From Scenedesmus sp. ARA3 (Eukaryota > Chlorophyta > Chlorophyceae > Sphaeropleales > Scenedesmaceae), in assembly GCA_004335835.1 (NCBI GenBank), contig RWJK01001663.1, positions 1 through 64,000 of the forward strand: a stretch of DNA of 64,000 nt, read 5' to 3'. The notes beneath the pieces were generated by a model, which was given only the letters and a program-made list of their open reading frames with translations, had not been told where the DNA came from and ran no database searches. Positions 1 to 64,000 of the stretch are shown here, piece after piece. Position numbers and translations under genes: made by a program. The number at the start of each line of letters is the position of its first letter. Position 1 is the stretch's first letter.

Positions 1-1243
1 ACCCAGAGGCCTTCACAGCCCTCATCGACTGCTACCTGCGCTCGCCAGTGCTGCAGGCAGCAGACATGATGTCAGCAGCTGAGGTGCTTGAGCATGCAAC
101 CCTTGCAGTGCTGGGCTCCTGCAGCAGCAGTGGGGATTTGGGCAACACAGCAGCAGTGGCAGGCCTAGCTTCTGCTGTCACCAGCTTGACCAAGCAAGCA
201 GCGCAGCTCACAAGGGTGGCGATCACGCTGCAAGGCCAGACAGCAGCTGCGAGCGCAGCAGGTGTAGCGCCTGCAGCAGTGTATTTTCCAGCTGCGTTGC
301 TTGGGATAACAAAGGTGCTGCAGGATAGCTTAGCCAACAGCCTGTTTAGTGCACCGCAGCACGGCAGAGCTACAAGCACTGCTGGCAGCAGCAGCAGCAA
401 CAGTAGCAGCAGCGGCAGCCGCCGCAGCCAGGCTGCTGCAAGCACTGCGCTGCTGTCTGTGGTGGCTGCACGCAGCCTGGTGCAGCTGGCAGATGCCATG
501 GAGGCAGCAGGGCCGCAGCTGCTGTTCAGCAGCCTCATTGCGCGGCCAACCTTCAGGAACAAGTGGTATGTAGTACAAGGCAGAGGGGGAGACTCTCTTA
601 CCCGCATAGACCTGTTGGGCCACAGCACACGGCAGTGCCGTGACGGCACAATGCACCCGGCCAGTGGCGCATGTGGCAGATGGGCATGCGGAGCGCCATG
701 GGGGAAGTGGTGTGTGCTTTTAGAATGGCCCGCACAGCTCCGCAAGCAGCAACAGCAGAGGCCGTGGCCACCACAGCAGCTGCTGCAGCAGCTGCAGCAG
801 CGGCAGGGCCTTCGGCTGCTGGTGATGCCAGCAGCAGCCGCAGGCCTGGCCACTCTAGCAGTGCTGAGCAGGTTAAGTGGGGCTACCTGCTGCAGCTGCA
901 GCAGAGCAGCCCACACTGGGCAGCAGCAGTGGCAGCATCTGATGCCAAGCGTGGTGACCCTGCACAATCTTTCTGGGCTGCAAGCAGCGATGAGGCCATA
1001 CAGCAGCGATCCCAGCAGCAGTACACAGACGCCGTGGAGCTGTGCAGGGCACTGGCGGCGGCTGCACCGCTGCCGCTGCTGTGCAACAACCCCGGCTGTG
1101 AGAGCCTGACTGGAGTGAGCGAGGCAGCAGCTGCGGGCAAGCGCTGCGCTGCCTGCAGGTGCCACTACTGCAGTGTGGCTTGCCAGACAGCTGACTGGAA
1201 GCGGCACAGGATGCATGCAAGGGCATGGCTGCTGCTGGCCTGA
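1..1243 (+). pseudogene. MYND-finger protein, copy A: last exon, disrupted, 5' part outside the window
   Basis: This stretch matches the last exon of the intact copy at 4930-6395 from its first base. It shares the Ala/Ser-rich helical body and a C-terminal MYND zinc finger (CNNPGC, RCAAC, HYCSVACQTADW). MYND fingers bind proline-rich partner peptides. Two lesions separate it from copy B. Between about 610 and 645 the reading frame shifts from that of base 48 to that of base 671, and the second frame has a TGA at 641. Near 1209 a single missing base destroys the final His-x3-Cys zinc ligands. The Ser tract is short (about 385-425) where copy B has a long one. I read it as a decaying duplicate; sequencing errors could mimic either lesion, but two independent ones are less likely. 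Confidence 0.7.
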
Positions 1244-2484
1244 CGTGCGTGTGAGGCTGCTGCAGCTGCCCCTGCTGGGGAGGAAGGGCACTGCTGAGCT
1301 GAATGATGTGCCTGATGCTCGGCTAGATACCATGCATCACTTGGCAGGCTGTTTGGAGGCGTGCAATTTGGCAGGCTGCAGTGGCAACCCAAGAATAACA
1401 TAATTATGTGCGTTGCCAGTGCCGTCTGCCTGTGTTTATGTGGAGGCTTGCAATCACGCAGCAGTGCACGTTCTGTGGTGTTGAAAGGGGTATCGCCTAC
1501 ATTTCTATGGTCACAACTTTCCTGACAGCATGCACCCAGCGGCGCCAGTGCGGTAAAATATCACCCGTTACAGAAGACACACGTGCTACACGTGCCAACA
1601 TTCTGGCACAGCTGGATGCACAGCACAAGGACGCGGGAGGCCACTCACGTGCATCACCATTTGTGGCTGGCACACATACTTCAGCCCATGAAGCACCAAA
1701 AAAGTGATCCCACACCACATCTTCACCACATTCACTAGATGTTGAGCCCGGTGCCATTCATGGTCTGCGTGCGCACAGAGCTGCATCCACACCTTGCGCC
1801 GCGCCTTCTCCTGTCCTGCAAACTCCTTCTGTGCCTCAACCCACTGGGACTACTAGTAGGACTGGCATTCCTGCAAGCAGCACAGCAGCAAGGCCGCCTT
1901 GGCAGTGAGGTAGTGAGTGTGTTGCAGGGCGGGATGGTGCAAGAATAACGTCCACCAGCGATCACCCCAGCTCCACCATGCTGCTTGGCCTAACCCAATG
2001 CTGCTGATGCATGGGTTCTGCTGAGCAGCGTTATGTGTGATTGTCACATGTCACATGGGGGTTTGAACTGGTCAAAGTGTATCGTGAGCAGTCATCACTC
2101 AACTACCTGTCAGCACTATGACAACGCCTTGCGATAGAACAGAATATAACAGCGCGACAGAGCACAAGCAGTCCGGACTACACGAGTAGCTTTAGGGAGT
2201 CAAGCAGTTTGTTGTCTTAATCGCTACTGAAGAAACATGCAATCCCTGTTTCTCTAGTTTGCCGCTCGGCAGAAGACGTAGTCATTCGCTGGTGGCCTTG
2301 AGGCAGTGCCACACCTTGGACACGCACGACTTGCGTTTCGTCGGCTCCAGCACAGCTGACTGCCGGCGAGAGGACCAACTGTATTCAGCTAATGGTTCTT
2401 CTGCGCCTTGTCCAGCTGAGGAGCAACAGCAGCATCAGCAGCTGCAGGTGAAGGCTGGCAACCCGGCAACGCTGACCAGTCCAG
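1244..2484. other. Intergenic DNA between the two MYND copies
   Basis: The first part (about 1300-1350) matches the 3' flank of copy B near 6449-6507, so the duplication runs past the stop codon. It also contains a fragment of the LPA1 3' end. From about 1900 to 2484 I see no coding signal; this is probably promoter and 5' untranslated sequence of copy B. Confidence 0.5.
1736..1892 (-). pseudogene. Fragment of the LPA1 last exon
   Basis: On the minus strand this reads WVEAQKEFAG, then EKARRKVWMQ, and it ends with the same bases as the true LPA1 terminus at 7172-7366. About 90 bases from the middle of the exon are missing: the sequence jumps from the VWMQ codons to the bases just before the stop, which puts the tail out of frame. 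The true CTGCAAGCAGCACAGCAGCA intron boundary is also recognisable at about 1870-1890. Together with copy A of the MYND gene it marks a segmental duplication. Confidence 0.75.
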
Positions 2485-5400
2485 ATGCGACCTGCTCAGC
2501 GTGTGAAGCGCGCAGAGGATGCAGCAAGCAAGCTAAGCCGCTTGGTACGCAGCCCCCAAGTGGTGCAGCTGCTGCAGCGACCTCCCCCTGCTCAACCAAC
2601 AGCAGCCCAGCAGTCGGTGCTGGTCAGCTATAGCAAGAGCCTAGCAACGCTGTACACTGCTCTGCCTGCTGATAGCCCCAACAATGACGCAGGCAGAGCA
2701 GTAGTAGCCCAGCTGCTTAGGGCCGTGCTGCGCCACCAGCCAGCTCAAAGTGCAGGGTTACTGATGGTTTGGACGCAGCAGCAGCCGCAGCAGCTGGCTG
2801 CAATGCTGCAGAGTCATGGCTTGAAGCCGCAGCATGGCACCATACACGGCGTTTGGGTCATTGGCACATCACTGGTGTTCAGGCTTGCTACGCTGCTGGC
2901 AAGCTGCATGGAATTGAGCAGCTGCAGAGTGACTACAGCAGAACTATCGGTGAACTTGACACAGCAGCTGCTACAGTCAGGTGGGTGCTGCTGGGGTTTA
3001 TGGTTTAACAACTCTTCATGTGCTTACCTGGCGCTTGGTTGATGGTTTGAGGTGCAGCAGAGAATTGTGGAATGGTCAAGCCGCCATGGCTCAAAGGCCT
3101 TGCCTTGTCAACATTCAGGACTCGCACTCTTGAGTGGTGGCAAGGTACATGACACGTGAACAGAGGGTACAGGTTGCTGCATGCCTTGCATGTGACAGAC
3201 CACCGCAAGCGGCGCTGCCTGCGTCAGTTCACAAGTCTATACTTTCGCACTGGAGCTAGGCCAACTGACTGCATTGAATAAGCGGCTGCAGGACATGACA
3301 ACTCTGTTTTCCTGCTGTGACTGCTGCTGCTGCTGCTTCATGTGTAGGTGTGCTCGCCAGCTGGGCAGCGCTCATGCAGCTGCTACTGCAGCAGCAGCAG
3401 CAACTGTCAAATGAAGATGAGGGCAACTGCAAGGCGTTGAGGATGGTCTTTGGGGTCATGCAATCGCTGTCCAACATTTGGCTTGACGCAGTATCCCTCG
3501 TGCCCTCAGAGGTGGGCACTCTGGCGCATGCAGCACTGCCACTGCTGCAGCAGCTGCCATGCTACGGTAGGCTTCTTGCGACAGGCGCAGCACCACAAGC
3601 AGCAGCAGCAGCGGCGGCGGTGTCAGCAGAACACAGTGGGCCTGGAAAGCTGTGGTTGAGTTACATCAGTGTGCAGAGGACCTTGGGCACATTTGTGTGC
3701 AAGGTGAGCGCTGTTCTGGATGAGCCACAGCGAGACACAGCAGCAGCAGCTCAGGCTGTCAGCTTGGTGCGAGAGCCTGCAGTGGAGCAGCTGCTGCTGC
3801 AGCTGCTGGCAGTCCAGACCATGACACTGCACCAACAGCACAGGCAGCAGCAGCAGCAGCCAAGGCAGCCTACCAAGCGGCAGCTGGGCGCAGACCTGCT
3901 GCCCATTCCTGCCTTCCATGAGCATCAGGACATGCTGCAGCTGCTGCCAGGTGGCCAGGCCTACTTGGCAACAGCAGGCTGCTTACCGGGTGCTGCTGCT
4001 GGTGATGCCGCACTGTGCGTTATAACGACGTGCATGCTGGCAATGGCGCTGGAAACCACCTTCAAGATTCGCCATGTCAGCCAGCAGCAGAGCAGCACCA
4101 CACTAGATAGCAATGCGGCTGTGCTGTCAGCAGCTGCTGTACGGCTGCTGCTGGAGCTGCAGCTGCTGGCTGCCGGTGCAGTGCAGCGGGGGCGGCAGCC
4201 GCATCAGCGGCAGCCAGCAAGACATGACCAGCTGCTGCAGACCAGTGCGGCCCTGCTGCAATGGCACCTGAAAGCAGCGCTGCAAGCTGGCCGCAGCTGC
4301 CTGCCGCCTGAGGTGCTGCAGCAGGCTGGGCTGCAGCTGCTGCAGGCGCTGGCAGCGCCGCTGCAGCAGGTGCAGCTGACTGCGAGCGATGCTCGGTTGA
4401 GGACTGTTTTTAGTGGCGAACACAACAAGCTCTGAACCTGGTTCATTCAGCCTGCAGCTGCTGGCACTCCAAGCAGCCGCGCCCGGGCTAGGCCTCAGAG
4501 AGCTAGTGCAAGCAACATCCGGTGAGGACCTGCAGCTGCTTGGCTGTTGACGGCCTGGTCGTCTTTGGCTGATAGCATCTTGATCCAGATCACATGTGGA
4601 CATCCTGCACCTTTTTCTGTAGCAACGTGGCCATGTGGTGTAGGACTCTGAGAATATGACAATAGGCAAACACAACAACATGCTGGCAGGCAGTACAGCA
4701 AAGCTTTTTCAGCTGTACCTGTAGCACAGGACGCAGTTGTGCTGCAACGCTCAGCACGCAAAAACGCAGCAAAGCTGTAGTGGTGTACAGTGCCACTAGC
4801 AGCGCCGCAATCATGAAGATAATTATGACATGTGGCACTGCCACACGGAGTTCGCAGGACATAGCACTTGTTGACTGTGCCATATCCAAGTAACCTGATT
4901 TGTCTGTGTCTCGTGCCCGGGTGCTGCAGGGTTGAGCGCAGCACCACTGCTCAGCCTGGCAGCAGCGCACCCTGTGGCCTTCACAGCCCTCATCGAGTGC
5001 TACCTGCGCTCACCAGTGCTGGCAGCAGCAGACATGCTGGCAGCATTGGGGGTGCTTGTACATGCAGCAGCTGCAGTGCTGGGTTTGCCTGGAAGGCTAC
5101 CCGGAGCACTGGACAACACAGCAGCTGTGGCAGGCCTGGCTTCAGCTGTTAACAGCTTTGTCAAGCGAGCAGTGCAGCTCACAAGGGCGGCTATCACGCA
5201 GCACAACCAGGCAGCAGCAGCAGCTGCGACAGCACAAGGCGGCGGACCTGCTGCAGACGCAGCACCAGCGTACTTCCCAGCTGCTCTCTTCCAGATTACT
5301 CATGCACTGCAGGTTGCCTTGGCTGACAGCCTGGGGAGCACATCGCAGCATGGCAGTGCCACAAGCACCGCTGCTGTTGCCAGCGGCATCAGCAGCAGCC

Positions 5401-6395
5401 TCTGCAGCAGCAGCAGCGGCCTTAGCAGCAGCAATGGCCTTAGCAGCAGCAGCAGCAGTATCAGCAGCAGCAGCAGCAGCAGCTTCAGCAGCAGCAGCAG
5501 CTTCAGCAGCAGCAGCAGCAGCACTGCTGCTGGCAGCAGTAGCAGCCAAGCTGCTGCAAGCATTGCCCTGCTATCTTTGCTTGCTGCACGCAGCCTGGTG
5601 CAGCTATCAGATGCAATGGAGGCAGCAGGGCCGCAGCTGCTGTTCAGCGGTCTGATTGCGCGGCCTGACTTCAGGGACAGGTGGGAGGTGCGAGATGGTG
5701 AATGTGGATTCATGATTTGGCACATTGACCCTGTGGGCCCAAGTGCAACACACATTGCACCTGGCCAGTGGCACTTTTGGCAGACCAGCATGCTGCTGGC
5801 TATGCGTCTGGTGGTGCTTGGTGTAAAGGAAGCCTGCCCAGCTCGACAAGCAGCACCAGAAGCCGCAACAGCAGAGTCTGCAGACAACACAGCAGCTGGA
5901 GCAACAGCAGACGCGCCGGCTGATGGTGAAGTCAGTGCAGCCAGCACCAGCGGCAGCAGCAGCAGGCCTGGCCACCCCAGCAGCGCCCAGCAGGTTAAGT
6001 GGGGCTACCTGCTGCAGCTGCAGCGAAGCAGCCGGCGCTGGGCAGCAGCAGTGGCAGAATATGATGCCAAGTGGCCTGGGTGGTGTGACGAGATTGCGCA
6101 GTGCTGCTGTGCTGAATGCGCAGCCACCAATACTGAGGCCATGCCGCAGATTCAGCAGCAGTACACAGACACCCTGGAGCTGTGCAGGGCACTGGTGGCT
6201 GCTGCACCGCTGCCGCTGGTGTGCAACAACCCCGGCTGTGAGAGCCTGGCTGGAGTGAGCGAGGCTGCAGCAGCGAGCAAGCGCTGTGCTGCCTGCAGGT
6301 GCCACTACTGCAGCGTGGCGTGCCAGACGGCTGACTGGAGGCAGCACAAGCATGCATGCAAAGGCATGGCTGCTGCTGGCCTGACATGCGTGTGA
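2485..6395 (+). CDS. MYND zinc-finger protein, copy B (multi-exon model)
   Basis: The C-terminus carries a MYND finger (CNNPGC, KRCAACRCHYC, SVACQTADW, HKHAC) with all zinc ligands, so this is the intact paralogue of the copy at 1-1243. The last exon (4930-6395, acceptor GTGCTGCAG) is open throughout and has a Ser tract at about 5395-5525 encoded by AGC/CAG triplets. A small exon at 4451-4521 and a larger one ending at 4395 join it in phase; the larger one starts near 3348 and is rich in Leu, Gln and Ala. The N-terminal part starts at ATG 2485, and a further exon near 2882-2982 is likely. The 5' joints are not settled. The body looks helical and I do not recognise it beyond the MYND finger. 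The partner is unknown; such fingers usually serve protein-protein contacts in the nucleus or cytoplasm. Confidence 0.6.
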
Positions 6396-7171
6396 GGCTG
6401 TTGCAACTGCGCTCTGTACAAGCTCTGGTAGAGTGGCGCTGCTGAGTTTGGTTATGTGCCTGATGCTCTGCTCAACACCATGCATCACTTGGCAGGCTGC
6501 TGGTAGACATGCAGGTCGGCAAGCTGCTGGCAGCTGCTGTGGTAGCGAAGCAGAGGCATTGCATCTGTGTGCCACGTGGCACAGCTACTAGCTAGCGCGT
6601 TCTGCCTGTGTTTATGCCAAGTTTGGGTATCATGTGGAGGTGCACGTGTTGGGGTTTCAACTGGGCCGTGTGGTGTAAAGCCTTGACTGTTATCAGATAC
6701 GGTGGTTGGCAATCGCACCATGGCAGCATGCATGCAATTGGCGCGGTTAATCAAAACTTGACCTGTTACATGTCGCACACCTGCTACAGGTGCACGATGC
6801 TGGCACAACTACACACCCAGAAAAGAGATACAACAGGTCAGTAGCTTGGAGTACTACTGGTGACTGGAAGCACACCACAACACATCAGCCCACTGTGACC
6901 TCTTCTATCACCACAGTCGTTACATGCTGGGTCAGATGCCGTCAGTCGTCTGTGTGCACACACAGTACCGCGTAGGCAGGTCGAGCAAAAGGCGGTCCCG
7001 TGGTTGCGCTCCATGCTCACGCGCACTCAACACACACATTCAACCGCTAATCACTTGAACATCCCCAAACCACTGCAGCACACAAGGCAGTTGCTTGCAG
7101 CGACCACCAACCTGCAATACCACTCCCCAAAGTTAAACACACACCAATCTGGCACTCTTCCAGCGCACTCT
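6396..7171. other. Intergenic DNA between convergent MYND copy B and LPA1
   Basis: These are the 3' flanks of two convergent genes. The first 110 bases match the flank of copy A. I see no coding exon or RNA gene. Confidence 0.5.
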
Positions 7172-10100
7172 TTAGATGCTGGGCCCAATGCCGTCAGTCA
7201 TCTGCGTGCGCACAGAGTCCAGTGTAGGCAGATCACCGACAAAGCGGTCCCAGGGTGGCGTGCCAGTGCCGCTGCTGCGCACGGTGCCATCCAGTTGCAC
7301 CTGCATCCACACGTTGCGCCGCGCCTTCTCCATTCCTGCGAACTCCTTCTGTGCCTCAACCCAGCCCTGCAAGCAGCACAGCAGCAGCAAAGTGTTGAGT
7401 GTACTGCGATACAGTACCATACAAAACAACACAATACACTGTAATATAGGCACAGTGGCGGCAGCAGTAGCAAGAGTGAAGCGTGCCTAAAGTGTGCTGC
7501 GCCTTCTCCATTCCTGCAAACTCCCTCTGCGCCTCAACGCAGCCCTGCAAGCAGCACAGCAGCCAGGTGTTTGTTTTGCCGCAAACCGACTGGCCGCGGC
7601 AGTAGCGAGCCTGCTTGCCCGCCTGCCTGCCCGCCTGCCTGCCTGCCTGCCTACGTGCCCGCCTGCCTGCCAGCCAACAAACACAACAGATGACAACAAC
7701 AGCAGCAGCAGCCGTCTCACCTCCCACTCCGCCACCGCTGACGGCTCCAGCCTCCACTTCCTGTCCTGGTCAGTCAGGCTGACCTCACTGTTGCCGATGC
7801 CACTGCCGCTAGGCCCGGGCTCCTGCAAGCCGCCTTGCTGCGCTGCTGCTGCGCTGCCTGCTGCTGCAAAGCCCTTGGCATCAGCCTGCTGCTGGCTCAT
7901 GGAGCGCTTGAGGGCCCGCAGCTTCTCCTCTGGGTCCTCTCTGCTGCTGTAAATGACCGGCACGACTGCAAGATGGCAGAAGTAAGGCAAAAACCAGCAG
8001 CAGAGCAGGCGTGTTGTTGACTCGAGAGGGAACATTGGGCCACATGGGGCTCATGGTGCGCTTGAGGGCCCGCAGCTTCTCCTCAGGGTCCTCTCTGCTG
8101 CTGTAGATGACCGGCGCGACGGCAAAAAAACACAGGAAGGGCGGTTGTAAGTTTGTAGGGATGCGTGAGGTTGGTTTGATGCAGCACCTGGGGCCCGCGG
8201 CTTCTGCTCTGATCCTCTCTGCGGCTGTAGATGACCGGCATGACTGCAGGATGGCGACAGGAATGCGAGAAAAGAGGTGCGCAAAGTGTTGGTTGATGGA
8301 AATGGATCTATGATGGATCTTTAAAGTAAAGGCCAGGAGGTTACAGCAACCGGCAACACAGCTTGCAGACCAGGTGTGGTGCTTGAGCCGACCGCCATCT
8401 AGTGCGCAGAGTGCCTGCATGATGAAGCCGGCAACAGCAGCTCACCCAATACATCGCGCGCCCGCAGCTGGTCGATCCGCTGCTCGCCGTCCTTGATGCA
8501 GCGCTCCACAGAGGTCAAATGTCAACAACATGAATAACATACTTCAAACAGCAACATCAGCTCACCCGACACGCCGCGCGCCCGCAGCTGGTCAATCCGC
8601 TGCTCGCCGTCCCTGATGCAGCGCTCCACAAATGACCTGTCGCCAGCAATGATCACGGGCCGCACTGCGCCCCTGAAGCGGATGAGCGGCAGCACGCGCT
8701 TGGGACCTAGCTGAATCTGCACAGCACAAACAGGCAAGCAGCAGCAGCGATGAGATGCAGGGGCAATGGAAGCACACGCTTAGCGCCCGGCTGGATCTGC
8801 AAAGCACAGCCTAGCTGTCCCAGGTTCAAACCAAACCTAATACCAACAGTAACAAAAAATAACACCCACCAGCAGGCGCCCCAGCTCCTCCTCCCTGCTT
8901 GTCACGCGCGTGTCCCGCTCCTTGGACTGCAGGTCCCTTAACACCAGGAATCCAAACACAGCAACAGCAGCGCCGTTGATGCCCAGGTTTGTCAGGGTCT
9001 CTGTCAAGTCTGGTGCGCCCTCGCCGCCTTTGAGGGCTGAGGCCAGCCTGCCTAGGATGACCAGCAGGCCAATGGCAGCGCCTAGGCCCAGGCCACCAAA
9101 CAGGATGATGCGCGCAAGGCGGAAGGGCGCCTGCAAGAGAAAGGGAAGGGCAGTGGCATGGATGCAGGTGGGTGGGTGCGCAGGATGGGTGTAACCGGCA
9201 AAGCATGAAGAATGAGCGTGTGACAAGCAGCTGGCCGAGTCGCTTCAGCTGTATGAGGCTCAAGTGCTGTGAGAAAGACACCTCATGCATGCACGCATGC
9301 TGTGTGCCCTGCGTGGCAGCCAAGGGTATTCTTGACAGTCTGTCTGCTGCTGCTGCTGCCGCCTGCCACACCAGGTGACGCTGCCACAGCCACCACACCT
9401 GCTACTTCAACCCAGTGTGCTTGCAGCTCCCCTTGAAGCTCAACTGCTTCCAACCCATCAACTACCTGCTGAGCGCTGCGCACATTAGGCCTGGTGTTGC
9501 ATACACAGGTCACTCATTTACACCCTGCAGAAGGTCACACCTTGGCCTCTGCGCGCAGTGTGACCTTCTGCTCCCGTGTGAGGCCTCCCTTGACGCTGCT
9601 CATCATGTCCAGCCACTCCCGAGTGTCGCGCAGCTCCCGCAGATCATCATCCTGCAAGCATTTAGGTGCAATGCACAGCAAAGAACTTCAGCAGACGTGC
9701 CTGTGATGTGGCAACACGCCAGCTCCCGCAGGTTGTCATCCTGCAAGCAAAACATGAGCCAAGGAGACGTGAGATACGCCCTGAGTCACCTGCAACACGG
9801 CCGTGATGTGGCGCCATGCATGGCAAGCCTTCCTGATGCTTTCCTGCAAGCATCATGTGCCAAGCCAAACATCAAACAGACGTAACTTTGGTGTGGTGTG
9901 GTTTTATGTATTCCTGGCGCGTGGAACATGTGGTGTGTAACAGACACTGGCCTGTGCGGCACATGCAACGGAAACACGTGCAAAGTGATATGGCCTGGGA
10001 TGGCCCGAGCCCTAGCCAGCCTGGTGCCTATGTCCTGCGCTGCTTAGCACATGTTTAACATCTCACAGCTGCTGCTTAGGAAGCTCTGCTATGCTGTGTA

Positions 10101-10747
10101 TGTTCTCTGCAAGCTGAGCATCAGCTGTCCAGATGGAAGCATGTACACAGCATATTAGTTGGTTTGCACAGACTGTGCCTGTGTGAAGTGAAACAGCGGC
10201 AAATTCCTGACAATCACGACAGTGACAACAGTCTCTTGTGTGTGAATGCTTATGATTTAATCTGTACAGAGCTCATACTGCACAGCAAGCACAGCATGTG
10301 CAGCAGCAACAGGGCTGCGCCAGTGGCCAGCAACGAGTGCCTCACCTTGAGCGCTACACTGATTTTCAAGCTGTGCTCGTTGATGGCCTCGCCAATTGCT
10401 TCTGATGCTTCCTTAAACTTCCTCTGCTTGGCATATGCACAGCCCAGATTGAACAGCGCTGCTGCTGCCTCCTCACTGCTGGGATTCAACTCCATTGCTG
10501 TCTTGAACAGGCGCACTGCCTCATCATAATTTCGTTGCTGTGCAAATTCGTTGAGGCCCGCTTCTACTGCCTCCTTCGCTGAGCTAGGCTGCGGCTTGCT
10601 TTGCTTTGCTTCTGCTTTTGCTGCTGCCACGCGTATGCAGTGGTGCCTGTGTGTGGGTGGGCGTACACATGGGGCTGGCTGCCATGCCTGAATAACACGG
10701 CGTGATGTGGCAAGACAATGTGAATGGTGCAGACCGCGCACTAGCAT
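7172..10747 (-). CDS. LPA1: LPA1/REP27-type photosystem II assembly and repair protein
   Basis: Six exons join in phase: 10747-10346, 9651-9541, 9130-8870, 8716-8566, 7965-7721 and 7366-7172, giving 454 residues. The order matches the LPA1 family. A basic, Ser/Ala-rich chloroplast transit peptide is followed by TPR helices (AVEAGLNEFAQQRNYDEAVR, then LNPSSEEAAAALFNLGCAYA). Next are two membrane segments, near residues 178-198 and 222-238, in a DUF3493-type domain, and then a stromal C-terminal part with VRPVIIAGDRSFVE, VIYSSREDPEEKLRALKR and GTGTPPWDRFV. LPA1 (REP27 in Chlamydomonas) is a thylakoid protein needed for D1 assembly and repair in photosystem II. I chose ATG 10747 because the longer frame upstream has only TTG. 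Introns hold copies of exon edges, including an exon 2 acceptor copy near 9710-9742 and an exon 6 acceptor copy near 7500-7555. Confidence 0.88.
7598..7673. repeat. GCCT-type tandem repeat in the last LPA1 intron
   Basis: Units of GCCTGCCTGCCC and variants run for about 75 bases, with one interrupting TACGTG. Confidence 0.8.
8050..8260 (-). repeat. Two intronic copies of the LPA1 exon 5 acceptor side
   Basis: The segment that starts exon 5 (coding VIYSSREDPEEKLRALKR) recurs at about 8050-8115 and again, weaker, at about 8190-8250. The nearer copy has lost the acceptor AG; the farther one keeps CTGCAG. Confidence 0.8.
8446..8515 (-). repeat. Intronic copy of the LPA1 exon 4 donor side
   Basis: About 65 bases match the 3' end of exon 4 at 8563-8630 with few changes (coding ERCI.DGEQRIDQLRAR), and the GTGAGC donor is preserved. 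Confidence 0.85.
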
Positions 10748-11514
10748 CGTGGTGACGAAGTGTGCCTGCCTGGCAGTGCGAGCAGGGACGATCTCAACCA
10801 AGTGCCGAGCGTAATCAACATCAGCATAAGATCTAAGCCATGAAGTGAATTGAACGAGCTATTGCTGGAGTAAATGATGCGCGTACAGCTTCTGCTGTCA
10901 TAACTGCTGACTGGGTCTGGCGAGCCAGGCCCAGCAGGACAGCAGGACAGGTCACCCGGGCTCTTGCTACATTACATCGGTGGCACTGCGCGTGCTGCAT
11001 ATGAAGAAGGAAAACCTCAGCCAAGGTTCTGCAGCCTGCCCTGGCCTTGCTGTGCAGTCTATCTTCAGAGAAAGGCGCCTCCATTCAGCAGTACTGGTAG
11101 TACCAGGATAAAGAAAGTTGCCGATCCAGTTTGACCAGTTTGAAAGGCAGCCTGCAGTGATATCAGAGATGAATTTACGTCTTGACTGATATGAATTGCG
11201 TTACCAGAGTATCATAGCAGCATGTACACCACCAAGAGCACACAGCTGGCTGCCGGGCATGCTGCTCCAGTTGGAGGAAGCTGCCTCAGCAGCGGCAGCT
11301 GCTCCAGCACTGCGCTGCTACTTCGCACCTACAGCACAGCCACAACCAAGTGCTGCCGCACAACACACCGCGCTTCAGCTGCTGAGACCGCAGCCTGTAC
11401 GCAGCACAAGCGCCTCAAGCAACAACCAACGGGCTGCATCAACATTGGACTACCATGCTGTTGGCCAGCTGCCGCTGCTGCTGCAGCTGCTGCTGCTGCT
11501 GGCCGGCTGGCTGC
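10748..11514. other. LPA1 5' flank and pyrophosphatase 3' flank
   Basis: I see no exon here. The first part should hold the LPA1 promoter. No TATA box or other clear element can be named. Confidence 0.4.
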
Positions 11515-13550
11515 TTAGATGAGGGACAGATCCTCGCTGTTGGCGCGCCTGCCGCTCTTCAGCTTGTTGTAGAAGGTGTGCGTCTCCTCAATCACCTGCA
11601 GCAGCCGCAGCAGCAGCAGCAGGAGCAGCAGCAGCAGCGGCGGCGGCAGCGTGTCAGCGGCGGCGGTGGCTGCGGTCTAACAACGCAAGCCGCCCACATG
11701 CACATCGCCTGATGACCTGCCTGCAAACGCGCAAAGCAGCAGCAGCAGACAACCGCTGGCGGGGCAATTGGCAGAGCCCAGTTGACAGCTCCACATTGAG
11801 CCTGAAGCCATTTGCAAGCACTCCAACACGTTAAAACACGCAGCACACTGCAGCACAGCAGTTTCATATCGACTCCTCTCACCTTGAGTGTGAAGGCCTT
11901 GTCCATGCACTTGTTGTCGTAGCCGAAGGCGTTGGCGGGCTTGCCGTCCGAAATCTTGTAGTCGCGGAACCACTCCAGGATGGCAGTCAGCTGCCCGGGG
12001 AACTCCCTGCAGGAACAGACAGCACATGTTACTGTGTACATACAGAATGGGTTAGGGTTTGCAAGAGATGAGGTATTTGATTAAAGGATCTTGTAGGCGC
12101 GGAACCACTCCAGGATCGCATTCAGCTGACCGGGGAACTCCCTGCAGGAACAGACAGCACAAGTTATATTAAATGGGTCAAGGTTTGCGCGAGGTAAGAT
12201 CATTGGTTCAGGGATCTTGCAGTTGCGGAACCACTCCAGGATGGCAGTCAGCTGCCCGGGGAACTCCCTGCAGGGGGAGAACAGCACAAGTTATATAGAA
12301 TGGGCTAGGGTTTGCGCGAGGTAAGAGCATTTATTCAGGAATCTTGCAGTCACGGAACCACTACAGGATGGCAGTCAGCTGCCCGGGGAACTCCCTGCAG
12401 CGGCAGCACAGCACAGCACATGTGACTAGTTTTGGTGAGCGAGTTGAAAGTCCAACGCGTATCATAATGATGTTTGAGCTATGGATGAGGCGTGATCAGC
12501 ATGCTCAAACCACGCGACAGATCAAGGCGCACAGCGCCACGCCACCCACCTCTCCATGTCCTCCAGGCTGTTGACTGCTGCTGCCTTGGGGTCGGCGCTG
12601 TTGATGGCGATGACCTTCCAGTCCAGCTCGCCATCATCGATCATGGCGTACACGCCCAGCGGCTTCACGCGGTACACGCCGCCCATCTTGAGCTGCGCGG
12701 AGCCAATCTCCACCACGTCAACGGGGTCGTTGTCACCCTGCGCAGCAGCAGCAGCAATACAGCGGCCTTGCCATTGTCAGCGCCCCACATCCACGGAGTC
12801 GTTGTCACCCTGCAGATGTATTGCGTATCGATGCAACAACAACAGCAAGGTAAGGTGAAGCCACGAGGGTGTCCTCCACGGCGTCCACCGGGTAACATCT
12901 CCTTGCGCGGGGCATGCAGCACGCATTTAGTTATGTTGTTATCAAGTAGGGCAGTGTGCCAGCCCCACTTGAAAACAACATAACATAATGCATGCTTTTG
13001 ATGTGTGATGGCAACCCCTCAAACTTGCAGAACTCCGGTAGGAGATCACCACGAGTTGGTCTGACAGGATAGTGTGTGTGATTGAGATAATTTCATCGGG
13101 GAGAACGGCTGCTGAAATGAAACGCGAGGCATTCAACATGCAATCCGGCACTCCATTGCAACTACAGACATGCATCTAACATAGATATTGATAGAAACAC
13201 AGCAGCAGTGCGCTGCATAGCTGCAAAGACTAGCTCCCCTCAAACTTGCAGAACTCCGGTAGGAGATCACCATATGGTTGGTCTGACATTTGTGTGTGTG
13301 ATTGAGGTTTCTTTCACTGGGGGCTGTGAATCAACACCTGGCCGCACTGGTAACATTACCAAAGCAGTAACAAGCCGCTGACCGCCACACCACTACAGTA
13401 CCACACTCAACACCACATCATAGCCACGAAAGTGCACAGAGGCACACTGACCTGCAGCGGCGCTGCAGCAGCGGCGCTTTTCACAACACAGCCACAACCA
13501 CATAGTCAGCACACGCAACATCCAGGTTTGCAACATTCCCAAACCCATGT

Positions 13551-13586
<36 letters not shown>

Positions 13587-15504
13587 CTCACCGCCACGCC
13601 GCCCAGGTCCTCGTTCTTGTGGCTGGGGTCCTCCCAGGTCTGCGGCAGCAGGCCGTAGTTCCAGTTGATGTTGTAGGGGTAGAAGCGCAGCTTGCCCTTC
13701 TTGGTGTCCTGCTTGATGGGAGTGCTGGGCTCGTCCTGCGGTGCGTCAATGCAATAAATTGAGTCATTGGTGAGTGTGTCATGGCATTGATTCCTGGAGC
13801 ATGGCTTGCCCTTCTTGGTGTCCTGCTTGATGGGCAGGCTGGGCTCGTCCTGCAGCGCACATTACTGAGACAATGCATGTTGAATATGGTGTGTTGCATT
13901 GGCAAGTATTGATGGGTCGGTCGTGCTTGCCCTTCTTGGTGTCCTGCTTGATGGGCGTGCTGGGCTCGTAAATGCAAAAGATGAAGTCATTGGTGGATAT
14001 AACTGCGCATCGCAAAATGAGCATGGCTGGACATTCTTGATATCCTGTTTGATGGGCATGCCGGGCTCATCCTGCAGCGCATGAATCAGGACATCAATGT
14101 GCCTTTGCATGAAGAGAAAACGCAGGAAGGCTTGCCAATGGATTATGATAAATATAAGTGTCATTTATAACATCAAAACAATGTCAGTGTTACCAACATA
14201 TATTAAAACTTATCATCCTCACCGTGGCCACCTCCATCTTGGCGCTGGTCTCCTTGGGGATCTCGCAGATGAAGTGCAGCTCGTCCTCGCCAGCCCATAG
14301 AGGGATCTCGTGCCAGCAGGAGATGACCTTGTCTGCGGCGGCAGCAGCAGCAGCAGCAGCAGCAGCAGAGTTGTTCAGTTGCATGGCTTGCCAGCCCACA
14401 GCGGGATCTCGTGCCAGCAGGAGATGACCTTGTCTGTTGGTCAGCATGAACAGGTCAGCAGCAGGAGAGGAGTTTGAGGAGCGCGTAGGAGAATGCTAGA
14501 CTTGATGTGAGTTTGGGAGCGGCAGATAGAAGATACCACAGCTGCAGCACTGCTGTTTGCAATGGTTGCACAACAGCACAGCCTCCTCTGTTGCGATGAG
14601 GATGCATTGAGGGTCATCTGGGCATCTGCCACCCGCCTGATGCGAAACTGCAGCAGCTGCCTCTACTGTCCTAGCCTGCCGTTGCTGCTGCTGCAGCTCA
14701 CCATTCTGCTTGAAGGCAATGCGGTACTCCAAGGTCTCCTTGGGGCCCTGCAGCAGCACACCACATATATTGTTAGTCTGAAACTCATGTTCATCATGTT
14801 TCGTGCTGGCCTGCGCATAACAATCAGCCTAGCACTTGCTGACGCTGAGTACCGCTGCTAGTGGCACACGGCATCTGCGGCAGCAGTGGGTGATGTGAGC
14901 CTGGTGCTGCCACAGCTGCAGGCCAGCTGCAGCTGCCTCTGCTGGTACTAAGCGTTGATGATTGCAACTGAATGCATGCTAATGCGCGGTCAATGTGAGT
15001 GCTGGCGATTGCGTTCGTGGCTTGCCATGTGCAGCACACATGACATGCAGCATCATACAGCTACAGCTGCAGCAATGCAAGACTTGCATGCACCAGGAAC
15101 AATCCATCATATCACTGTCAAAGACCGATTGCAGCTGCGTGAACGACGATTCAGTGTTCAGCTGCTGCAGCTGAGGAAGGCTGTAGTGCTGCTGCTGTGG
15201 CACTCACGATCTCCTCGTTGCTGTAGTGAGCGACCTCAGGGGCCTTGGTGGCCACGGAGCGCACTGCCACTGCAGGCCTCACGGAGCGGCCGACAGCAGG
15301 GCAAGCAAGCTTGCGCACCTGCAGGTAGACAAACGAGAAGTGCAGTGAGCGGGATCTGCCACACGTGAGCTGCATGCACTGCCTACAGCCGATGGAAGCT
15401 CTTTAACAAACGTATGAAAATGCCACTGCATCAAGCTGCAGCAATTGACGCACCTGCTGGAAAGGTGCTGCACGCACAACGGCACCACGCAGTGCTGCTG
15501 CCAT
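11515..15504 (-). CDS. Soluble family I inorganic pyrophosphatase, plastid type
   Basis: The enzyme hydrolyses pyrophosphate to two phosphates and pulls biosynthetic reactions forward. Eight exons join in phase: 15504-15454, 15318-15208, 14747-14702, 14332-14223, 13735-13592, 12737-12550, 12006-11883 and 11595-11515, giving 284 residues. The family I signature GDNDPVDVVEIG sits at the start of exon 6 and carries the metal-binding Asp residues. Other family blocks are visible: the substrate-side KETSAKMEVAT, YNINWNYGLLPQTWEDP, LKMGGVYRVKPLGVYAMIDD and ELDWKVIAIN. The first two exons code for an Ala/Arg-rich transit peptide, so the protein probably acts in the chloroplast. Three exons are accompanied by copies of their acceptor edges in the upstream intron. 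It shares a 367-base divergent upstream region with PDX2. Confidence 0.93.
12087..12400 (-). repeat. Three extra copies of the pyrophosphatase exon 7 acceptor side
   Basis: The block coding REFPGQLTAILEWFR, with its CTGCAG acceptor, is repeated three times upstream of the true exon. Exon-like starts fall at 12141, 12267 and 12394, with the true one at 12006, so the period is about 126-135 bases. The intervening intron sequence is copied too. All four acceptors are intact. Confidence 0.92.
12775..12813 (-). repeat. Copy of the pyrophosphatase exon 6 acceptor edge
   Basis: This short segment matches the start of exon 6 (the GDND codons) and has its own CTGCAG acceptor, about 75 bases upstream of the true exon in gene orientation. 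Confidence 0.65.
13012..13306. repeat. Direct repeat pair within a pyrophosphatase intron
   Basis: About 70 bases, beginning CCCCTCAAACTTGCAGAACT, occur at about 13012-13088 and again at about 13236-13305 with small changes. They lie between exons 5 and 6 and do not match an exon of this gene. Confidence 0.8.
13801..14077 (-). repeat. Three extra copies of the pyrophosphatase exon 5 acceptor side
   Basis: The block coding DEPSTPIKQDTKKGK recurs at about 13803-13855, 13924-13975 and 14037-14077 upstream of the true exon start at 13735. The middle copy has lost its acceptor (GTAAATGC in place of GTCCTGCAG); the others keep CTGCAG. Confidence 0.9.
14386..14437 (-). repeat. Copy of the pyrophosphatase exon 4 acceptor side
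   Basis: The block coding DKVISCWHEIPLWAG is present a second time about 100 bases upstream of the true exon start at 14332. Its acceptor AG is kept. Confidence 0.85.
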
Positions 15505-15871
15505 TTTGATGACCTTTTCAGACGGTTCTGAAAGGTACCAACTGGTGAAAGGTGCTTGCGACGGGGATCGGAGCGCCAATTGAACTCAGCTGTCTGGCAG
15601 GACTTTGGCAACTGAGCCCGAGTAACCCACTCGGCAGCTGAACTTCATCAATTGGCTCTGAAGCCTTGTGCAACAGTGTTCTAAAGCTGCTTCATGCACA
15701 CGTGCGTTGGTCTCAACTTCACAGCTGTGCATGTTTCCCTGCCTTGCACTGCACCGAGCCTGACAAGCCAAGCATTCACTGCCTGCAAGTTGCAGCTGGC
15801 TTGACGTTTAACGGTTAATATTTCTTTTCAGTTTGTAGCAACAGCAGAAATACTCCATCAAATACTTCAGC
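15505..15871. promoter_or_regulatory. Divergent upstream region of pyrophosphatase and PDX2
   Basis: The two start codons are 367 bases apart and face away from each other, so both promoters must lie here or overlap the transcripts. I cannot identify a TATA box or a named element. Confidence 0.5.
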
Positions 15872-18247
15872 ATGACCACCACGCAGCCAGAGGCAAAGCC
15901 TGTGCGCATAGGTGGGTCAAAAAGACATGCAGCGCAGCAGACGTTGTGTGCTTTGCTACACTAATAAGCACGATGGCTGGCAAAGCGTTTTGGAGACTGG
16001 TAACCAACTAGGGCTGTTGCAGCAGTGCAGCTGTGCAGCAGCACCACACAAGGTGCCAGCTGGCTGGCAGCAGCAGCTGCACACCACCAATTGCATCTTA
16101 AAGCAGCAGCAGCATCTGCGATGGGTCACGATGCATCTATTAAACGGCATGCCAGCATTCAACTGTGGATTTTACCTGCTGAAACAGCTTGTCATGCCAC
16201 ACCACCCCAGCCTGACACACACAACACATTACTTGCACATCCTGCAGTTATTCGCTTCATGCACTCAGCAACTCACAACCTGCTCACAGCCTCATCTAAG
16301 CCGCACCTACGCAACAGCTCTACCTCAGCCATGCCTGACACTTCCTTGCTCCTTTTTGATTTCTCCTGCCTTTTCCCCTTTTTTCACCCCTACTGCAGGC
16401 GTGCTGGCGCTGCAGGGCTCCTTCCGTGAGCACATGGCGCTGCTGGCGCAGATCCCCGGCGTGGCAGTGGCAGAGGTGCGCACCAAGGAGGAGCTTGCAG
16501 GAGTGGCAGGCCTGATCATCCCAGGTGGGCTGCCGGTGGGCTGGCAGCGGATGGCTGCTGGCAGTGCTGTACAGTGTTATCTATTAGTAGTGCGGAAAGG
16601 TTTCACACGCAGCTCAGGCCTGATCAGCCCAAGTGTGCTGCCAACGGCCTGGCTGTGTGCAGCAGCTGATGCCGCTGGTCGCTGAAAAGTTGGGGATTAT
16701 CCCTGAGCTTGAAAGCTTTGCAAGGGGTTATGCACCTGAGTTCTGTGCTCATGTTTGTGCTGCAGGCGGCGAGAGCACCACCATGGCGCTGGTTGCGGAG
16801 AAGTGGGGCCTCATCCCTGAGCTGCAGGGCTTTGCCAAAGCAGGCAAGCCGGTGTGGGGCACCTGCGCCGGCATGATCTTCCTGGCAGAGCGTGCAGAGG
16901 GTGAGCGGCTTGCAGGAACTTGCAGGAAACGGCCAGCGCTTGCAGGAAGCGACCAGCGCTTGCAGGAACCGGACCTGCTTGCAGGAGACGCATGAGTAGG
17001 TGCAGGTAATGGATGCATGCCCGCAAGCACTGTCAATGGGTAATGTATAGGGCATGACAGCAGTGCTGGATTCATACTCTTGTACGCAACACGACAAACC
17101 CCATATGGGGCTCACACTGTTTCCCTTGTGCCTGCCTGCAGGCATGAAGAAGGGTGGGCAGGCGCTGCTTGGTGGGCTGGACATCTGCGTGTCCCGCAAC
17201 TTCTTTGGCGCGCAGATCAACAGCTTTGAGGCGCCGCTGCCAGCTCACCAGGCGCTGACGCAGTACGGCGGCGATGACAAGTTCCGTGCGGTGTTCATTC
17301 GGGCGCCAGCCGTGGTTGAGGCAGGGCCCCAGGTGGGTGTTCAGGTTGATGACTTGCACATGCACATGCAGTATGGGAGTAGCCACAGAGCAGCAGATGG
17401 CTCGGCAGCTGCAGCATATGGGAGTGTTTGCGCAGCAGCAAGAGGGTGGCGCACACAGATGCAGCCACAATGTGGCTGCAGGCCCTTCCTGCAGGATGAG
17501 GTGCTGCTTGCCAACTGCCCTGATGGCCCGGGGTACTTTGCGCTGGTATGTATCAGGGTTCTCTTGCCTGCAGCGCTGTACCTGTTCATCGTGCAGTGGT
17601 GTCACTTGTCCTGTTGCTGCGTGCTGCTGCTGCTGCTGCTGCTGCAGGTGGAGGTGCTTGCCGAGTATCAGCTGCGGCCGGAGGAGTCAGCAGCGCAGAA
17701 CGGCCGCAGCAGCGTGGCAGTAGCAGTACGGCAGGGCCCGCTGCTGGCTACAGCCTTCCACCCAGAGCTGACCAAGGACCTGCGGTGGTGAGTGTGGGAT
17801 CACAACTGCTGTAGGAAAAGCCTGGTGCCACTGCACTGTGATGTGCCATGCACGGCTGAAGCAGTTGAGCGAAGTGCATGGCTCTTATTAGTAAGGCAGC
17901 CTGTTGCAGGATGCCGTGTCTCGAAGCTCAGTGCTGCAGTTGTGTTGAATCCGGCTGGGTGGTTTGCCAGATTGCCAACAAACCAGAGCCTGCATAAGGG
18001 CATCTTGTTGCTTCTCATTGCAGGCGGTGTCCACATGCGGCAGCATTGACAAGCTGCCTGTGCTGCTGTGCATATCCTGCTCTGCTGTTGGCTGTGCAGG
18101 CACCAGCTGTTTGTGGACATGGTGCGGCAAAACAAGCAGGACGCTGACGATGCCGCAGCGGCAGCAGCCCTTGAGCAGCAGCAAGTGAAGGGCACTCGGC
18201 CTGCGGACTTGCCAGTGTATGGGCAGGCGTTCCTGTCTAGGCAGTGA
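15872..18247 (+). CDS. PDX2: Pyridoxal 5'-phosphate synthase glutaminase subunit (PDX2/PdxT)
   Basis: PDX2 releases ammonia from glutamine and passes it to PDX1, which builds vitamin B6 (pyridoxal phosphate). Seven exons join in phase: 15872-15911, 16399-16524, 16766-16900, 17142-17332, 17495-17545, 17648-17787 and 18100-18247, giving 276 residues. The family blocks appear in order: [28 protein letters not shown] (split by intron 2), the nucleophile Cys in [25 protein letters not shown], and the catalytic His and Glu in [16 protein letters not shown]. The length is typical for the family plus a short extension ending in SRQ. There is no obvious transit peptide, so a cytosolic location is likely, as in plants. 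Confidence 0.95.
16612..16765 (+). repeat. Decayed copies of exon 2 end and exon 3 start inside PDX2 intron 2
   Basis: At about 16612-16650 the intron repeats the end of exon 2 (SGLI and the following donor region). At about 16661-16730 it repeats the start of exon 3, coding [16 protein letters not shown] against [16 protein letters not shown] in the true exon. The GGESTT codons are not copied, so these are non-functional. Confidence 0.8.
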
Positions 18248-18802
18248 CCAGCGTCTAGCTTTAGTAGTTTCTTGTTTTTAGTAGGCAGCTGGCAGTAGGC
18301 GTTGCAAAATGTTGTGGTTCTTAATGCCGTAAAGTTGCTGGTACTGCTGTTGCAGCCAGCAGTACATGGCAGCAGCAGTGGCGGTGGTGTTGCGTCAGCA
18401 TTATTGTGTCGTGATCATTGAATTTTGTGCAGGCGGTAACAGCAAGACGGAGGCTTGCACCACGGTGCGGCAGTTTCTGGTGATGCTGCTTCAAAAATTA
18501 CGAGAGCATGGTGTGCCAAGTTGACGTGCCGCCTCCTGTGATCAGGCACCTGATTATGCGCTCTTGAACACGCTTGTACGGTCCAAGAGGGACCGCAAAT
18601 CAGTCATCGACGTATTGCAATGGTTCGTGTGCGTGGAGGGCGGGAGGAAGTTAAAGCTGCAACGGCCTAGCGACTGTCAAACAGCTTGATCAACCGGTGA
18701 ACGTGAACAAAACGTTTGACAGAGAGCCGTAAGCAAGCCAGATTTGCGTCTAACACCAGGGAACGCGTGCAAGACAGCAGCATCAACATCGAAACCACAT
18801 CA
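18248..18802. other. Region between PDX2 and the SnoaL-like gene
   Basis: This holds the PDX2 3' untranslated sequence and the upstream sequence of the next gene. I see no exon. Confidence 0.4.
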
Positions 18803-20814
18803 ATGATGCTTGCAGGGCGTTGTCAGCGAAGCACCATGATCTATGCGTCTCGGAGCGTGGCTCCTTCAGCCATACGCGTGCTTGGGGTGGTCAGCAGCCG
18901 CAGGGTGAGCTGTTCCGGAGTAGCACAGCTTCGATACAGCACTAGGGCTGAATGCAGCTGCTCCTCTCGCTCAGAGCCATCACATGGAGTCATGGAATAC
19001 CTTACATGCTTAGTATGATTTTGCTCTTGGCCCTGCCCGTGATTCCTTGGCACAGTTGCAGTGCCAGTGCTGCAGCAGTAGCAGTGACACAGTGGAGCTA
19101 CATCAGCAGCTGTGTGCAGCCACACGCATGGACTTACGTCCTGCCTGAGCCATCTGCAACGCCATGTTACGCATGCAGGACGCTGTATGCCGCTACAGCA
19201 CAAGCCCCAACCCGCCACACTTCAACCACACCAGCTATGAGCTGTCAATAGAAGACAAGTTTGAAATCATGGAAGTTTGCCATAGGTATGGGGCTCAGGC
19301 TGCAGCAGACAGCACCAGAGCGATAGAATTTATAAAATTTAACATAGTAAGAAGCAGCAGCGACTCTGCAGCTGTGGCACAGCAACAGGGTGCGCATGCA
19401 TGCAGCAGCTGTTGCCATGGTGCAGGTGTGCTTCCAGAGGACAGCATGCTGCTTGATGCGTCATCAGCAGCTGAAGTGTGTTGGCTCATATGAGTGTTGT
19501 GTGCAGCTGCTCCCATTTTCACTGTCATCGCAATACTACGCATCTGTTCTCTGCAGAGTCCCTTTTGCGTGCATGCCCTCCTCTCAAAACGTGCATGCTA
19601 AGCATTGCTTTTCCACGCAACAGATGTAACATGCGTGTAACACCATGTTTGACCGCAGGTTTGACCAGGTGCTCAACCTGGGGCAGCAGGAGAGGCTGGG
19701 CTCTTTTTTTAGCAGCGATTCCGTTGTCAACATTGACATGAGCAATCCCAAAGTGCCCCTGAGGGCAGTCAAAGGCGTGCAGCCGATCCTGGAGTACTTT
19801 CAAAGTGTGAAACAGATGGCAGCAGGTGGGTGGGGCTGTGGCTGCGAGTTTTGGGTTTCCGGAGTTGAGCAGCAGCACAGTCAGAGGTACGCAGCCCGTC
19901 CTGGAATATCAATAGTGTGCGGCAGCAGGTGTGCGGGGTTGTGCGGGCGAGATTTGGGGCTTCCAGGTTTGGCAGCAGCGCAGTCAAAGGCGCGCAGCCA
20001 ATCCTGGAGTACTTCGACAGTGCGAAGAACCACATGGCGCAAGTGCTCTGCCGATTTACGTTGTCACTGCTGCAGGCAGCCGCCACCTCACATGCAACAT
20101 AGTGCTAGAGCCAGGTGGCCTACGGGCAGCCATAGTGACAGCGTATTGGCTACTCATGTGCTCTGCATTCGCAATTTATGTGTGCTGCGGCCAACCACCA
20201 CGTTACGTGCAACATAGTGGTCGAGCCAGATGGCCTCCGTGCAGCAAAGGTGACAGCATACCGGCTGCTCATGTGCTTTGCGTTTGCAATTTATGTGTGC
20301 TGCAGGCAACCGCCACCTCACATGCAACATAGAGGTCGAGCCAGATGGCTTGCGTGCAGCCAAAGTGACAGCGTACCGGCTGCTGCATAAGGCGCAGAAC
20401 CCTCCGGTGCTGCTGGCTGCTGGCATGATAGAGGACAAGCTGGTCAACGAGAACGGCGAGTGGAAGTTCGCGGTCCGGAACTTCATCATGTGAGTGTGAA
20501 GTCGGGTGTGAACTTGAGCAGTGGGATGGAAGGGGACCGTTTTGTGCAAGGGGGTTGGTTTTGAGCATGGGTGTGTCTGCTGCTGTGGGCAGTTGAACTT
20601 GTTGGCAGGGGGTGACGAGGATCTGCTGTCAGCTACGATGTCATGCGACTGTAGCATACCTACAGCATGCTTGTACGGAAGGGTAACCTGCATAATCTGA
20701 GTGCTTGCTGCAGGAGCTTCCAAAGTGGCTGATGCGCTGAGCTCGTGTTTCTGCTGCTGCTTCTTCTTACTTGGGGATGCCTGCAGGGACCCTCCAGCAC
20801 CAACCATGATGTAA
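18803..20814 (+). CDS. SnoaL/NTF2-like domain protein, probably organelle targeted
   Basis: Five exons join in phase: 18803-18904, 19179-19285, 19659-19825, 20306-20489 and a short terminal one at 20787-20814, giving 195 residues. Exon 1 codes an Arg/Ser-rich leader (MMLAGRCQRSTMIYASRS) that resembles a mitochondrial or plastid presequence. The body has the SnoaL-like order: EDKFEIMEVCHR, LGSFFSSDSVVNIDMSN, GVQPILEYFQS and NENGEWKFAVRNFIM. Members of this cone-shaped fold include small enzymes (isomerases, dehydratases, cyclases) and binding proteins, so the substrate cannot be told. Exons 3 and 4 have copies in intron 3. The last exon is the least certain part. Confidence 0.72.
19861..20305 (+). 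repeat. Tandem copies of exon 3 end and exon 4 start in intron 3 of the SnoaL-like gene
   Basis: The end of exon 3 (coding AVKGVQPILEYF) is copied at about 19865-19900 (degenerate) and 19970-20040 (close). The start of exon 4 with its acceptor is copied twice, at an exact 115-base period: junctions at 20075, 20190 and the true 20305. The first copy keeps CTGCAG; the second has CTGCGG. Confidence 0.9.
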
Positions 20815-21864
20815 GCAGCAGCAGCAGTAGCAGCAGTAGCAGCAGGGCGGATGGTGTCTCTTTGCTTTCTGAGGGATGTTTGCGGCAGCACAACCATGTT
20901 ATACAGCAGCAGCAGCAGCAGCACAATTGGCAGTACATTCTTTTGAATATGCTGGCAGCAGCACCAGCAGCGGCGGCCGGCCATATTTACGTCAGGCGTA
21001 CCTACAACAGCAGCAGCAGTGTACAGGCGTCAAAGAATGTGAATGTGGCTGTATCATTGCGCCTCCTGCGCCTCACAGCACAGCAGCCTGAGTTTCTTCC
21101 ACTGCAATGTGTGTACATGTGGCCCTAGCTGTGGTGGTCTGTGTGCTGCGGCCACGGCACCCGTCTGTGCCCTCCACACATGCGGCAAAAAGGTTTCATG
21201 ACAGCGCAGAAAGGTTTCATGACAGCGCAGAAAGGTTTAAGACACAGCCCTGCCAGGCGGTACCGCAGGCTGCGTGCAAATGTTTGATGTTTGATCTCCG
21301 CTAGCCAAGGAGCGCTGCATGCCACCCGCATGCAAGCTCAACTGCCGCAGCTGCATGGCATGCACTTTCCAGACGGTTTTTGGGATGTTGCAGCCGCTAT
21401 TTGAGTTCTTTGTCATTTCCATGGGTGGGCCTGCGGCTGTACTGGCACACTACTAGTGTAATGTGCACATCGTATGCACAGCTGTTGTGCAGTACCATGG
21501 ATATGTCAAGTTGTTGCAGAACCAGCATGTTGCTGTTTTGGGCAATCCTTGTTGTATATGCTGGTTACGCCAGCACTGCCAGCTGCCGAGTGCCATGGCT
21601 GGCCAGCAGTCATCAAGCAATGGTTGTGTTGATTGTTATACAGCTGCTTGCTTCTGACGCTTAGCATGAGTGTGTCAACAGCGGCCAGCAAAATCGATTG
21701 CGGCCAGATAGCTTGCAATTGCCGTCACTTGTAATGCTCATATCACCGATCAAGCAAAACACAGCGTTCGGCCTTTTTACCATGCAACACACAGATGTAC
21801 ACAGAGCTGAAAGAGGACAACAGCATGCTTTACAAATAACAACAGCATCTGCTGCTGAACTCGG
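20815..21864. other. Region between the convergent SnoaL-like and FIST genes
   Basis: The sequence holds CAG-rich DNA up to about 21000 and then less biased DNA with no exon I can support. A short triplicate lies at 21189-21241. Confidence 0.4.
21189..21241. repeat. Triplicated 21-base unit
   Basis: The unit AAGGTTTCATGACAGCGCAG is present twice in full, and a third start follows directly. Confidence 0.9.
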
Positions 21865-21929
21865 TCACTCGGCGCTACCGCTGCTGCCACCGCTGCCGCC
21901 GTCAGCGCTGCTGTCGCCGCTGCCGCTGC

Positions 21930-21971
<42 letters not shown>

Positions 21972-22425
21972 GAGCTGCTGCCCTCAGCACTGCTGTTGCG
22001 CAAGTGAAGCCGTGCAAGTGTGTAGTGCCGCCAACACTGCCAAGCTCTCCTGCAGGTCAGGCAGTCAGCAGCGCACATGGAGTGACTTGAGCATGGCTTG
22101 CAGGACGCTGTACAAATCAGTTGAAGTAGATACGCCTTCCAATGCAGGTCAACGGCACTCACTGACAGTCCCATTGATCGTCAAGTGCAGCTCCATGCCG
22201 CCAGGTTGGCTGACACCTCAAAATTTTAATTACTCAGCACTTATGAGGCTGCAGAGACCGCACACAATGCCCGGCAGCAGGCCCACTGCACTCACCATTG
22301 CACATGAAGCCGCCGCAAGGCACAGGGATGTAGCTCGCAAGTGTCCTGCTGTCATAGCTAGGCTCATCGTACAGGTTCATGCCGCGCCCGTTGCAGCTGA
22401 ACAGCAGCATGCCAAATGCCTGGCC

Positions 22426-22474
<49 letters not shown>

Positions 22475-24703
22475 TCTGGGCCTGACAGTGCTGCTGCCAG
22501 CTGCCGCCGCTTGTATGCCATGCAGTGGCTTGCAAGGTCCTGCTGCGCGCCTGCCCTGTCACGCACCTGACAGCAGCAGCGGCAGCAGCAGAGCAGGGAG
22601 TGCACTTGATGCGTCTGCATGTAGGTGTCATCCACCAACAGCCGTGGCTGGTCAGAACCTTGTCAACCATGGTCAAACCATGGTTAGGCAGCTTTGGCTC
22701 ACCATGAAGCACACACGCTGCCCCAGCCGCACAGCATCCCTGACCCCATGCACCCCAGCCTTCAAAGCAGCATCACTTGGCTGGTCAAACATGGTCAACC
22801 ACGGTAAAACATGGTCAAACAGGCAGCTTCCGCTCACCATGAAGCGCATGCGCGGCCCCACTCGCACAGCATCCCCCACCACCATGAAGCCAGCCTCAGG
22901 GCAGCATCACTTGGCTGGTCAGTTATGGTCAACCATGGTCAAACATGGTCAAACAGGCAGCTTGCGCTTACCATGAAGCGCATGCGCTGCCCCACCCGCA
23001 CAGCATCGCCCACCACCATGCACCCCAGCCCTCAATGCAGCATCACTTGGCTGGTCAACCATGGTCAACCATGGTCAACCATGGTCAAACCTGGTCAACT
23101 AGGCAGAATTGCACACTCACCATGAAGCGCACGCGCTGCCCCACGCGCACAGCGTCCCCCACCACCATGAAGCCTCACACTGCCGCAACAGCTACTGTCC
23201 ACCCCACCCGTTATGTTGTGGTGAAAAGAAGCATCGCACACTCACCATGAAGCGTACGCGCTGCCCCACCCGCACAGCATCGCCCACCACCATGAAGCCG
23301 GCCTCAGGGCAGCATCACCTGGCTGGTCAAACATGGTCAAACTTGGTCAAACACTTCCGCTCACCATGAAGCGCACGCGCTGCCCCACCCGCACAGCATC
23401 CCCCACCACCATGCACCCCAGCCCAGGTGCAGCATTGCTCAGCTGGTCAATCATGGTCAAACATGGTCAAATATGCAGAATCACACACTCACCATGAAGC
23501 GCACGCGCTGCCCCACCCGCACAGCATCGCCCACCACCATGAAGCCAGCCTTATCAATGGCCATGCCTCTTATCAGGAAGTCCCGAGCCTCAGGCTGCGG
23601 GCCGTCTGCTGCTCTCAGTGTCTCTGGGCAGAGCCCCAGCGCCATGTTGGCCAGCAGCTGCAGCAGCTCCTGTTTGCTGGTGGCGGCCTGCGACAGCAGG
23701 CGGACGGCAACGCAGTGAATGCGGTGGATGGTTCGATGACAATTTTACTAGGAAGAGGCAACGTGCTATGTTGGCAAGCAGCTGCAGCAGCTCATGCTTG
23801 CTGGTGGCAGTCTGCGACAGCAGCGCAGGCGACGGCAATGCAATGAATGTGGTGGACAGTTCGATGGCAATGTTACTAGCAAGAGGCAACGTGCTATGTT
23901 GGCCAGCAGCTGCAGCAGCTCCTGCTTGCTGGTGCCGGCCTGCGACAGCAGCGCAGGTGAATGACAACGCAACAAATGCGGTGCACGGTTCGATGACAAC
24001 ATTACTAGGAAGAGGCAACGTGCTATGTTGGCCAGCAGCTGTAGCAACTTCTGCTTGCTGGTGGCGGCCTACAGCGCAGGCGAATGCCACAACCGCCACG
24101 TATATGTGTCTACGTGCAGTGCATGGCATACCGCACGCAAAGCTGACGATCGCAAGAATGCTCCCTGTTTCCAGCTCAAGTTTCGGGCTCACCTGCTGCA
24201 CTTCCCGCTGCAGTGCCTCCACTGGGCTTACTTCCCTCCCTGCTGCATCCCGCAGGCCTAGTACCACGCTGCTGTGGCCCGCCAGCTTGTCTATGCTGTA
24301 CACGGCTTCGCTCAGCGGCCGGCAGCCCTGCGGCAGCAGCAGCGGCAGCAGCAGCAGCAAAGGTGTCAGCAGCAGCAGCAGCAGCAGCAGCGGCAGCGCC
24401 ACGCTGCTATGACCCGCCAGCTTGTCTATGCTGTACACGGCTTCGCCTAGCGGCCGGCAGCCCTGCGGTAGCAGTACAAGCAGGCAGGGTGCAAACATAT
24501 GAATGCCTGCGCCGTCTGAGGGCACCCCAACTTATCTTGCAGAGCTGCATAAGTTTCATAGGCAACAGGACAAACAAGATGAGGTTTCAGTGACATTGTA
24601 TGGTACTATGGCATCCAGACACTCACCTGCGCGACAAGCAGCTCCATCTCGACTGGACCCTGCAGTGACAGCACCACTGCACCCGTGCGCACCATGCCAC
24701 GTG

Positions 24704-24738
<35 letters not shown>

Positions 24739-24746
24739 GGTTGTTG

Positions 24747-24778
<32 letters not shown>

Positions 24779-26680
24779 GGCTCCAGGCAAACATGGCTCT
24801 TGCAGGACTCAGCTTGCCTGCACTGACAAGGCCGCCTGTGCAGCACACCCACACAGAAGAACAATGAATCACGTCACATGCAACGCCATCAGCAGCATGC
24901 AGCAGTAGGTGGGTAGCTGTCAGCGGAAAAAGCATGTACAGGCAAAACTGCTGCCATTGCTACACTTGCAGGAGTACCCACTGCAGGGTGAACACCCGAC
25001 CCGCTGCTTGCAGCATATTACCCTTCAGAGTCAGCAGCAGCTGCATCCGTCTCATCGTCGGCTTGCCTCACCGATCTTGTTTGCTGCTGGGAAGGCAAAT
25101 TCCAGGCCTGCTGTGAGCTCTGTCAGCTTTGTGAACTCTGGGTCAGCAAGCAAGCTGAAGCTGCTGGGGTGGGTGCTGTGCAGCTGCACACCCAGCCTGC
25201 TGCCATCCGCTGGACCTGCTGTTACTCATGCATGGCCAACGCCCCGCCGCTGTCCTACTAGCATTGCTACAGCTGCAACCACTGCTAAATTGCGCCGCTC
25301 GCCGCTGCGCGTAAGCACCCCAAGCCACCCATGCTCACCAATTTTGTTTGCTGCCGGAAAGGCAAAGTCCAGGCCAGCTGTAAGCTCTGTCAGCTTTGAG
25401 AACTCTGGGTCAGCAAGCAGGATGAAGCTGCTGGGATGGGTGCTCTGCAGCTGCACACCCAGCAGCTGCGCCCACTCCTGGGGAGGTGCATCTGCAGCAG
25501 CACGGGAAAGCGAATAACATGTTCAGGCGGTGCTGTGATGCTTGCTGTTTGCAGTGCGTTGGCGCCTGTGCACTGCCTGTTATGGGTTGTAGCCCTGCCC
25601 AGGGCTTGCGATTGTCGCATCACAAGTGGTGAGATGCTTTCCTGCCAGTTTTGCTGCAAGCGAATGCCGGCAACCACGCAAACCAACCACGTTCCTCACA
25701 AACGTGTGACCCTCCAGCTGCGCTCACTGAAGCCCGCATGACGGCTGCTGCATGACCTAGCCTCGGCTCAGCACGCAGGCAGTAACCATACAAAGAACAG
25801 CTGCAGGATGCACACAACTCTGCGCTACGCTGTTGCCCAACCCTTCAACTTGTAGCTACACACCTCCGTCCGGCAGCTGCTGCGCTGTGACATGTGTGAT
25901 GCGCACGTTTACGCCCGGCAGTGACCCGAGTGTGATGCTGACTGAGGGCGCATGCTCAATTTCTTCTGGGCCTTCTGCTGTGCTGCCAATCACTCCATAG
26001 CCCTGCAGGCGAGCAGGCATGCAGGTGGTTATAAACTAGCCAGGAGCGGTGGCGTACTCGTTCAGCAAGCCGCTACACAGGTTGGCTGGTTGCAGGTGCA
26101 GACGCTGAGGCACCCAAGCTTTGACACAGAGGTGACGTAACAGGTTCAACATCAAGCCAACTCTATACCTGCCGGCAGCAGCTAAGAAACAGGCATGCAG
26201 AGTCCTGGAAACAGTCCTGTTGCTGGGCTGACCCAGCAGTGCGCTTTCTCTTGCAGGACACTGCAACACGGCATAGAGTGAAATGGCCTGCTTGGTCAAA
26301 CCCACCGTTGACCCGAAGATATGCTTCAACGATGGCACCCTCTGCCGCAGCAGCTGCACCAGCTGATCATACTCTGCCACATAAGCAGATGACAGGAAGA
26401 CAATTGCCAGCTCCGGTTCCCAGCCAGCTGCTTTGCTGCTCAGCGCTCCAGCGACTGCTTCCTCTATAGCCAGGTCAAGATTGATGCGTCGGGAGACGTT
26501 GCTGCTCCATTGGAAAGAGCCAGCGGCAGCAGCACTCGGAACAGCAGTGGAGGACTGCTGCTGCTGCGAAGCTCGCACTACATGCGGCCTGAGCCGTCTT
26601 GCTGAATGCAATAGGCTTTTGGGGGTGAACTGTGAGTGTATGGTTCCGAATGTGACTTTTCCTTGCAGCGAGGGCAGCAT
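21865..26680 (-). CDS. FIST-domain protein (FIST N and C), with plastid-type leader
   Basis: Eight exons join in phase: 26680-26306, 26002-25864, 25491-25339, 24835-24627, 24327-24193, 23687-23493, 22566-22296 and 22049-21865, giving 553 residues. FIST domains are thought to sense small ligands. The N-terminal FIST part shows INLDLAIEEAVAGALS, PELAIVFLSSAYVAEYDQLV, GYGVIGSTAEG and DFAFPAANKIG. The C-terminal part shows GCRPLSEAVYSIDKLAGHSS, FLIRGMAIDKAGFMVVGDAV, MLLFSCNGRGMNLYDEP, SYDSRTL, PVPCGGFMCN and ELGSVGGTTHLHGFT. The first 40 residues, rich in Arg, Ser and Gln, look like a transit peptide. Gln and Ser tracts interrupt exons 4, 7 and 8. Four exons are duplicated in part in the introns. 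I chose ATG 26680 because the upstream frame has only GTG. Confidence 0.85.
22698..23553 (-). repeat. Seven-copy array of the FIST exon 6 donor side
   Basis: The block coding GFMVVGDAVRVGQRVRFM, with its donor, occurs seven times: starts at 22698, 22833, 22967, 23116, 23241, 23360 and the true 23488. The spacing is 119-149 bases. Between copies run TGGTCAAACATGGTCAACCA-type short repeats. All copies keep a GT donor (GTGAG, once GTAAG). The copies differ from one another by scattered substitutions, and several replace the FMV codons with GVH. Confidence 0.95.
23763..24085 (-). repeat. Three copies of the FIST exon 6 acceptor side
   Basis: The block coding AATSKQELLQLLANMA recurs at about 23763-23831, 23883-23959 and 24021-24075, upstream of the true exon start at 23687. 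At least the first three members of the set keep a CGCAG or CTGCG-type junction. Confidence 0.9.
24385..24465 (-). repeat. Upstream copy of the FIST exon 5 start
   Basis: This block codes GCRPLGEAVYSIDKLAGHSS and has a CCGCAG acceptor, about 135 bases upstream of the version used in the model (start 24327), which differs by one residue. The copy runs on into CTG-repeat intron sequence, so only the downstream one is complete. Confidence 0.85.
25065..25205 (-). repeat. Downstream copy of the FIST exon 3 end
   Basis: The block coding ADPEFTKLTELTAGLEFAFP and its GTGAGG donor repeat the true exon 3 end at 25339-25440. This offers a second, in-phase donor. Confidence 0.85.
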
Positions 26681-27075
26681 GAGTGCGACGTGAGTGGGTT
26701 TGTCGCTGAGCACAGCTTCTTCTGCACACTGCTGGCAAGAGTCCGATCTAGACACACGAGCAAGCTACAACTACGTCGGCAAATCAATTGGTGTCCGAGC
26801 TGGTGTGAGTAGGTTTCGCTACAGCGGTAGCACTGCAGCAACCATGCACACTAAACGATGAATAGAGTCAACTAAATGTAGATTAGTTCTCTTGTACGCA
26901 AAAACAACGCCAAACCAATCAGGTGAACACGCTGAGGCGGCACAAGAAGGGACCAGGGGTGAGCGAGTGCCTAGCTAGCCTGGCCCTGGTCCCAACAAGC
27001 AGGACGTATAAGACAGCAATACGTGTCAGCCCCATAAAAATACCCTCATTAAGGGCCTTTTGAACTCAGCAGCGC
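26681..27075. other. Region between the FIST start and the RimM-like gene stop
   Basis: The FIST promoter should be here. I see no exon or named element. Confidence 0.4.
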
Positions 27076-27902
27076 TCAGCCTGGCAGGTCATACCAGCCG
27101 CGGGAAGGTTTGACCAGCAGCCCCTCATCACACCATGCCTTCAGACAGCGTCCAAGATGCTCCCGCCTCACCAGCTCAGGGGGCTGCTGCTGCTGCCGAT
27201 CTTGCTGCTGCTGTTGCTCTTGCTGCCGCTGGTGCTGCTGCTGCTGCTGCTGCTCAGCAGCTGCCTGCTGGCTGATGTGTGCCAGTATGGCTGACAAACT
27301 GTGGCAGCCACTCCTCACAGCAGCCTCCACTGCCCCCCAGCGCAGCACACCCTGCAGGCACACATAAACAAGGGCACAGCAGATGCATTGAGTGTCAAAC
27401 AGTGAATTTAAGACCACGTACTACGATAGTATCTATATGTTTTCTGCAGCACCAGGTGCTGGAAAGCAGGCATATAGAGACACACCAACAACTTCCCTCG
27501 CAGGTGGGAAGGAGTCAAAAGGAACTGACAAATCCCATGGTAATGGCCACAATTTCTGCCAACTGCACCCCTCTTCTCGCTATCTCTGTTCCAAATCCAC
27601 CCTACACACCTTGCGCAGCTGCTTCCTTGTAGGCTGCGGCAGCCCCAGCAGCAGCCGTATTCGTTCATGGCCAAACTTCTGCAGCCCAGCAGCCAGGTCG
27701 GGCCGGCCAGCGGCCACCAGCTGCCGCTGTGTGGGCAGGCGGCCCCAGGCGCTGCGCCCCTGCCATACTTTGGCCAGCCTGCTCCTGCCTATACTGCTGC
27801 TGCTGCTGCTGCTGGTTTTGCGGTCAGCTGCAGTCGTGGTGCTGCTGTCACCGGCACTGCTGCCAACCAAAGCACTTGGCACATTGCTGCTGTCCAATGT
27901 TG

Positions 27903-27956
<54 letters not shown>

Positions 27957-28595
27957 CCTTGCCTACTAGCCCCAGCTCGTCAGGTGCGTGCTGCATCATG
28001 AACTGCAGCAGCTGCTGCGCAAGCTCCTCGGCTGTAGCACCAGCTGCTGCACCAGGCGCTGCCCGCTTGCAGTGCAACCCCAGCTGCTCTGCTACTGCAT
28101 GGCGGCCGCCGTGGTGCAGGATCGACTGCGGCACAGCACGCAGCATGCGCAGAGGCAGGACAGCAGCCCATACGCTTCAAGTTCAGTGTGTGCGGCAGGG
28201 AGGTTGGAGAGGGCAGGGTTAAGCAGTTTGTGGGTCAAGCTCAGCCTGTACAAACCCCACCACCAAACCAAGCTGTTCTTGCAGAAGCGCATTGCCGTAG
28301 TGCGAAAGTGTACCGTGTACCGGCCACACCAAACAGCCGTACAGCAACACAGAACACCCCCAATGTCGCCTGCAAGAGATGTCACCTGCAGCCCCGCCGC
28401 CTTCAGCTGAGCCACACTCGGCATCTGCCCAGCTCCCCAGCCGCCCTCAGCAGCAGCAGCAGTAGCAGCTGCAGCAGCAGCTGCGGCCATAGCAGCAGCA
28501 GAAGCAGTGACAGCAGCTCACCTGCAGGAGGTCATGCCGCCCAGACTGCTTCCGCTGCGCCACACTCGGCATCTGCCCAGCTCCCCAGCCACCCT

Positions 28596-28644
<49 letters not shown>

Positions 28645-31600
28645 TCACCTGCAGGAGATCCTGCCGCCCCGCCTCCTTCAGCTGCGCCAAACTTGGCATC
28701 TGCCCAGCACCCCAGCCGCAATCAGCAGCAGCAGCAGCAAGTGCCTCTCCAAGCTCTTGCAGGCTTGTTATCAGTGCTGCTGCTGCATAATTAGCACCGC
28801 CATTGTCTCGTGGCACAGGCCAGGAGGGCCGCCGTCCCAGCAGCTGGCCGATGTGCTTGTAGCCGCCGGCACGAGTGATGGCTTCATGCAAGTCCCAGCG
28901 GCCAGCTGCAGCATCACAAACATGTACAGCATGCAACAGGTCGTTGCAAGGACTAAGCAGAAAAGGGCGATGGCAGGTTTTGCAGCGCCAGCTGCAGCAG
29001 GCAGCGCATGCGACAAGTAAACCAAATGTCTCTGCATCTTTTGTCCTCACCTGACTTGATGCTGTTCTGTGATGGCATCACCCGCTCCCCTGCAAGTGCC
29101 AGCAGCGCACGGCGCACTGCCCTGCTGCTGAGCCCAGCAGCAGCAGCACCAGCAGCAGCAGCTGCGCCCAAGCCAATGCTGCGCTGCCTGTCGAGGGCAG
29201 CTTCTTCATATTCATCAGCCGCATCTTCATCTTCATCCTCGTCTTCACTATCTTCACTGCCAAGTTCATAGTCATCTTCATAGTCATCTTCACCATCATG
29301 ATCAAGGTGTTCAACTTCTTCCTGTGCTTCTGGCGGTGTCGCACGTCTTGCAGTGCTGGCATCCCCCGAACCTCCTGCTGCTGTTGCTGCTGCTGCCGCT
29401 GCTGCGGAATCCTGCTGTGCTGTTTGTAATCCAGCGGGCATCAGCGGCCGTGCAGCAGCAGGCAGCTCCCACAGGATGCTCCGGGTGGCCTGGCTGGCAG
29501 AGAAGCCATATGCACACAGAACAGTGGCACACGAATTGTAGCTGGCAGCCTGAGCTTAAAAGCATGCTGCTGTTGTACAGGTTGCACTATAATGTAGCCA
29601 GCATGACAGCGTGGCCAGCAGAAGTGAAACCTCCGACGTCAAGCGCAGCTGTCAGCTTCTGCTCTTGATTTCTCGGCTGCATGGCATTTAGCTGCCATCA
29701 TACCAGCACCACACCACACCACTATGCACTGCCGTGATGTTTGTGCTACTGGTACTAGAGCTGTAGTATCACAGTGGTGCTGTCAGCCCACACCTTTGCA
29801 AGCGCCATAATCAGTACTACGTGTTCTGCACACATTTTTGCCACCCACCATGTTGTAGTAGTAGTACGCTGGCTGGCGGTGCTGCACTGCTACATCAGCA
29901 CCGTTAGCAGCAGCAGCATCACTGCCAGCAGTAGCAGCCAGCTGCCTATCCTGCTGCTGCTGCTCCTCTCCTTCATCGTCAAGCGGCAGAGCAGTCCAGC
30001 AGCCTAAGGGACCGTCAGCCGGGTGACGCAGCAGCAGCAGCAGCAGCAGCAGGAGCAGCAGTGTTACGTGCTCTGTTTGCTGCCGTGACGCATCCACACA
30101 GCTCAGTCACCATCTACACATGCATCAGCGCGCGACCACCCCAGGCACCGCCGCCAACCGCCTGTTTCACCTCACCGCATCTGTCAACAGCATCCACACA
30201 GCTGGCTCAACACCATCGTGCAGCCATCAACTCAGCTGCAGCGGTCTGCAGCAGTACACATGCAAGTCGCAAGTGGCTTTTGGTGAGGCTGACTCATAGC
30301 CACAGGCCCCGCACCTGCCACAAATGCATCAATCTCTGCATCCATCAGTTCATGGGAGTCCCAATAGCCAGCAGGCCGACGCGTGGCACGCAGCCCCAGT
30401 AGCAGCGCGGCCTGACGGTGCAGCAGAGCCCAGCAGCAGCAGCAGCGGCCATTCATTATTCACCTGGCATTCACGCCAAAAAGCCGCGCGCCAAACAGAG
30501 ACATAGAGCGCACACAATAGATGCCTGCCCGCCGGCCCTGTTTTTGCACTTTTCACAGACAGCAGCAGCTGGTGGTGCAATCCTCAGCATCTGCCAGCCA
30601 CACGCGCACCTCAGTGAAGCCTCCAACCTTGTTGATCAAAAGCAACATACGATGTAGTGCTTGCAATCGCACAGAGGGCAGCAACCGGCCGCATAAAATA
30701 AAACAGCTACCCCTCACCTCAGTGAAGCCTCCAACCTTGTTGATCACACACGACATACTATGCAGTAATGCAGGCGCACAGAGGGCAGCAACCGGCCGCA
30801 TAAAATGAAACAGCCGGCACACACCTCAGTGAAGCCTCCAACCTTGTTGATGAGCCCCACAAGGTCCTGCCTGCCTGCAGCCAGCAGCTGCTGCCGTGTT
30901 GGCATGCACCTGCCGCAACAGCAGCACCCGGCAACACGCTAGCTGCTTTCAGGTGGTGGGCAGTGCATAGCAATTGCAAGCAGGCAGCAGCATGATGACC
31001 ACAATGACGTACGGCAAGTTCACACGCAGGACAGCACCACTCATCATGACTTGCTGCAGTCCAACATCAGCTAGCTCAAAAGTAATGTAGATGTACAGCA
31101 TAATCAAACCTATTCAAAACCTTTTATCCTAAAAGGATTGGTTATACCAGCAGCAAAGGGGCCACAGCTCACCTCACGTCAGTCAGCAGCTGCCCAGCCA
31201 CGCCTGCCGGGTGCGGCAGCAGCGGCGCATACTGCAGCAGCTCCGTTGACAGGAAAGACAGTAGCAGCTCCCGCCTGCCCAGGTCTAACAGGCCTGCAGG
31301 ACAGTACAGTGCAGTACGGTGCAGCAAATTCTCAGAGCTGAATTTTTACCACGGGCACTACCTCAGGGACTTGATACTACAAGATGCCGGCTTGTGCAAC
31401 CCCCAACCAGTCTGCAGGGAAGCAGCCGAGCATTTGCAGCAATGCAATTGCATGTGCGTACACGTTTTGTATGTAGACTGTTGTCAAAGCAGCAACGGCA
31501 ACACGAGCAGCAGCTCAGGTGATGTGTGACTAAGAAGCCATCTTCAGCATGATTTAGCCCAGGCAAAGCAAGACAGCAGGCCAGGCCTAAGGTAATGTGC

Positions 31601-32138
31601 TGCCTCTTCAGCCATGTGCTAGCAGTCCACTGCACGTTGCTGCCTTCCTCTGCTACGCAGGATGCAGAACCTTTGCAAGATCCTAGATACAAAAGGGACG
31701 ATACCGTCTCTTACTGACCTGGCGGCGGCGTGATGAGCAGCACTCGCTGCCTGGGGTAGAGCGCGTCAGCAATGGCTGGCACCAGCGGGATGCTGTGCGC
31801 CTCCCTGCCCTTGAAGCCATACGGCTGCAGCGTGCTGTGCTTGGTCACGCGCAGCAGCGGGTAGGAGGGCAGCTGCTGCACCTGCACCATCCCAAACCAA
31901 ACACCGTCCTCACTTTGAAGTGCATATGATATGGCTTGGGAAGATGTTGAGTTTTGGGGGATACGTCTTGACTGGGGTTTGGCAGCTACAGCTCAAGGCT
32001 CACCTGCACCACTGTGCCTACTGCCTCGTTGCTGCCGCACAGCAGCACCTGCCACCCCATCAAGCTTTGGGCACCAGCAGGCAGCTGCTTCAGGCCCAGC
32101 AGCAGCGGCATGCCACGAGCGGCAGTCAGCTCTGCTGC

Positions 32139-32180
<42 letters not shown>

Positions 32181-32420
32181 CTGGCGCTGCAGCTTAGCTT
32201 TGTGTTGCCTGCGCTGCTGAGGATGTGATTGCTCAGACGATTCATGGCTGGTGGTGGTTGCTGGATGGCTAGGCAGGGCAGCAGCGAGCACATGGCACGT
32301 CCTGCTTCTGCTCTTGCACCTGCTGCTCCTGCAGCTGCTGCCGACGGGCCTGCCGCCATGGTCACATGCTCTATACCTTTGTTGAAAAGCTTTTATTGTA
32401 TTATTTCTGTATCTCAGCAT
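27076..32420 (-). CDS. RimM-type PRC-barrel protein with AGR/GG helical repeats
   Basis: The N-terminal third matches the C-terminal PRC-barrel of RimM, the 30S ribosome maturation factor. It has WQVLLCGSNEAVGTVV, EAHSIPLVPAIADAL and QRVLLITPPP, then GLLDL. I do not see the N-terminal RimM domain. The rest carries at least four repeats of about 40 residues with the pattern P[ST]xxxLxxAGRxDL, then xxGG, then LG. These are CMPTRQQLLAAGRQDL, VMPSQNSIKSAGRWDL, QMPSLAQLKEAGRQDL and RLPTQRQLVAAGRPDL. An acidic Asp/Glu linker lies at about 29200-29330. Good exons are 31881-31719, 31293-31173, 30909-30825 and 30411-30315. The exons around 29425-30010 and the start codon are not settled: ATG 32420 opens the frame of exon 1, but ATG 32359 in another frame is an alternative. 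A plastid RNA or ribosome role is inference. Confidence 0.6.
27895..27956. repeat. CTG/CAG triplet tract coding Ser in the RimM-like gene
   Basis: About 18 near-perfect triplets. On the minus strand they code a Ser run in a linker. Confidence 0.9.
28378..28590 (-). repeat. Two extra copies of a repeat-exon donor side in the RimM-like gene
   Basis: The block coding GAGQMPSLAQLKEAGRQDLL is copied at about 28385-28440 (coding GAGQMPSVAQLKAAGLQ) and 28521-28590, next to the true exon end at about 28646-28720. CAG triplet tracts separate the copies, and donors of the GTGAC/GTGAG kind are present. Confidence 0.85.
28594..28645. repeat. CAG triplet tract between donor-side copies
   Basis: About 17 uninterrupted CAG units separate two copies of the repeat-exon end in the RimM-like gene. 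Confidence 0.95.
30600..30752 (-). repeat. Two extra copies of the KVGGFTE exon end in the RimM-like gene
   Basis: The segment coding LINKVGGFTE and its GTG donor recur at about 30608-30640 and 30716-30750, beside the true end at 30825. Flanking bases (AGAGGGCAGCAACCGGCCGC) are copied too, with a period of about 110 bases. Confidence 0.9.
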
Positions 32421-33131
32421 CCGATCGTGCCGTTTTAACGGCCACGATTCGCATCTACACGTTGGGGCTCAAAGTACGACCCTCAGCAGGTTCTGCACAC
32501 GTTCAGCGCGAGATTTAAGCAACTACTAGTTCTGTAACCGGTTCCACATGTAGCTGGCAACAAGTTCCATAGCAGAGTTTGCTGCTCAACCTGTAGTTGC
32601 ATGTAGCACTGTCAGTTGGGTTAACACAACCCTACACCACACACTCGACACCCTTCAATGCATGCTAAGTCCCACGCTTGAACTGCACACGTGTCAAGTT
32701 TGTGAAACGGTTCTGGCCGGCATCATCGGTCGAGGGGTGGTCAGTATACTTGGCTTGTGCCTGCTTGCGCAGTACAATTGTACTGCAGCTGAAGGCCTGC
32801 AGATGCAGTACATGTACAACCTTGGGCCCCATCTGCAAGAATATCAAGCTGCGGTCAAACTGTATCATGCTTCAGCAATGTCCAGCTTGCATGACCTATG
32901 CACAACACAGTATTACAATCGCGAGATACATCAAGCATCAATCAGCACCACTAGCGGCATCATTTGGCACTTGTGGAAAACACACATGGCCCGGCCTTGC
33001 CACAAAGTGAGGCGGCTTTTCACATGTCATCGTTGCGGGCTAGGCCACTGTCTGAATAGTTAGCACTGACAGTGCCTGCATCTGCTGCAGGGACGCAGTC
33101 ACTGGTGGTGGTGCATGCTGTAGCACAGCTG
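32421..33131. other. Region between the RimM-like start and the Cys-rich gene stop
   Basis: The base composition is less CAG-rich. An open frame at 32662-33063 (plus) has no recognisable domain and I do not call it. Confidence 0.35.
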
Positions 33132-34732
33132 TCATGCTGCTGCCTGCAGGCGGCGGTGGCGGTTCTTGGTGCAGGTGCCGCTGACACACCTGAGCCGACA
33201 CAGGAGGCGGCAGAGGCAGCAGAAAGAGACAGCAGCAGCAGCACAGCAGCGGCAGCAGGCAACACGCAAGTGGCTGTCTCGCATCAGGGTGCGTGCGTAT
33301 CCTCTTGTACGCTCTTCTCAAACATGACAGGTGCGCTGAGCATCCAAGCCAACAGTCAAGTCCAGATAATGGCCTCAATCTTTCACGACACTGTGCTTGG
33401 CTAGCACACTGCAAGTACCCAGATAAAGAAGCTACCTCTCACGGTGCATCTGATGCATAGTCCAGCAGCGTTGGACACATGCAGCTGGCAGCAGCTGTCA
33501 GGCTGATGTAGCGTGCTGTTGCATGACATCGCTACATAGGCGTCAGTCTTTCCCGCTACACTGAGGTGTCGCTGGCTTACCTCAGGCCATTCTCACAGTC
33601 GGTGCGGGCCCTGCAGGAGGACCCCCCACAGGTGCCACGCTTGCTGCAGTCTGCACAGGCACACAAGCAGCAGGCACTCAGCAGCGGCTTGGCCGCCTTG
33701 ACAATGTGGAACGCAGATGCACTGCAGTGTTTGTTGTGGAGTGGTCTCCGCTGGTGGCTCAATATCAAGGTTGTTACTCCCCAGCCCTTGTCACCACTGG
33801 TGACAGCTGTCACTGAACACTTGAAAAGCACACACACGTTGCGTATGGCCTGTCATGCAGAGCTGCGTCTGTGGTGCTTGACTGCCATGTTGCATGCACA
33901 GGGACGCGGAGTGGTGCAGCGCTGTACACTCCCGTTCGCGCTCCCGGAAATTGGGTTCGCTCAGTTGAGCTGTGGTAGCGAGCCAGTAAGGCTCTGTCCC
34001 CTGGTAAAAAAACGCTGTACAAGCACGTACCAGTGTTCGAGCTTGTGCAGGCACACTGTGCTGGCAGCAGCTCACCGTTCAAAGCTGATCCGCCAGAGTT
34101 TGGTGCAGCAGGGCCTGGCGGCTGGGCGCGTGGCGCAGCAGCAGCGGGTGGTGGGCTGCTGGGGGCGGCAGGACTCAAGCACCAGCCGCTGACACACCTG
34201 CACGCACAGCCAACACCAAAACAGCACCGAGTGCAGTGGCACATTGTCACATGTTGAGCGGGAGGTTGCGGCTAGTGGCGTCTGTGGGACCCAGGGGGGC
34301 TCAGGCACCAGCCGCTGACACACCTGCAGCGGCGCCAAGGCAGTAGAAGGGTCTTTGGTGAGAGCGTCGTTGCACACAGCAGCTTGGATGTGCATGGAAG
34401 CTGCGCTGGTGCTAATAACGGCTAACGGCTGATCGCTGGTGGCTCATAGGTGTTGTGAGCTTGCCGCGGGCTTGGCCCATTACTATGGAAGGCCGGCCCG
34501 GCAAAGCTTGGCCCATACAGACATAGTGGACGTGCTGTCAGCAGCCCGAAAGCGCTTACCTTGAGCCGTCACGGCAGTCGCTGGCAGACCTGCACTGCAT
34601 GCCTTGCACGCAGCAGGGCAGCAGCAGCAGCGCTGACAGCGCAACAGCTGCAGCGACCAGAGTCACCTGCGGCGCCCCACTGCACGTGTCATTGTTGCAA
34701 TGTTTATCGTGTTTGTCCTCACTACAAGACAT
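33132..34732 (-). CDS. Small secreted protein with paired C-x5-C-x5-C-x4-C modules
   Basis: Four exons join in phase: 34732-34560, 34197-34076, 33650-33581 and 33189-33132, giving 140 residues. A hydrophobic stretch (VTLVAAAVALSALLLLPCCV) looks like a signal peptide core with a longish N-terminal region. After it come two modules with identical Cys spacing, QCRSASDCRDGSRCVSGWC and SCRARTDCENGLRCVSGTC. They are separated by a Pro/Ala linker and a DCSKRGTC segment. Each module is split at the same codon, before CVSG, by a phase 2 intron, so the gene grew by exon-pair duplication. The pattern C..DC..G.RC..G.C is common in small disulfide-rich extracellular proteins, but I cannot name the family. 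The role could be adhesion, inhibition or signalling. Confidence 0.55.
34272..34328 (-). repeat. Unused copy of the CVSGWC exon
   Basis: This segment has a CTGCAG acceptor and codes CVSGWCLSPPGSHRRH then stop, in the same phase as the exon at 34197. It is the copy nearest to exon 1. Splicing to it would give a truncated one-module protein. Confidence 0.75.
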
Positions 34733-35716
34733 CACGGCATCACGGCATCGACGTCCTGCAAGAGCTTCCTCACCTGGCGCATCGATATCGTGGGGTGGGG
34801 GTGGCAGCTCCAGCAGTGGGACGAGAGGCTGTTCAACTGTTGTGGCTGCTTCACTCAACGTAGCCTCTTTTACAGTGCGGTACAACGCACATACACCGAG
34901 GCTATGAACAAGTCTTGCGAACACGCAACGGCTGTCGGCAGGCCGAGCCCAATGAGGCGCCAAGGCATGTGCACGCGACGGTTACATCGGACGTTCTGCG
35001 CCCAATTGAGTGTACGCGGTAGCTCGTTGAACGGGTGACTAAAATCTACACGAAGCCTAGGGATAATAGGAAACGCTGTGTGAACAGTGGGGCATGGCGC
35101 ACGCAACGGCTGACTAGGGTTTTGATCCAGCAGCACAGCCTTCATCCGCTCGACATTGGCCGCAGATGGGAAGATACATCGACAGGTTGACTGTTGAATA
35201 TGCGCATGGATGCTCTGTGCAGTTGCAGCCATGGCCTGCAGATACCACAGTGAATGTACCCTCACCCAGACAGCCACTCAAGCAGTCAGTTTACACCCGG
35301 AAGTACCGTCGATTCATCCCTTGACACCCTTACAAGTCTCCACCACCCAGAGACCATCCATAAAACAGCACGATCATGTATGCTGCTTCACTGCTTCCCT
35401 GCCGGCCCATGCCTCATGCCAGCAGGCCTGTGATTTGCCCTGCCCTGGCAGATTTTTAAGAGAAAATTGGCTGGATGACCCGAAGCTGCAGGGCAAGACT
35501 GTTGCAGCAGCCCTGTCAGTAGCTGTACACTTTGCCGCATGATTGCGGCCAGCTGCTGCGGCCCTGCCCCGTTAGTTGCTGTGCCAGCTGCTAATGCTAC
35601 TGCAGCGTCAGCTTGATGTCCACCCACAAGTCGGCGCTACGTGCAGTGCTCGACTGCAGCCACCTTCTCGTAGGTGTTAGACTTAAGGTCGTTGCTGCGG
35701 CACATCTGCAATGCAG
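34733..35716. other. Region between the Cys-rich gene and the TFIIA-gamma stop
   Basis: The DNA has a balanced composition without the CAG bias. I see no exon I can support, and no RNA gene. Confidence 0.4.
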
Positions 35717-37695
35717 CTACTGCGGCGCCAGCTTGATGTCCACGCACACGATCTTGGCCTTGTCGCACGTCACTTCCGGGGCCTTCTTGACGGACCCGGT
35801 GCCGCTGGCATTCAGTTTGAAAGCCACGTCAGACAGCGTGAACTGCCACACCTGCAGCGTGAAAAGACAACACAAACACAGTGTGTCACAGTCAGCAGGG
35901 CACACCAAATCACGTGGGCTGACACGTCAGACTGCCACACCTGCAGCTTGTAACCAATGTAACAACTGTGTGAGTGTGACATGCAATGCAACACGGGGTG
36001 GTCAGCGGCGTTCAGTTTGAAAGCCACGTCAGACAGCGTGAACTGCCACACCTGCAGCGTGAAAAGACAACACAAACACAGTGTGTCACAGTCAGCAGGG
36101 CACACCAAACACGTGGGCTGACACGTCAGACTGCCACACCTGCAGCATGTAACCAATGTAACAACTGTGTTAGCGTGGCATGTCATGTGTGACACAGGGT
36201 GGCCAGCGGCATTTAGCTTGCAGGCCACGTCAGACAGCGTGAACTGCCACACCTGCAGCGAGACAGGGAGTGTGATAACAAGTGTGACAAGTGGTGACAC
36301 AGATAGTGAGAGTCATGATAACGGTGTGACATTCAACTTGAAGGCCACGTCAGACAGCGTGAACTGCCACACCTGCAGCGAGACAGGTAATGTGGTATCA
36401 AGTGTGACAAGTGGTGTGACACGTGGTGTGACTCATGATAACGGTGTGACATTCAACTTGAAGGCCACATCAGACAGCGTGAACTGCCACACCTGCAGCG
36501 ACACGTACATGTTGTGAAGTAACCAGAAGGTGTTTGCTGGGTGATACATGAGGTGTTTTTAACACTTAAGGTTGCATGCAAGCCATACAGGGAGTGAAGC
36601 ATTATGTTTGGATTTATGATTTTCCAAAGTGTGCTTCCTGCAACTCTTTCAGAGGCTTAGCCAAATGCAGTTTAACGTATAATATCTATAACATAAGCTA
36701 CATCAGGTGCTGGTGCTGGGCGATGTTGCTGCTCACGTTGTCGTAGTATTTGTAGGTACCTGCACCCCCATGCCACTGCCTGTGGCTGCGACAGCACCAC
36801 TGCTTGCGGCAGCTCTGCATTGAACAAGCAATCAACATCATACATCACGTCTGCTCACGTTGTCGTAGTACTTGTAGGTGTCCAGGTTGCCCTTCACCTC
36901 ACTCTTTGCGGGGATCTCATTCTTGAGCGCACTCAGGATGGACTGCGAGCAAAAACATGAAATTACATCAGGCGGCATTTACAACAATTTGGCAGGTGAG
37001 GAACAGGCTGCGTTGTGGTTCTAGGCAGCTGCTGAAGGATCACACTGCACAGCAGCATGTCGAGTAATAGCTCAATACTCCCAAAGTGGCTGCTGCAGAG
37101 CTGATGAGCCGCTGCACGCTGCGAACACATGCAACGCTGGCATGCTCGCATGACACAGCATGCAGCCTCTCTGTTGACACGCACTGGATTTGTGGGAACA
37201 CACAGGCTCAGCAGTGCAGCTGTCATCTGCATTGTCCTGCATGCTGCTGCCGCTACAATATCAACGCTGCACAATCATGCCAAGATGAATGCATACTACA
37301 GTGTGGGCTGCGAGTTGCGCAGCTGCATGTCATGGTTACCTGATCGAGCTGAGGCCAAGTGAAAGGCAACACGGACAGCCGTGATTGCAGCACAGCAGCA
37401 GGGCAGACAGCATGTCAGCAGAAGGTGTTGCCGGCGCACGGACGTTTAACACATCTTCATTTTCACAAGTGGCAGAAGGCACGGCTCAGAGTTCCGCTTA
37501 GGTAGCAAGCGCAGCATTGCAGTGGAGCACAGGATGTAAGGCACGTGGTAGCACCAAAGTTGTTCCTGTGTGTTTCACCTGGTCCAGGGTGGCTACTGCC
37601 AACTCCTCTGGCACCTTGCCGTCAGCAACCAGCTCCTGCAGGACCTCATACAGCGCCTGGGCCAACTGCGTGTTTGAATACAGCTGGGCTGCCAT
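35717..37695 (-). CDS. TOA2: Transcription initiation factor IIA, gamma (small) subunit
   Basis: TFIIA stabilises TBP on promoter DNA for RNA polymerase II. Three exons join in phase: 37695-37579, 36942-36859 and 35851-35717, giving 111 residues, close to the family length of about 105-120. The N-terminal helical part is AQLYSNTQLAQALYEVLQEL, then VPEELAVATLDQSI. The beta-barrel part has KGNLDTYKYYDN, VWQFTLSDVAFKL and CDKAKIVCVDIK, matching the conserved YRFCDNVW and DKVKIVAC blocks. The intron before exon 3 contains four further copies of the acceptor and exon start, so the choice of the last acceptor (35852) is made because only that copy runs into the complete C-terminus. Confidence 0.93.
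36010..36500 (-). repeat. Four extra copies of the TFIIA-gamma exon 3 acceptor side
   Basis: The block coding VWQFTLSDVA[FC]KLN, preceded by CTGCAG, is repeated at junctions 36052, 36253, 36373 and 36493, next to the true 35852. The spacings are 200, 201, 120 and 120 bases. Shorter acceptor-only echoes lie near 35940 and 36140. All four full copies keep the AG. Confidence 0.95.
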
Positions 37696-38223
37696 GTTGC
37701 TGCTGCTAAGAGCTTCCCCAAGCTGCTACAGTCCCTGCTGCAACCTGCAGCCCCGCTGCTGCCGCGATCTCAGCAATGTAAACAGTTACATGGGTGTCTG
37801 GATGTGGATAACGACGTGCTGCAGCACAGCGGGCAAGTCTGCGATCCGAACCAAGCAGTAGCAAAGCTTGCAAATGTCCGTCTTCCGGTGGGTAGTTTTT
37901 CCGTCAAACTCGACGATACTTATAGTAGGATGCACCGAGAAAGGTGACGTAGAGCTTTGTTGCGCGTGAGACTTGTCACACCAGGCTTCTGCTGCAGAGG
38001 GTTTCCAGGGGTGCATCAGTGCATTTCAGGCACCCTGGCATACGCACCGATCACACGAACGTGAACCTCTTGCTTGTAAACTTTGTGTTTGACCAGCCTA
38101 TTGCGCCCTGCTACCACCACTGATCATCCCTGACTCCTTGTCCAGTGCTTCGACTACAGCACACCTAGCACAGCTCTGCTGCTGAGGCCCCCTGCACACA
38201 TCCCCATAGCTGCAGCAGCGAGC
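37696..38223. promoter_or_regulatory. Divergent upstream region of TFIIA-gamma and CCDC97
   Basis: The two start codons are 528 bases apart and face away from each other. No TATA box or known element is evident. Confidence 0.45.
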
Positions 38224-40539
38224 ATGGCTGCTGCCCCAGCGCCTGGCAGCGCCTTGGACGCATCGTTTTGTGCTGCTCTGTGCACACGCCTGAGCGCAGC
38301 ACCAGACCTGCAGCTGCCATCTTCGCTGTGCAGAGCACAGCCGCAGCCTGCGCCTGATGCCATCCAAACTTTCCTGCAAGGCCTGCTGCAGAGAGACCCA
38401 GCAGGTACATTCAAACGCTGTCATTTCCAATCTGATTCTTGGCTTGAACTACCCAGAAGGGGCCTGTGTGTGGGTGTGGTTGAATGAAAGAGCCATGCTA
38501 GGTGCAGCGCTGCTTGGGACAGCTCAGGGGCTCAGTTGCTCTGTAGCGCGTATGCTGTCTTCAGTGCCATCTGCAACACACTAGATGTGCCTCTGATTGT
38601 GTTGGGTGGCATCGATAAGGGTTAGAGGGTTCTGGCACTCATGATGTTCAGCTGGTGCAACGTGTGCTGCTGCAGCAGCAGTGCCATCTACCCAAGCATC
38701 TTGCTTCTACCCAGCACTCTTTCAGCCCCGTGACAGGCATACTGAGGGACCTGCACCTGTACCTGCACCCAAACCTGCCGTTGTCTACTTTGCTGCAGTG
38801 TTCCTGGAGCGTTACAGCAGCCTGCTTAGCAGCAGCGACCTCGAAAGCTTTCAGCCTCTGCGCAGCAACTACGAAGTCAACTACTGGCTGGATCACGCAC
38901 AGCAGCAGCATGGCCAAACACCAGGCCAGCAGCAGCAGCAGCAGCAGCAGGGGTCAGCAGCTCAAAGCAGCGGCAGGAGCAAGGCTGCCAACAAGACGGC
39001 TGCAAACAGGCGGCTGGCATTCATGTACCAACTGGAGCAGCGGGGCGAGTACTTTTCAGAAAGCAGCATGCGGGCTCGGGAGCCACTGGTCTGGCACGAG
39101 TATATAGGTGCGGCACTGTTTTGAATATGCAGAAGATAAAACAAATGTCTGTAGGGGGCTTTGTTTGAAGATGCTGCTGCCGTTTTGATGTTGTTGGTGT
39201 TTGGGGATTGCTTGTTTGATGTTGGTCATCGGAATGTGTGTGTGTTAAGATCCTTTGGCTGTTAGTCTCGGCTTTCACTGCTGGCTGTCACCACTTGTTC
39301 TCACGTGCACGTAGCCCCCGGTCATCACAACTGCACACACACCACGTCACACAGCGCACTTCAATCGACCTACTGCGCTCGTACGGCACATCTGCACTGC
39401 ACATATGTACTGCACCTTGCTCCTGCACATCTGAACTGCACATATGTACTGCACCTCGCTCCTGCACATCTAAACTGCACATATGTACTGCACCTCTGCA
39501 CTTCGCATTTGTACTGCACATATGTACTGCACCTCTGCACTTCGCATTTGTACTGCACATATGTACCGCACTTCGCATTTGTACTGCACATTTGTACCGC
39601 ACTTCGCATTTGTACTGCACATTTGTACTGCACATATGTACCGCAGGGCAGTACGAGGGCCAGCCGCCACCCCCCGCTGGCCCACAGCCTGGTGATGGTT
39701 TAGGGCTGGGTTTAGGGTTTGCAGGCAGCCTGCTGAGTGCACATGATGAGGTGCTGGTGCAGACACGGCTGCAGCAGCAGCTGCAGGAAGAGGAGTGCCA
39801 GCTTTCGGAGCAGGAGGAGAGTGAGAGCGAAGATGAGGGCCCGGCTGCCAAGAGCCAGCAGCAGCAGCAGCAGCAGCAGCAGCAAAGACAGCAGCAGGAG
39901 AGACAGAGACAGCAGCCAAATGGCGATGCAGCGATGCAGGACGCTGACGCTGCATCTCGGCGGCAGCAGCAGCAGCAGCAGCAGCAGGTGGACATGAGTG
40001 CTGGCGCGATGCGGCGCAGGCGGCAGGACTTCCTGGAGGAGATGCAGGTGTGGGCAGCACTGCTGCTGCTGCTGCCACTGCTGCTACTGCTGCTGCTGCT
40101 GCCGCTGCTGCTGCTGCATGTTTGTTGCTTGTTCACCTCCTTGAACGGCAGATCACTTGGAGGAAATGCAGGTGGCGTGTGAGGGCAGCACTGCTGCTGC
40201 TGCTGCTGCTGCTGTGAGGGCAGCATTGCTGATGGTCAGGGCAACAAATAAACTGCATCTGCGGGAACAGGTGGTCAAGCACTTGGTGCAAGTCGCGCAT
40301 TGCTGCTGATGCATGTTTGTTGCTTGACCTCCTGAACACAACTTGTCACCCTGCTGCTGGGGGCACTGCTGCTGCTGGCATTGCTGCTGCTGCTGCTGCT
40401 GCTGCAGTCCCGTTTCCTGTTGGGCTTGGATGGCGCTCACCAGGAGTATGCAGACATAGATGCTGACGCAGCGCTGGATGAGGCCTGGGCAGCACAGCAG
40501 GCACAGGACGCTGAGGACGCCTACTTTGACGCAGACTAG
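38224..40539 (+). CDS. CCDC97: CCDC97-domain (DUF2052) protein
   Basis: Four exons join in phase: 38224-38404, 38799-39107, 39647-40047 and 40408-40539, giving 340 residues. The family blocks are clear: VFLERYSSLLSSSDLESF, NYEVNYWLDH, RRLAFMYQLEQRGEYFSE, MRAREPLVWHEYIGQY, then a Gln-rich and acidic middle, MRRRRQDFLEEMQSRFLLGL and the acidic tail YADIDADAALDEAW and DAYFDAD. Human CCDC97 has been linked to the U2 snRNP/SF3b part of the spliceosome; a similar nuclear role here is inference. The exon 2 acceptor was chosen because only TTTGCTGCAG keeps both phase and the ERY block. Intron 2 holds a tandem array of TGCAC-type units. Confidence 0.87.
39377..39645. repeat. Tandem array of CTGCACATATGTACTGCAC units in CCDC97 intron 2
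   Basis: About ten imperfect units of 20-45 bases combine ACTGCACATATGTACTGCAC with CTCGCTCCTGCACAT or TTCGCATTTGT. The array ends right at the exon 3 acceptor. It stays nearly stop-free in several frames because of its repeat nature. Confidence 0.9.
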
Positions 40540-40596
40540 CAGCCGTATCGGCAGGCTCTGCCTCTCAAGTTGCACACAACTTGAGGGCATCGATTC

Positions 40597-40665
40597 TGCG
40601 CCTGATGAGGCATGCGGGCGCAGCAAGCTCAGGACGGGGAGGATGCCTACTTTGATGCAGAGTAG
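40597..40665 (+). repeat. Copy of the CCDC97 C-terminal coding end after the stop
   Basis: About 65 bases repeat the last codons of CCDC97 (AQQAQDGEDAYFDAE and a TAG) roughly 125 bases past the true stop, in a frame shifted relative to the sequence just before it. Confidence 0.85.
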
Positions 40666-41268
40666 CTGCTGTTGTATCCTGTGGGGAACTGAGGCGCTGG
40701 TGTCTGCAATGTCTGACTGCGATTGGACATTACTCGGGAGCCGCCTACTGGCTCCTGTGCAGAGTTTTCACATCTGTGTCTAGTCAACAGATGGTGTGTG
40801 AAGAGTGCATGTGGCTTGACGCAGCGCTTGTTGTAACACATGCAGCGGATCCTTTACAAACCTCTACCTGTAGTAAAATGGGGAGTCGGTGACTCCGTAT
40901 CCCGGACGATCGTTTCCTTGCTTGTGTGACAGCCAGTGGCTTGACAGCCAGTCCTACAGTTTCCTGGGCCCAGGATAGCTGTGCAACAGCAGATGAAGCC
41001 CCCCGGCCACCACCCACCCCTCCCACCATCTTCGAGGCGCACTTTTTCCTTTGCTCACATTTAGTTTTACTTTCTTTCTGACTTCCTACTGGGAAACACC
41101 AGCGCGCAACCTCTGGCAACGTCAAAACCCACGCATACAAACACCAGCGACCATTGAACGTGACGAAAAAGCAGAACCAGCGGTCGCTATTATCGAAATT
41201 GCTTTAAAACAACATTGATATACAACTAATGTAGATTCGATGGCCTGCTTCGACGTATCCAGCGACTG

Positions 41269-41679
41269 TTAATGCCCTTCGACGCTCTGCAATGGCAGCG
41301 CCTCGCGCAATAGCAGCTCCGCTATATTTATCGTTTTGTGTCTTATTGGGTTTGCGCCCTCGAACTCCATCTCAGGCTTAGACATGCGAGCGTAATTGGC
41401 GATGACACGTAAGCTGTAACAGAAAAAGTAACCCAGCCGGAAGGCCACAGTCTCCGTCCTCATTCTCATTCGTCCGGGTACAACGTAATGAGCGTATTCA
41501 TTCAATCGTGTCGCGGTCTCAAGCCAGCTGCATATCCGTCTTGATGGCATTCCACTGACAGAGGTGGAGGCCATGCCAAGCCAGGCACTCCATCCGCGAC
41601 GGGACCGCAGGCATAGTACAGTGAACCAGTGCAAGGGGTACTGACACAGGGCCGGACTCACGTACACCAAAGTCACCAC
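41269..41679 (-). CDS. Unrecognised open reading frame, doubtful
   Basis: This frame of 136 codons has mixed composition without Ala/Gln tracts (it contains YVVPGRMRMRTETVAFRLGY and ends in SVEGH). It has no domain I recognise and no neighbouring exon that extends it. Its composition is unlike the other genes here. It could be a 3' exon of an unseen gene, an element remnant, or chance. Confidence 0.15.
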   Translation of the reverse strand: MVTLVYVSPALCQYPLHWFTVLCLRSRRGWSAWLGMASTSVSGMPSRRICSWLETATRLNEYAHYVVPGRMRMRTETVAFRLGYFFCYSLRVIANYARMSKPEMEFEGANPIRHKTINIAELLLREALPLQSVEGH

Positions 41680-41711
41680 GCTCCCATAGCGGCGTTGCTC
41701 CCTGCCAGCCA

Positions 41712-41803
41712 GCCGCTACATAACAGCTGCAGCTGCTACACAACAGCTGAGGCCGCTACATAACAGCCGCATAACAGCCGCAGCCGCAACATAACAGCCG
41801 CAT
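41712..41803. repeat. Tandem ACATAACAGC repeat
   Basis: Units of about 15 bases of the form CCGCTACATAACAGC repeat six or so times with changes. Confidence 0.85.
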
Positions 41804-42845
41804 GCAGCACGCCAGGGTGTTAAGCTCTTCAGAAGCCCACATGTTCACTGCAAATTGCTCATTGCTTGATTGTAATCATGCTGCTGCTGGTGCTGGTGAT
41901 GTCACTACCGTGTCACATATCACACAGCGCGCAAGATATGGCTGCATATTCACATCAATTGCGCTGTGTACGGAGCCATAAAGTCAAGCTGGGGCCACCA
42001 CAAAGTGTTTACAGCGAACGTGCTGAGGATACTTCCATGCTTTCATGCTATATGCAAACTCTCTGTGAACAGCTGCAGAAGCACGGCCCTCGCATCTGCC
42101 CTGTCTGCTGCCAAACCATGTGTCAAAAGATGTGGAACAAACTTATACTGCTCCTGAAAACAGCCAATGCGCAACTGCCCCGCTCAGACACAACAGGCGT
42201 AGCAGAACGGGTGTGCCTGAGTACTGATTGGCATTGCCTTGCTGCGGAAGTGCTACCATGCTGCACAAATGATGTTCTGGCACGTGGTGTCAAAATAATA
42301 ACGTTGAATGACGTCACAATGCACTGCTGGAAGCCCTGCTTGGCTTAACGTGCGACCCTGAAAGCAGTACACATTGTAAGCTACTGAAAAGCGTGCCTGG
42401 CATGAAAAAGAACAGGCCTGACATGGACAACTGACATCACACACAATATACGACCATGCTGGATGCCATGATAGAAACAAGTTCGCCACATAGATACATG
42501 TGGCACCTGCTGCATTGAATGCGGCAGACTGCAGATGTGGCAACTGGTATGCTGAAAGCTGTGTCACATTTGCCGCAAACAAAACCCCTGCATCAAACTG
42601 TAGGATTGCAGATGCTACAACTGTTCTGGTGAGGGCTGTGCGATGCAAAACAACAACCATTGATGCTGCTGGCCTTGTCGCTGCTAACAACTGGCACCTG
42701 CATTGCGTGCGCTTCATTCCCACCCTCTTCCCTGCTCCCCAGACAACAAGTATCGCGCTGGACACACACTCACAAGCAGATTCAAGCACAGTGCAATGCC
42801 ATATGCAGCTTCAAAACTGTCTGTAAGTTTGCTGACACTACCTAC

Positions 42846-43240
42846 ACATGCTACCTAAGGATGCTAGACAATATCCTGCAAGCTACACACGGCTCAAAAA
42901 TACAGCCATCATACACATCACGCGCTGGCAGTGCTTCTCATGCCTGCTGATGTTTCCTCATCATGCTACCTAAGGATGCTACTAGTAGACAACATCTTGC
43001 AACGCGCACAATGTTTGAACAAAGCTGGCAGCGCATGCACACGCTACCAGTGCTGCTCATGTCTGCTGATCTTTCCTCATCATGCTACCTAAGGATGCTA
43101 GTCAACATATTGCAAGGCGCACAATGTTTGAACAAAGCTGGCAGCTCATTTACACGTTGCCAGTGCTGCTCAAGGCCTTGAAGGAGGGTAGGTGCCGCTG
43201 CTGCTGCTGCTGCTGGTGCTGCTGCTGCTGCTGCAGGTGC
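42846..43240. repeat. Three-unit direct repeat downstream of the Kazal gene
   Basis: Units of about 115 bases start with CATGCTACCTAAGGATGCTA at about 42848, 42962 and 43081. The third runs into a copy of the Kazal gene's last coding bases (GCTCAAGGCCTTGA) at about 43170-43200, then a CTG tract. Confidence 0.9.
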
Positions 43241-43243
43241 TGC

Positions 43244-43687
43244 TCAAGGCCTTGACGGAGGGCAGGTGCCGCTGCGCCCTACTGCTTTGCTCACAGAGAA
43301 ACCAGCACACCTCGCCTCACATGCATTTGCAAAGTACCTGGTGAAGTTCCTGCCAGCACACACAGGTGCATAGATGCCACCACAGGTGCAAATATCTGGG
43401 AAGTCTGGCCAGTCGTCGTCATTCCTGCTGCTGTCTGTTGCGTTGCAGTTGTCCGGGCCGATCGGCTCTGCTGCTGCGAAGCCAGCGCACTCCGCTTTGC
43501 AGCTGTTGATAAAGCGAGTGCCGCCCCCGCATACAGGGCGGTAGGTGTTCAAACAGCCGCACGGGTCTGGCGACTGCTGTGCTGGCATTGCTGCTGCTGC
43601 TGCTACCCTCATGCTGCTGATGCAGCAGAGCACTGCCAGTAGTGCTGCTACTGCTGCTGCAGCCTTGAGCATCCTGTTTCTTGTCAT
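43244..43687 (-). CDS. Secreted protein with two Kazal-type inhibitor domains
   Basis: A single open frame of 147 residues starts at ATG 43687. A signal peptide (VAALLAVLCCISSM core) is followed by two Kazal-type domains. The first has CGCLNTYRPVCGGGTRFINS, then CKAECAG; the second has CTCGGIYAPVCAGRNFTRYF, then ANACEARCAG, ending in SGTC. Kazal domains bind and block serine proteases, the P1 site lying just after the second Cys. The protein is probably secreted or cell-wall bound. It needs no intron, unlike its neighbours. A copy of its 3' coding end lies just beyond the stop. Confidence 0.85.
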   Translation of the reverse strand: MTRNRMLKAAAAVAALLAVLCCISSMRVAAAAAMPAQQSPDPCGCLNTYRPVCGGGTRFINSCKAECAGFAAAEPIGPDNCNATDSSRNDDDWPDFPDICTCGGIYAPVCAGRNFTRYFANACEARCAGFSVSKAVGRSGTCPPSRP

Positions 43688-45212
43688 CTGAGGCTGTTGT
43701 GCGGGCAGTGCATAGCAGTCAGGGGCAGCACGTTTAGCACATCATGCTGTTGCTGCATGGCGTGATGGTGTCAAGGCTAGGAAAGGGCGTACACTCAACA
43801 TGCATACGCTCTTACCTGAAAAGTACTTACAAGTAACTACAATTTAATATTGAAGTACAACAACCTGCTGGCTGTCCTGCAGCGCCCGTCACCTGTTTTG
43901 CCGCGCGCTGGCTCACCGCTACCACAGCAGCTGCTGGTGCAAGGTCACGGCGCAAGGAAAAGCGATAGCATTTAGTTTTAAAGCTGCAGGACTTGTCATA
44001 ATATGCACGGCGAAGATGCTGACTTTGGCGGCAGTACAAATACATGTGACGGGCTCGCCCTGTAGCTTGTTTGCAGGACCGTTATGCACATGTCAATGGC
44101 GACCCAGGCGTAGCTGGTACAGTAGAACCTTGCTACAAGCATACAAACAAGCTGTGAATGGACCAGTGTACGTATTACATCAAGCAGCTTAGCTGCAGTG
44201 TCTGAGGCAGCTGCAGCTGGTGCTGCCGACTCAGCAAGTGTAAAGAGTTGCAGGTAACACACAAGTAATAACAATGCAACTGTGTGCCATTGACACCACT
44301 CGACAATTGCAGGAATGTGGAAGCTCTGGCTGAAAGCAGCACTGATTAGCGCCAAGTGAGCGCAATGCCGCCCACCCGCAACAACAAGCATGTTGCGCAC
44401 TAGTGCAATGTAAACACACTGCTGCTATACAAACCTGTACATCAAGACCCGCTGCTGCGTGCACTGTTAACTTGCTGCTTTGGGGACTCGCACATAAACA
44501 CAACGCGCCAGCATGATGCTGACACCACATGCATCTGCGGTCCTGCAAGCAACGCTTTGGCTCACAGGCAGGCACCTTGCAAGCTGCTGAGCAACCACCT
44601 GCTCCCCCAAACAACCCCGAAACACCAGTTCAAAAGGTGCAATTCAACTGCAGTGTGTGTGTGTGTGTGTGTGTGTCTGCAGTTCATGTATGTACATCGA
44701 GCTTCAACCTGCTGAATCTATACAGCAGCCATCTGCAAGTCAACCCCTGCAGCTACCCAACTCAACCTGCATCCCAGCAACAGCAAGCATCAAAGCTTGC
44801 ACAATGGCAAAGGCATGACATACGCATGACATGCACATGACTTGCGCACAACTTCAGCATGACTTCCTCGCCGCTTTTCCTGTCAAACGCATCAGCACTT
44901 CCGTTTGCGCTGTGCCACAACACATGCAGCAGCACAGAGACATCAAGCCGCACTGCTGCTGCTGCTGTTGGGTCCACAACAGCCGCTGAGGACATGAGAA
45001 CACTCTACACCCACTGCTAACAGCCGCGCAGCAACACAATGGCGTTGAACTGTAAGCAGAGTAGCTACACACGATCCAATGTGGCATCCTAAGTCATACC
45101 CCACATAATACAACCTAATGTAACAGTGCTTGCAGCAACGACACATGGCATGCCTACTGCCTGGCCGCTGCTGCCGGCTGCAGCTCTAAGAAACGGCACA
45201 CAGCTGCACGAA
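43688..45212. other. Region between the Kazal start and the glycosyltransferase stop
   Basis: I see no exon I can support. The part next to 43688 should hold the Kazal promoter. A GT dinucleotide run lies at 44653-44676. Confidence 0.4.
44653..44676. repeat. GT dinucleotide run
   Basis: About twelve uninterrupted GT units. Confidence 0.95.
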
Positions 45213-45262
45213 TCAATACATCTGTGACAAAAGGCGCAGCTCCTGCTGCGGCTGCACAAGCA

Positions 45263-45300
<38 letters not shown>

Positions 45301-46141
45301 GGATATGCCAGTGGCTGCTGCTGAGCGTACCCTAACAGCTGCTGGCTAAATCCAGCCTGCAGCTGCTGCGACAGACCCAGCGGCTGCTGTTGAGCAAACG
45401 CCAGCTGCTGCTGCGATAATGCCAGCTGCTGCTGCTGCTGCTGCTGAGAGAACCGCAGCTGCTGCTGCGACATAGCCAATGGCTGCTGCTGAGAGAAAGC
45501 CAATTGCTGCTGCGACAATGCCAGCGGCTGCTGCTGAGAGAACACCAACTGCTGCTGCGACAACCCTAACGGCTGCTGCTGGGACAACGCCAGCTGCTGC
45601 TGTGGATAAGCCAATGGCACTTGCTGCTGTACCTGCAGCTGCATGCTATGCCTGGGCAGCAGCAGCTGCGCCTGCACCTGCTGCTGCTGTTGAGAAAAAG
45701 GCAGCAGCAGCTGCGCCTGCGCGGGCTGCTGGGAAAACGGCAGCTGCAGCTGCGCCTGCTGCTGCTGGCTCATTTGATGCAGCGAAAGTCCACCTGCTGC
45801 TGCCGCTATCGATGAGCCAACAAGCACACCGGACAGCACCGGCATCTGCAGTTGGCGCTGCTGCTGCTGCTGCAGTGACAGCGACAACTGCATCTGCTGC
45901 TGCTGCTCTTGCTGCTGCTGCTGAAACACAGACGTCGGCAGCTGTCCCAAGCTGCTGCTGCTGCTGGCGCGGAGCATAGACAGCAGGGCTACTTGCTGAT
46001 GCTGGCTCTGTTGATGCTGCTGCTGCGCTGCCTGTAACTGATGCAGCACCTGCAGTGCCGCGGGACTCGGTTGGTGCTGCTGCTGCTGCTGCTGCTCAGT
46101 TGTCTGGTTAATCTGCAGCAGAGGCACGCCTTGCTGCTCTG

Positions 46142-46176
<35 letters not shown>

Positions 46177-49053
46177 CTAGTGTTCTGCACTACCTTCTCG
46201 CCAAAAACAGCCTGCGTATACTCACTCTGCTGCTGCTGCTGCTGCCACAGTGCACCAGATGAGCGCACCTGCAGCTGCGTTACTCCTGCCGGCTGCTGCT
46301 GCTGCTGCTGCTGCACTTGCAGGAACGGCACCAGCAGGCTCGCCTGCATTGGCACCTGCTGCTGCTGCTGGTGCTGCTGCAGCAGCGCTAAGTGCTGGGG
46401 AGGTGCTGCGAGATTCAGCTGCTGCACTACCTGCAGAGACTGCAGCCGCAGCTGCTGCGGCCCACCAAAACCTATCTGCTGCTGCTGCTGCTGCTGTTGC
46501 AGCAGCAGCTGCAGCAGCTTCTGCCGTTGGCTGTGCTCGGCCACCTGCTGCTGCTGCAGCTGCTGCTTCAGCTGCGCCTGCAGCAGTGCCAGCTGCCGCT
46601 GCTGCTGCACCGCCTGCTGCTGCGCCGCACTCGCAGGCCGGCTGCAGGCTTCGCTGGCTTTTGCACATGCAATCTGCAGATCTAACAAGCAGGTCTGCCG
46701 CAGCTGAAGCAGCTCAGGGCCGCAGGCAGTTAGGCAGTACAGTACTGCCTCCAAATGGTCCATCACTTTGGCTGGGGTGTACTGCAGCGCTGTGTCCCTG
46801 CCTGCTTCTGAAAGCCGTGCATGCAGCGAGGAGTCTGTGAGCACTGCAAGCAGGTGCTGCGCGAGGCCTGATGATAGTGCAGCAGCAGCAGCAGCAGCAG
46901 CAGCGGGTGTGTCAGCACTGCCAGAAAGAGTTGCGCAAGGCCTGATGATGACACAGCAACAGAGCAGCACCAAATGCAAGAACAAACACATCTCAGCACC
47001 AGAAGCCCGCATCCATCTGTGCGCACCTGTTGCGTCGTCTGCTGCTGCCACGAGGCAGTTCTCGCCATGCCTGCAGAAGGTGCGGATGCCCAGGCAGTCT
47101 GTGGTGACTACCGGCACGCCACACGCCATAGCCTCGAGCACTGGCATGCCCCACGCCTCATACCTGCAGCAGAGCAGAAAGCACACAGCATAATGCACAC
47201 AAATAAGCGCACAGGCAACAGCAACGCAGTCCTAGTGACAACCGGCAGGCCGCCTCATAACTGCAGCAGCACACATCATCATGTACAGTTCAATACGGGG
47301 GCATGCAGGAGGCAGTCTGTGGTGACCACCAGCAGGCCGCACGCCATGGCCTTAACTTGCTATCTACTTCGAATCTCCTAAATATATCTCCAGCAGCCCT
47401 CACCTGCTGGAGAACATGAACACGTCATTGCCGCGGTACAGTGCCGGCAGCTCNGCCTGACTNGGGCTCAGCACTGTCTCCAGCTCATAAATCTACCAAT
47501 TTTCGACAGTGCAATCTCAAACGCAACAAANGAGGATGTGTGGGCTATTNNTAAGTCCAGCTGCAGAACACGACACCCCACATGTTACACCAACCTACAT
47601 CCTTTTCANCTCAAAGTCCTGGAACAGCCATTTCAGCAGCCCTCACCTGCTGGAGAACATGAACACGTCATTGCCCCGGTACAGTGCCGGCAGCTCTGCC
47701 TGACTCGGGCTCAGCACTGTCTCCAGCTCAAAGTCCACCAGAGGCAAATTCGGCACTGTCGCTGCTGTTGGCAGCACCTGGCACACCCAGCGCACGCTGA
47801 TCGGCAGCATTGCTGATACAGCAGCAAGCGCAGCAATAGCTGTCGGGAAGCCTTTCAGAGGTAGTGCAGGGTTGCCTACGATGAGAATGCGCTTCTTGCC
47901 GCTGCTGCTGCTGCCCGGGCTGCAGGCATCTGCAGCAGCTGCTGCTGCTGGTTCGGCAGCAGCAGCAGCAGCTGCATCGACCATGTCTGCAGCTATGGAT
48001 GGCTGCTGCTGCTGCTGCTCAGCTAGACTGCTAGCTCCTGCTATGACAGGGCTAAGAGCTTGTTGCAGTGCAGTTGCAGCACTGCCGCTGGGCTGCTGCT
48101 GCTGCTGCTGCTGCGCCTCTGGCACTGCAGCAAACTGAGCTTGCCCTGCTGCTGCTGCTATTGGCCCGTCAGATGCACCACATTGCTGCTCAACCTTGCC
48201 CTGCTGCTGCTGCTGCTGCTGTCCTGCAAGCCCCTCATCCTCCCCTGCAGGCGCCCCTCCTGCTACTGCTGCTGCTGCTGCTGCTGCATCTGACATCAGC
48301 GCTACTGCTGTGCCAGCCGCCTCACCAGACCCCGCCACTTCAGCTGCTGCTGCTGCTGCTGCTGCTGTCACCTCTCCCAGCTCCTCAATAACACACCCTG
48401 ATCCGGACCCTGCTGCTGCTGCTGCTGCTGCATCCTTGGCCGCCTCTGCTGCTGCCTTGATTGCTGCTGCAGGCTGCCAGGGTCCCGGTGTGAAGCGCTC
48501 GCAATCGATGCCATTTGGGATGAGCAACGAGCCGCGGCCAAACTCCTGCTGCAGGATGTCCTGCACTGCGCTGCTGACTGAGGCCAGCACACAGGGCAGG
48601 TGCATGACCAGGTGGAACAGCTGATCCTGCTTCAAGTAGTTCTGCGCCACCTGTTGGACAAACGACAATGAAAGATATGCATACAGTCAGCAGCAGCATT
48701 GCGCATGACCAGGTGGAACAGCTGCTCCTGCTTCAGGTAGTTCTGCGCCACCTGTTGCACAGGGCAAACATGTACTCATGCATTTATGAAGTCAGCAGCA
48801 GCAGTGTGCATGACCAGGTGGAAGAGCTGGTCCTGCTTCAGGTAGTTCTGCGCCACCTGTTCGGCAATGCAACAATGCACACATAATGCAGGCAGTTTCA
48901 CCTCAGCTAGCAGTGATTGTGGCGGGCTTGGCTGCTGTGCTGGTACCTTGAACACAGCCCAGGACGATCAGGGCGACAGCAATGTTCAAACTGTGCAAGC
49001 GAATGCTGTTTGTAAGCGTCCGATGTACACTGCAGACGCAGTAGAGAGTTCGT

Positions 49054-49091
<38 letters not shown>

Positions 49092-50156
49092 CCACCTGCA
49101 GTCGGATGGGGTCCCCGAAGATCCACTCGTGGCCCTGCTCCCAGTACAGCACAGGCGCGTGCACACCAGCCAGCAGCTCAGCCACCTGCAGCAGCAGCAG
49201 CAGCAGCAGCGGCAGCAGCTGGGGGGCTTTAGCATTATATGCAGCTGGATGGTATAACGGTGTGGGCACACAATGTGCAATGCAATTGATGCACTGTACA
49301 ACGCTGGCGACTGCACGCAGCGTAACCTTGCCAGGCTGGCTTGGCGATAGCATCAGGCATGTGCAAGCGACTGCTCACATCAGCACAACAATGTTCAACA
49401 TCAATGCAAGCTGACTGTTGCCCATCAGGTTCGTTGTTGGCGTAGCGCGCATCAGCTGGTACGGCGCTGCAAGTAGCACAACCCTAGCTAGGTCAGCAGC
49501 ACACATCCACCCCAAAAGCCAGCCTGGAAGCTGCAGGACCTGTGCATGTGCAGCCTCACAGCTGCGACACAATGTATGGAATGTATGGAAAGTATGGAAT
49601 GTATGAAATGTATGGAGTGTATGGAATTGTATCTCACCTGGTGAAAGATGCCCACAACAACCACATCAATGTCCTGCACTGGGTGCACGTCGCTGAGGCG
49701 CTGGTGTAGGTTGCACACAACGTCTGCATCTGCCTCGACAGTCGTCCAGGGTGGCATGGCGCGCTTGGCAGTGTCGGAGCGGTGCACTGCTATGGTGTAA
49801 TGGCCGCGCTGGCGCAGCAAGCGAACATGTTCCACCAGGCACTTCATGCCGCCGGTGATGTTGTGGTGGGGCAGCATGTAGCATACCCGTAGTGGTCTGT
49901 TTGGCGAGATCAGCTTCTTCTGGAAGAGCTGGTAGTAGCGAGCGACCAGGGTGTCGACCTGGTCTGCCACTCTACTGCCCTTCTGCCAGGCTGTTGGGCA
50001 GCCGCATCCAGCACAGTGCAGAGTGTGTCCAAAGGGCAAGATACTGCCCTTTCCATTGCTGCAGCTGGCAGGAGCAGTGATGCTGCTGCCAAGGCAAACT
50101 GCTTGCCTCTGCTCTCCTATCGCTGCTGGCAGCAGCGTCTGCGTACTGGCCGTCAT
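45213..50156 (-). CDS. GT4-type glycosyltransferase with long Gln-rich tail
   Basis: Five exons join in phase: 50156-49638, 49185-49096, 48650-47647, 47163-47027 and 46867-45213, giving 1134 residues. The first half is a family 4 (GT-B fold) retaining glycosyltransferase: PLRVCYMLPHHNITGGMKCL, VVVVGIFHQ, VLYWEQGHEWIFGDP, LLIPNGIDCERF, KRILIVGNPALPLKGF, YRGNDVFMFSSR and the EAWGMPVLEAMACG block, which contains the E-x7-E motif that contacts the nucleotide sugar. About 200 Ala/Gly/Gln-rich residues are inserted between the two lobes, and about 500 Gln-rich residues (units like FSQQQPLALSQQQLAF) follow the domain. The sugar and acceptor are unknown. The tail is likely disordered. Several exon edges are duplicated in the introns, one next to ambiguous bases. 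Confidence 0.85.
46918..47345 (-). repeat. Copies of exon 5 acceptor and exon 4 interior in the glycosyltransferase introns
   Basis: At about 46918-46950 the start of exon 5 (GLAQ codons with a CATCAG acceptor) is repeated about 60 bases upstream of the true one. At about 47225-47250 and 47308-47350 part of exon 4 (coding AMACG.PVVTT) is repeated, upstream of the true exon start at 47163. Confidence 0.75.
47393..47510 (-). repeat. Copy of the exon 3 donor side, with ambiguous bases
   Basis: This block repeats the end of exon 3 (coding ETVLSPSQAELPALYRGNDV) and its donor about 245 bases downstream of the true exon end at 47647. N calls at 47454 and 47463, and again at 47531, 47550, 47551 and 47609, fall in or beside it. 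They suggest the assembly could not separate the two copies cleanly. Confidence 0.85.
48695..48862 (-). repeat. Two extra copies of the exon 3 acceptor side
   Basis: The block coding VAQNYLKQDQLFHLVM, with its CAG acceptor, is repeated with exon-like starts at 48751 and 48856, next to the true 48650. The period is about 101-105 bases. Each keeps AG. Confidence 0.92.
49568..49622. repeat. GGAATGTAT minisatellite in intron 1 of the glycosyltransferase
   Basis: Six nine-to-ten-base units of the form TGTATGGAA with changes. Confidence 0.9.
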
Positions 50157-50823
50157 TGCAAATGGAACATTCTTGCGAGCAAAGCAGCAGCCCCTAGGCT
50201 GCTTTGATCAAAAGGCAAGCATTGACAGTTTTGCTTCGAACCAGACTCACTCAAGGATTCGCGTGCAAATCAAGACAGCAGTGCTCAAAAGCCTACTAAT
50301 GCGGCATCGACCGCGCCCCTTGGACAATTGGGAACCTGGGTCTTAGTCACCACTGACTGTTGGGCTGGCACATTACTGCAGTGCCACTGTGAAGGCTGCA
50401 ATCAAGGCAGGCACGCACATTGGCCGTATCGTGCAGCATAGCACTTCTGGCTGCAGCTGCACAGCAACCGCCCTGCTGCTTGCTGCATCTTCCCCTCTGT
50501 CATTGCTGTGCTCCCTTACACCGTGTGTAAGGCACAGGCTGTGCCCGTCTGCTTGGTCCAGCAGCAGCAGCATCAGGCTGACCCACCAGAAAGCTGCCAA
50601 GGAAGCTTGCACCATCATATGCTGCGTGGTTCTACTGTCTGCTGACAAGCTGGATAGCAGTTGCTGGTAGCCCATACATGCCGACCAAGCACAGGCCGTA
50701 CCGTTCCGCCTGACAACACGTGCAGAAGAGTGCGCTCTCTGAAATTCTAGCGCAGCGCCCCCTTACATGCACAACTGCCAATTCCAAGTGGCCACGTTCT
50801 TCACAACTACATGTTACTCCCCG
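50157..50823. other. Region between the glycosyltransferase start and the DUF218 stop
   Basis: I see no exon. It should contain the glycosyltransferase promoter. Confidence 0.4.
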
Positions 50824-53096
50824 TCAAGTGTACATCCCGCTCCTGCTGCTACGTCTGCCAGCTGGCAGCAGCCCGCCTTTGCTGCTGCCGCCGCCACCGC
50901 CCTCGCTGCTACCACCCCCAGCTCCTGCTGCTGCTGCTGCTGCTGGCTTGCCGCTCGTCTCCCAAGGTACTTCCCCTGTGTACTGCTTGTGTGAGCAGAA
51001 TTTCAGTAGCCCCGCCATTGCAGGACAGCGGCTCGGGTGCGGCGGCCCAACGGCAAAGGGGTCCCGCCGAGCCTTCTTTTGCAGGAGGCTGCCTGAGCAG
51101 CCGTAAGGGCCCCGCTGGAAAGCAGCTACTGTCGCAGCCTCGCCCTGCGAGTGCAGCATGCACACCACAAACAGGTGCAGGCAGGTTGTTGACACTACCA
51201 ATGGCTGGGCGGACAGTCGCGCATCCTGCACAAGCAATGATTCCTCAAAGGCATGGACACAGCTACTTCACTCAACAGCTCACTGCTGTTGCATGCCAGC
51301 TGTTACTTTGTAGTTTGAATTCTGTTACTCACCGCAGCCGCCCCTGTAGCTCCCTCAGGCACAGGCGTGCCAATGAAGTGAAATGCAGCGGCCGGGAAGC
51401 GAACCGCCGCCCGGTGCAGCTGCTCGAAGCGCTGCTGCTTCAGCGTGTAGCTGACTGCTGTTACTTTGGCTGGGTAGTGCCCCGTCAGCTCAAAAAAGCG
51501 GCAGAGACTGAACAGCACGTTCTCAAAGCTGTCGCGAGCATGTTCCTGCAAGCCAGAAAGTGGCCGCAGATTCAGATTCAGGGCAGGGGTTGATAGACAG
51601 GGAAAGACAGGCAGAGCACCTAACTTGTGCTGATCAAGAGGCATGCTGCGGCATAAAGACTACCCTGCAATAGGCAGCAGGGTCCATGTGGGTATGTACA
51701 GGTGCTCTGAAGCCGCTGCATGCCTAGGTTTCAGCAAGGCAGGGCAGCAGCTTGAGCTCCAGTAAGGAGCAATCCTAGCTCTGCTGCTGCTCACCCACCT
51801 GCACGGGCGCTCTGATATTACACACCAGCTGCATGAACGCTCTGCTGCTGCACACCCACCTCTGTGAACGCTCTGCTCCGCACATCCTGATGTCCGTACC
51901 AGCCCGCAGCCTCAGCAACCATCCAATAGCTCAGCCCCTCTGATCGCGGACCTGCTGCTTGGCGGGTCTGGCCACCACTGAACAGCAGCAGCGCTGACGG
52001 GTCTGCTGCTGCTGCCTCTATGCCTAGCTTGATGTGGTCTAAAAAAGTCTGCGCTTGACCAGGAATCTGTGTGATGGTTTTAAGTGGCAGTTGCAGAGTA
52101 CCGCTTTGATCTGACAGGCGCAAGTGCCAGGAGTTGATGCACCGCTTGCAGCTCGAGGGACAAGGTAATGCTGTGTACGCTACGTAGCGCAAGTGCGAGT
52201 GGCAGACAGATGAGCAGCTGCAGCTGTGTATGTAAGCAGCTGCAGCTGTGCAAATATCGAATTTGATTCATCTGAAGGCATCGCACTAAGCAATGTGCGC
52301 CGCAGCAGGCTCACCTGCTGGTAAGGCTCAAGGAACCATGAGGTCTCCTTAGCAGCTAAAGCATAGTCAACACCTGTGTACACTGCGTGTCCTGCAACCA
52401 GCACTAGGTGCTGCAGGGTCGGGGCAGGGTACCCTCCTGCAGGAGGCTCTGCAGGCGGCACTGCTGCTGCTGCTGCCGCTTGGTTGGCTGCGCCTGCATT
52501 TGCTGCTGCTGCACCTGCATCTGCTGTGTTTGCGTTTGCTTTTGAGCTGCGCGGTGTTGACCGATCCATGCGGTCGGAGGCTGCATCTGCGCTGCCAGTC
52601 AAGTTGAGCTGCAGCAGTAGGCGCAGGGACATACTATCAAGAAAACGTAAATGAATACAGCAGAAGAAGTTGACAGGGCGTGGTGCTGCTGCGTAGGGGT
52701 GAGCATTGGTGTTACTGCAGGATGCAAGGCGGGCCTGTCGCTGCAGTGACGCAGCCAGCTACTGTGCGCAGTGCATGCCCATCAGTCATGGCAAGGACGC
52801 TGCCTGCAGCTCAGATGCTGTGCTAGTGATGTATACTAACAGCACACCTGCATGTAGGCCAGCATGAACAGCAACAATGCCAAGCTGATGGCTGTCACCA
52901 TCCGCAGCACTTTTGCAGCGCTGCCTGGTGTCTTCCTCTTGTTGGAGGGCACAGCAAAGAAGCCGCTCCTGCTGCGCTGTATGGACAAGCCAAAGTTCCC
53001 TACTGCTCCATATCCCTGCTTTGGCGGGCTCCATGTGCCTGCTGTGCCAGCACCGTAGTAAAGTGGCAGTCCTTGTCGCTTGTTGGGGGAGGGCAT
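50824..53096 (-). CDS. DUF218 (YdcF-like) single-pass membrane protein
   Basis: Five exons join in phase: 53096-52848, 52608-52315, 52066-51860, 51545-51333 and 51144-50824, giving 427 residues. One membrane anchor (VLRMVTAISLALLLFMLAYM) lies near residue 65-85 after a basic N-terminus. The DUF218 domain follows: LVLVAGHAVYTGVDY, LLFSGGQTR, GPRSEGLSYWMVAEAAGW, EHARDSFENVLFSLCRFFEL, TGHYPAKVTAVSYTLKQQRF, LHRAAVRFP and FQRGPYGCSG, ending with KARRDPF. This is the eukaryotic branch found in fungi and plants; bacterial relatives (YdcF, SanA, ElyC) act at the envelope. The enzyme activity is not known. The start at ATG 53096 is the first in the frame. A small copy of the exon 3 end lies at about 51826-51845. 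Confidence 0.85.
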
Positions 53097-53806
53097 GGAA
53101 CAGCGCTGATCTGCCTGCTGCTGCCTCAAGTTATCGTAGATCTTTTCATTGTAAATCCTTTTCAATACCAGTTATAGTTAGCACATCACGAAATCCCAGA
53201 TGAGCAGAAGCTACACTGTAGCCAGCTGCAACACAGCCAAGGTACGATGCAAGAGTTGGGGCGATTGGCACGCAATGGAGCATCTGAACGCATCGATCGT
53301 CTGGAATGATCACACAATAGTGTCACTACTGTCCGATGCAGCCCAGTCAGCTGACGCTGGCATCTGCACAGCTGAAACTAACAGGGTTCACTTGACGTTG
53401 TCACACGTCACCCCACAGCAGGCTGAAGAGGAACCACCGGGGCAGCGATGTAATTACCGGTGCCAAGTGTTAGTTATGCACGTTGAACCCTATGTTCAGC
53501 AGGCCTGAGACTCAACCAAATGGCAGTTGCAGTGACGCCCCCAAGAAAGACTGCACCACATGGTGGGCTTGTGCACACGCAACTGACAGTGTCGTGCATC
53601 AAGCATGCATATGATGCCAACACCTCAACTGTTCATATCATACCCACACCACGTGAGCAAGATGAGTAATGTACCATCAACACTGTCCTTCTCCTGTCAC
53701 CATCATCAATCACACAAGTCATAGGGTCAGTGTGTTCCACCTGCCACCGCCATGTGCCAAGCGCATCGCCTTTTGCATCGCCACATGCAGCGCGCCTCTT
53801 GACCCC
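53097..53806. other. Region between the DUF218 start and the KNL1 stop
   Basis: I see no exon I can support; a second frame runs past the KNL1 stop to 53719 but does not keep phase with exon 13. Confidence 0.45.
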
Positions 53807-56800
53807 TCACCAACTGCCTGCCACCAGGCAGCTGCTGGCCTCAGCCACCACCCGCTCCAGCATGCCCTTGCTGCCACCACGCGCTGCCAGCGCAGCAGAC
53901 ACACAGCCGCCCAGCTGCTGCTGCACAGCCTGCGCCTTGCCCTCATCTGGGCTCACCAGCACCTCCACTCGGCTGTCGATGCCTGCAAGACAGGAAACAC
54001 TCACATCAGTACAACCCGCAGACTCCATGATGACTTCCGCTCTGCCTTCTGCTGCCACCTGGAAACGTCACTTGGGCAGCACAAAAGGCTGGACTGCTGG
54101 GCTGGCAGTTGCGCAGGACTGGCACGCCACCCACCAGCCTTCCAGCAGCATTCACAGCTGCGTTTCCGATCAAGACCGTCATCCATGCAGCTTAGCTGCT
54201 GTCCAGCAGCATGCTCACCTGCAGCACTGTTGCCTGCCAGCAGCCCTCCCAAGCCCAGCTGCACATCCACCTTGAGCTGCTGCTCCACAGCAATCAGCGT
54301 CAGCCGCAGCCAAGCCTGCTGCCCGGCGGCAGCAGCAGCAGCAGCACTTGCAGTGTCTGCCACGCCTACGCCTGTCAGCAGCGGCTGCCGTTCAAAGAGG
54401 CTCCTGCACTGCTCCGACAGCTTCACAGCCCTGCTCAGCGCGAGCTCTGCCTGCTGGAAGGCCAGTGGCAGCTGGCTGGTGGGCACTGCAAAGCTGAAGC
54501 GGTCCTGCATGGCAGCCACTGCAATGGACAACATCATCACAGCAGCGGCAGCAGGGGCACAGGTAGTGTCACTTAGTGTTGACGCATGCACGACAGCTGA
54601 AGCATGTTGTCAGGGCAGTTGGGCGGCTGGTTACCTTCATCCAAAAGAGCGTACATGGTATGCGCAGCTGGCCAGACACCTGCCAAGAAGCGCGGTGCAT
54701 GCGCCGCACTGCGGGCGAGCCGCACAGCCTGTGAGCTGCTACTCACCCAGTGCCGCCAGCAGGTGCGTGCCAATGTCTGCTCCTGCTGCTGCTGCTGGCT
54801 TCAGCAGCTCCAGCCTGCCTGTTGCCAGCCCCTGCTGCCCCAGGTGCAGGCGAATGCCTGCCTTGCCTGCAAAGCTGACCAGCCACTCCCCTGCGCCCAC
54901 AGCAGTGGGCTGCCAGCCCTGTGCAACAGCAACACAACAGCAGCACAAGAGAGTGGGGATTGCGCCGTGAGATGAGAATCGGAGAGGGTGACACGTCGGC
55001 AACCACAGCGCCAAGTACAACTCTGTCTCATGAACTGGCCGACAGACGCAAATACCTGCCTGCCGGCAGCTGAAAATGTCACGTGTCCGTGATGCTCACG
55101 TGCGGCACACACACGCCATCAGCAGCGCATACACCATGCATTTACGACCCAACACAACTGGCCAGCACCCGCACCTGCAGGCCTGCCAGCAGCTCCAGCT
55201 TGTCTGCTGCGCTGCGCAGCTTGGCAGCTGCCTGGCGGCTGCGTGCCGGCTGCGGCGTGGCAGCCACCACAGCAGTCAGCTGCTCACGCCTGGCCAGCAG
55301 CGCGGCTGTCTCTGCATCCACCTCCCCGCAGCGCGCCTGTCATGTTGGCAGGGATAACAGCACACAGTCAGTCCTGGTCAGCAGGCAAGCACTGAACATA
55401 ATCACAGTTGACTACACGTACTGGAAGGTGCCTGTGACAGTGCCACCGATTGTTGCTGCAAATGCCTGCTGGCTGCAATGCAGCTGCATCCTCACGCACC
55501 TTCAGCGCCTGCACCTGCTCCTGCACCTCCCCTGTGCGCTGCCGCCTGTCTGCATTCAGCCCCTGCAGCTCCTCCAGCCGCGCCCGCAGTGACGCCAGCC
55601 GGCTGCGCGCTGCGGCAGCCTCCTGCTGCGCCGCCTGCTCTGCTGCCAGCTTCTTGAGCACGTCTGCGTGGAAGGCCTTGGCATACTCGCGCTGCTGCTG
55701 CGCCTTCTGCAGCTTGGCCTGTGATTCGAGTGCAGTAAGGCAGACATGCGTGAGCAAGCATTGCAGTAAAACGTACTACGTCTAACGGGCATTGCAAACG
55801 CCAACACATGCCGCAAAGATGCACAGCTGGACTGATGAGCCAAGGCTGCATGTGGCAGATATCCAGTCAGCAATAAGCAGCCTAAGGTATGTGCTTCCCA
55901 CCTGCACAAAGGCAAGCTGTTCTGCCAGGTCAGCCTGCTGCTCTGCCAGGAGCTGTGCCAGCTCCTGCTCCATGGCCTGGCGCAGCTGCTTCCAGCTCAC
56001 AGCCGTCTGCGCGCGGCAGGCCTTCTTCAGCAGCACCAGGCAGTGCTTCGCCTGCTCAAGCTGCGTGTGGCGCACAGTCTGTGTGGCACGCAATGCAGAA
56101 GGTGTACGGCGGCAGCAAGTATCAGCAGGGTAGGGAAGACAGGTTGGCATGCATGGCAAAACGGTCTATGCAAGCCTGGTTGTGCATAGGTTGCTGTTGC
56201 CTGCCTTCAACAGCAGCGTGATATGGCAGTGCACTTGATCAAGCTGCACAGGGCTGACAATCAGCATGGCTAGCAAAACAACAACGAGGTGCAGGACAGA
56301 TCATTGCAGCAGCTGGTGCATGTGCGTTCCTGTGACAGGACCAAGCTGACCTGCCTGCTGCTGCACCAAGTATCCCAGCTCTCTCAGCAAAAAGAGCGGT
56401 CCATGTCGTTCAATGCCCACCTGCACTGTGGCAAAGACTGGCGGGTTGTCCACCCCTGTCTGGTCCTCCAGCTTGTACGCCTCGCGGCGCTTCGCCTGCA
56501 TGTCCGACTGCAGCTTGTGCATGGCGCCCTCAAACACAGCAACCTCGCAGCCTGCGCACAACACGCGCATGGCACAGCACAACCAGATGAGGCACAGCAG
56601 TCTCCTTGTCGGAAGTATCAGCGGGTTGACTTATGTCACTGCACGGTTGCTGCATCTGCAATGCTTCTGATGCAAGCAACAAGCTGAGCCAGTCCTGTAT
56701 CAGATGCGATCCGCCCCCGCTGCATTAAACCCTGCGCATCAGCAGCTCACTTGTGACAGCCAGCAGCTGCAGCGCCTGGTTCAGGTCCTGCGGCACGCTT

Positions 56801-57599
56801 GAGGGCTGGAAGTCCATCACGCTGATGCTGGTGCCACGCCGGATGTGGGTCAGGAACTGCATGTCCACGATCTGGCAGAAGTCGCTGAACGCAATGGGCT
56901 GCGCTGTGCGCTGCTGCTGCGCGCTGCTGGCGCCAGCTCCCCTGGCAGTAGAGCTTGGTGTGAAGCCAGCCCCCGCACCACCCAGCGAGCCTAGTGGGCC
57001 TGCAGAGGCACATTGGCACAGCAGCAGACGGAGGATCACACAGCATACAGCAGCATTAATTGATGTTCAGTGCATGCCTAGGGGCAGAGCATCTTCCCAG
57101 GTATCATGCATGAACTGCCTCGCCGCATCTGGCAGTATTGGTGGGACAACACAGTTTAGCTGGCCTTGACCGTATGCAGCCGCAGCACAATGGCCATCCA
57201 AACGCAGCCAGCAGACATTGACCCCGCATGTGAAGCAGGCCACAGCTCACACGCACCTGAGAAGGGCATGGTGATGGGCCGCTCCTCGCCAGCTGCCAGA
57301 TCTGGCGGCAGCGCAAAGTCTTCCAGCGTAGCATCTTCTAGCGCATTCGTCTGGCCACCCTGCGAAGCTGCACCTGCAAGCTCCAGCGTTGGCTCGCTGC
57401 CCTGCTCCGCAGCTGGGCCAGCGGGGCTGGCAGCAGCAGCAGCGTGCTGCTGTGGTTGTTTTGCGGCAGAGGGCGGCGTCAGCTGCTGCTGGCTCTGCCA
57501 GATGCCCAGGACAGGGCTGGAGTCATCTCCTGCGGCTGCTGCTAGTGCGGCAGTTGCGCCTGTAAGCTCCATAGACATGTCTGCATCGGCAGCTGCAGG

Positions 57600-57632
<33 letters not shown>

Positions 57633-60600
57633 AGGGTCAGCTGGGCCAGGGCCTGTCAGATCAGGCGAGCCGAAGGCACCACCTGCAGCCGCGCTGCAAA
57701 TCTGTGGACTGCCAAATGCCGGCTGCTGCGGCTGCCCGAAGACGCGAGCAGCACCAGCAGAAGGAGGATCCACAACAGGCGCGCCGCCTGCAATGGTGCC
57801 GCCAAGCATGCCCGCACGTGGCAGTGGGAACAGGCCCATCACACCACATGCAGATGCTGCAGTGGAGTCTGCCAGCAGCTTCGTGGTGCACTCCTCGTAA
57901 GGCGGCGCCGCTGCTGCAGCACTGGTGCGCGTGGCTGCGCTGCTGCCAGCCGCAGCTGTCATGGCAGCGCCAAACACCCCCTGGGCCAGTGCGCGGCCAC
58001 TGGGTGCTGCCATGCTGCTGCGCGGCATCAGCGGCTGGTGGCCACCTGTGCTGTCAGCCAGTAGCTGTGTGGTCTGGCCACCTCCCCTCTGTTTGTAGGC
58101 ACCAACGCAGCAAAGCAGGTGATGCGGTATCGTCAAGCAGTGCACATTGCATGGCTGGGTGATGATTAGTAAGATGTGCGAAGTATGCATGGTGAGCTGG
58201 ACCAGCAGGGAACCAAACAGGAGCTGCTAGATTTTTCAGGCACATACGCGACGCATGCACCGAGTGTGATATGCTGTCAGTTCAAGCACGGCAAAGGCTT
58301 CAGACGAGCACAGCTCTGCAGCAGCGTTGGGACTCTTCCCTGTCCGATGCCCAAACACAGCTCACCAGGTGCATGGTGGGCACGTTGCTGCCGACGCTGC
58401 CCCTGCCTGTCGTGCCACAAGCTGCATGCTGCGCAAGCGGCACATGGGCCCAGCCACCAAGGTTCCTGTCATCCAGCAGCAGGTTGGTGGTGAGGCCATC
58501 GCCATCTGCTGCTGCTGCTGCACCAGAGAAGCCAGGCACACCACCAGGAGTGTCCTCCTCCTGCTGCTGCTGCAGCCGCTGCTGCTGGCCTGTCAGCAGG
58601 CCTGGCGTACGGTCAGGGCTGATAGCCATGTCTTCTGTCACTTCTCCGTCTGCTGCCACGCCAGCAGGCGTAGCTGCCTCAGCAGCAGCGAACGCACCAA
58701 CAGCGCCTGCAGCATCCTCTGGAACTGCTGCTGCTACTGGCTGTACTGGTGTAGCTACCTCCTCAGGGATCACCTCAGTGGCCAGGCTACTGCGGTGCTG
58801 CCCGCGCGCCACGCTAGACCTACACCTGCCTCCTGCCCTGCCTGCCGGCGGCCCCATGCCGCCTGCAGCTGCGCCAGCTGCTGCCGCTGCTGGAGCAGCC
58901 GTGACACCTGGCAGTGTGCGGTGCGGCAGCTGGCCCTGCCGCACTGCAAGCGTGAGCTCGCCAGTGCCGGAGCTCTCCGAGTACACGTGGTGCAGTGTGG
59001 CCTCGCCCAAGCCGCCAGCACCTGCAGCAAGGCATACAGGCAGCAGCAGCACAAGAACATAAGAGCACCTTCAAGTGACCCAAAAGATACACCTCTATGC
59101 AGCACCTGGCGGAGCTGCAGGTATACAATGATACCAGAACACAGCGCAATGCTCAGGTAGACAGAAGCGGGGATCTCCCTTCTGAGGCATTTGTACAGCG
59201 GCTCTGCCTTGCAGCATTGACGCATGCCTGAAACCCACTGCGCTGCACAGCTGGCCCACGCACCTGGCATGTCCAGGTCCATCTGCATGGTGTCATCCTC
59301 GCCAGGCACAAAGCCCCACTTGTTCTGCTGGTCAGCAAAGCGGTTCATCGTGCTGCGGCGCGAGCGCCCGCCATCGCCACCTGCTGCAGCGGCAGCAGCA
59401 GCAGCAATGCCAGCCTCCAGTGCCTCTGTGAAGCCGCCTGTCAAAGGGCTGCCCAAAGGGCTTGCCATGCTGCGGGTGATGCGGCGCAGCGGCGAAGGTG
59501 TGGGGTCCATGCTGGGCGCCAAGTTGGGGCGGCCACGCTGCTGCTCGCTGCCGGCTTGCGCCTCTCCAGGTGGCGTCTGCATGTCCATGACTGCTGTACC
59601 ATCTGCAGGAACAGCAGGTGACATAGCACCGGCACTGCTGCGGCGCTTGCTGCCGCTGCGCGTGCGCGGTGAAGTCAGCGGCTCTGAGGGAGCAGGGCTG
59701 GCAGCAGCTGCAGTGCCCTGTCTGCTAGACCTGCGCCCGCCGCTGCGTGTGGCTGTTGCAGGAGAGGGCTGCGCTGGGGAGGCAGCAGCAGCTGAGCCAC
59801 GAGTGACTCTGCTGCTGCTGCGGGGGGCTGCAGCAGTGAAGTTATCACAGCGGAGGGCACCAATCAATTGCAAGCACTGCGCTGCAGTTGCATGTGCTTG
59901 CGGCAGTTGCAAAGCAGGGCTCTGGACCCTAACATGTGCACTTGCACATCTACCATTGCAGATGTTGTTTGCGCAGCTGAGCCTGAGTGTCTGCAGCAGG
60001 TGACAGCTCTGCAGGCACTTACTCTGCGTCTGCACTTCAGTGTTGCCTGTCAGCTCCATGGCAGAGCCATCAGCAGAGCTGTCATTGTAGACCTCCTCCT
60101 CATCCTCCTCCACGAGTGTGGACAGCCCAGGCACGTTGTCTGTGATGTTGTGTGTGCTGTCTTTGAGCCCTGCTGCTCCGCCTGCGTATGGGTGCAGCGG
60201 GAAGCTGTCGTTCTCACTGGCCCCAAACGGCACCATCCCAAGCGCTGCCTGCTGCTGCAGGGTATCATTAGTCAGCTCCATGGACATTGGAGACAGCCCA
60301 GGGCTCTGCAGCAGGTATGCCTGGTCAAACTGCTGCTCCAGCCCTGGCTTTGCAGGCCACAGATGGCCATCCATTGCATCTGCTGGCTGGTGCAGCTGCT
60401 GCAGCTGCTGGTGCTGCAGAATCTGGTTTTGGTTAGCGAGCTCTGCCAAGGGCTGCGTGTCCTGTGAGAGCGGAGACTGCTTGTCCTGCAGGGCGCAACA
60501 GCAGGTGTGCAGGAGCAGCACATCGCGTTTACAGCAGTACCACAGCTGCAGACATGGTGGTGCAGGGTCCATGTGCAATCGCGTTGCATATCCTTCGCTG

Positions 60601-60954
60601 CTGCATCATTGTGGCCTGGGGCAGGTGCACATTGACTGAAGGTAGCACCAACATACTGCGCACCTTTTGAAACAAGTGCATTGTTTCCAGCTCATCATCT
60701 GGTGCAAAGCTGACACGCCTGCCGCCCTTAGCGCGCAGGCTTCTGCGCCTCTGGTTCTGCTCATCCGCAGCCCGCTTCCGCAGAATCTGCGATCAGAGAA
60801 GGTAGAGCAGATGGCTCAGCTTGGGGTATGAGTGAACAGTGCTCCAGAAGGAGACTGCCCTCTTGCTGCTGCCATATGCTGCTGCTGAGCCCAGCTCAAC
60901 AAGCTGCGACCGACAACGACTCACCGAAGAAGGTGTGCGTCCTCCCGGCTGCAT
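53807..60954 (-). CDS. KNL1: KNL1/Spc7 kinetochore scaffold with PP1 motif and MELT motifs
   Basis: KNL1 joins the outer kinetochore to the spindle checkpoint. Fourteen exons join in phase: 60954-60925, 60786-60664, 60485-60023, 59827-59264, 59021-58366, 58088-57257, 56999-56751, 56551-56421, 56078-55902, 55718-55500, 55336-55175, 54918-54747, 54518-54219 and 53982-53807, giving 1417 residues. The PP1-docking motif RVSF sits at residues 34-37 in a basic N-terminus. Canonical MELT motifs, which recruit Bub3-Bub1 after phosphorylation, are at about 120, 194 and 785, with MDMQT, MQMDLD and DMAISPD as variants. A motif TT[QKN]LLxD occurs three times. The Spc7 region starts with IAFSDFCQIVDMQFLTHIRR and continues as coiled coils (exons 8-11), then a likely RWD region (exons 12-14). 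I see no intronic exon copies. Confidence 0.88.
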
Positions 60955-62340
60955 GATGACCAGTTAAATGCGTTCTGCGAACAGCTCCGTCGAGCTTATT
61001 GCACAACAAGACTTGATGCCCAACTTGCTATCCTTGACGTGAGCTTACGCACGAAAGCAGAATTAACATCACATAGTTACGAAAATAAAGAGAGCTGTAA
61101 TGCAGCAGCAGCGTTGTTGTGGCAGCATGTGTATGCTGCATTTGCGGTGGATACGACGAACCAAACAAAGCCCTGACAAGCAAATACCAACATGTATTGC
61201 TAGATGATGAGGCCTCTTCCACCGAAACGGTGCGTCACAGACAAGAGCTAGTTCAAATGTTGTTAGTAGTTATCTTCCTCGCTGGAGCCGCACAAAGGCC
61301 ATTGACTGATCCATACACCTTTGATATTGTTAAAAAGGCAGTCAAGGTATTCGGGCGCGTCTGTTGTTGTGCTTGAATTGTGCTGCCACTGCCCTGTGTC
61401 TTTCAAAGGCAAAGTTTGTGGTGCTGCAACGGCCACTGCATTGCTGCAACAGGACACGGACATACATTGGCATCTGTAGTTGCCGGTTTTGGTCCTAAGT
61501 GTCTGGTCAAGTCGCCTAGCTGCGTGTACTAACCACCGGCCTACGAAGCCAGCACTCCTGAGCAGTGTGATCATGCCTAGTAGTGTGCATCACAGATCAC
61601 AATAAGCAGGTAATAGACTCTTGATATGTACATGCATACATTTTCTTATGCATGATGCTCGGTTCCTGTGGCCTCGAGATGCAGTTTCGGCGCGCATAAT
61701 TTGACCGGTGCAGCACAGACATTTACGGGGTCCCGGCCGAGAATGTTTGTTGCTTGTACGGTGTATAATATTTTACCACTTTTGTATAATGTAGTTGCTG
61801 GTGGTGCTGAGTCTTGTCGAATGTACGCGGCCAAGACATTTGCCAGCGGTTGATGCCGTACTGGCATGAGCGTTTCTGGCAAGCTCAACAATCCAGCTTT
61901 GGTTGCGCAGCAACAAAATGGTACAAGAAAGTATTGGTAGGTTCGCGGTTGTTTATGGCGACGTAACGAGTCATTCAACGTGGGATACGCCTCGCCACGT
62001 AGCTACGCCTGTAGTGAACGTCGCACGCCTTCAGGCCTCTCCAGCTTCGTCCTCCCCAGTAGAAAACTAGTATTGTAAAGGTATGCGGGATATTCGACAA
62101 CGCAGCTGCAGAAACTAGCACTAGACCGCGCTCATTGCACACTCCGCAAATGCCTGTGCACGTCAAGCAAGTTCCCTTCGTTCGCATGCGCGGCAACTCC
62201 GAACATTATGCTTGCCTAAGTCACACAGATGCACGAGCCAAACTGCGCTACACGCCGTCTGCTGACGCAGGGCCCAGCAGCTGGTGCAGCCAGCAGCAGC
62301 GGTGGCAGAACTGGCAGGTCAGCAGCACTGAGCCTGCCAG
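60955..62340. promoter_or_regulatory. Divergent region between KNL1 and the last gene
   Basis: The two flanking genes face away from each other across 1386 bases, so their promoters should lie here. The stretch is low in CAG and contains open frames (for example 61119-61376, plus) that I cannot connect to any family. I can name no element. Confidence 0.35.
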
Positions 62341-63221
62341 ATGTCTGGCCGCCCTCAGCAGCCGCAGCAGCTGCAGTCAAACAGGGTGCTGATATGCAGG
62401 CGCACAGAAGACCTGGGCATGGCAGGGCCTTACTCGCCAGAGGAGTCGCCTCGCTTTGCCACGCAGCGTAGCCCACGCGCTGTCTCACCACGCGCAGACC
62501 ATTATGAGCGGCAGCAGCAGCAGCAGCAGCGTGCGCAGCGCATGCAGCAGCACAGTAGCAGCTCGCTGCACGCAGTCAACAGCGACTGGTCAATCGCTTC
62601 TTTCCCGCCAGAGCAGCAAGCTGCAGCCAGGTCAGCATCCCCTCCTGCAAGGGGACCTGCTGCCAGCAGCAGCAGCAGCGGCTATATGGGAGGCAGATCT
62701 ACCTCACCTCCCATAACCAGCCCTTTTGCACAGCACCAGCAGCAGCTCTCAGCGTACGCACAGCTGCTGCCGCATCCGCATCCGCACGCCGCCCCTCACT
62801 ACCCGCAAGCGGCAGAGGAGGAAAGCAGCTACGAAGAGGAAGAGCAGCAGCCACACCAGCAACAGCAGCAGCAGCAGCAGCAGCAGAGCAGGCAGCTGCC
62901 GAAGGAAGCCAGATCAGCGCGGAAGACAGCTGCCAAAGCAATCCAAAGGTTTGCAGATGACCTGGATGCAGCAGGTCTGCCAGACTTTGAAGTAAAGCAG
63001 CTGGTGCACCGCTACGCATCCTCGCTCTCCTGCCCAGACTCCCCAGAGACACTCGCAACACTGGAGGCAGCTGCAGCAGCTGCAGCAGCCGCAGCAGCAG
63101 CAGCAGCTGCTGCTGCAAGCCGAGCGCCAGCCAACACGCCTCATATGATGAGCGTGAATAACAGCGCAGCACGAGCCAGCATTAGGACAGCTCCAGTGGG
63201 CAGCCGTGCAGCAGCAAGCCT

Positions 63222-63260
<39 letters not shown>

Positions 63261-63677
63261 CGCCAGCTGCGGCAATGACAGGAGCGGGGCAGCAGGCGAC
63301 GTACCCGAGACGCTCGCAGCGCTGCTGGCCATCGTAACAGATGAATGGGAGTGGACTCACAATGCATCCGGCCCGGCAGGCACGGCTGCAGCAGCTGCAG
63401 ATGCTGCAGCACAGCATGCCAACGCATCAGCTGCTGCTGCTGCTGCTGGCGGAGCTACCCCTCGCGCGTACAAGCCTGCGACACAGGTGTTTGGCAGTCC
63501 AGTAGGGTACGGCGCAGGTATCAGCACCAGCAGCAGCAGCAATCTGCACGCTGCTGTAGCGCTCAATGACACGCCAGGTCAGCTTCGGCTGAGGTATAGC
63601 AAGAGCACCAGCATTGGAGAAGACAGGACTGACAGCCCTGCACGCCCGCTGCCGCAGTCACCAAGCAACAGCACACC

Positions 63678-63721
<44 letters not shown>

Positions 63722-63942
63722 ATGTATACCACCAAGCGCTGCGTGCTCAGCAGCAGGCCAGCAGCCGCCGCACACCCAGCCCTACGCGCAACACACAGCA
63801 GCTGCACAGCAGCAGCAGCAGCACGAGCCGCTACGCCAGCCCCACGCGCACAACAGCTGCACAGCAGCAGAGCAGCAGCCGCACTGTCAGTCCTTCACGC
63901 AGCGGCGCTGCTAGCCGCTACGCAAGCCCTCCTAGAGGCACC

Positions 63943-63984
<42 letters not shown>

Positions 63985-64000
63985 CAGCACAGGTGCAGCT
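62341..64000 (+). CDS. Disordered Gln/Ala/Ser-rich protein, partial, leaves the window
   Basis: A frame of 553 codons is open from ATG 62341 to the window edge. A stop (TGA 62329) lies just upstream, but CTGCCAG before the ATG could also be a splice acceptor, so the start is not certain; ATG 62419 is an alternative. The N-terminus is rich in Ser-Pro (SPEESPRFATQRSPRAVSP). A charged segment, KTAAKAIQRFADDLDAAGLP then DFEVKQLVHRYASSL, is the only part that looks folded. Gln tracts lie at about 62850-62885, 63220-63260 and 63680-63718, and an Ala tract at 63945-63985. The end has SPTR, SPSR and RYASP units, which look like kinase or SR-type sites. I do not recognise the family. Confidence 0.55.
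63679..63718. repeat. CAG triplet tract coding Gln in the last gene
   Basis: About 13 uninterrupted CAG units code a Gln run. Confidence 0.95.

Follow-up and report, generated by a model that had tools for sequence, protein, structure and literature searches.

Why should introns contain copies of the edges of the exons beside them? The question is raised by a window of 64,000 nt (contig RWJK01001663.1, Scenedesmus sp. ARA3), whose host genome is Tetradesmus, either T. obliquus or a close sister. A preliminary description of this window had reported, in ten unrelated genes, tandem copies of exon edges with their splice sites inside introns, and had attributed them to local tandem duplication that lengthens, and perhaps creates, introns.

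Exon borders were obtained from a home-made gene finder combined with reading. The self-trained finder over-predicted tiny exons and then called some copies exons, so window exons were set manually. The final set comprised 53 curated introns (106 exon sides) in 11 blocks of the window, which equal 10 genes only if both "RimM-like" blocks form one gene. Five of the 53 listed introns were non-GT-AG and represent mis-set borders, and borders in the 53-61 kb gene are approximate because its curated join lacks an open frame. In the side test, 110-nt exon edges were aligned to their own intron and a score ≥ 40 was counted as a copy; controls were other genes' introns (4,936 pairings) and the own intron reverse-complemented (106).

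Own-intron copies were present at 19/106 exon sides versus 0/4,936 control pairings, and reverse-complement alignment across the 53 introns found an inverted copy at 0/106 sides. With the score raised to at least 45, 37 copies were recovered at 19 sides of 16/53 introns. The exon border was reached by 33 of these 37, and AG or GT was retained in 29 of the 33 after one mis-set border was corrected (28/33 uncorrected). NDUFS2, a gene on another contig, carried own-intron copies at 7/14 sides versus 0/742 control pairings, with inverted copies at 0/14 sides and AG or GT kept in 12/12 border-reaching copies; when it was spliced without copies, 361 residues aligned gap-free to a solved structure. 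The predicted excess of exon-border matches in introns over control holds for the 53 window introns and for NDUFS2.

A blastn scan for local duplications covered the plus strand; the search for inverted copies was confined to the side tests on the 53-intron set and NDUFS2. Within the window, 34 duplication clusters were found, of which 27 overlapped an exon, 2 were intron-only and 5 lay outside curated genes; 3 of the 27 were located at a stop codon instead of a splice site. The duplicated unit, said always to cover an exon border, does so predominantly, with these intron-only and stop-codon clusters as exceptions. Across 256 kb, 88 local duplications were detected, with an offset of 100-170 nt in 62/88. 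Of 20 other stretches, 4 had no local duplication and 16 had one or more, if every kind, coding repeats among them, is counted. The wording "most genes" was too strong. By blastn, positions 49-64 kb, which hold a gene with about 12 introns, had zero local duplications of the exon-edge kind, and the multi-exon gene at 53825-60786 (minus strand) serves as an internal negative, with no blastn duplications and 0/24 sides at score 40. Two MYND-type genes at the left end likewise gave no exon-edge-type duplication by blastn; Tandem Repeats Finder reports short-period repeats there.

In LPA1 (minus strand), an intronic copy of the acceptor and start of the last exon (true exon 7172-7366) lies at 7493-7544 (AG kept; 88% over 52 nt). 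Exon 7721-7965 had its start copied twice within 8048-8243 (8048-8119 at 94%, AG lost; 8179-8243 at 86%, AG kept), the end of exon 8566-8716 plus its donor recurs at 8431-8510 (offset 120; 91% over 80 nt, with 65 nt of exon and 15 nt of intron), and the coding end is repeated past the stop at 6900-7008 (74% over 109 nt). In the pyrophosphatase gene (minus strand), the start of exon 11883-12006 was copied three times within 12088-12394 (12088-12141, 12214-12267, 12340-12394; 93-96%, AG kept 3/3), and T. obliquus proteins contain two of these copies as peptides. From its exon 13592-13735, the start was copied within 13804-14086 (13804-13849, AG kept; 13925-13969, AG lost; a weaker one at 14026-14086), and the start of exon 14223-14332 was copied at 14387-14433 (94% over 47 nt, AG kept). 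An intron-only duplication, the exception, pairs 13015-13086 with 13236-13306 (13015-13306, no strand assigned; 89% over 73 nt, offset 221, exon edge absent).

On the plus strand, PDX2 has a blastn cluster at 16615-16721 made up of a weak donor copy (16615-16653) and an acceptor-side copy (16669-16721; 77%, score 46) that stops short of the border. In the SnoaL-like gene (plus strand), the end of exon 19659-19825 recurs as donor-side copies at 19878-20026 (73% and 86%), and the start of exon 20306-20489 recurs twice as an acceptor copy at 20076-20269 (85-87%, period 115, AG kept 1/2). Both edges of FIST exon 23493-23687 (minus strand) were copied, its end six times at 22703-23423 (86-97%, GT kept 6/6) and its start three times at 23765-24068 (89-94%, AG kept 3/3). 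In FIST, 24399-24465 also repeats the start of exon 24193-24327 as an acceptor copy (94% over 67 nt; AG in the alignment), and 25074-25196 repeats the final 123 nt of exon 25339-25491 as a donor copy (91%; mismatches by codon position 2/1/8).

In the "RimM-like" gene (minus strand), donor copies come in pairs: the end of exon 28649-28905 recurs twice at 28370-28612 (87-90%, GT kept 1/2) and that of exon 30825-30909 twice at 30610-30744 (both 27/27 nt identical, GT kept). In TFIIA-gamma (minus strand), the start of exon 35713-35851 recurs four times as an acceptor copy at 36007-36492 (89-98%, AG kept 4/4), and the end of exon 36859-36942 once as a donor copy at 36729-36757 (blastn 28/29 nt, under the side-test threshold). 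The same gene has a coding-end copy at 35596-35628 (91% over 33 nt, offset 120) whose match ends about 1 nt past the stop codon. Around GT4 exon 47647-48650 (minus strand), its end was copied at 47404-47498 (95%; mismatches 0/0/5, two of the five being Ns) and its start twice at 48703-48856 (95-96%, AG kept 2/2). Six Ns occur in the window, some within this GT4 donor copy. The ten-gene claim stands for these genes, with PDX2 weak (best score 46). CCDC97 (plus strand) did not show a copy in the own-intron side test and is supported by blastn only, weakly at a donor and also past the stop (40598-40672; offset 127, 79% over 76 nt); for the Cys-rich gene the adjoining array (42847-43275) is real, and its assignment to any particular border is tentative.

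The arrays have a copy-(spacer-copy)n layout. The ratio of length to offset was half-integral in 49/65 (p = 2.5e-5) and near-integral in 8/65, which is not the full-period similarity (integer ratio) expected of plain tandem duplication. Inner spacer pairs scored 30-88 in 22/33 and below 30 in 11/33. When 19 outer flanks were compared with the spacer adjoining the true exon, scores of 2.6-23.8 were close to null; pooled, they exceeded null (p = 7e-4), perhaps through only a few shared intron nt, and one flank (FIST donor) matched another inner spacer (score 32.9). Because the outermost copy's intron flank is mostly unlike the spacer, plain tandem duplication, as first described, is unsupported. 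Saturation of old introns was rejected, as most inner spacers are still alignable. Also rejected was the idea that spacers are complete small introns inserted with long target duplications; most donor-type copies lack a preceding spacer AG (by eye).

Exon sequence exceeded intron sequence in 18/18 outermost copies (median 66 versus 12.5 nt, p = 7.6e-6); the search used the exon as its anchor and is thereby biased towards exon-heavy copies. Of 19 outermost copies, one was excluded (best alignment exon-free) and two short of the border were scored as intron part 0. Three outermost copies include 37-50 nt of intron, and uniformly placed simulated duplications gave an intron share of 0.35-0.49. 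In NDUFS2, 6/6 border-reaching outermost copies were exon-heavy, matching the window. Upstream of outermost acceptor copies, T-content was 0.291; it was lower in random intron (0.236) and higher at true acceptors (0.325 where copies are absent, 0.387 where they are present), and the measure is not decisive.

Random tandem duplication of ~125-nt units, with in-exon events selected away and exon-edge events more visible since one copy drifts, would account for direct orientation, locality and a dominant period. It has precedents in potato and Drosophila in the available portions of PMC4974935 and PMC2891723, and the near-integral 8/65 agree with it. However, it predicts a border-straddling share of 0.22-0.50, whereas 27/29 clusters in curated genes overlapped exons, and intron-only duplicates would be detectable in 93-100% of simulations at a drift ≤ 0.1 per copy (37% at 0.15). 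Its outer flanks should be diverged spacer and mostly are not. This reading is disfavoured, and we consider it unlikely.

Mismatches were counted by codon position. Rates over 36 events of other loci were 0.104/0.107/0.177, the pattern expected if drift in the copy is unconstrained and most changes in the exon fall at third positions. Window counts were 41/35/100 (two of the 100 being Ns), a third-position excess above that of other loci, and divergence was 0.080 from copy to copy versus 0.154 in spacers; both are hints of constraint or conversion on exon copies. Overall the copies drift roughly neutrally. The exon-edge bias is not predicted by neutrality alone.

Retention of copies for function, as alternative splice sites, poison exons or splicing enhancers, draws on the lower divergence of copies than spacers, on the AG and GT kept in the window and in NDUFS2, and on predicted T. 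obliquus pyrophosphatases, which carry three window copies as extra peptides. Window positions 13736-13849 encode 38/38 residues of an insert in one of these proteins (P0001). The pyrophosphatase copies thus exist in other assemblies, where they are at least predicted to be spliced; a T. obliquus TFIIA-gamma protein (P0133) includes none of the TFIIA-gamma copies. The early suggestion that copies are candidate alternative splice sites is borne out to this extent. Against functional retention, AG/GT retention is near the level predicted by 6.5% divergence, periods have no frame preference (remainders mod 3 of 0, 1 and 2 in 15, 9 and 13), 179/303 differences are nonsynonymous and stop codons are present inside copies. 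Function as the reason for retention is quite improbable in our estimation.

The reading that we prefer, at about even confidence, is that local DNA is duplicated in two stages by a largely neutral process. In the first stage, while DNA is replicated or a break is repaired, short-range template switching in direct orientation, or slipped re-synthesis, would place a copy of ~80 nt, mostly exon edge plus a few intron nt, 40-150 nt away in the adjoining intron, or sometimes past the stop codon. In the second, suggested by array anatomy, the pair of copies would serve as direct repeats between which slippage or unequal exchange would add copy-plus-spacer units of ~125 nt. The protein would be unchanged because the gene's own border is still in use, and the pyrophosphatase, like NDUFS2, is indeed a complete protein when spliced without copies. 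The copies would lengthen the intron and then drift, and some may remain usable as alternative 3′ or 5′ splice sites. Locality, direct orientation in the sides tested, the period, the exon-edge restriction, the array layout, the roughly neutral drift and the pyrophosphatase copies in T. obliquus are observations; both the enzymatic route and the cause of the exon-edge choice are inferred.

Another route, break repair capturing nearby DNA by synthesis-dependent strand annealing, is described for primates. In the available text of PMC2671141, vertebrate repair-mediated duplications are inserted locally, measure 50 to 619 bp and have flanks that are unrelated. They resemble the algal copies as local captures of at least 50 bp that occasionally take exon edges and may carry splice sites along, and duplicated exons there lack coding constraint. 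The same portion describes an inverted insert, one example from which inserts can be taken to be invertible, and lists only 4 partial exon/intron donors, with 278 intronic, of 824. In the alga, by contrast, no inverted copy was found at the 106 window and 14 NDUFS2 sides, exon edges dominate and a period is preferred. We regard strand-annealing repair as a decidedly remote account.

Exchange between diverged homologous chromosomes, with exon edges from the other haplotype beside introns no longer alignable, predicts the sharp loss of similarity at exon borders and stop codons, and a few copies do differ at third positions only (locus L003, 0/0/6; GT4, 0/0/5 including two Ns). Over all events of other loci, first- and second-position rates exceeded half of the third, a mismatch pattern on which this origin was rejected, and T. 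obliquus intron copies matched the window at 38/38, 35/35 and 44/45 residues (pyrophosphatase, the one gene compared), making the exchange very improbable. Assembly artefact, which the Ns in the window and the GT4 copy and gaps at arrays in L006 and L017 might suggest, is barely credible. The preliminary description had already argued against it from the divergence of the copies, which are also ordered and leave the reading frame intact. Other T. obliquus records encode some of them too, one pyrophosphatase copy (a doubled ten-residue piece) on a 4.8-Mb contig.

Introns with copies were longer (median 485 versus 287 nt without, p = 2.8e-4), also when the 53-61 kb gene was omitted (copy-free median 360 nt, p = 0.007), in agreement with the proposed lengthening. 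Intron creation fared less well. In the AGGT model of intron birth, the duplicated border is AG|GT, so that the unit supplies both new splice sites. Only 5/14 copy-bearing acceptor borders had an exon start of GT (one of 15 was left out as its copy is inner exon only; the PDX2 copy was included though short of the border), and, for the copies examined, a role in making their own introns is conjectural. Introners are dispersed families that mass-produce intron sequence. Such mass production is common to the algal copies, but in a search of window positions 7100-27000 against the genome (39/866 candidates scored), nearly all of the 101 matches listed were CAG-, CTG- or GCCT-type tracts, and one LPA1 copy in the window itself was also listed.

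Other likenesses come from the available portions of two reports: in potato RdRp, a local direct duplication spanning intron end and exon start makes a new intron (PMC4974935), and Drosophila has duplications of exonic or border sequence (PMC2891723). In both, direct local duplication at or across an exon border supplies splice signals. Their unit includes a full intron end and yields a new intron, whereas the algal copies hold little intron, lie inside introns, are arrayed and recur across many genes. Human segmental duplications, in the accessible part of PMC2812944, similarly contain internal tandem repeats that alter gene structure, but by minisatellite expansion in recent paralogues. A literature search found no description of exon-edge arrays in Sphaeropleales. 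They are absent from one genome paper (PMC5255914) and not mentioned in the available text of another (PMC8780407); a term search of the available text of three more (PMC7590803, PMC12571836, PMC7955037) did not find "intron". For S. acutus phytochelatin synthase, intron retention and exon skipping are reported, and "duplicat" and "repeat" do not occur in the text available (PMC12899622).

It is possible, though doubtful, that a Tetradesmus mutational process recognises boundaries between coding and non-coding DNA, stop codons as well as splice sites, via base composition, nucleosome position or transcription. Such a process would repeatedly copy a roughly half-nucleosome-length exon edge into flanking non-coding DNA, so that introns grow and alternative splice sites are kept in constant supply. 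Gene models of this alga may include duplicated peptides that are intron copies. Intron growth and the origin of spare splice sites are usually studied from single cases. If the density of 88 per 256 kb holds, the genome would contain tens of thousands of local duplications, a large share of them at exon edges and graded in divergence, so that their rates, directions and splicing consequences would be directly measurable.

Local direct duplications in the self-comparison of the window grouped into 34 clusters. Fifty-three introns were curated, and each flanking exon edge was aligned to its own intron (106 sides). Nineteen sides matched at a score of at least 40, as opposed to none of 4,936 pairings of exon edges with introns of other genes and none of the 106 edges aligned to the reverse complement of their own intron, which upholds the repetition at exon borders noted in the preliminary description. 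At a score of 45, 37 copies were spread over 16 of the 53 introns. Median intron length was 485 nt with copies versus 287 nt without (p = 2.8e-4); once the 53-61 kb gene, a multi-exon gene free of copies, was excluded, the copy-free median was 360 nt (p = 0.007 against 485 nt). The proposal that such duplication lengthens and perhaps creates introns therefore agrees with the data on length, as an association; no intron birth was seen. Spacers of the FIST array (window 22645-23551) hold a 10-bp minisatellite, TGGTCAAACA, itself variable in number. CAG/CTG-type trinucleotide tracts, which confound similarity searches, are frequent in both exons and introns of the window.

Among clusters in curated genes, 27 overlapped an exon versus two that were intron-only, one of the latter being a short-period minisatellite; five additional clusters lay outside curated exons and introns. 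If 60-120-nt segments were placed at random, 22-50% would fall at borders. Simulated detection of intron-only copies was 93-100% at up to 10% drift per copy and only 37% at 15%. Since selection would be expected, if anything, to act against extra splice sites, the exon-edge bias looks mutational or positively selected.

Nuclear NDUFS2, located on another contig (L017:5053-9327, contig C1100) and picked for its duplication-rich locus, carried copies at 7 of 14 sides versus 0 of 742 null pairings, and inverted copies at none of the 14. Border-reaching copies (one to three per side) occupied four of its seven introns, and a fifth held a copy from inside an exon. The copies are extra sequence, because the spliced protein aligned gap-free to the solved 49-kDa subunit over 361 residues, and NDUFS2 is probably the cleanest gene for mechanism testing. 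Local duplications of any kind, coding repeats included, numbered 88 in the window and 20 other stretches (192 kb); 16 of the 20 had at least one and four had none, the single one in stretch L006 being a microsatellite next to a gap. Arrays appear to interrupt the assembly: six Ns fall within and next to an exon-edge copy of GT4 (window 47450-47610), an array in L017 has an N gap at its edge near 2128, and L006 has one inside a short-period array.

The assembly containing the window comprises 87.3 Mb in 1,567 contigs. Judging by the spliced pyrophosphatase protein, which shares 99% identity over aligned columns with four Tetradesmus obliquus proteins, the source genome belongs to T. obliquus or to a close sister. 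Matches in Pfam backed LPA1 (DUF3493), PDX2 (SNO), SnoaL, FIST, CCDC97 and the group-1 glycosyl transferase; TFIIA-gamma matched for its C-terminal domain, with the N-terminal domain below cut-off, and the submitted part of the 'RimM-like' gene gave no match. Two similar tandem genes at 1-1250 and 4930-6395 are putatively MYND-type (judged by eye). Between them, at 1781-1843, lies an extra LPA1 last-exon copy (94% over 63 nt), so larger duplications occur here too.

Three T. obliquus UniRef pyrophosphatases have additional peptides at these borders, and a further T. obliquus protein, from a 4.8-Mb contig, has a doubled ten-residue piece there; presumably, the draft genome of UTEX 393 (PMC5255914) is the source of the UniRef entries, and the contig belongs to a long-read assembly. 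Extra peptides equalled the window translation at 13736-13849 (38/38 residues) and 12162-12266 (35/35), and a third matched 12006-12140 at 44 of 45 residues, with a stop codon there in the window. The pieces thus exist outside the present assembly and are probably older than the strain split. The earlier suggestion that copies are candidate alternative splice sites is in line with the predicted T. obliquus pyrophosphatases, in which the extra pieces were modelled either through alternative 3' splice sites or as a cassette exon. The T. obliquus TFIIA-gamma protein has no comparable insert, and no T. obliquus protein was among the 12 hits listed for FIST. TFIIA-gamma homologues from T. obliquus and from transcripts have LDQLDQ where the window exon join (36943-37578) gives a single LDQ; the candidate causes are an overlooked exon of 9 nt, variation between strains and a wrongly placed border.

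Mismatches by codon position in 36 events of other loci were 81, 84 and 138, each over ~780 sites, with 32 of 68 clusters skipped where an exon was called for both copies or neither. This pattern fits free drift of the copy next to an exon changing at third positions. The third-position excess was stronger in the window (41, 35 and 100; the last count includes two Ns, and array copies are non-independent), and copies there were less diverged than spacers (0.080 versus 0.154), so some constraint or conversion may be at work. AG or GT was kept in 28 of 33 window copies (29 with one mis-set border corrected) and in 12 of 12 NDUFS2 copies, survival that is about that expected from drift. No frame preference of periods was found.

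How large the first duplication was can be gauged from the outermost copy. Of 19 such copies, one was left out and two that did not extend to the border were scored with intron part 0; medians were 66 nt for the exon part and 12.5 nt for the intron part, and in 18 of 18 copies the exon part exceeded the intron part. When duplications were placed uniformly in simulations with drift of this kind, the intron share came out at 0.35-0.49 (p 3e-4 to 5e-7). This search was exon-anchored and hence biased toward exon-heavy copies; unanchored blastn pairs were also exon-heavy, as judged by eye. Exon/intron pairs in NDUFS2 were 95/8, 79/17, 55/4, 57/14, 39/5 and 41/7 nt, with one more copy exon-internal. 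From a copy length of ~80 nt it might be guessed that the copy is of half-nucleosome length. Three copies (TFIIA-gamma, CCDC97 and LPA1) derive from the coding end rather than a splice site, their similarity running on beyond the stop codon for about 1, 7 and 17 nt, respectively, although identity is no more than 74-79% in two of them and drift alone may hide the flank; if general, such copies would point to a DNA-level boundary (composition or nucleosome) over splicing.

Potato (PMC4974935) and Drosophila (PMC2891723) already provide examples of duplications that cross an exon border or involve exonic sequence, and repair captures are known from primates (PMC2671141). Since a literature search found no report of it among open-licence papers, the genome-wide, arrayed, exon-edge-restricted form is apparently new within that literature.

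The offset between duplicates was 100-170 nt in 62 of 88 local duplications, and length/offset was close to n+0.5 in 49 of 65 cases, giving the order copy, spacer, copy, spacer, copy. Inner spacers scored 30-88 in 22 of 33 pairs. The 19 outer flanks, compared with the spacer adjoining the true exon, scored 2.6-23.8 (null medians 8.5 and 10.7); pooled, they slightly exceeded the null (p = 7e-4), and one matched a different inner spacer at 32.9. Because the copies are direct and local, with the new spacer coming first and whole-unit growth later, the favoured route is one in which short-range template switching or slipped re-synthesis would produce a local direct copy plus a new spacer, and unequal exchange would then enlarge the array by whole units.
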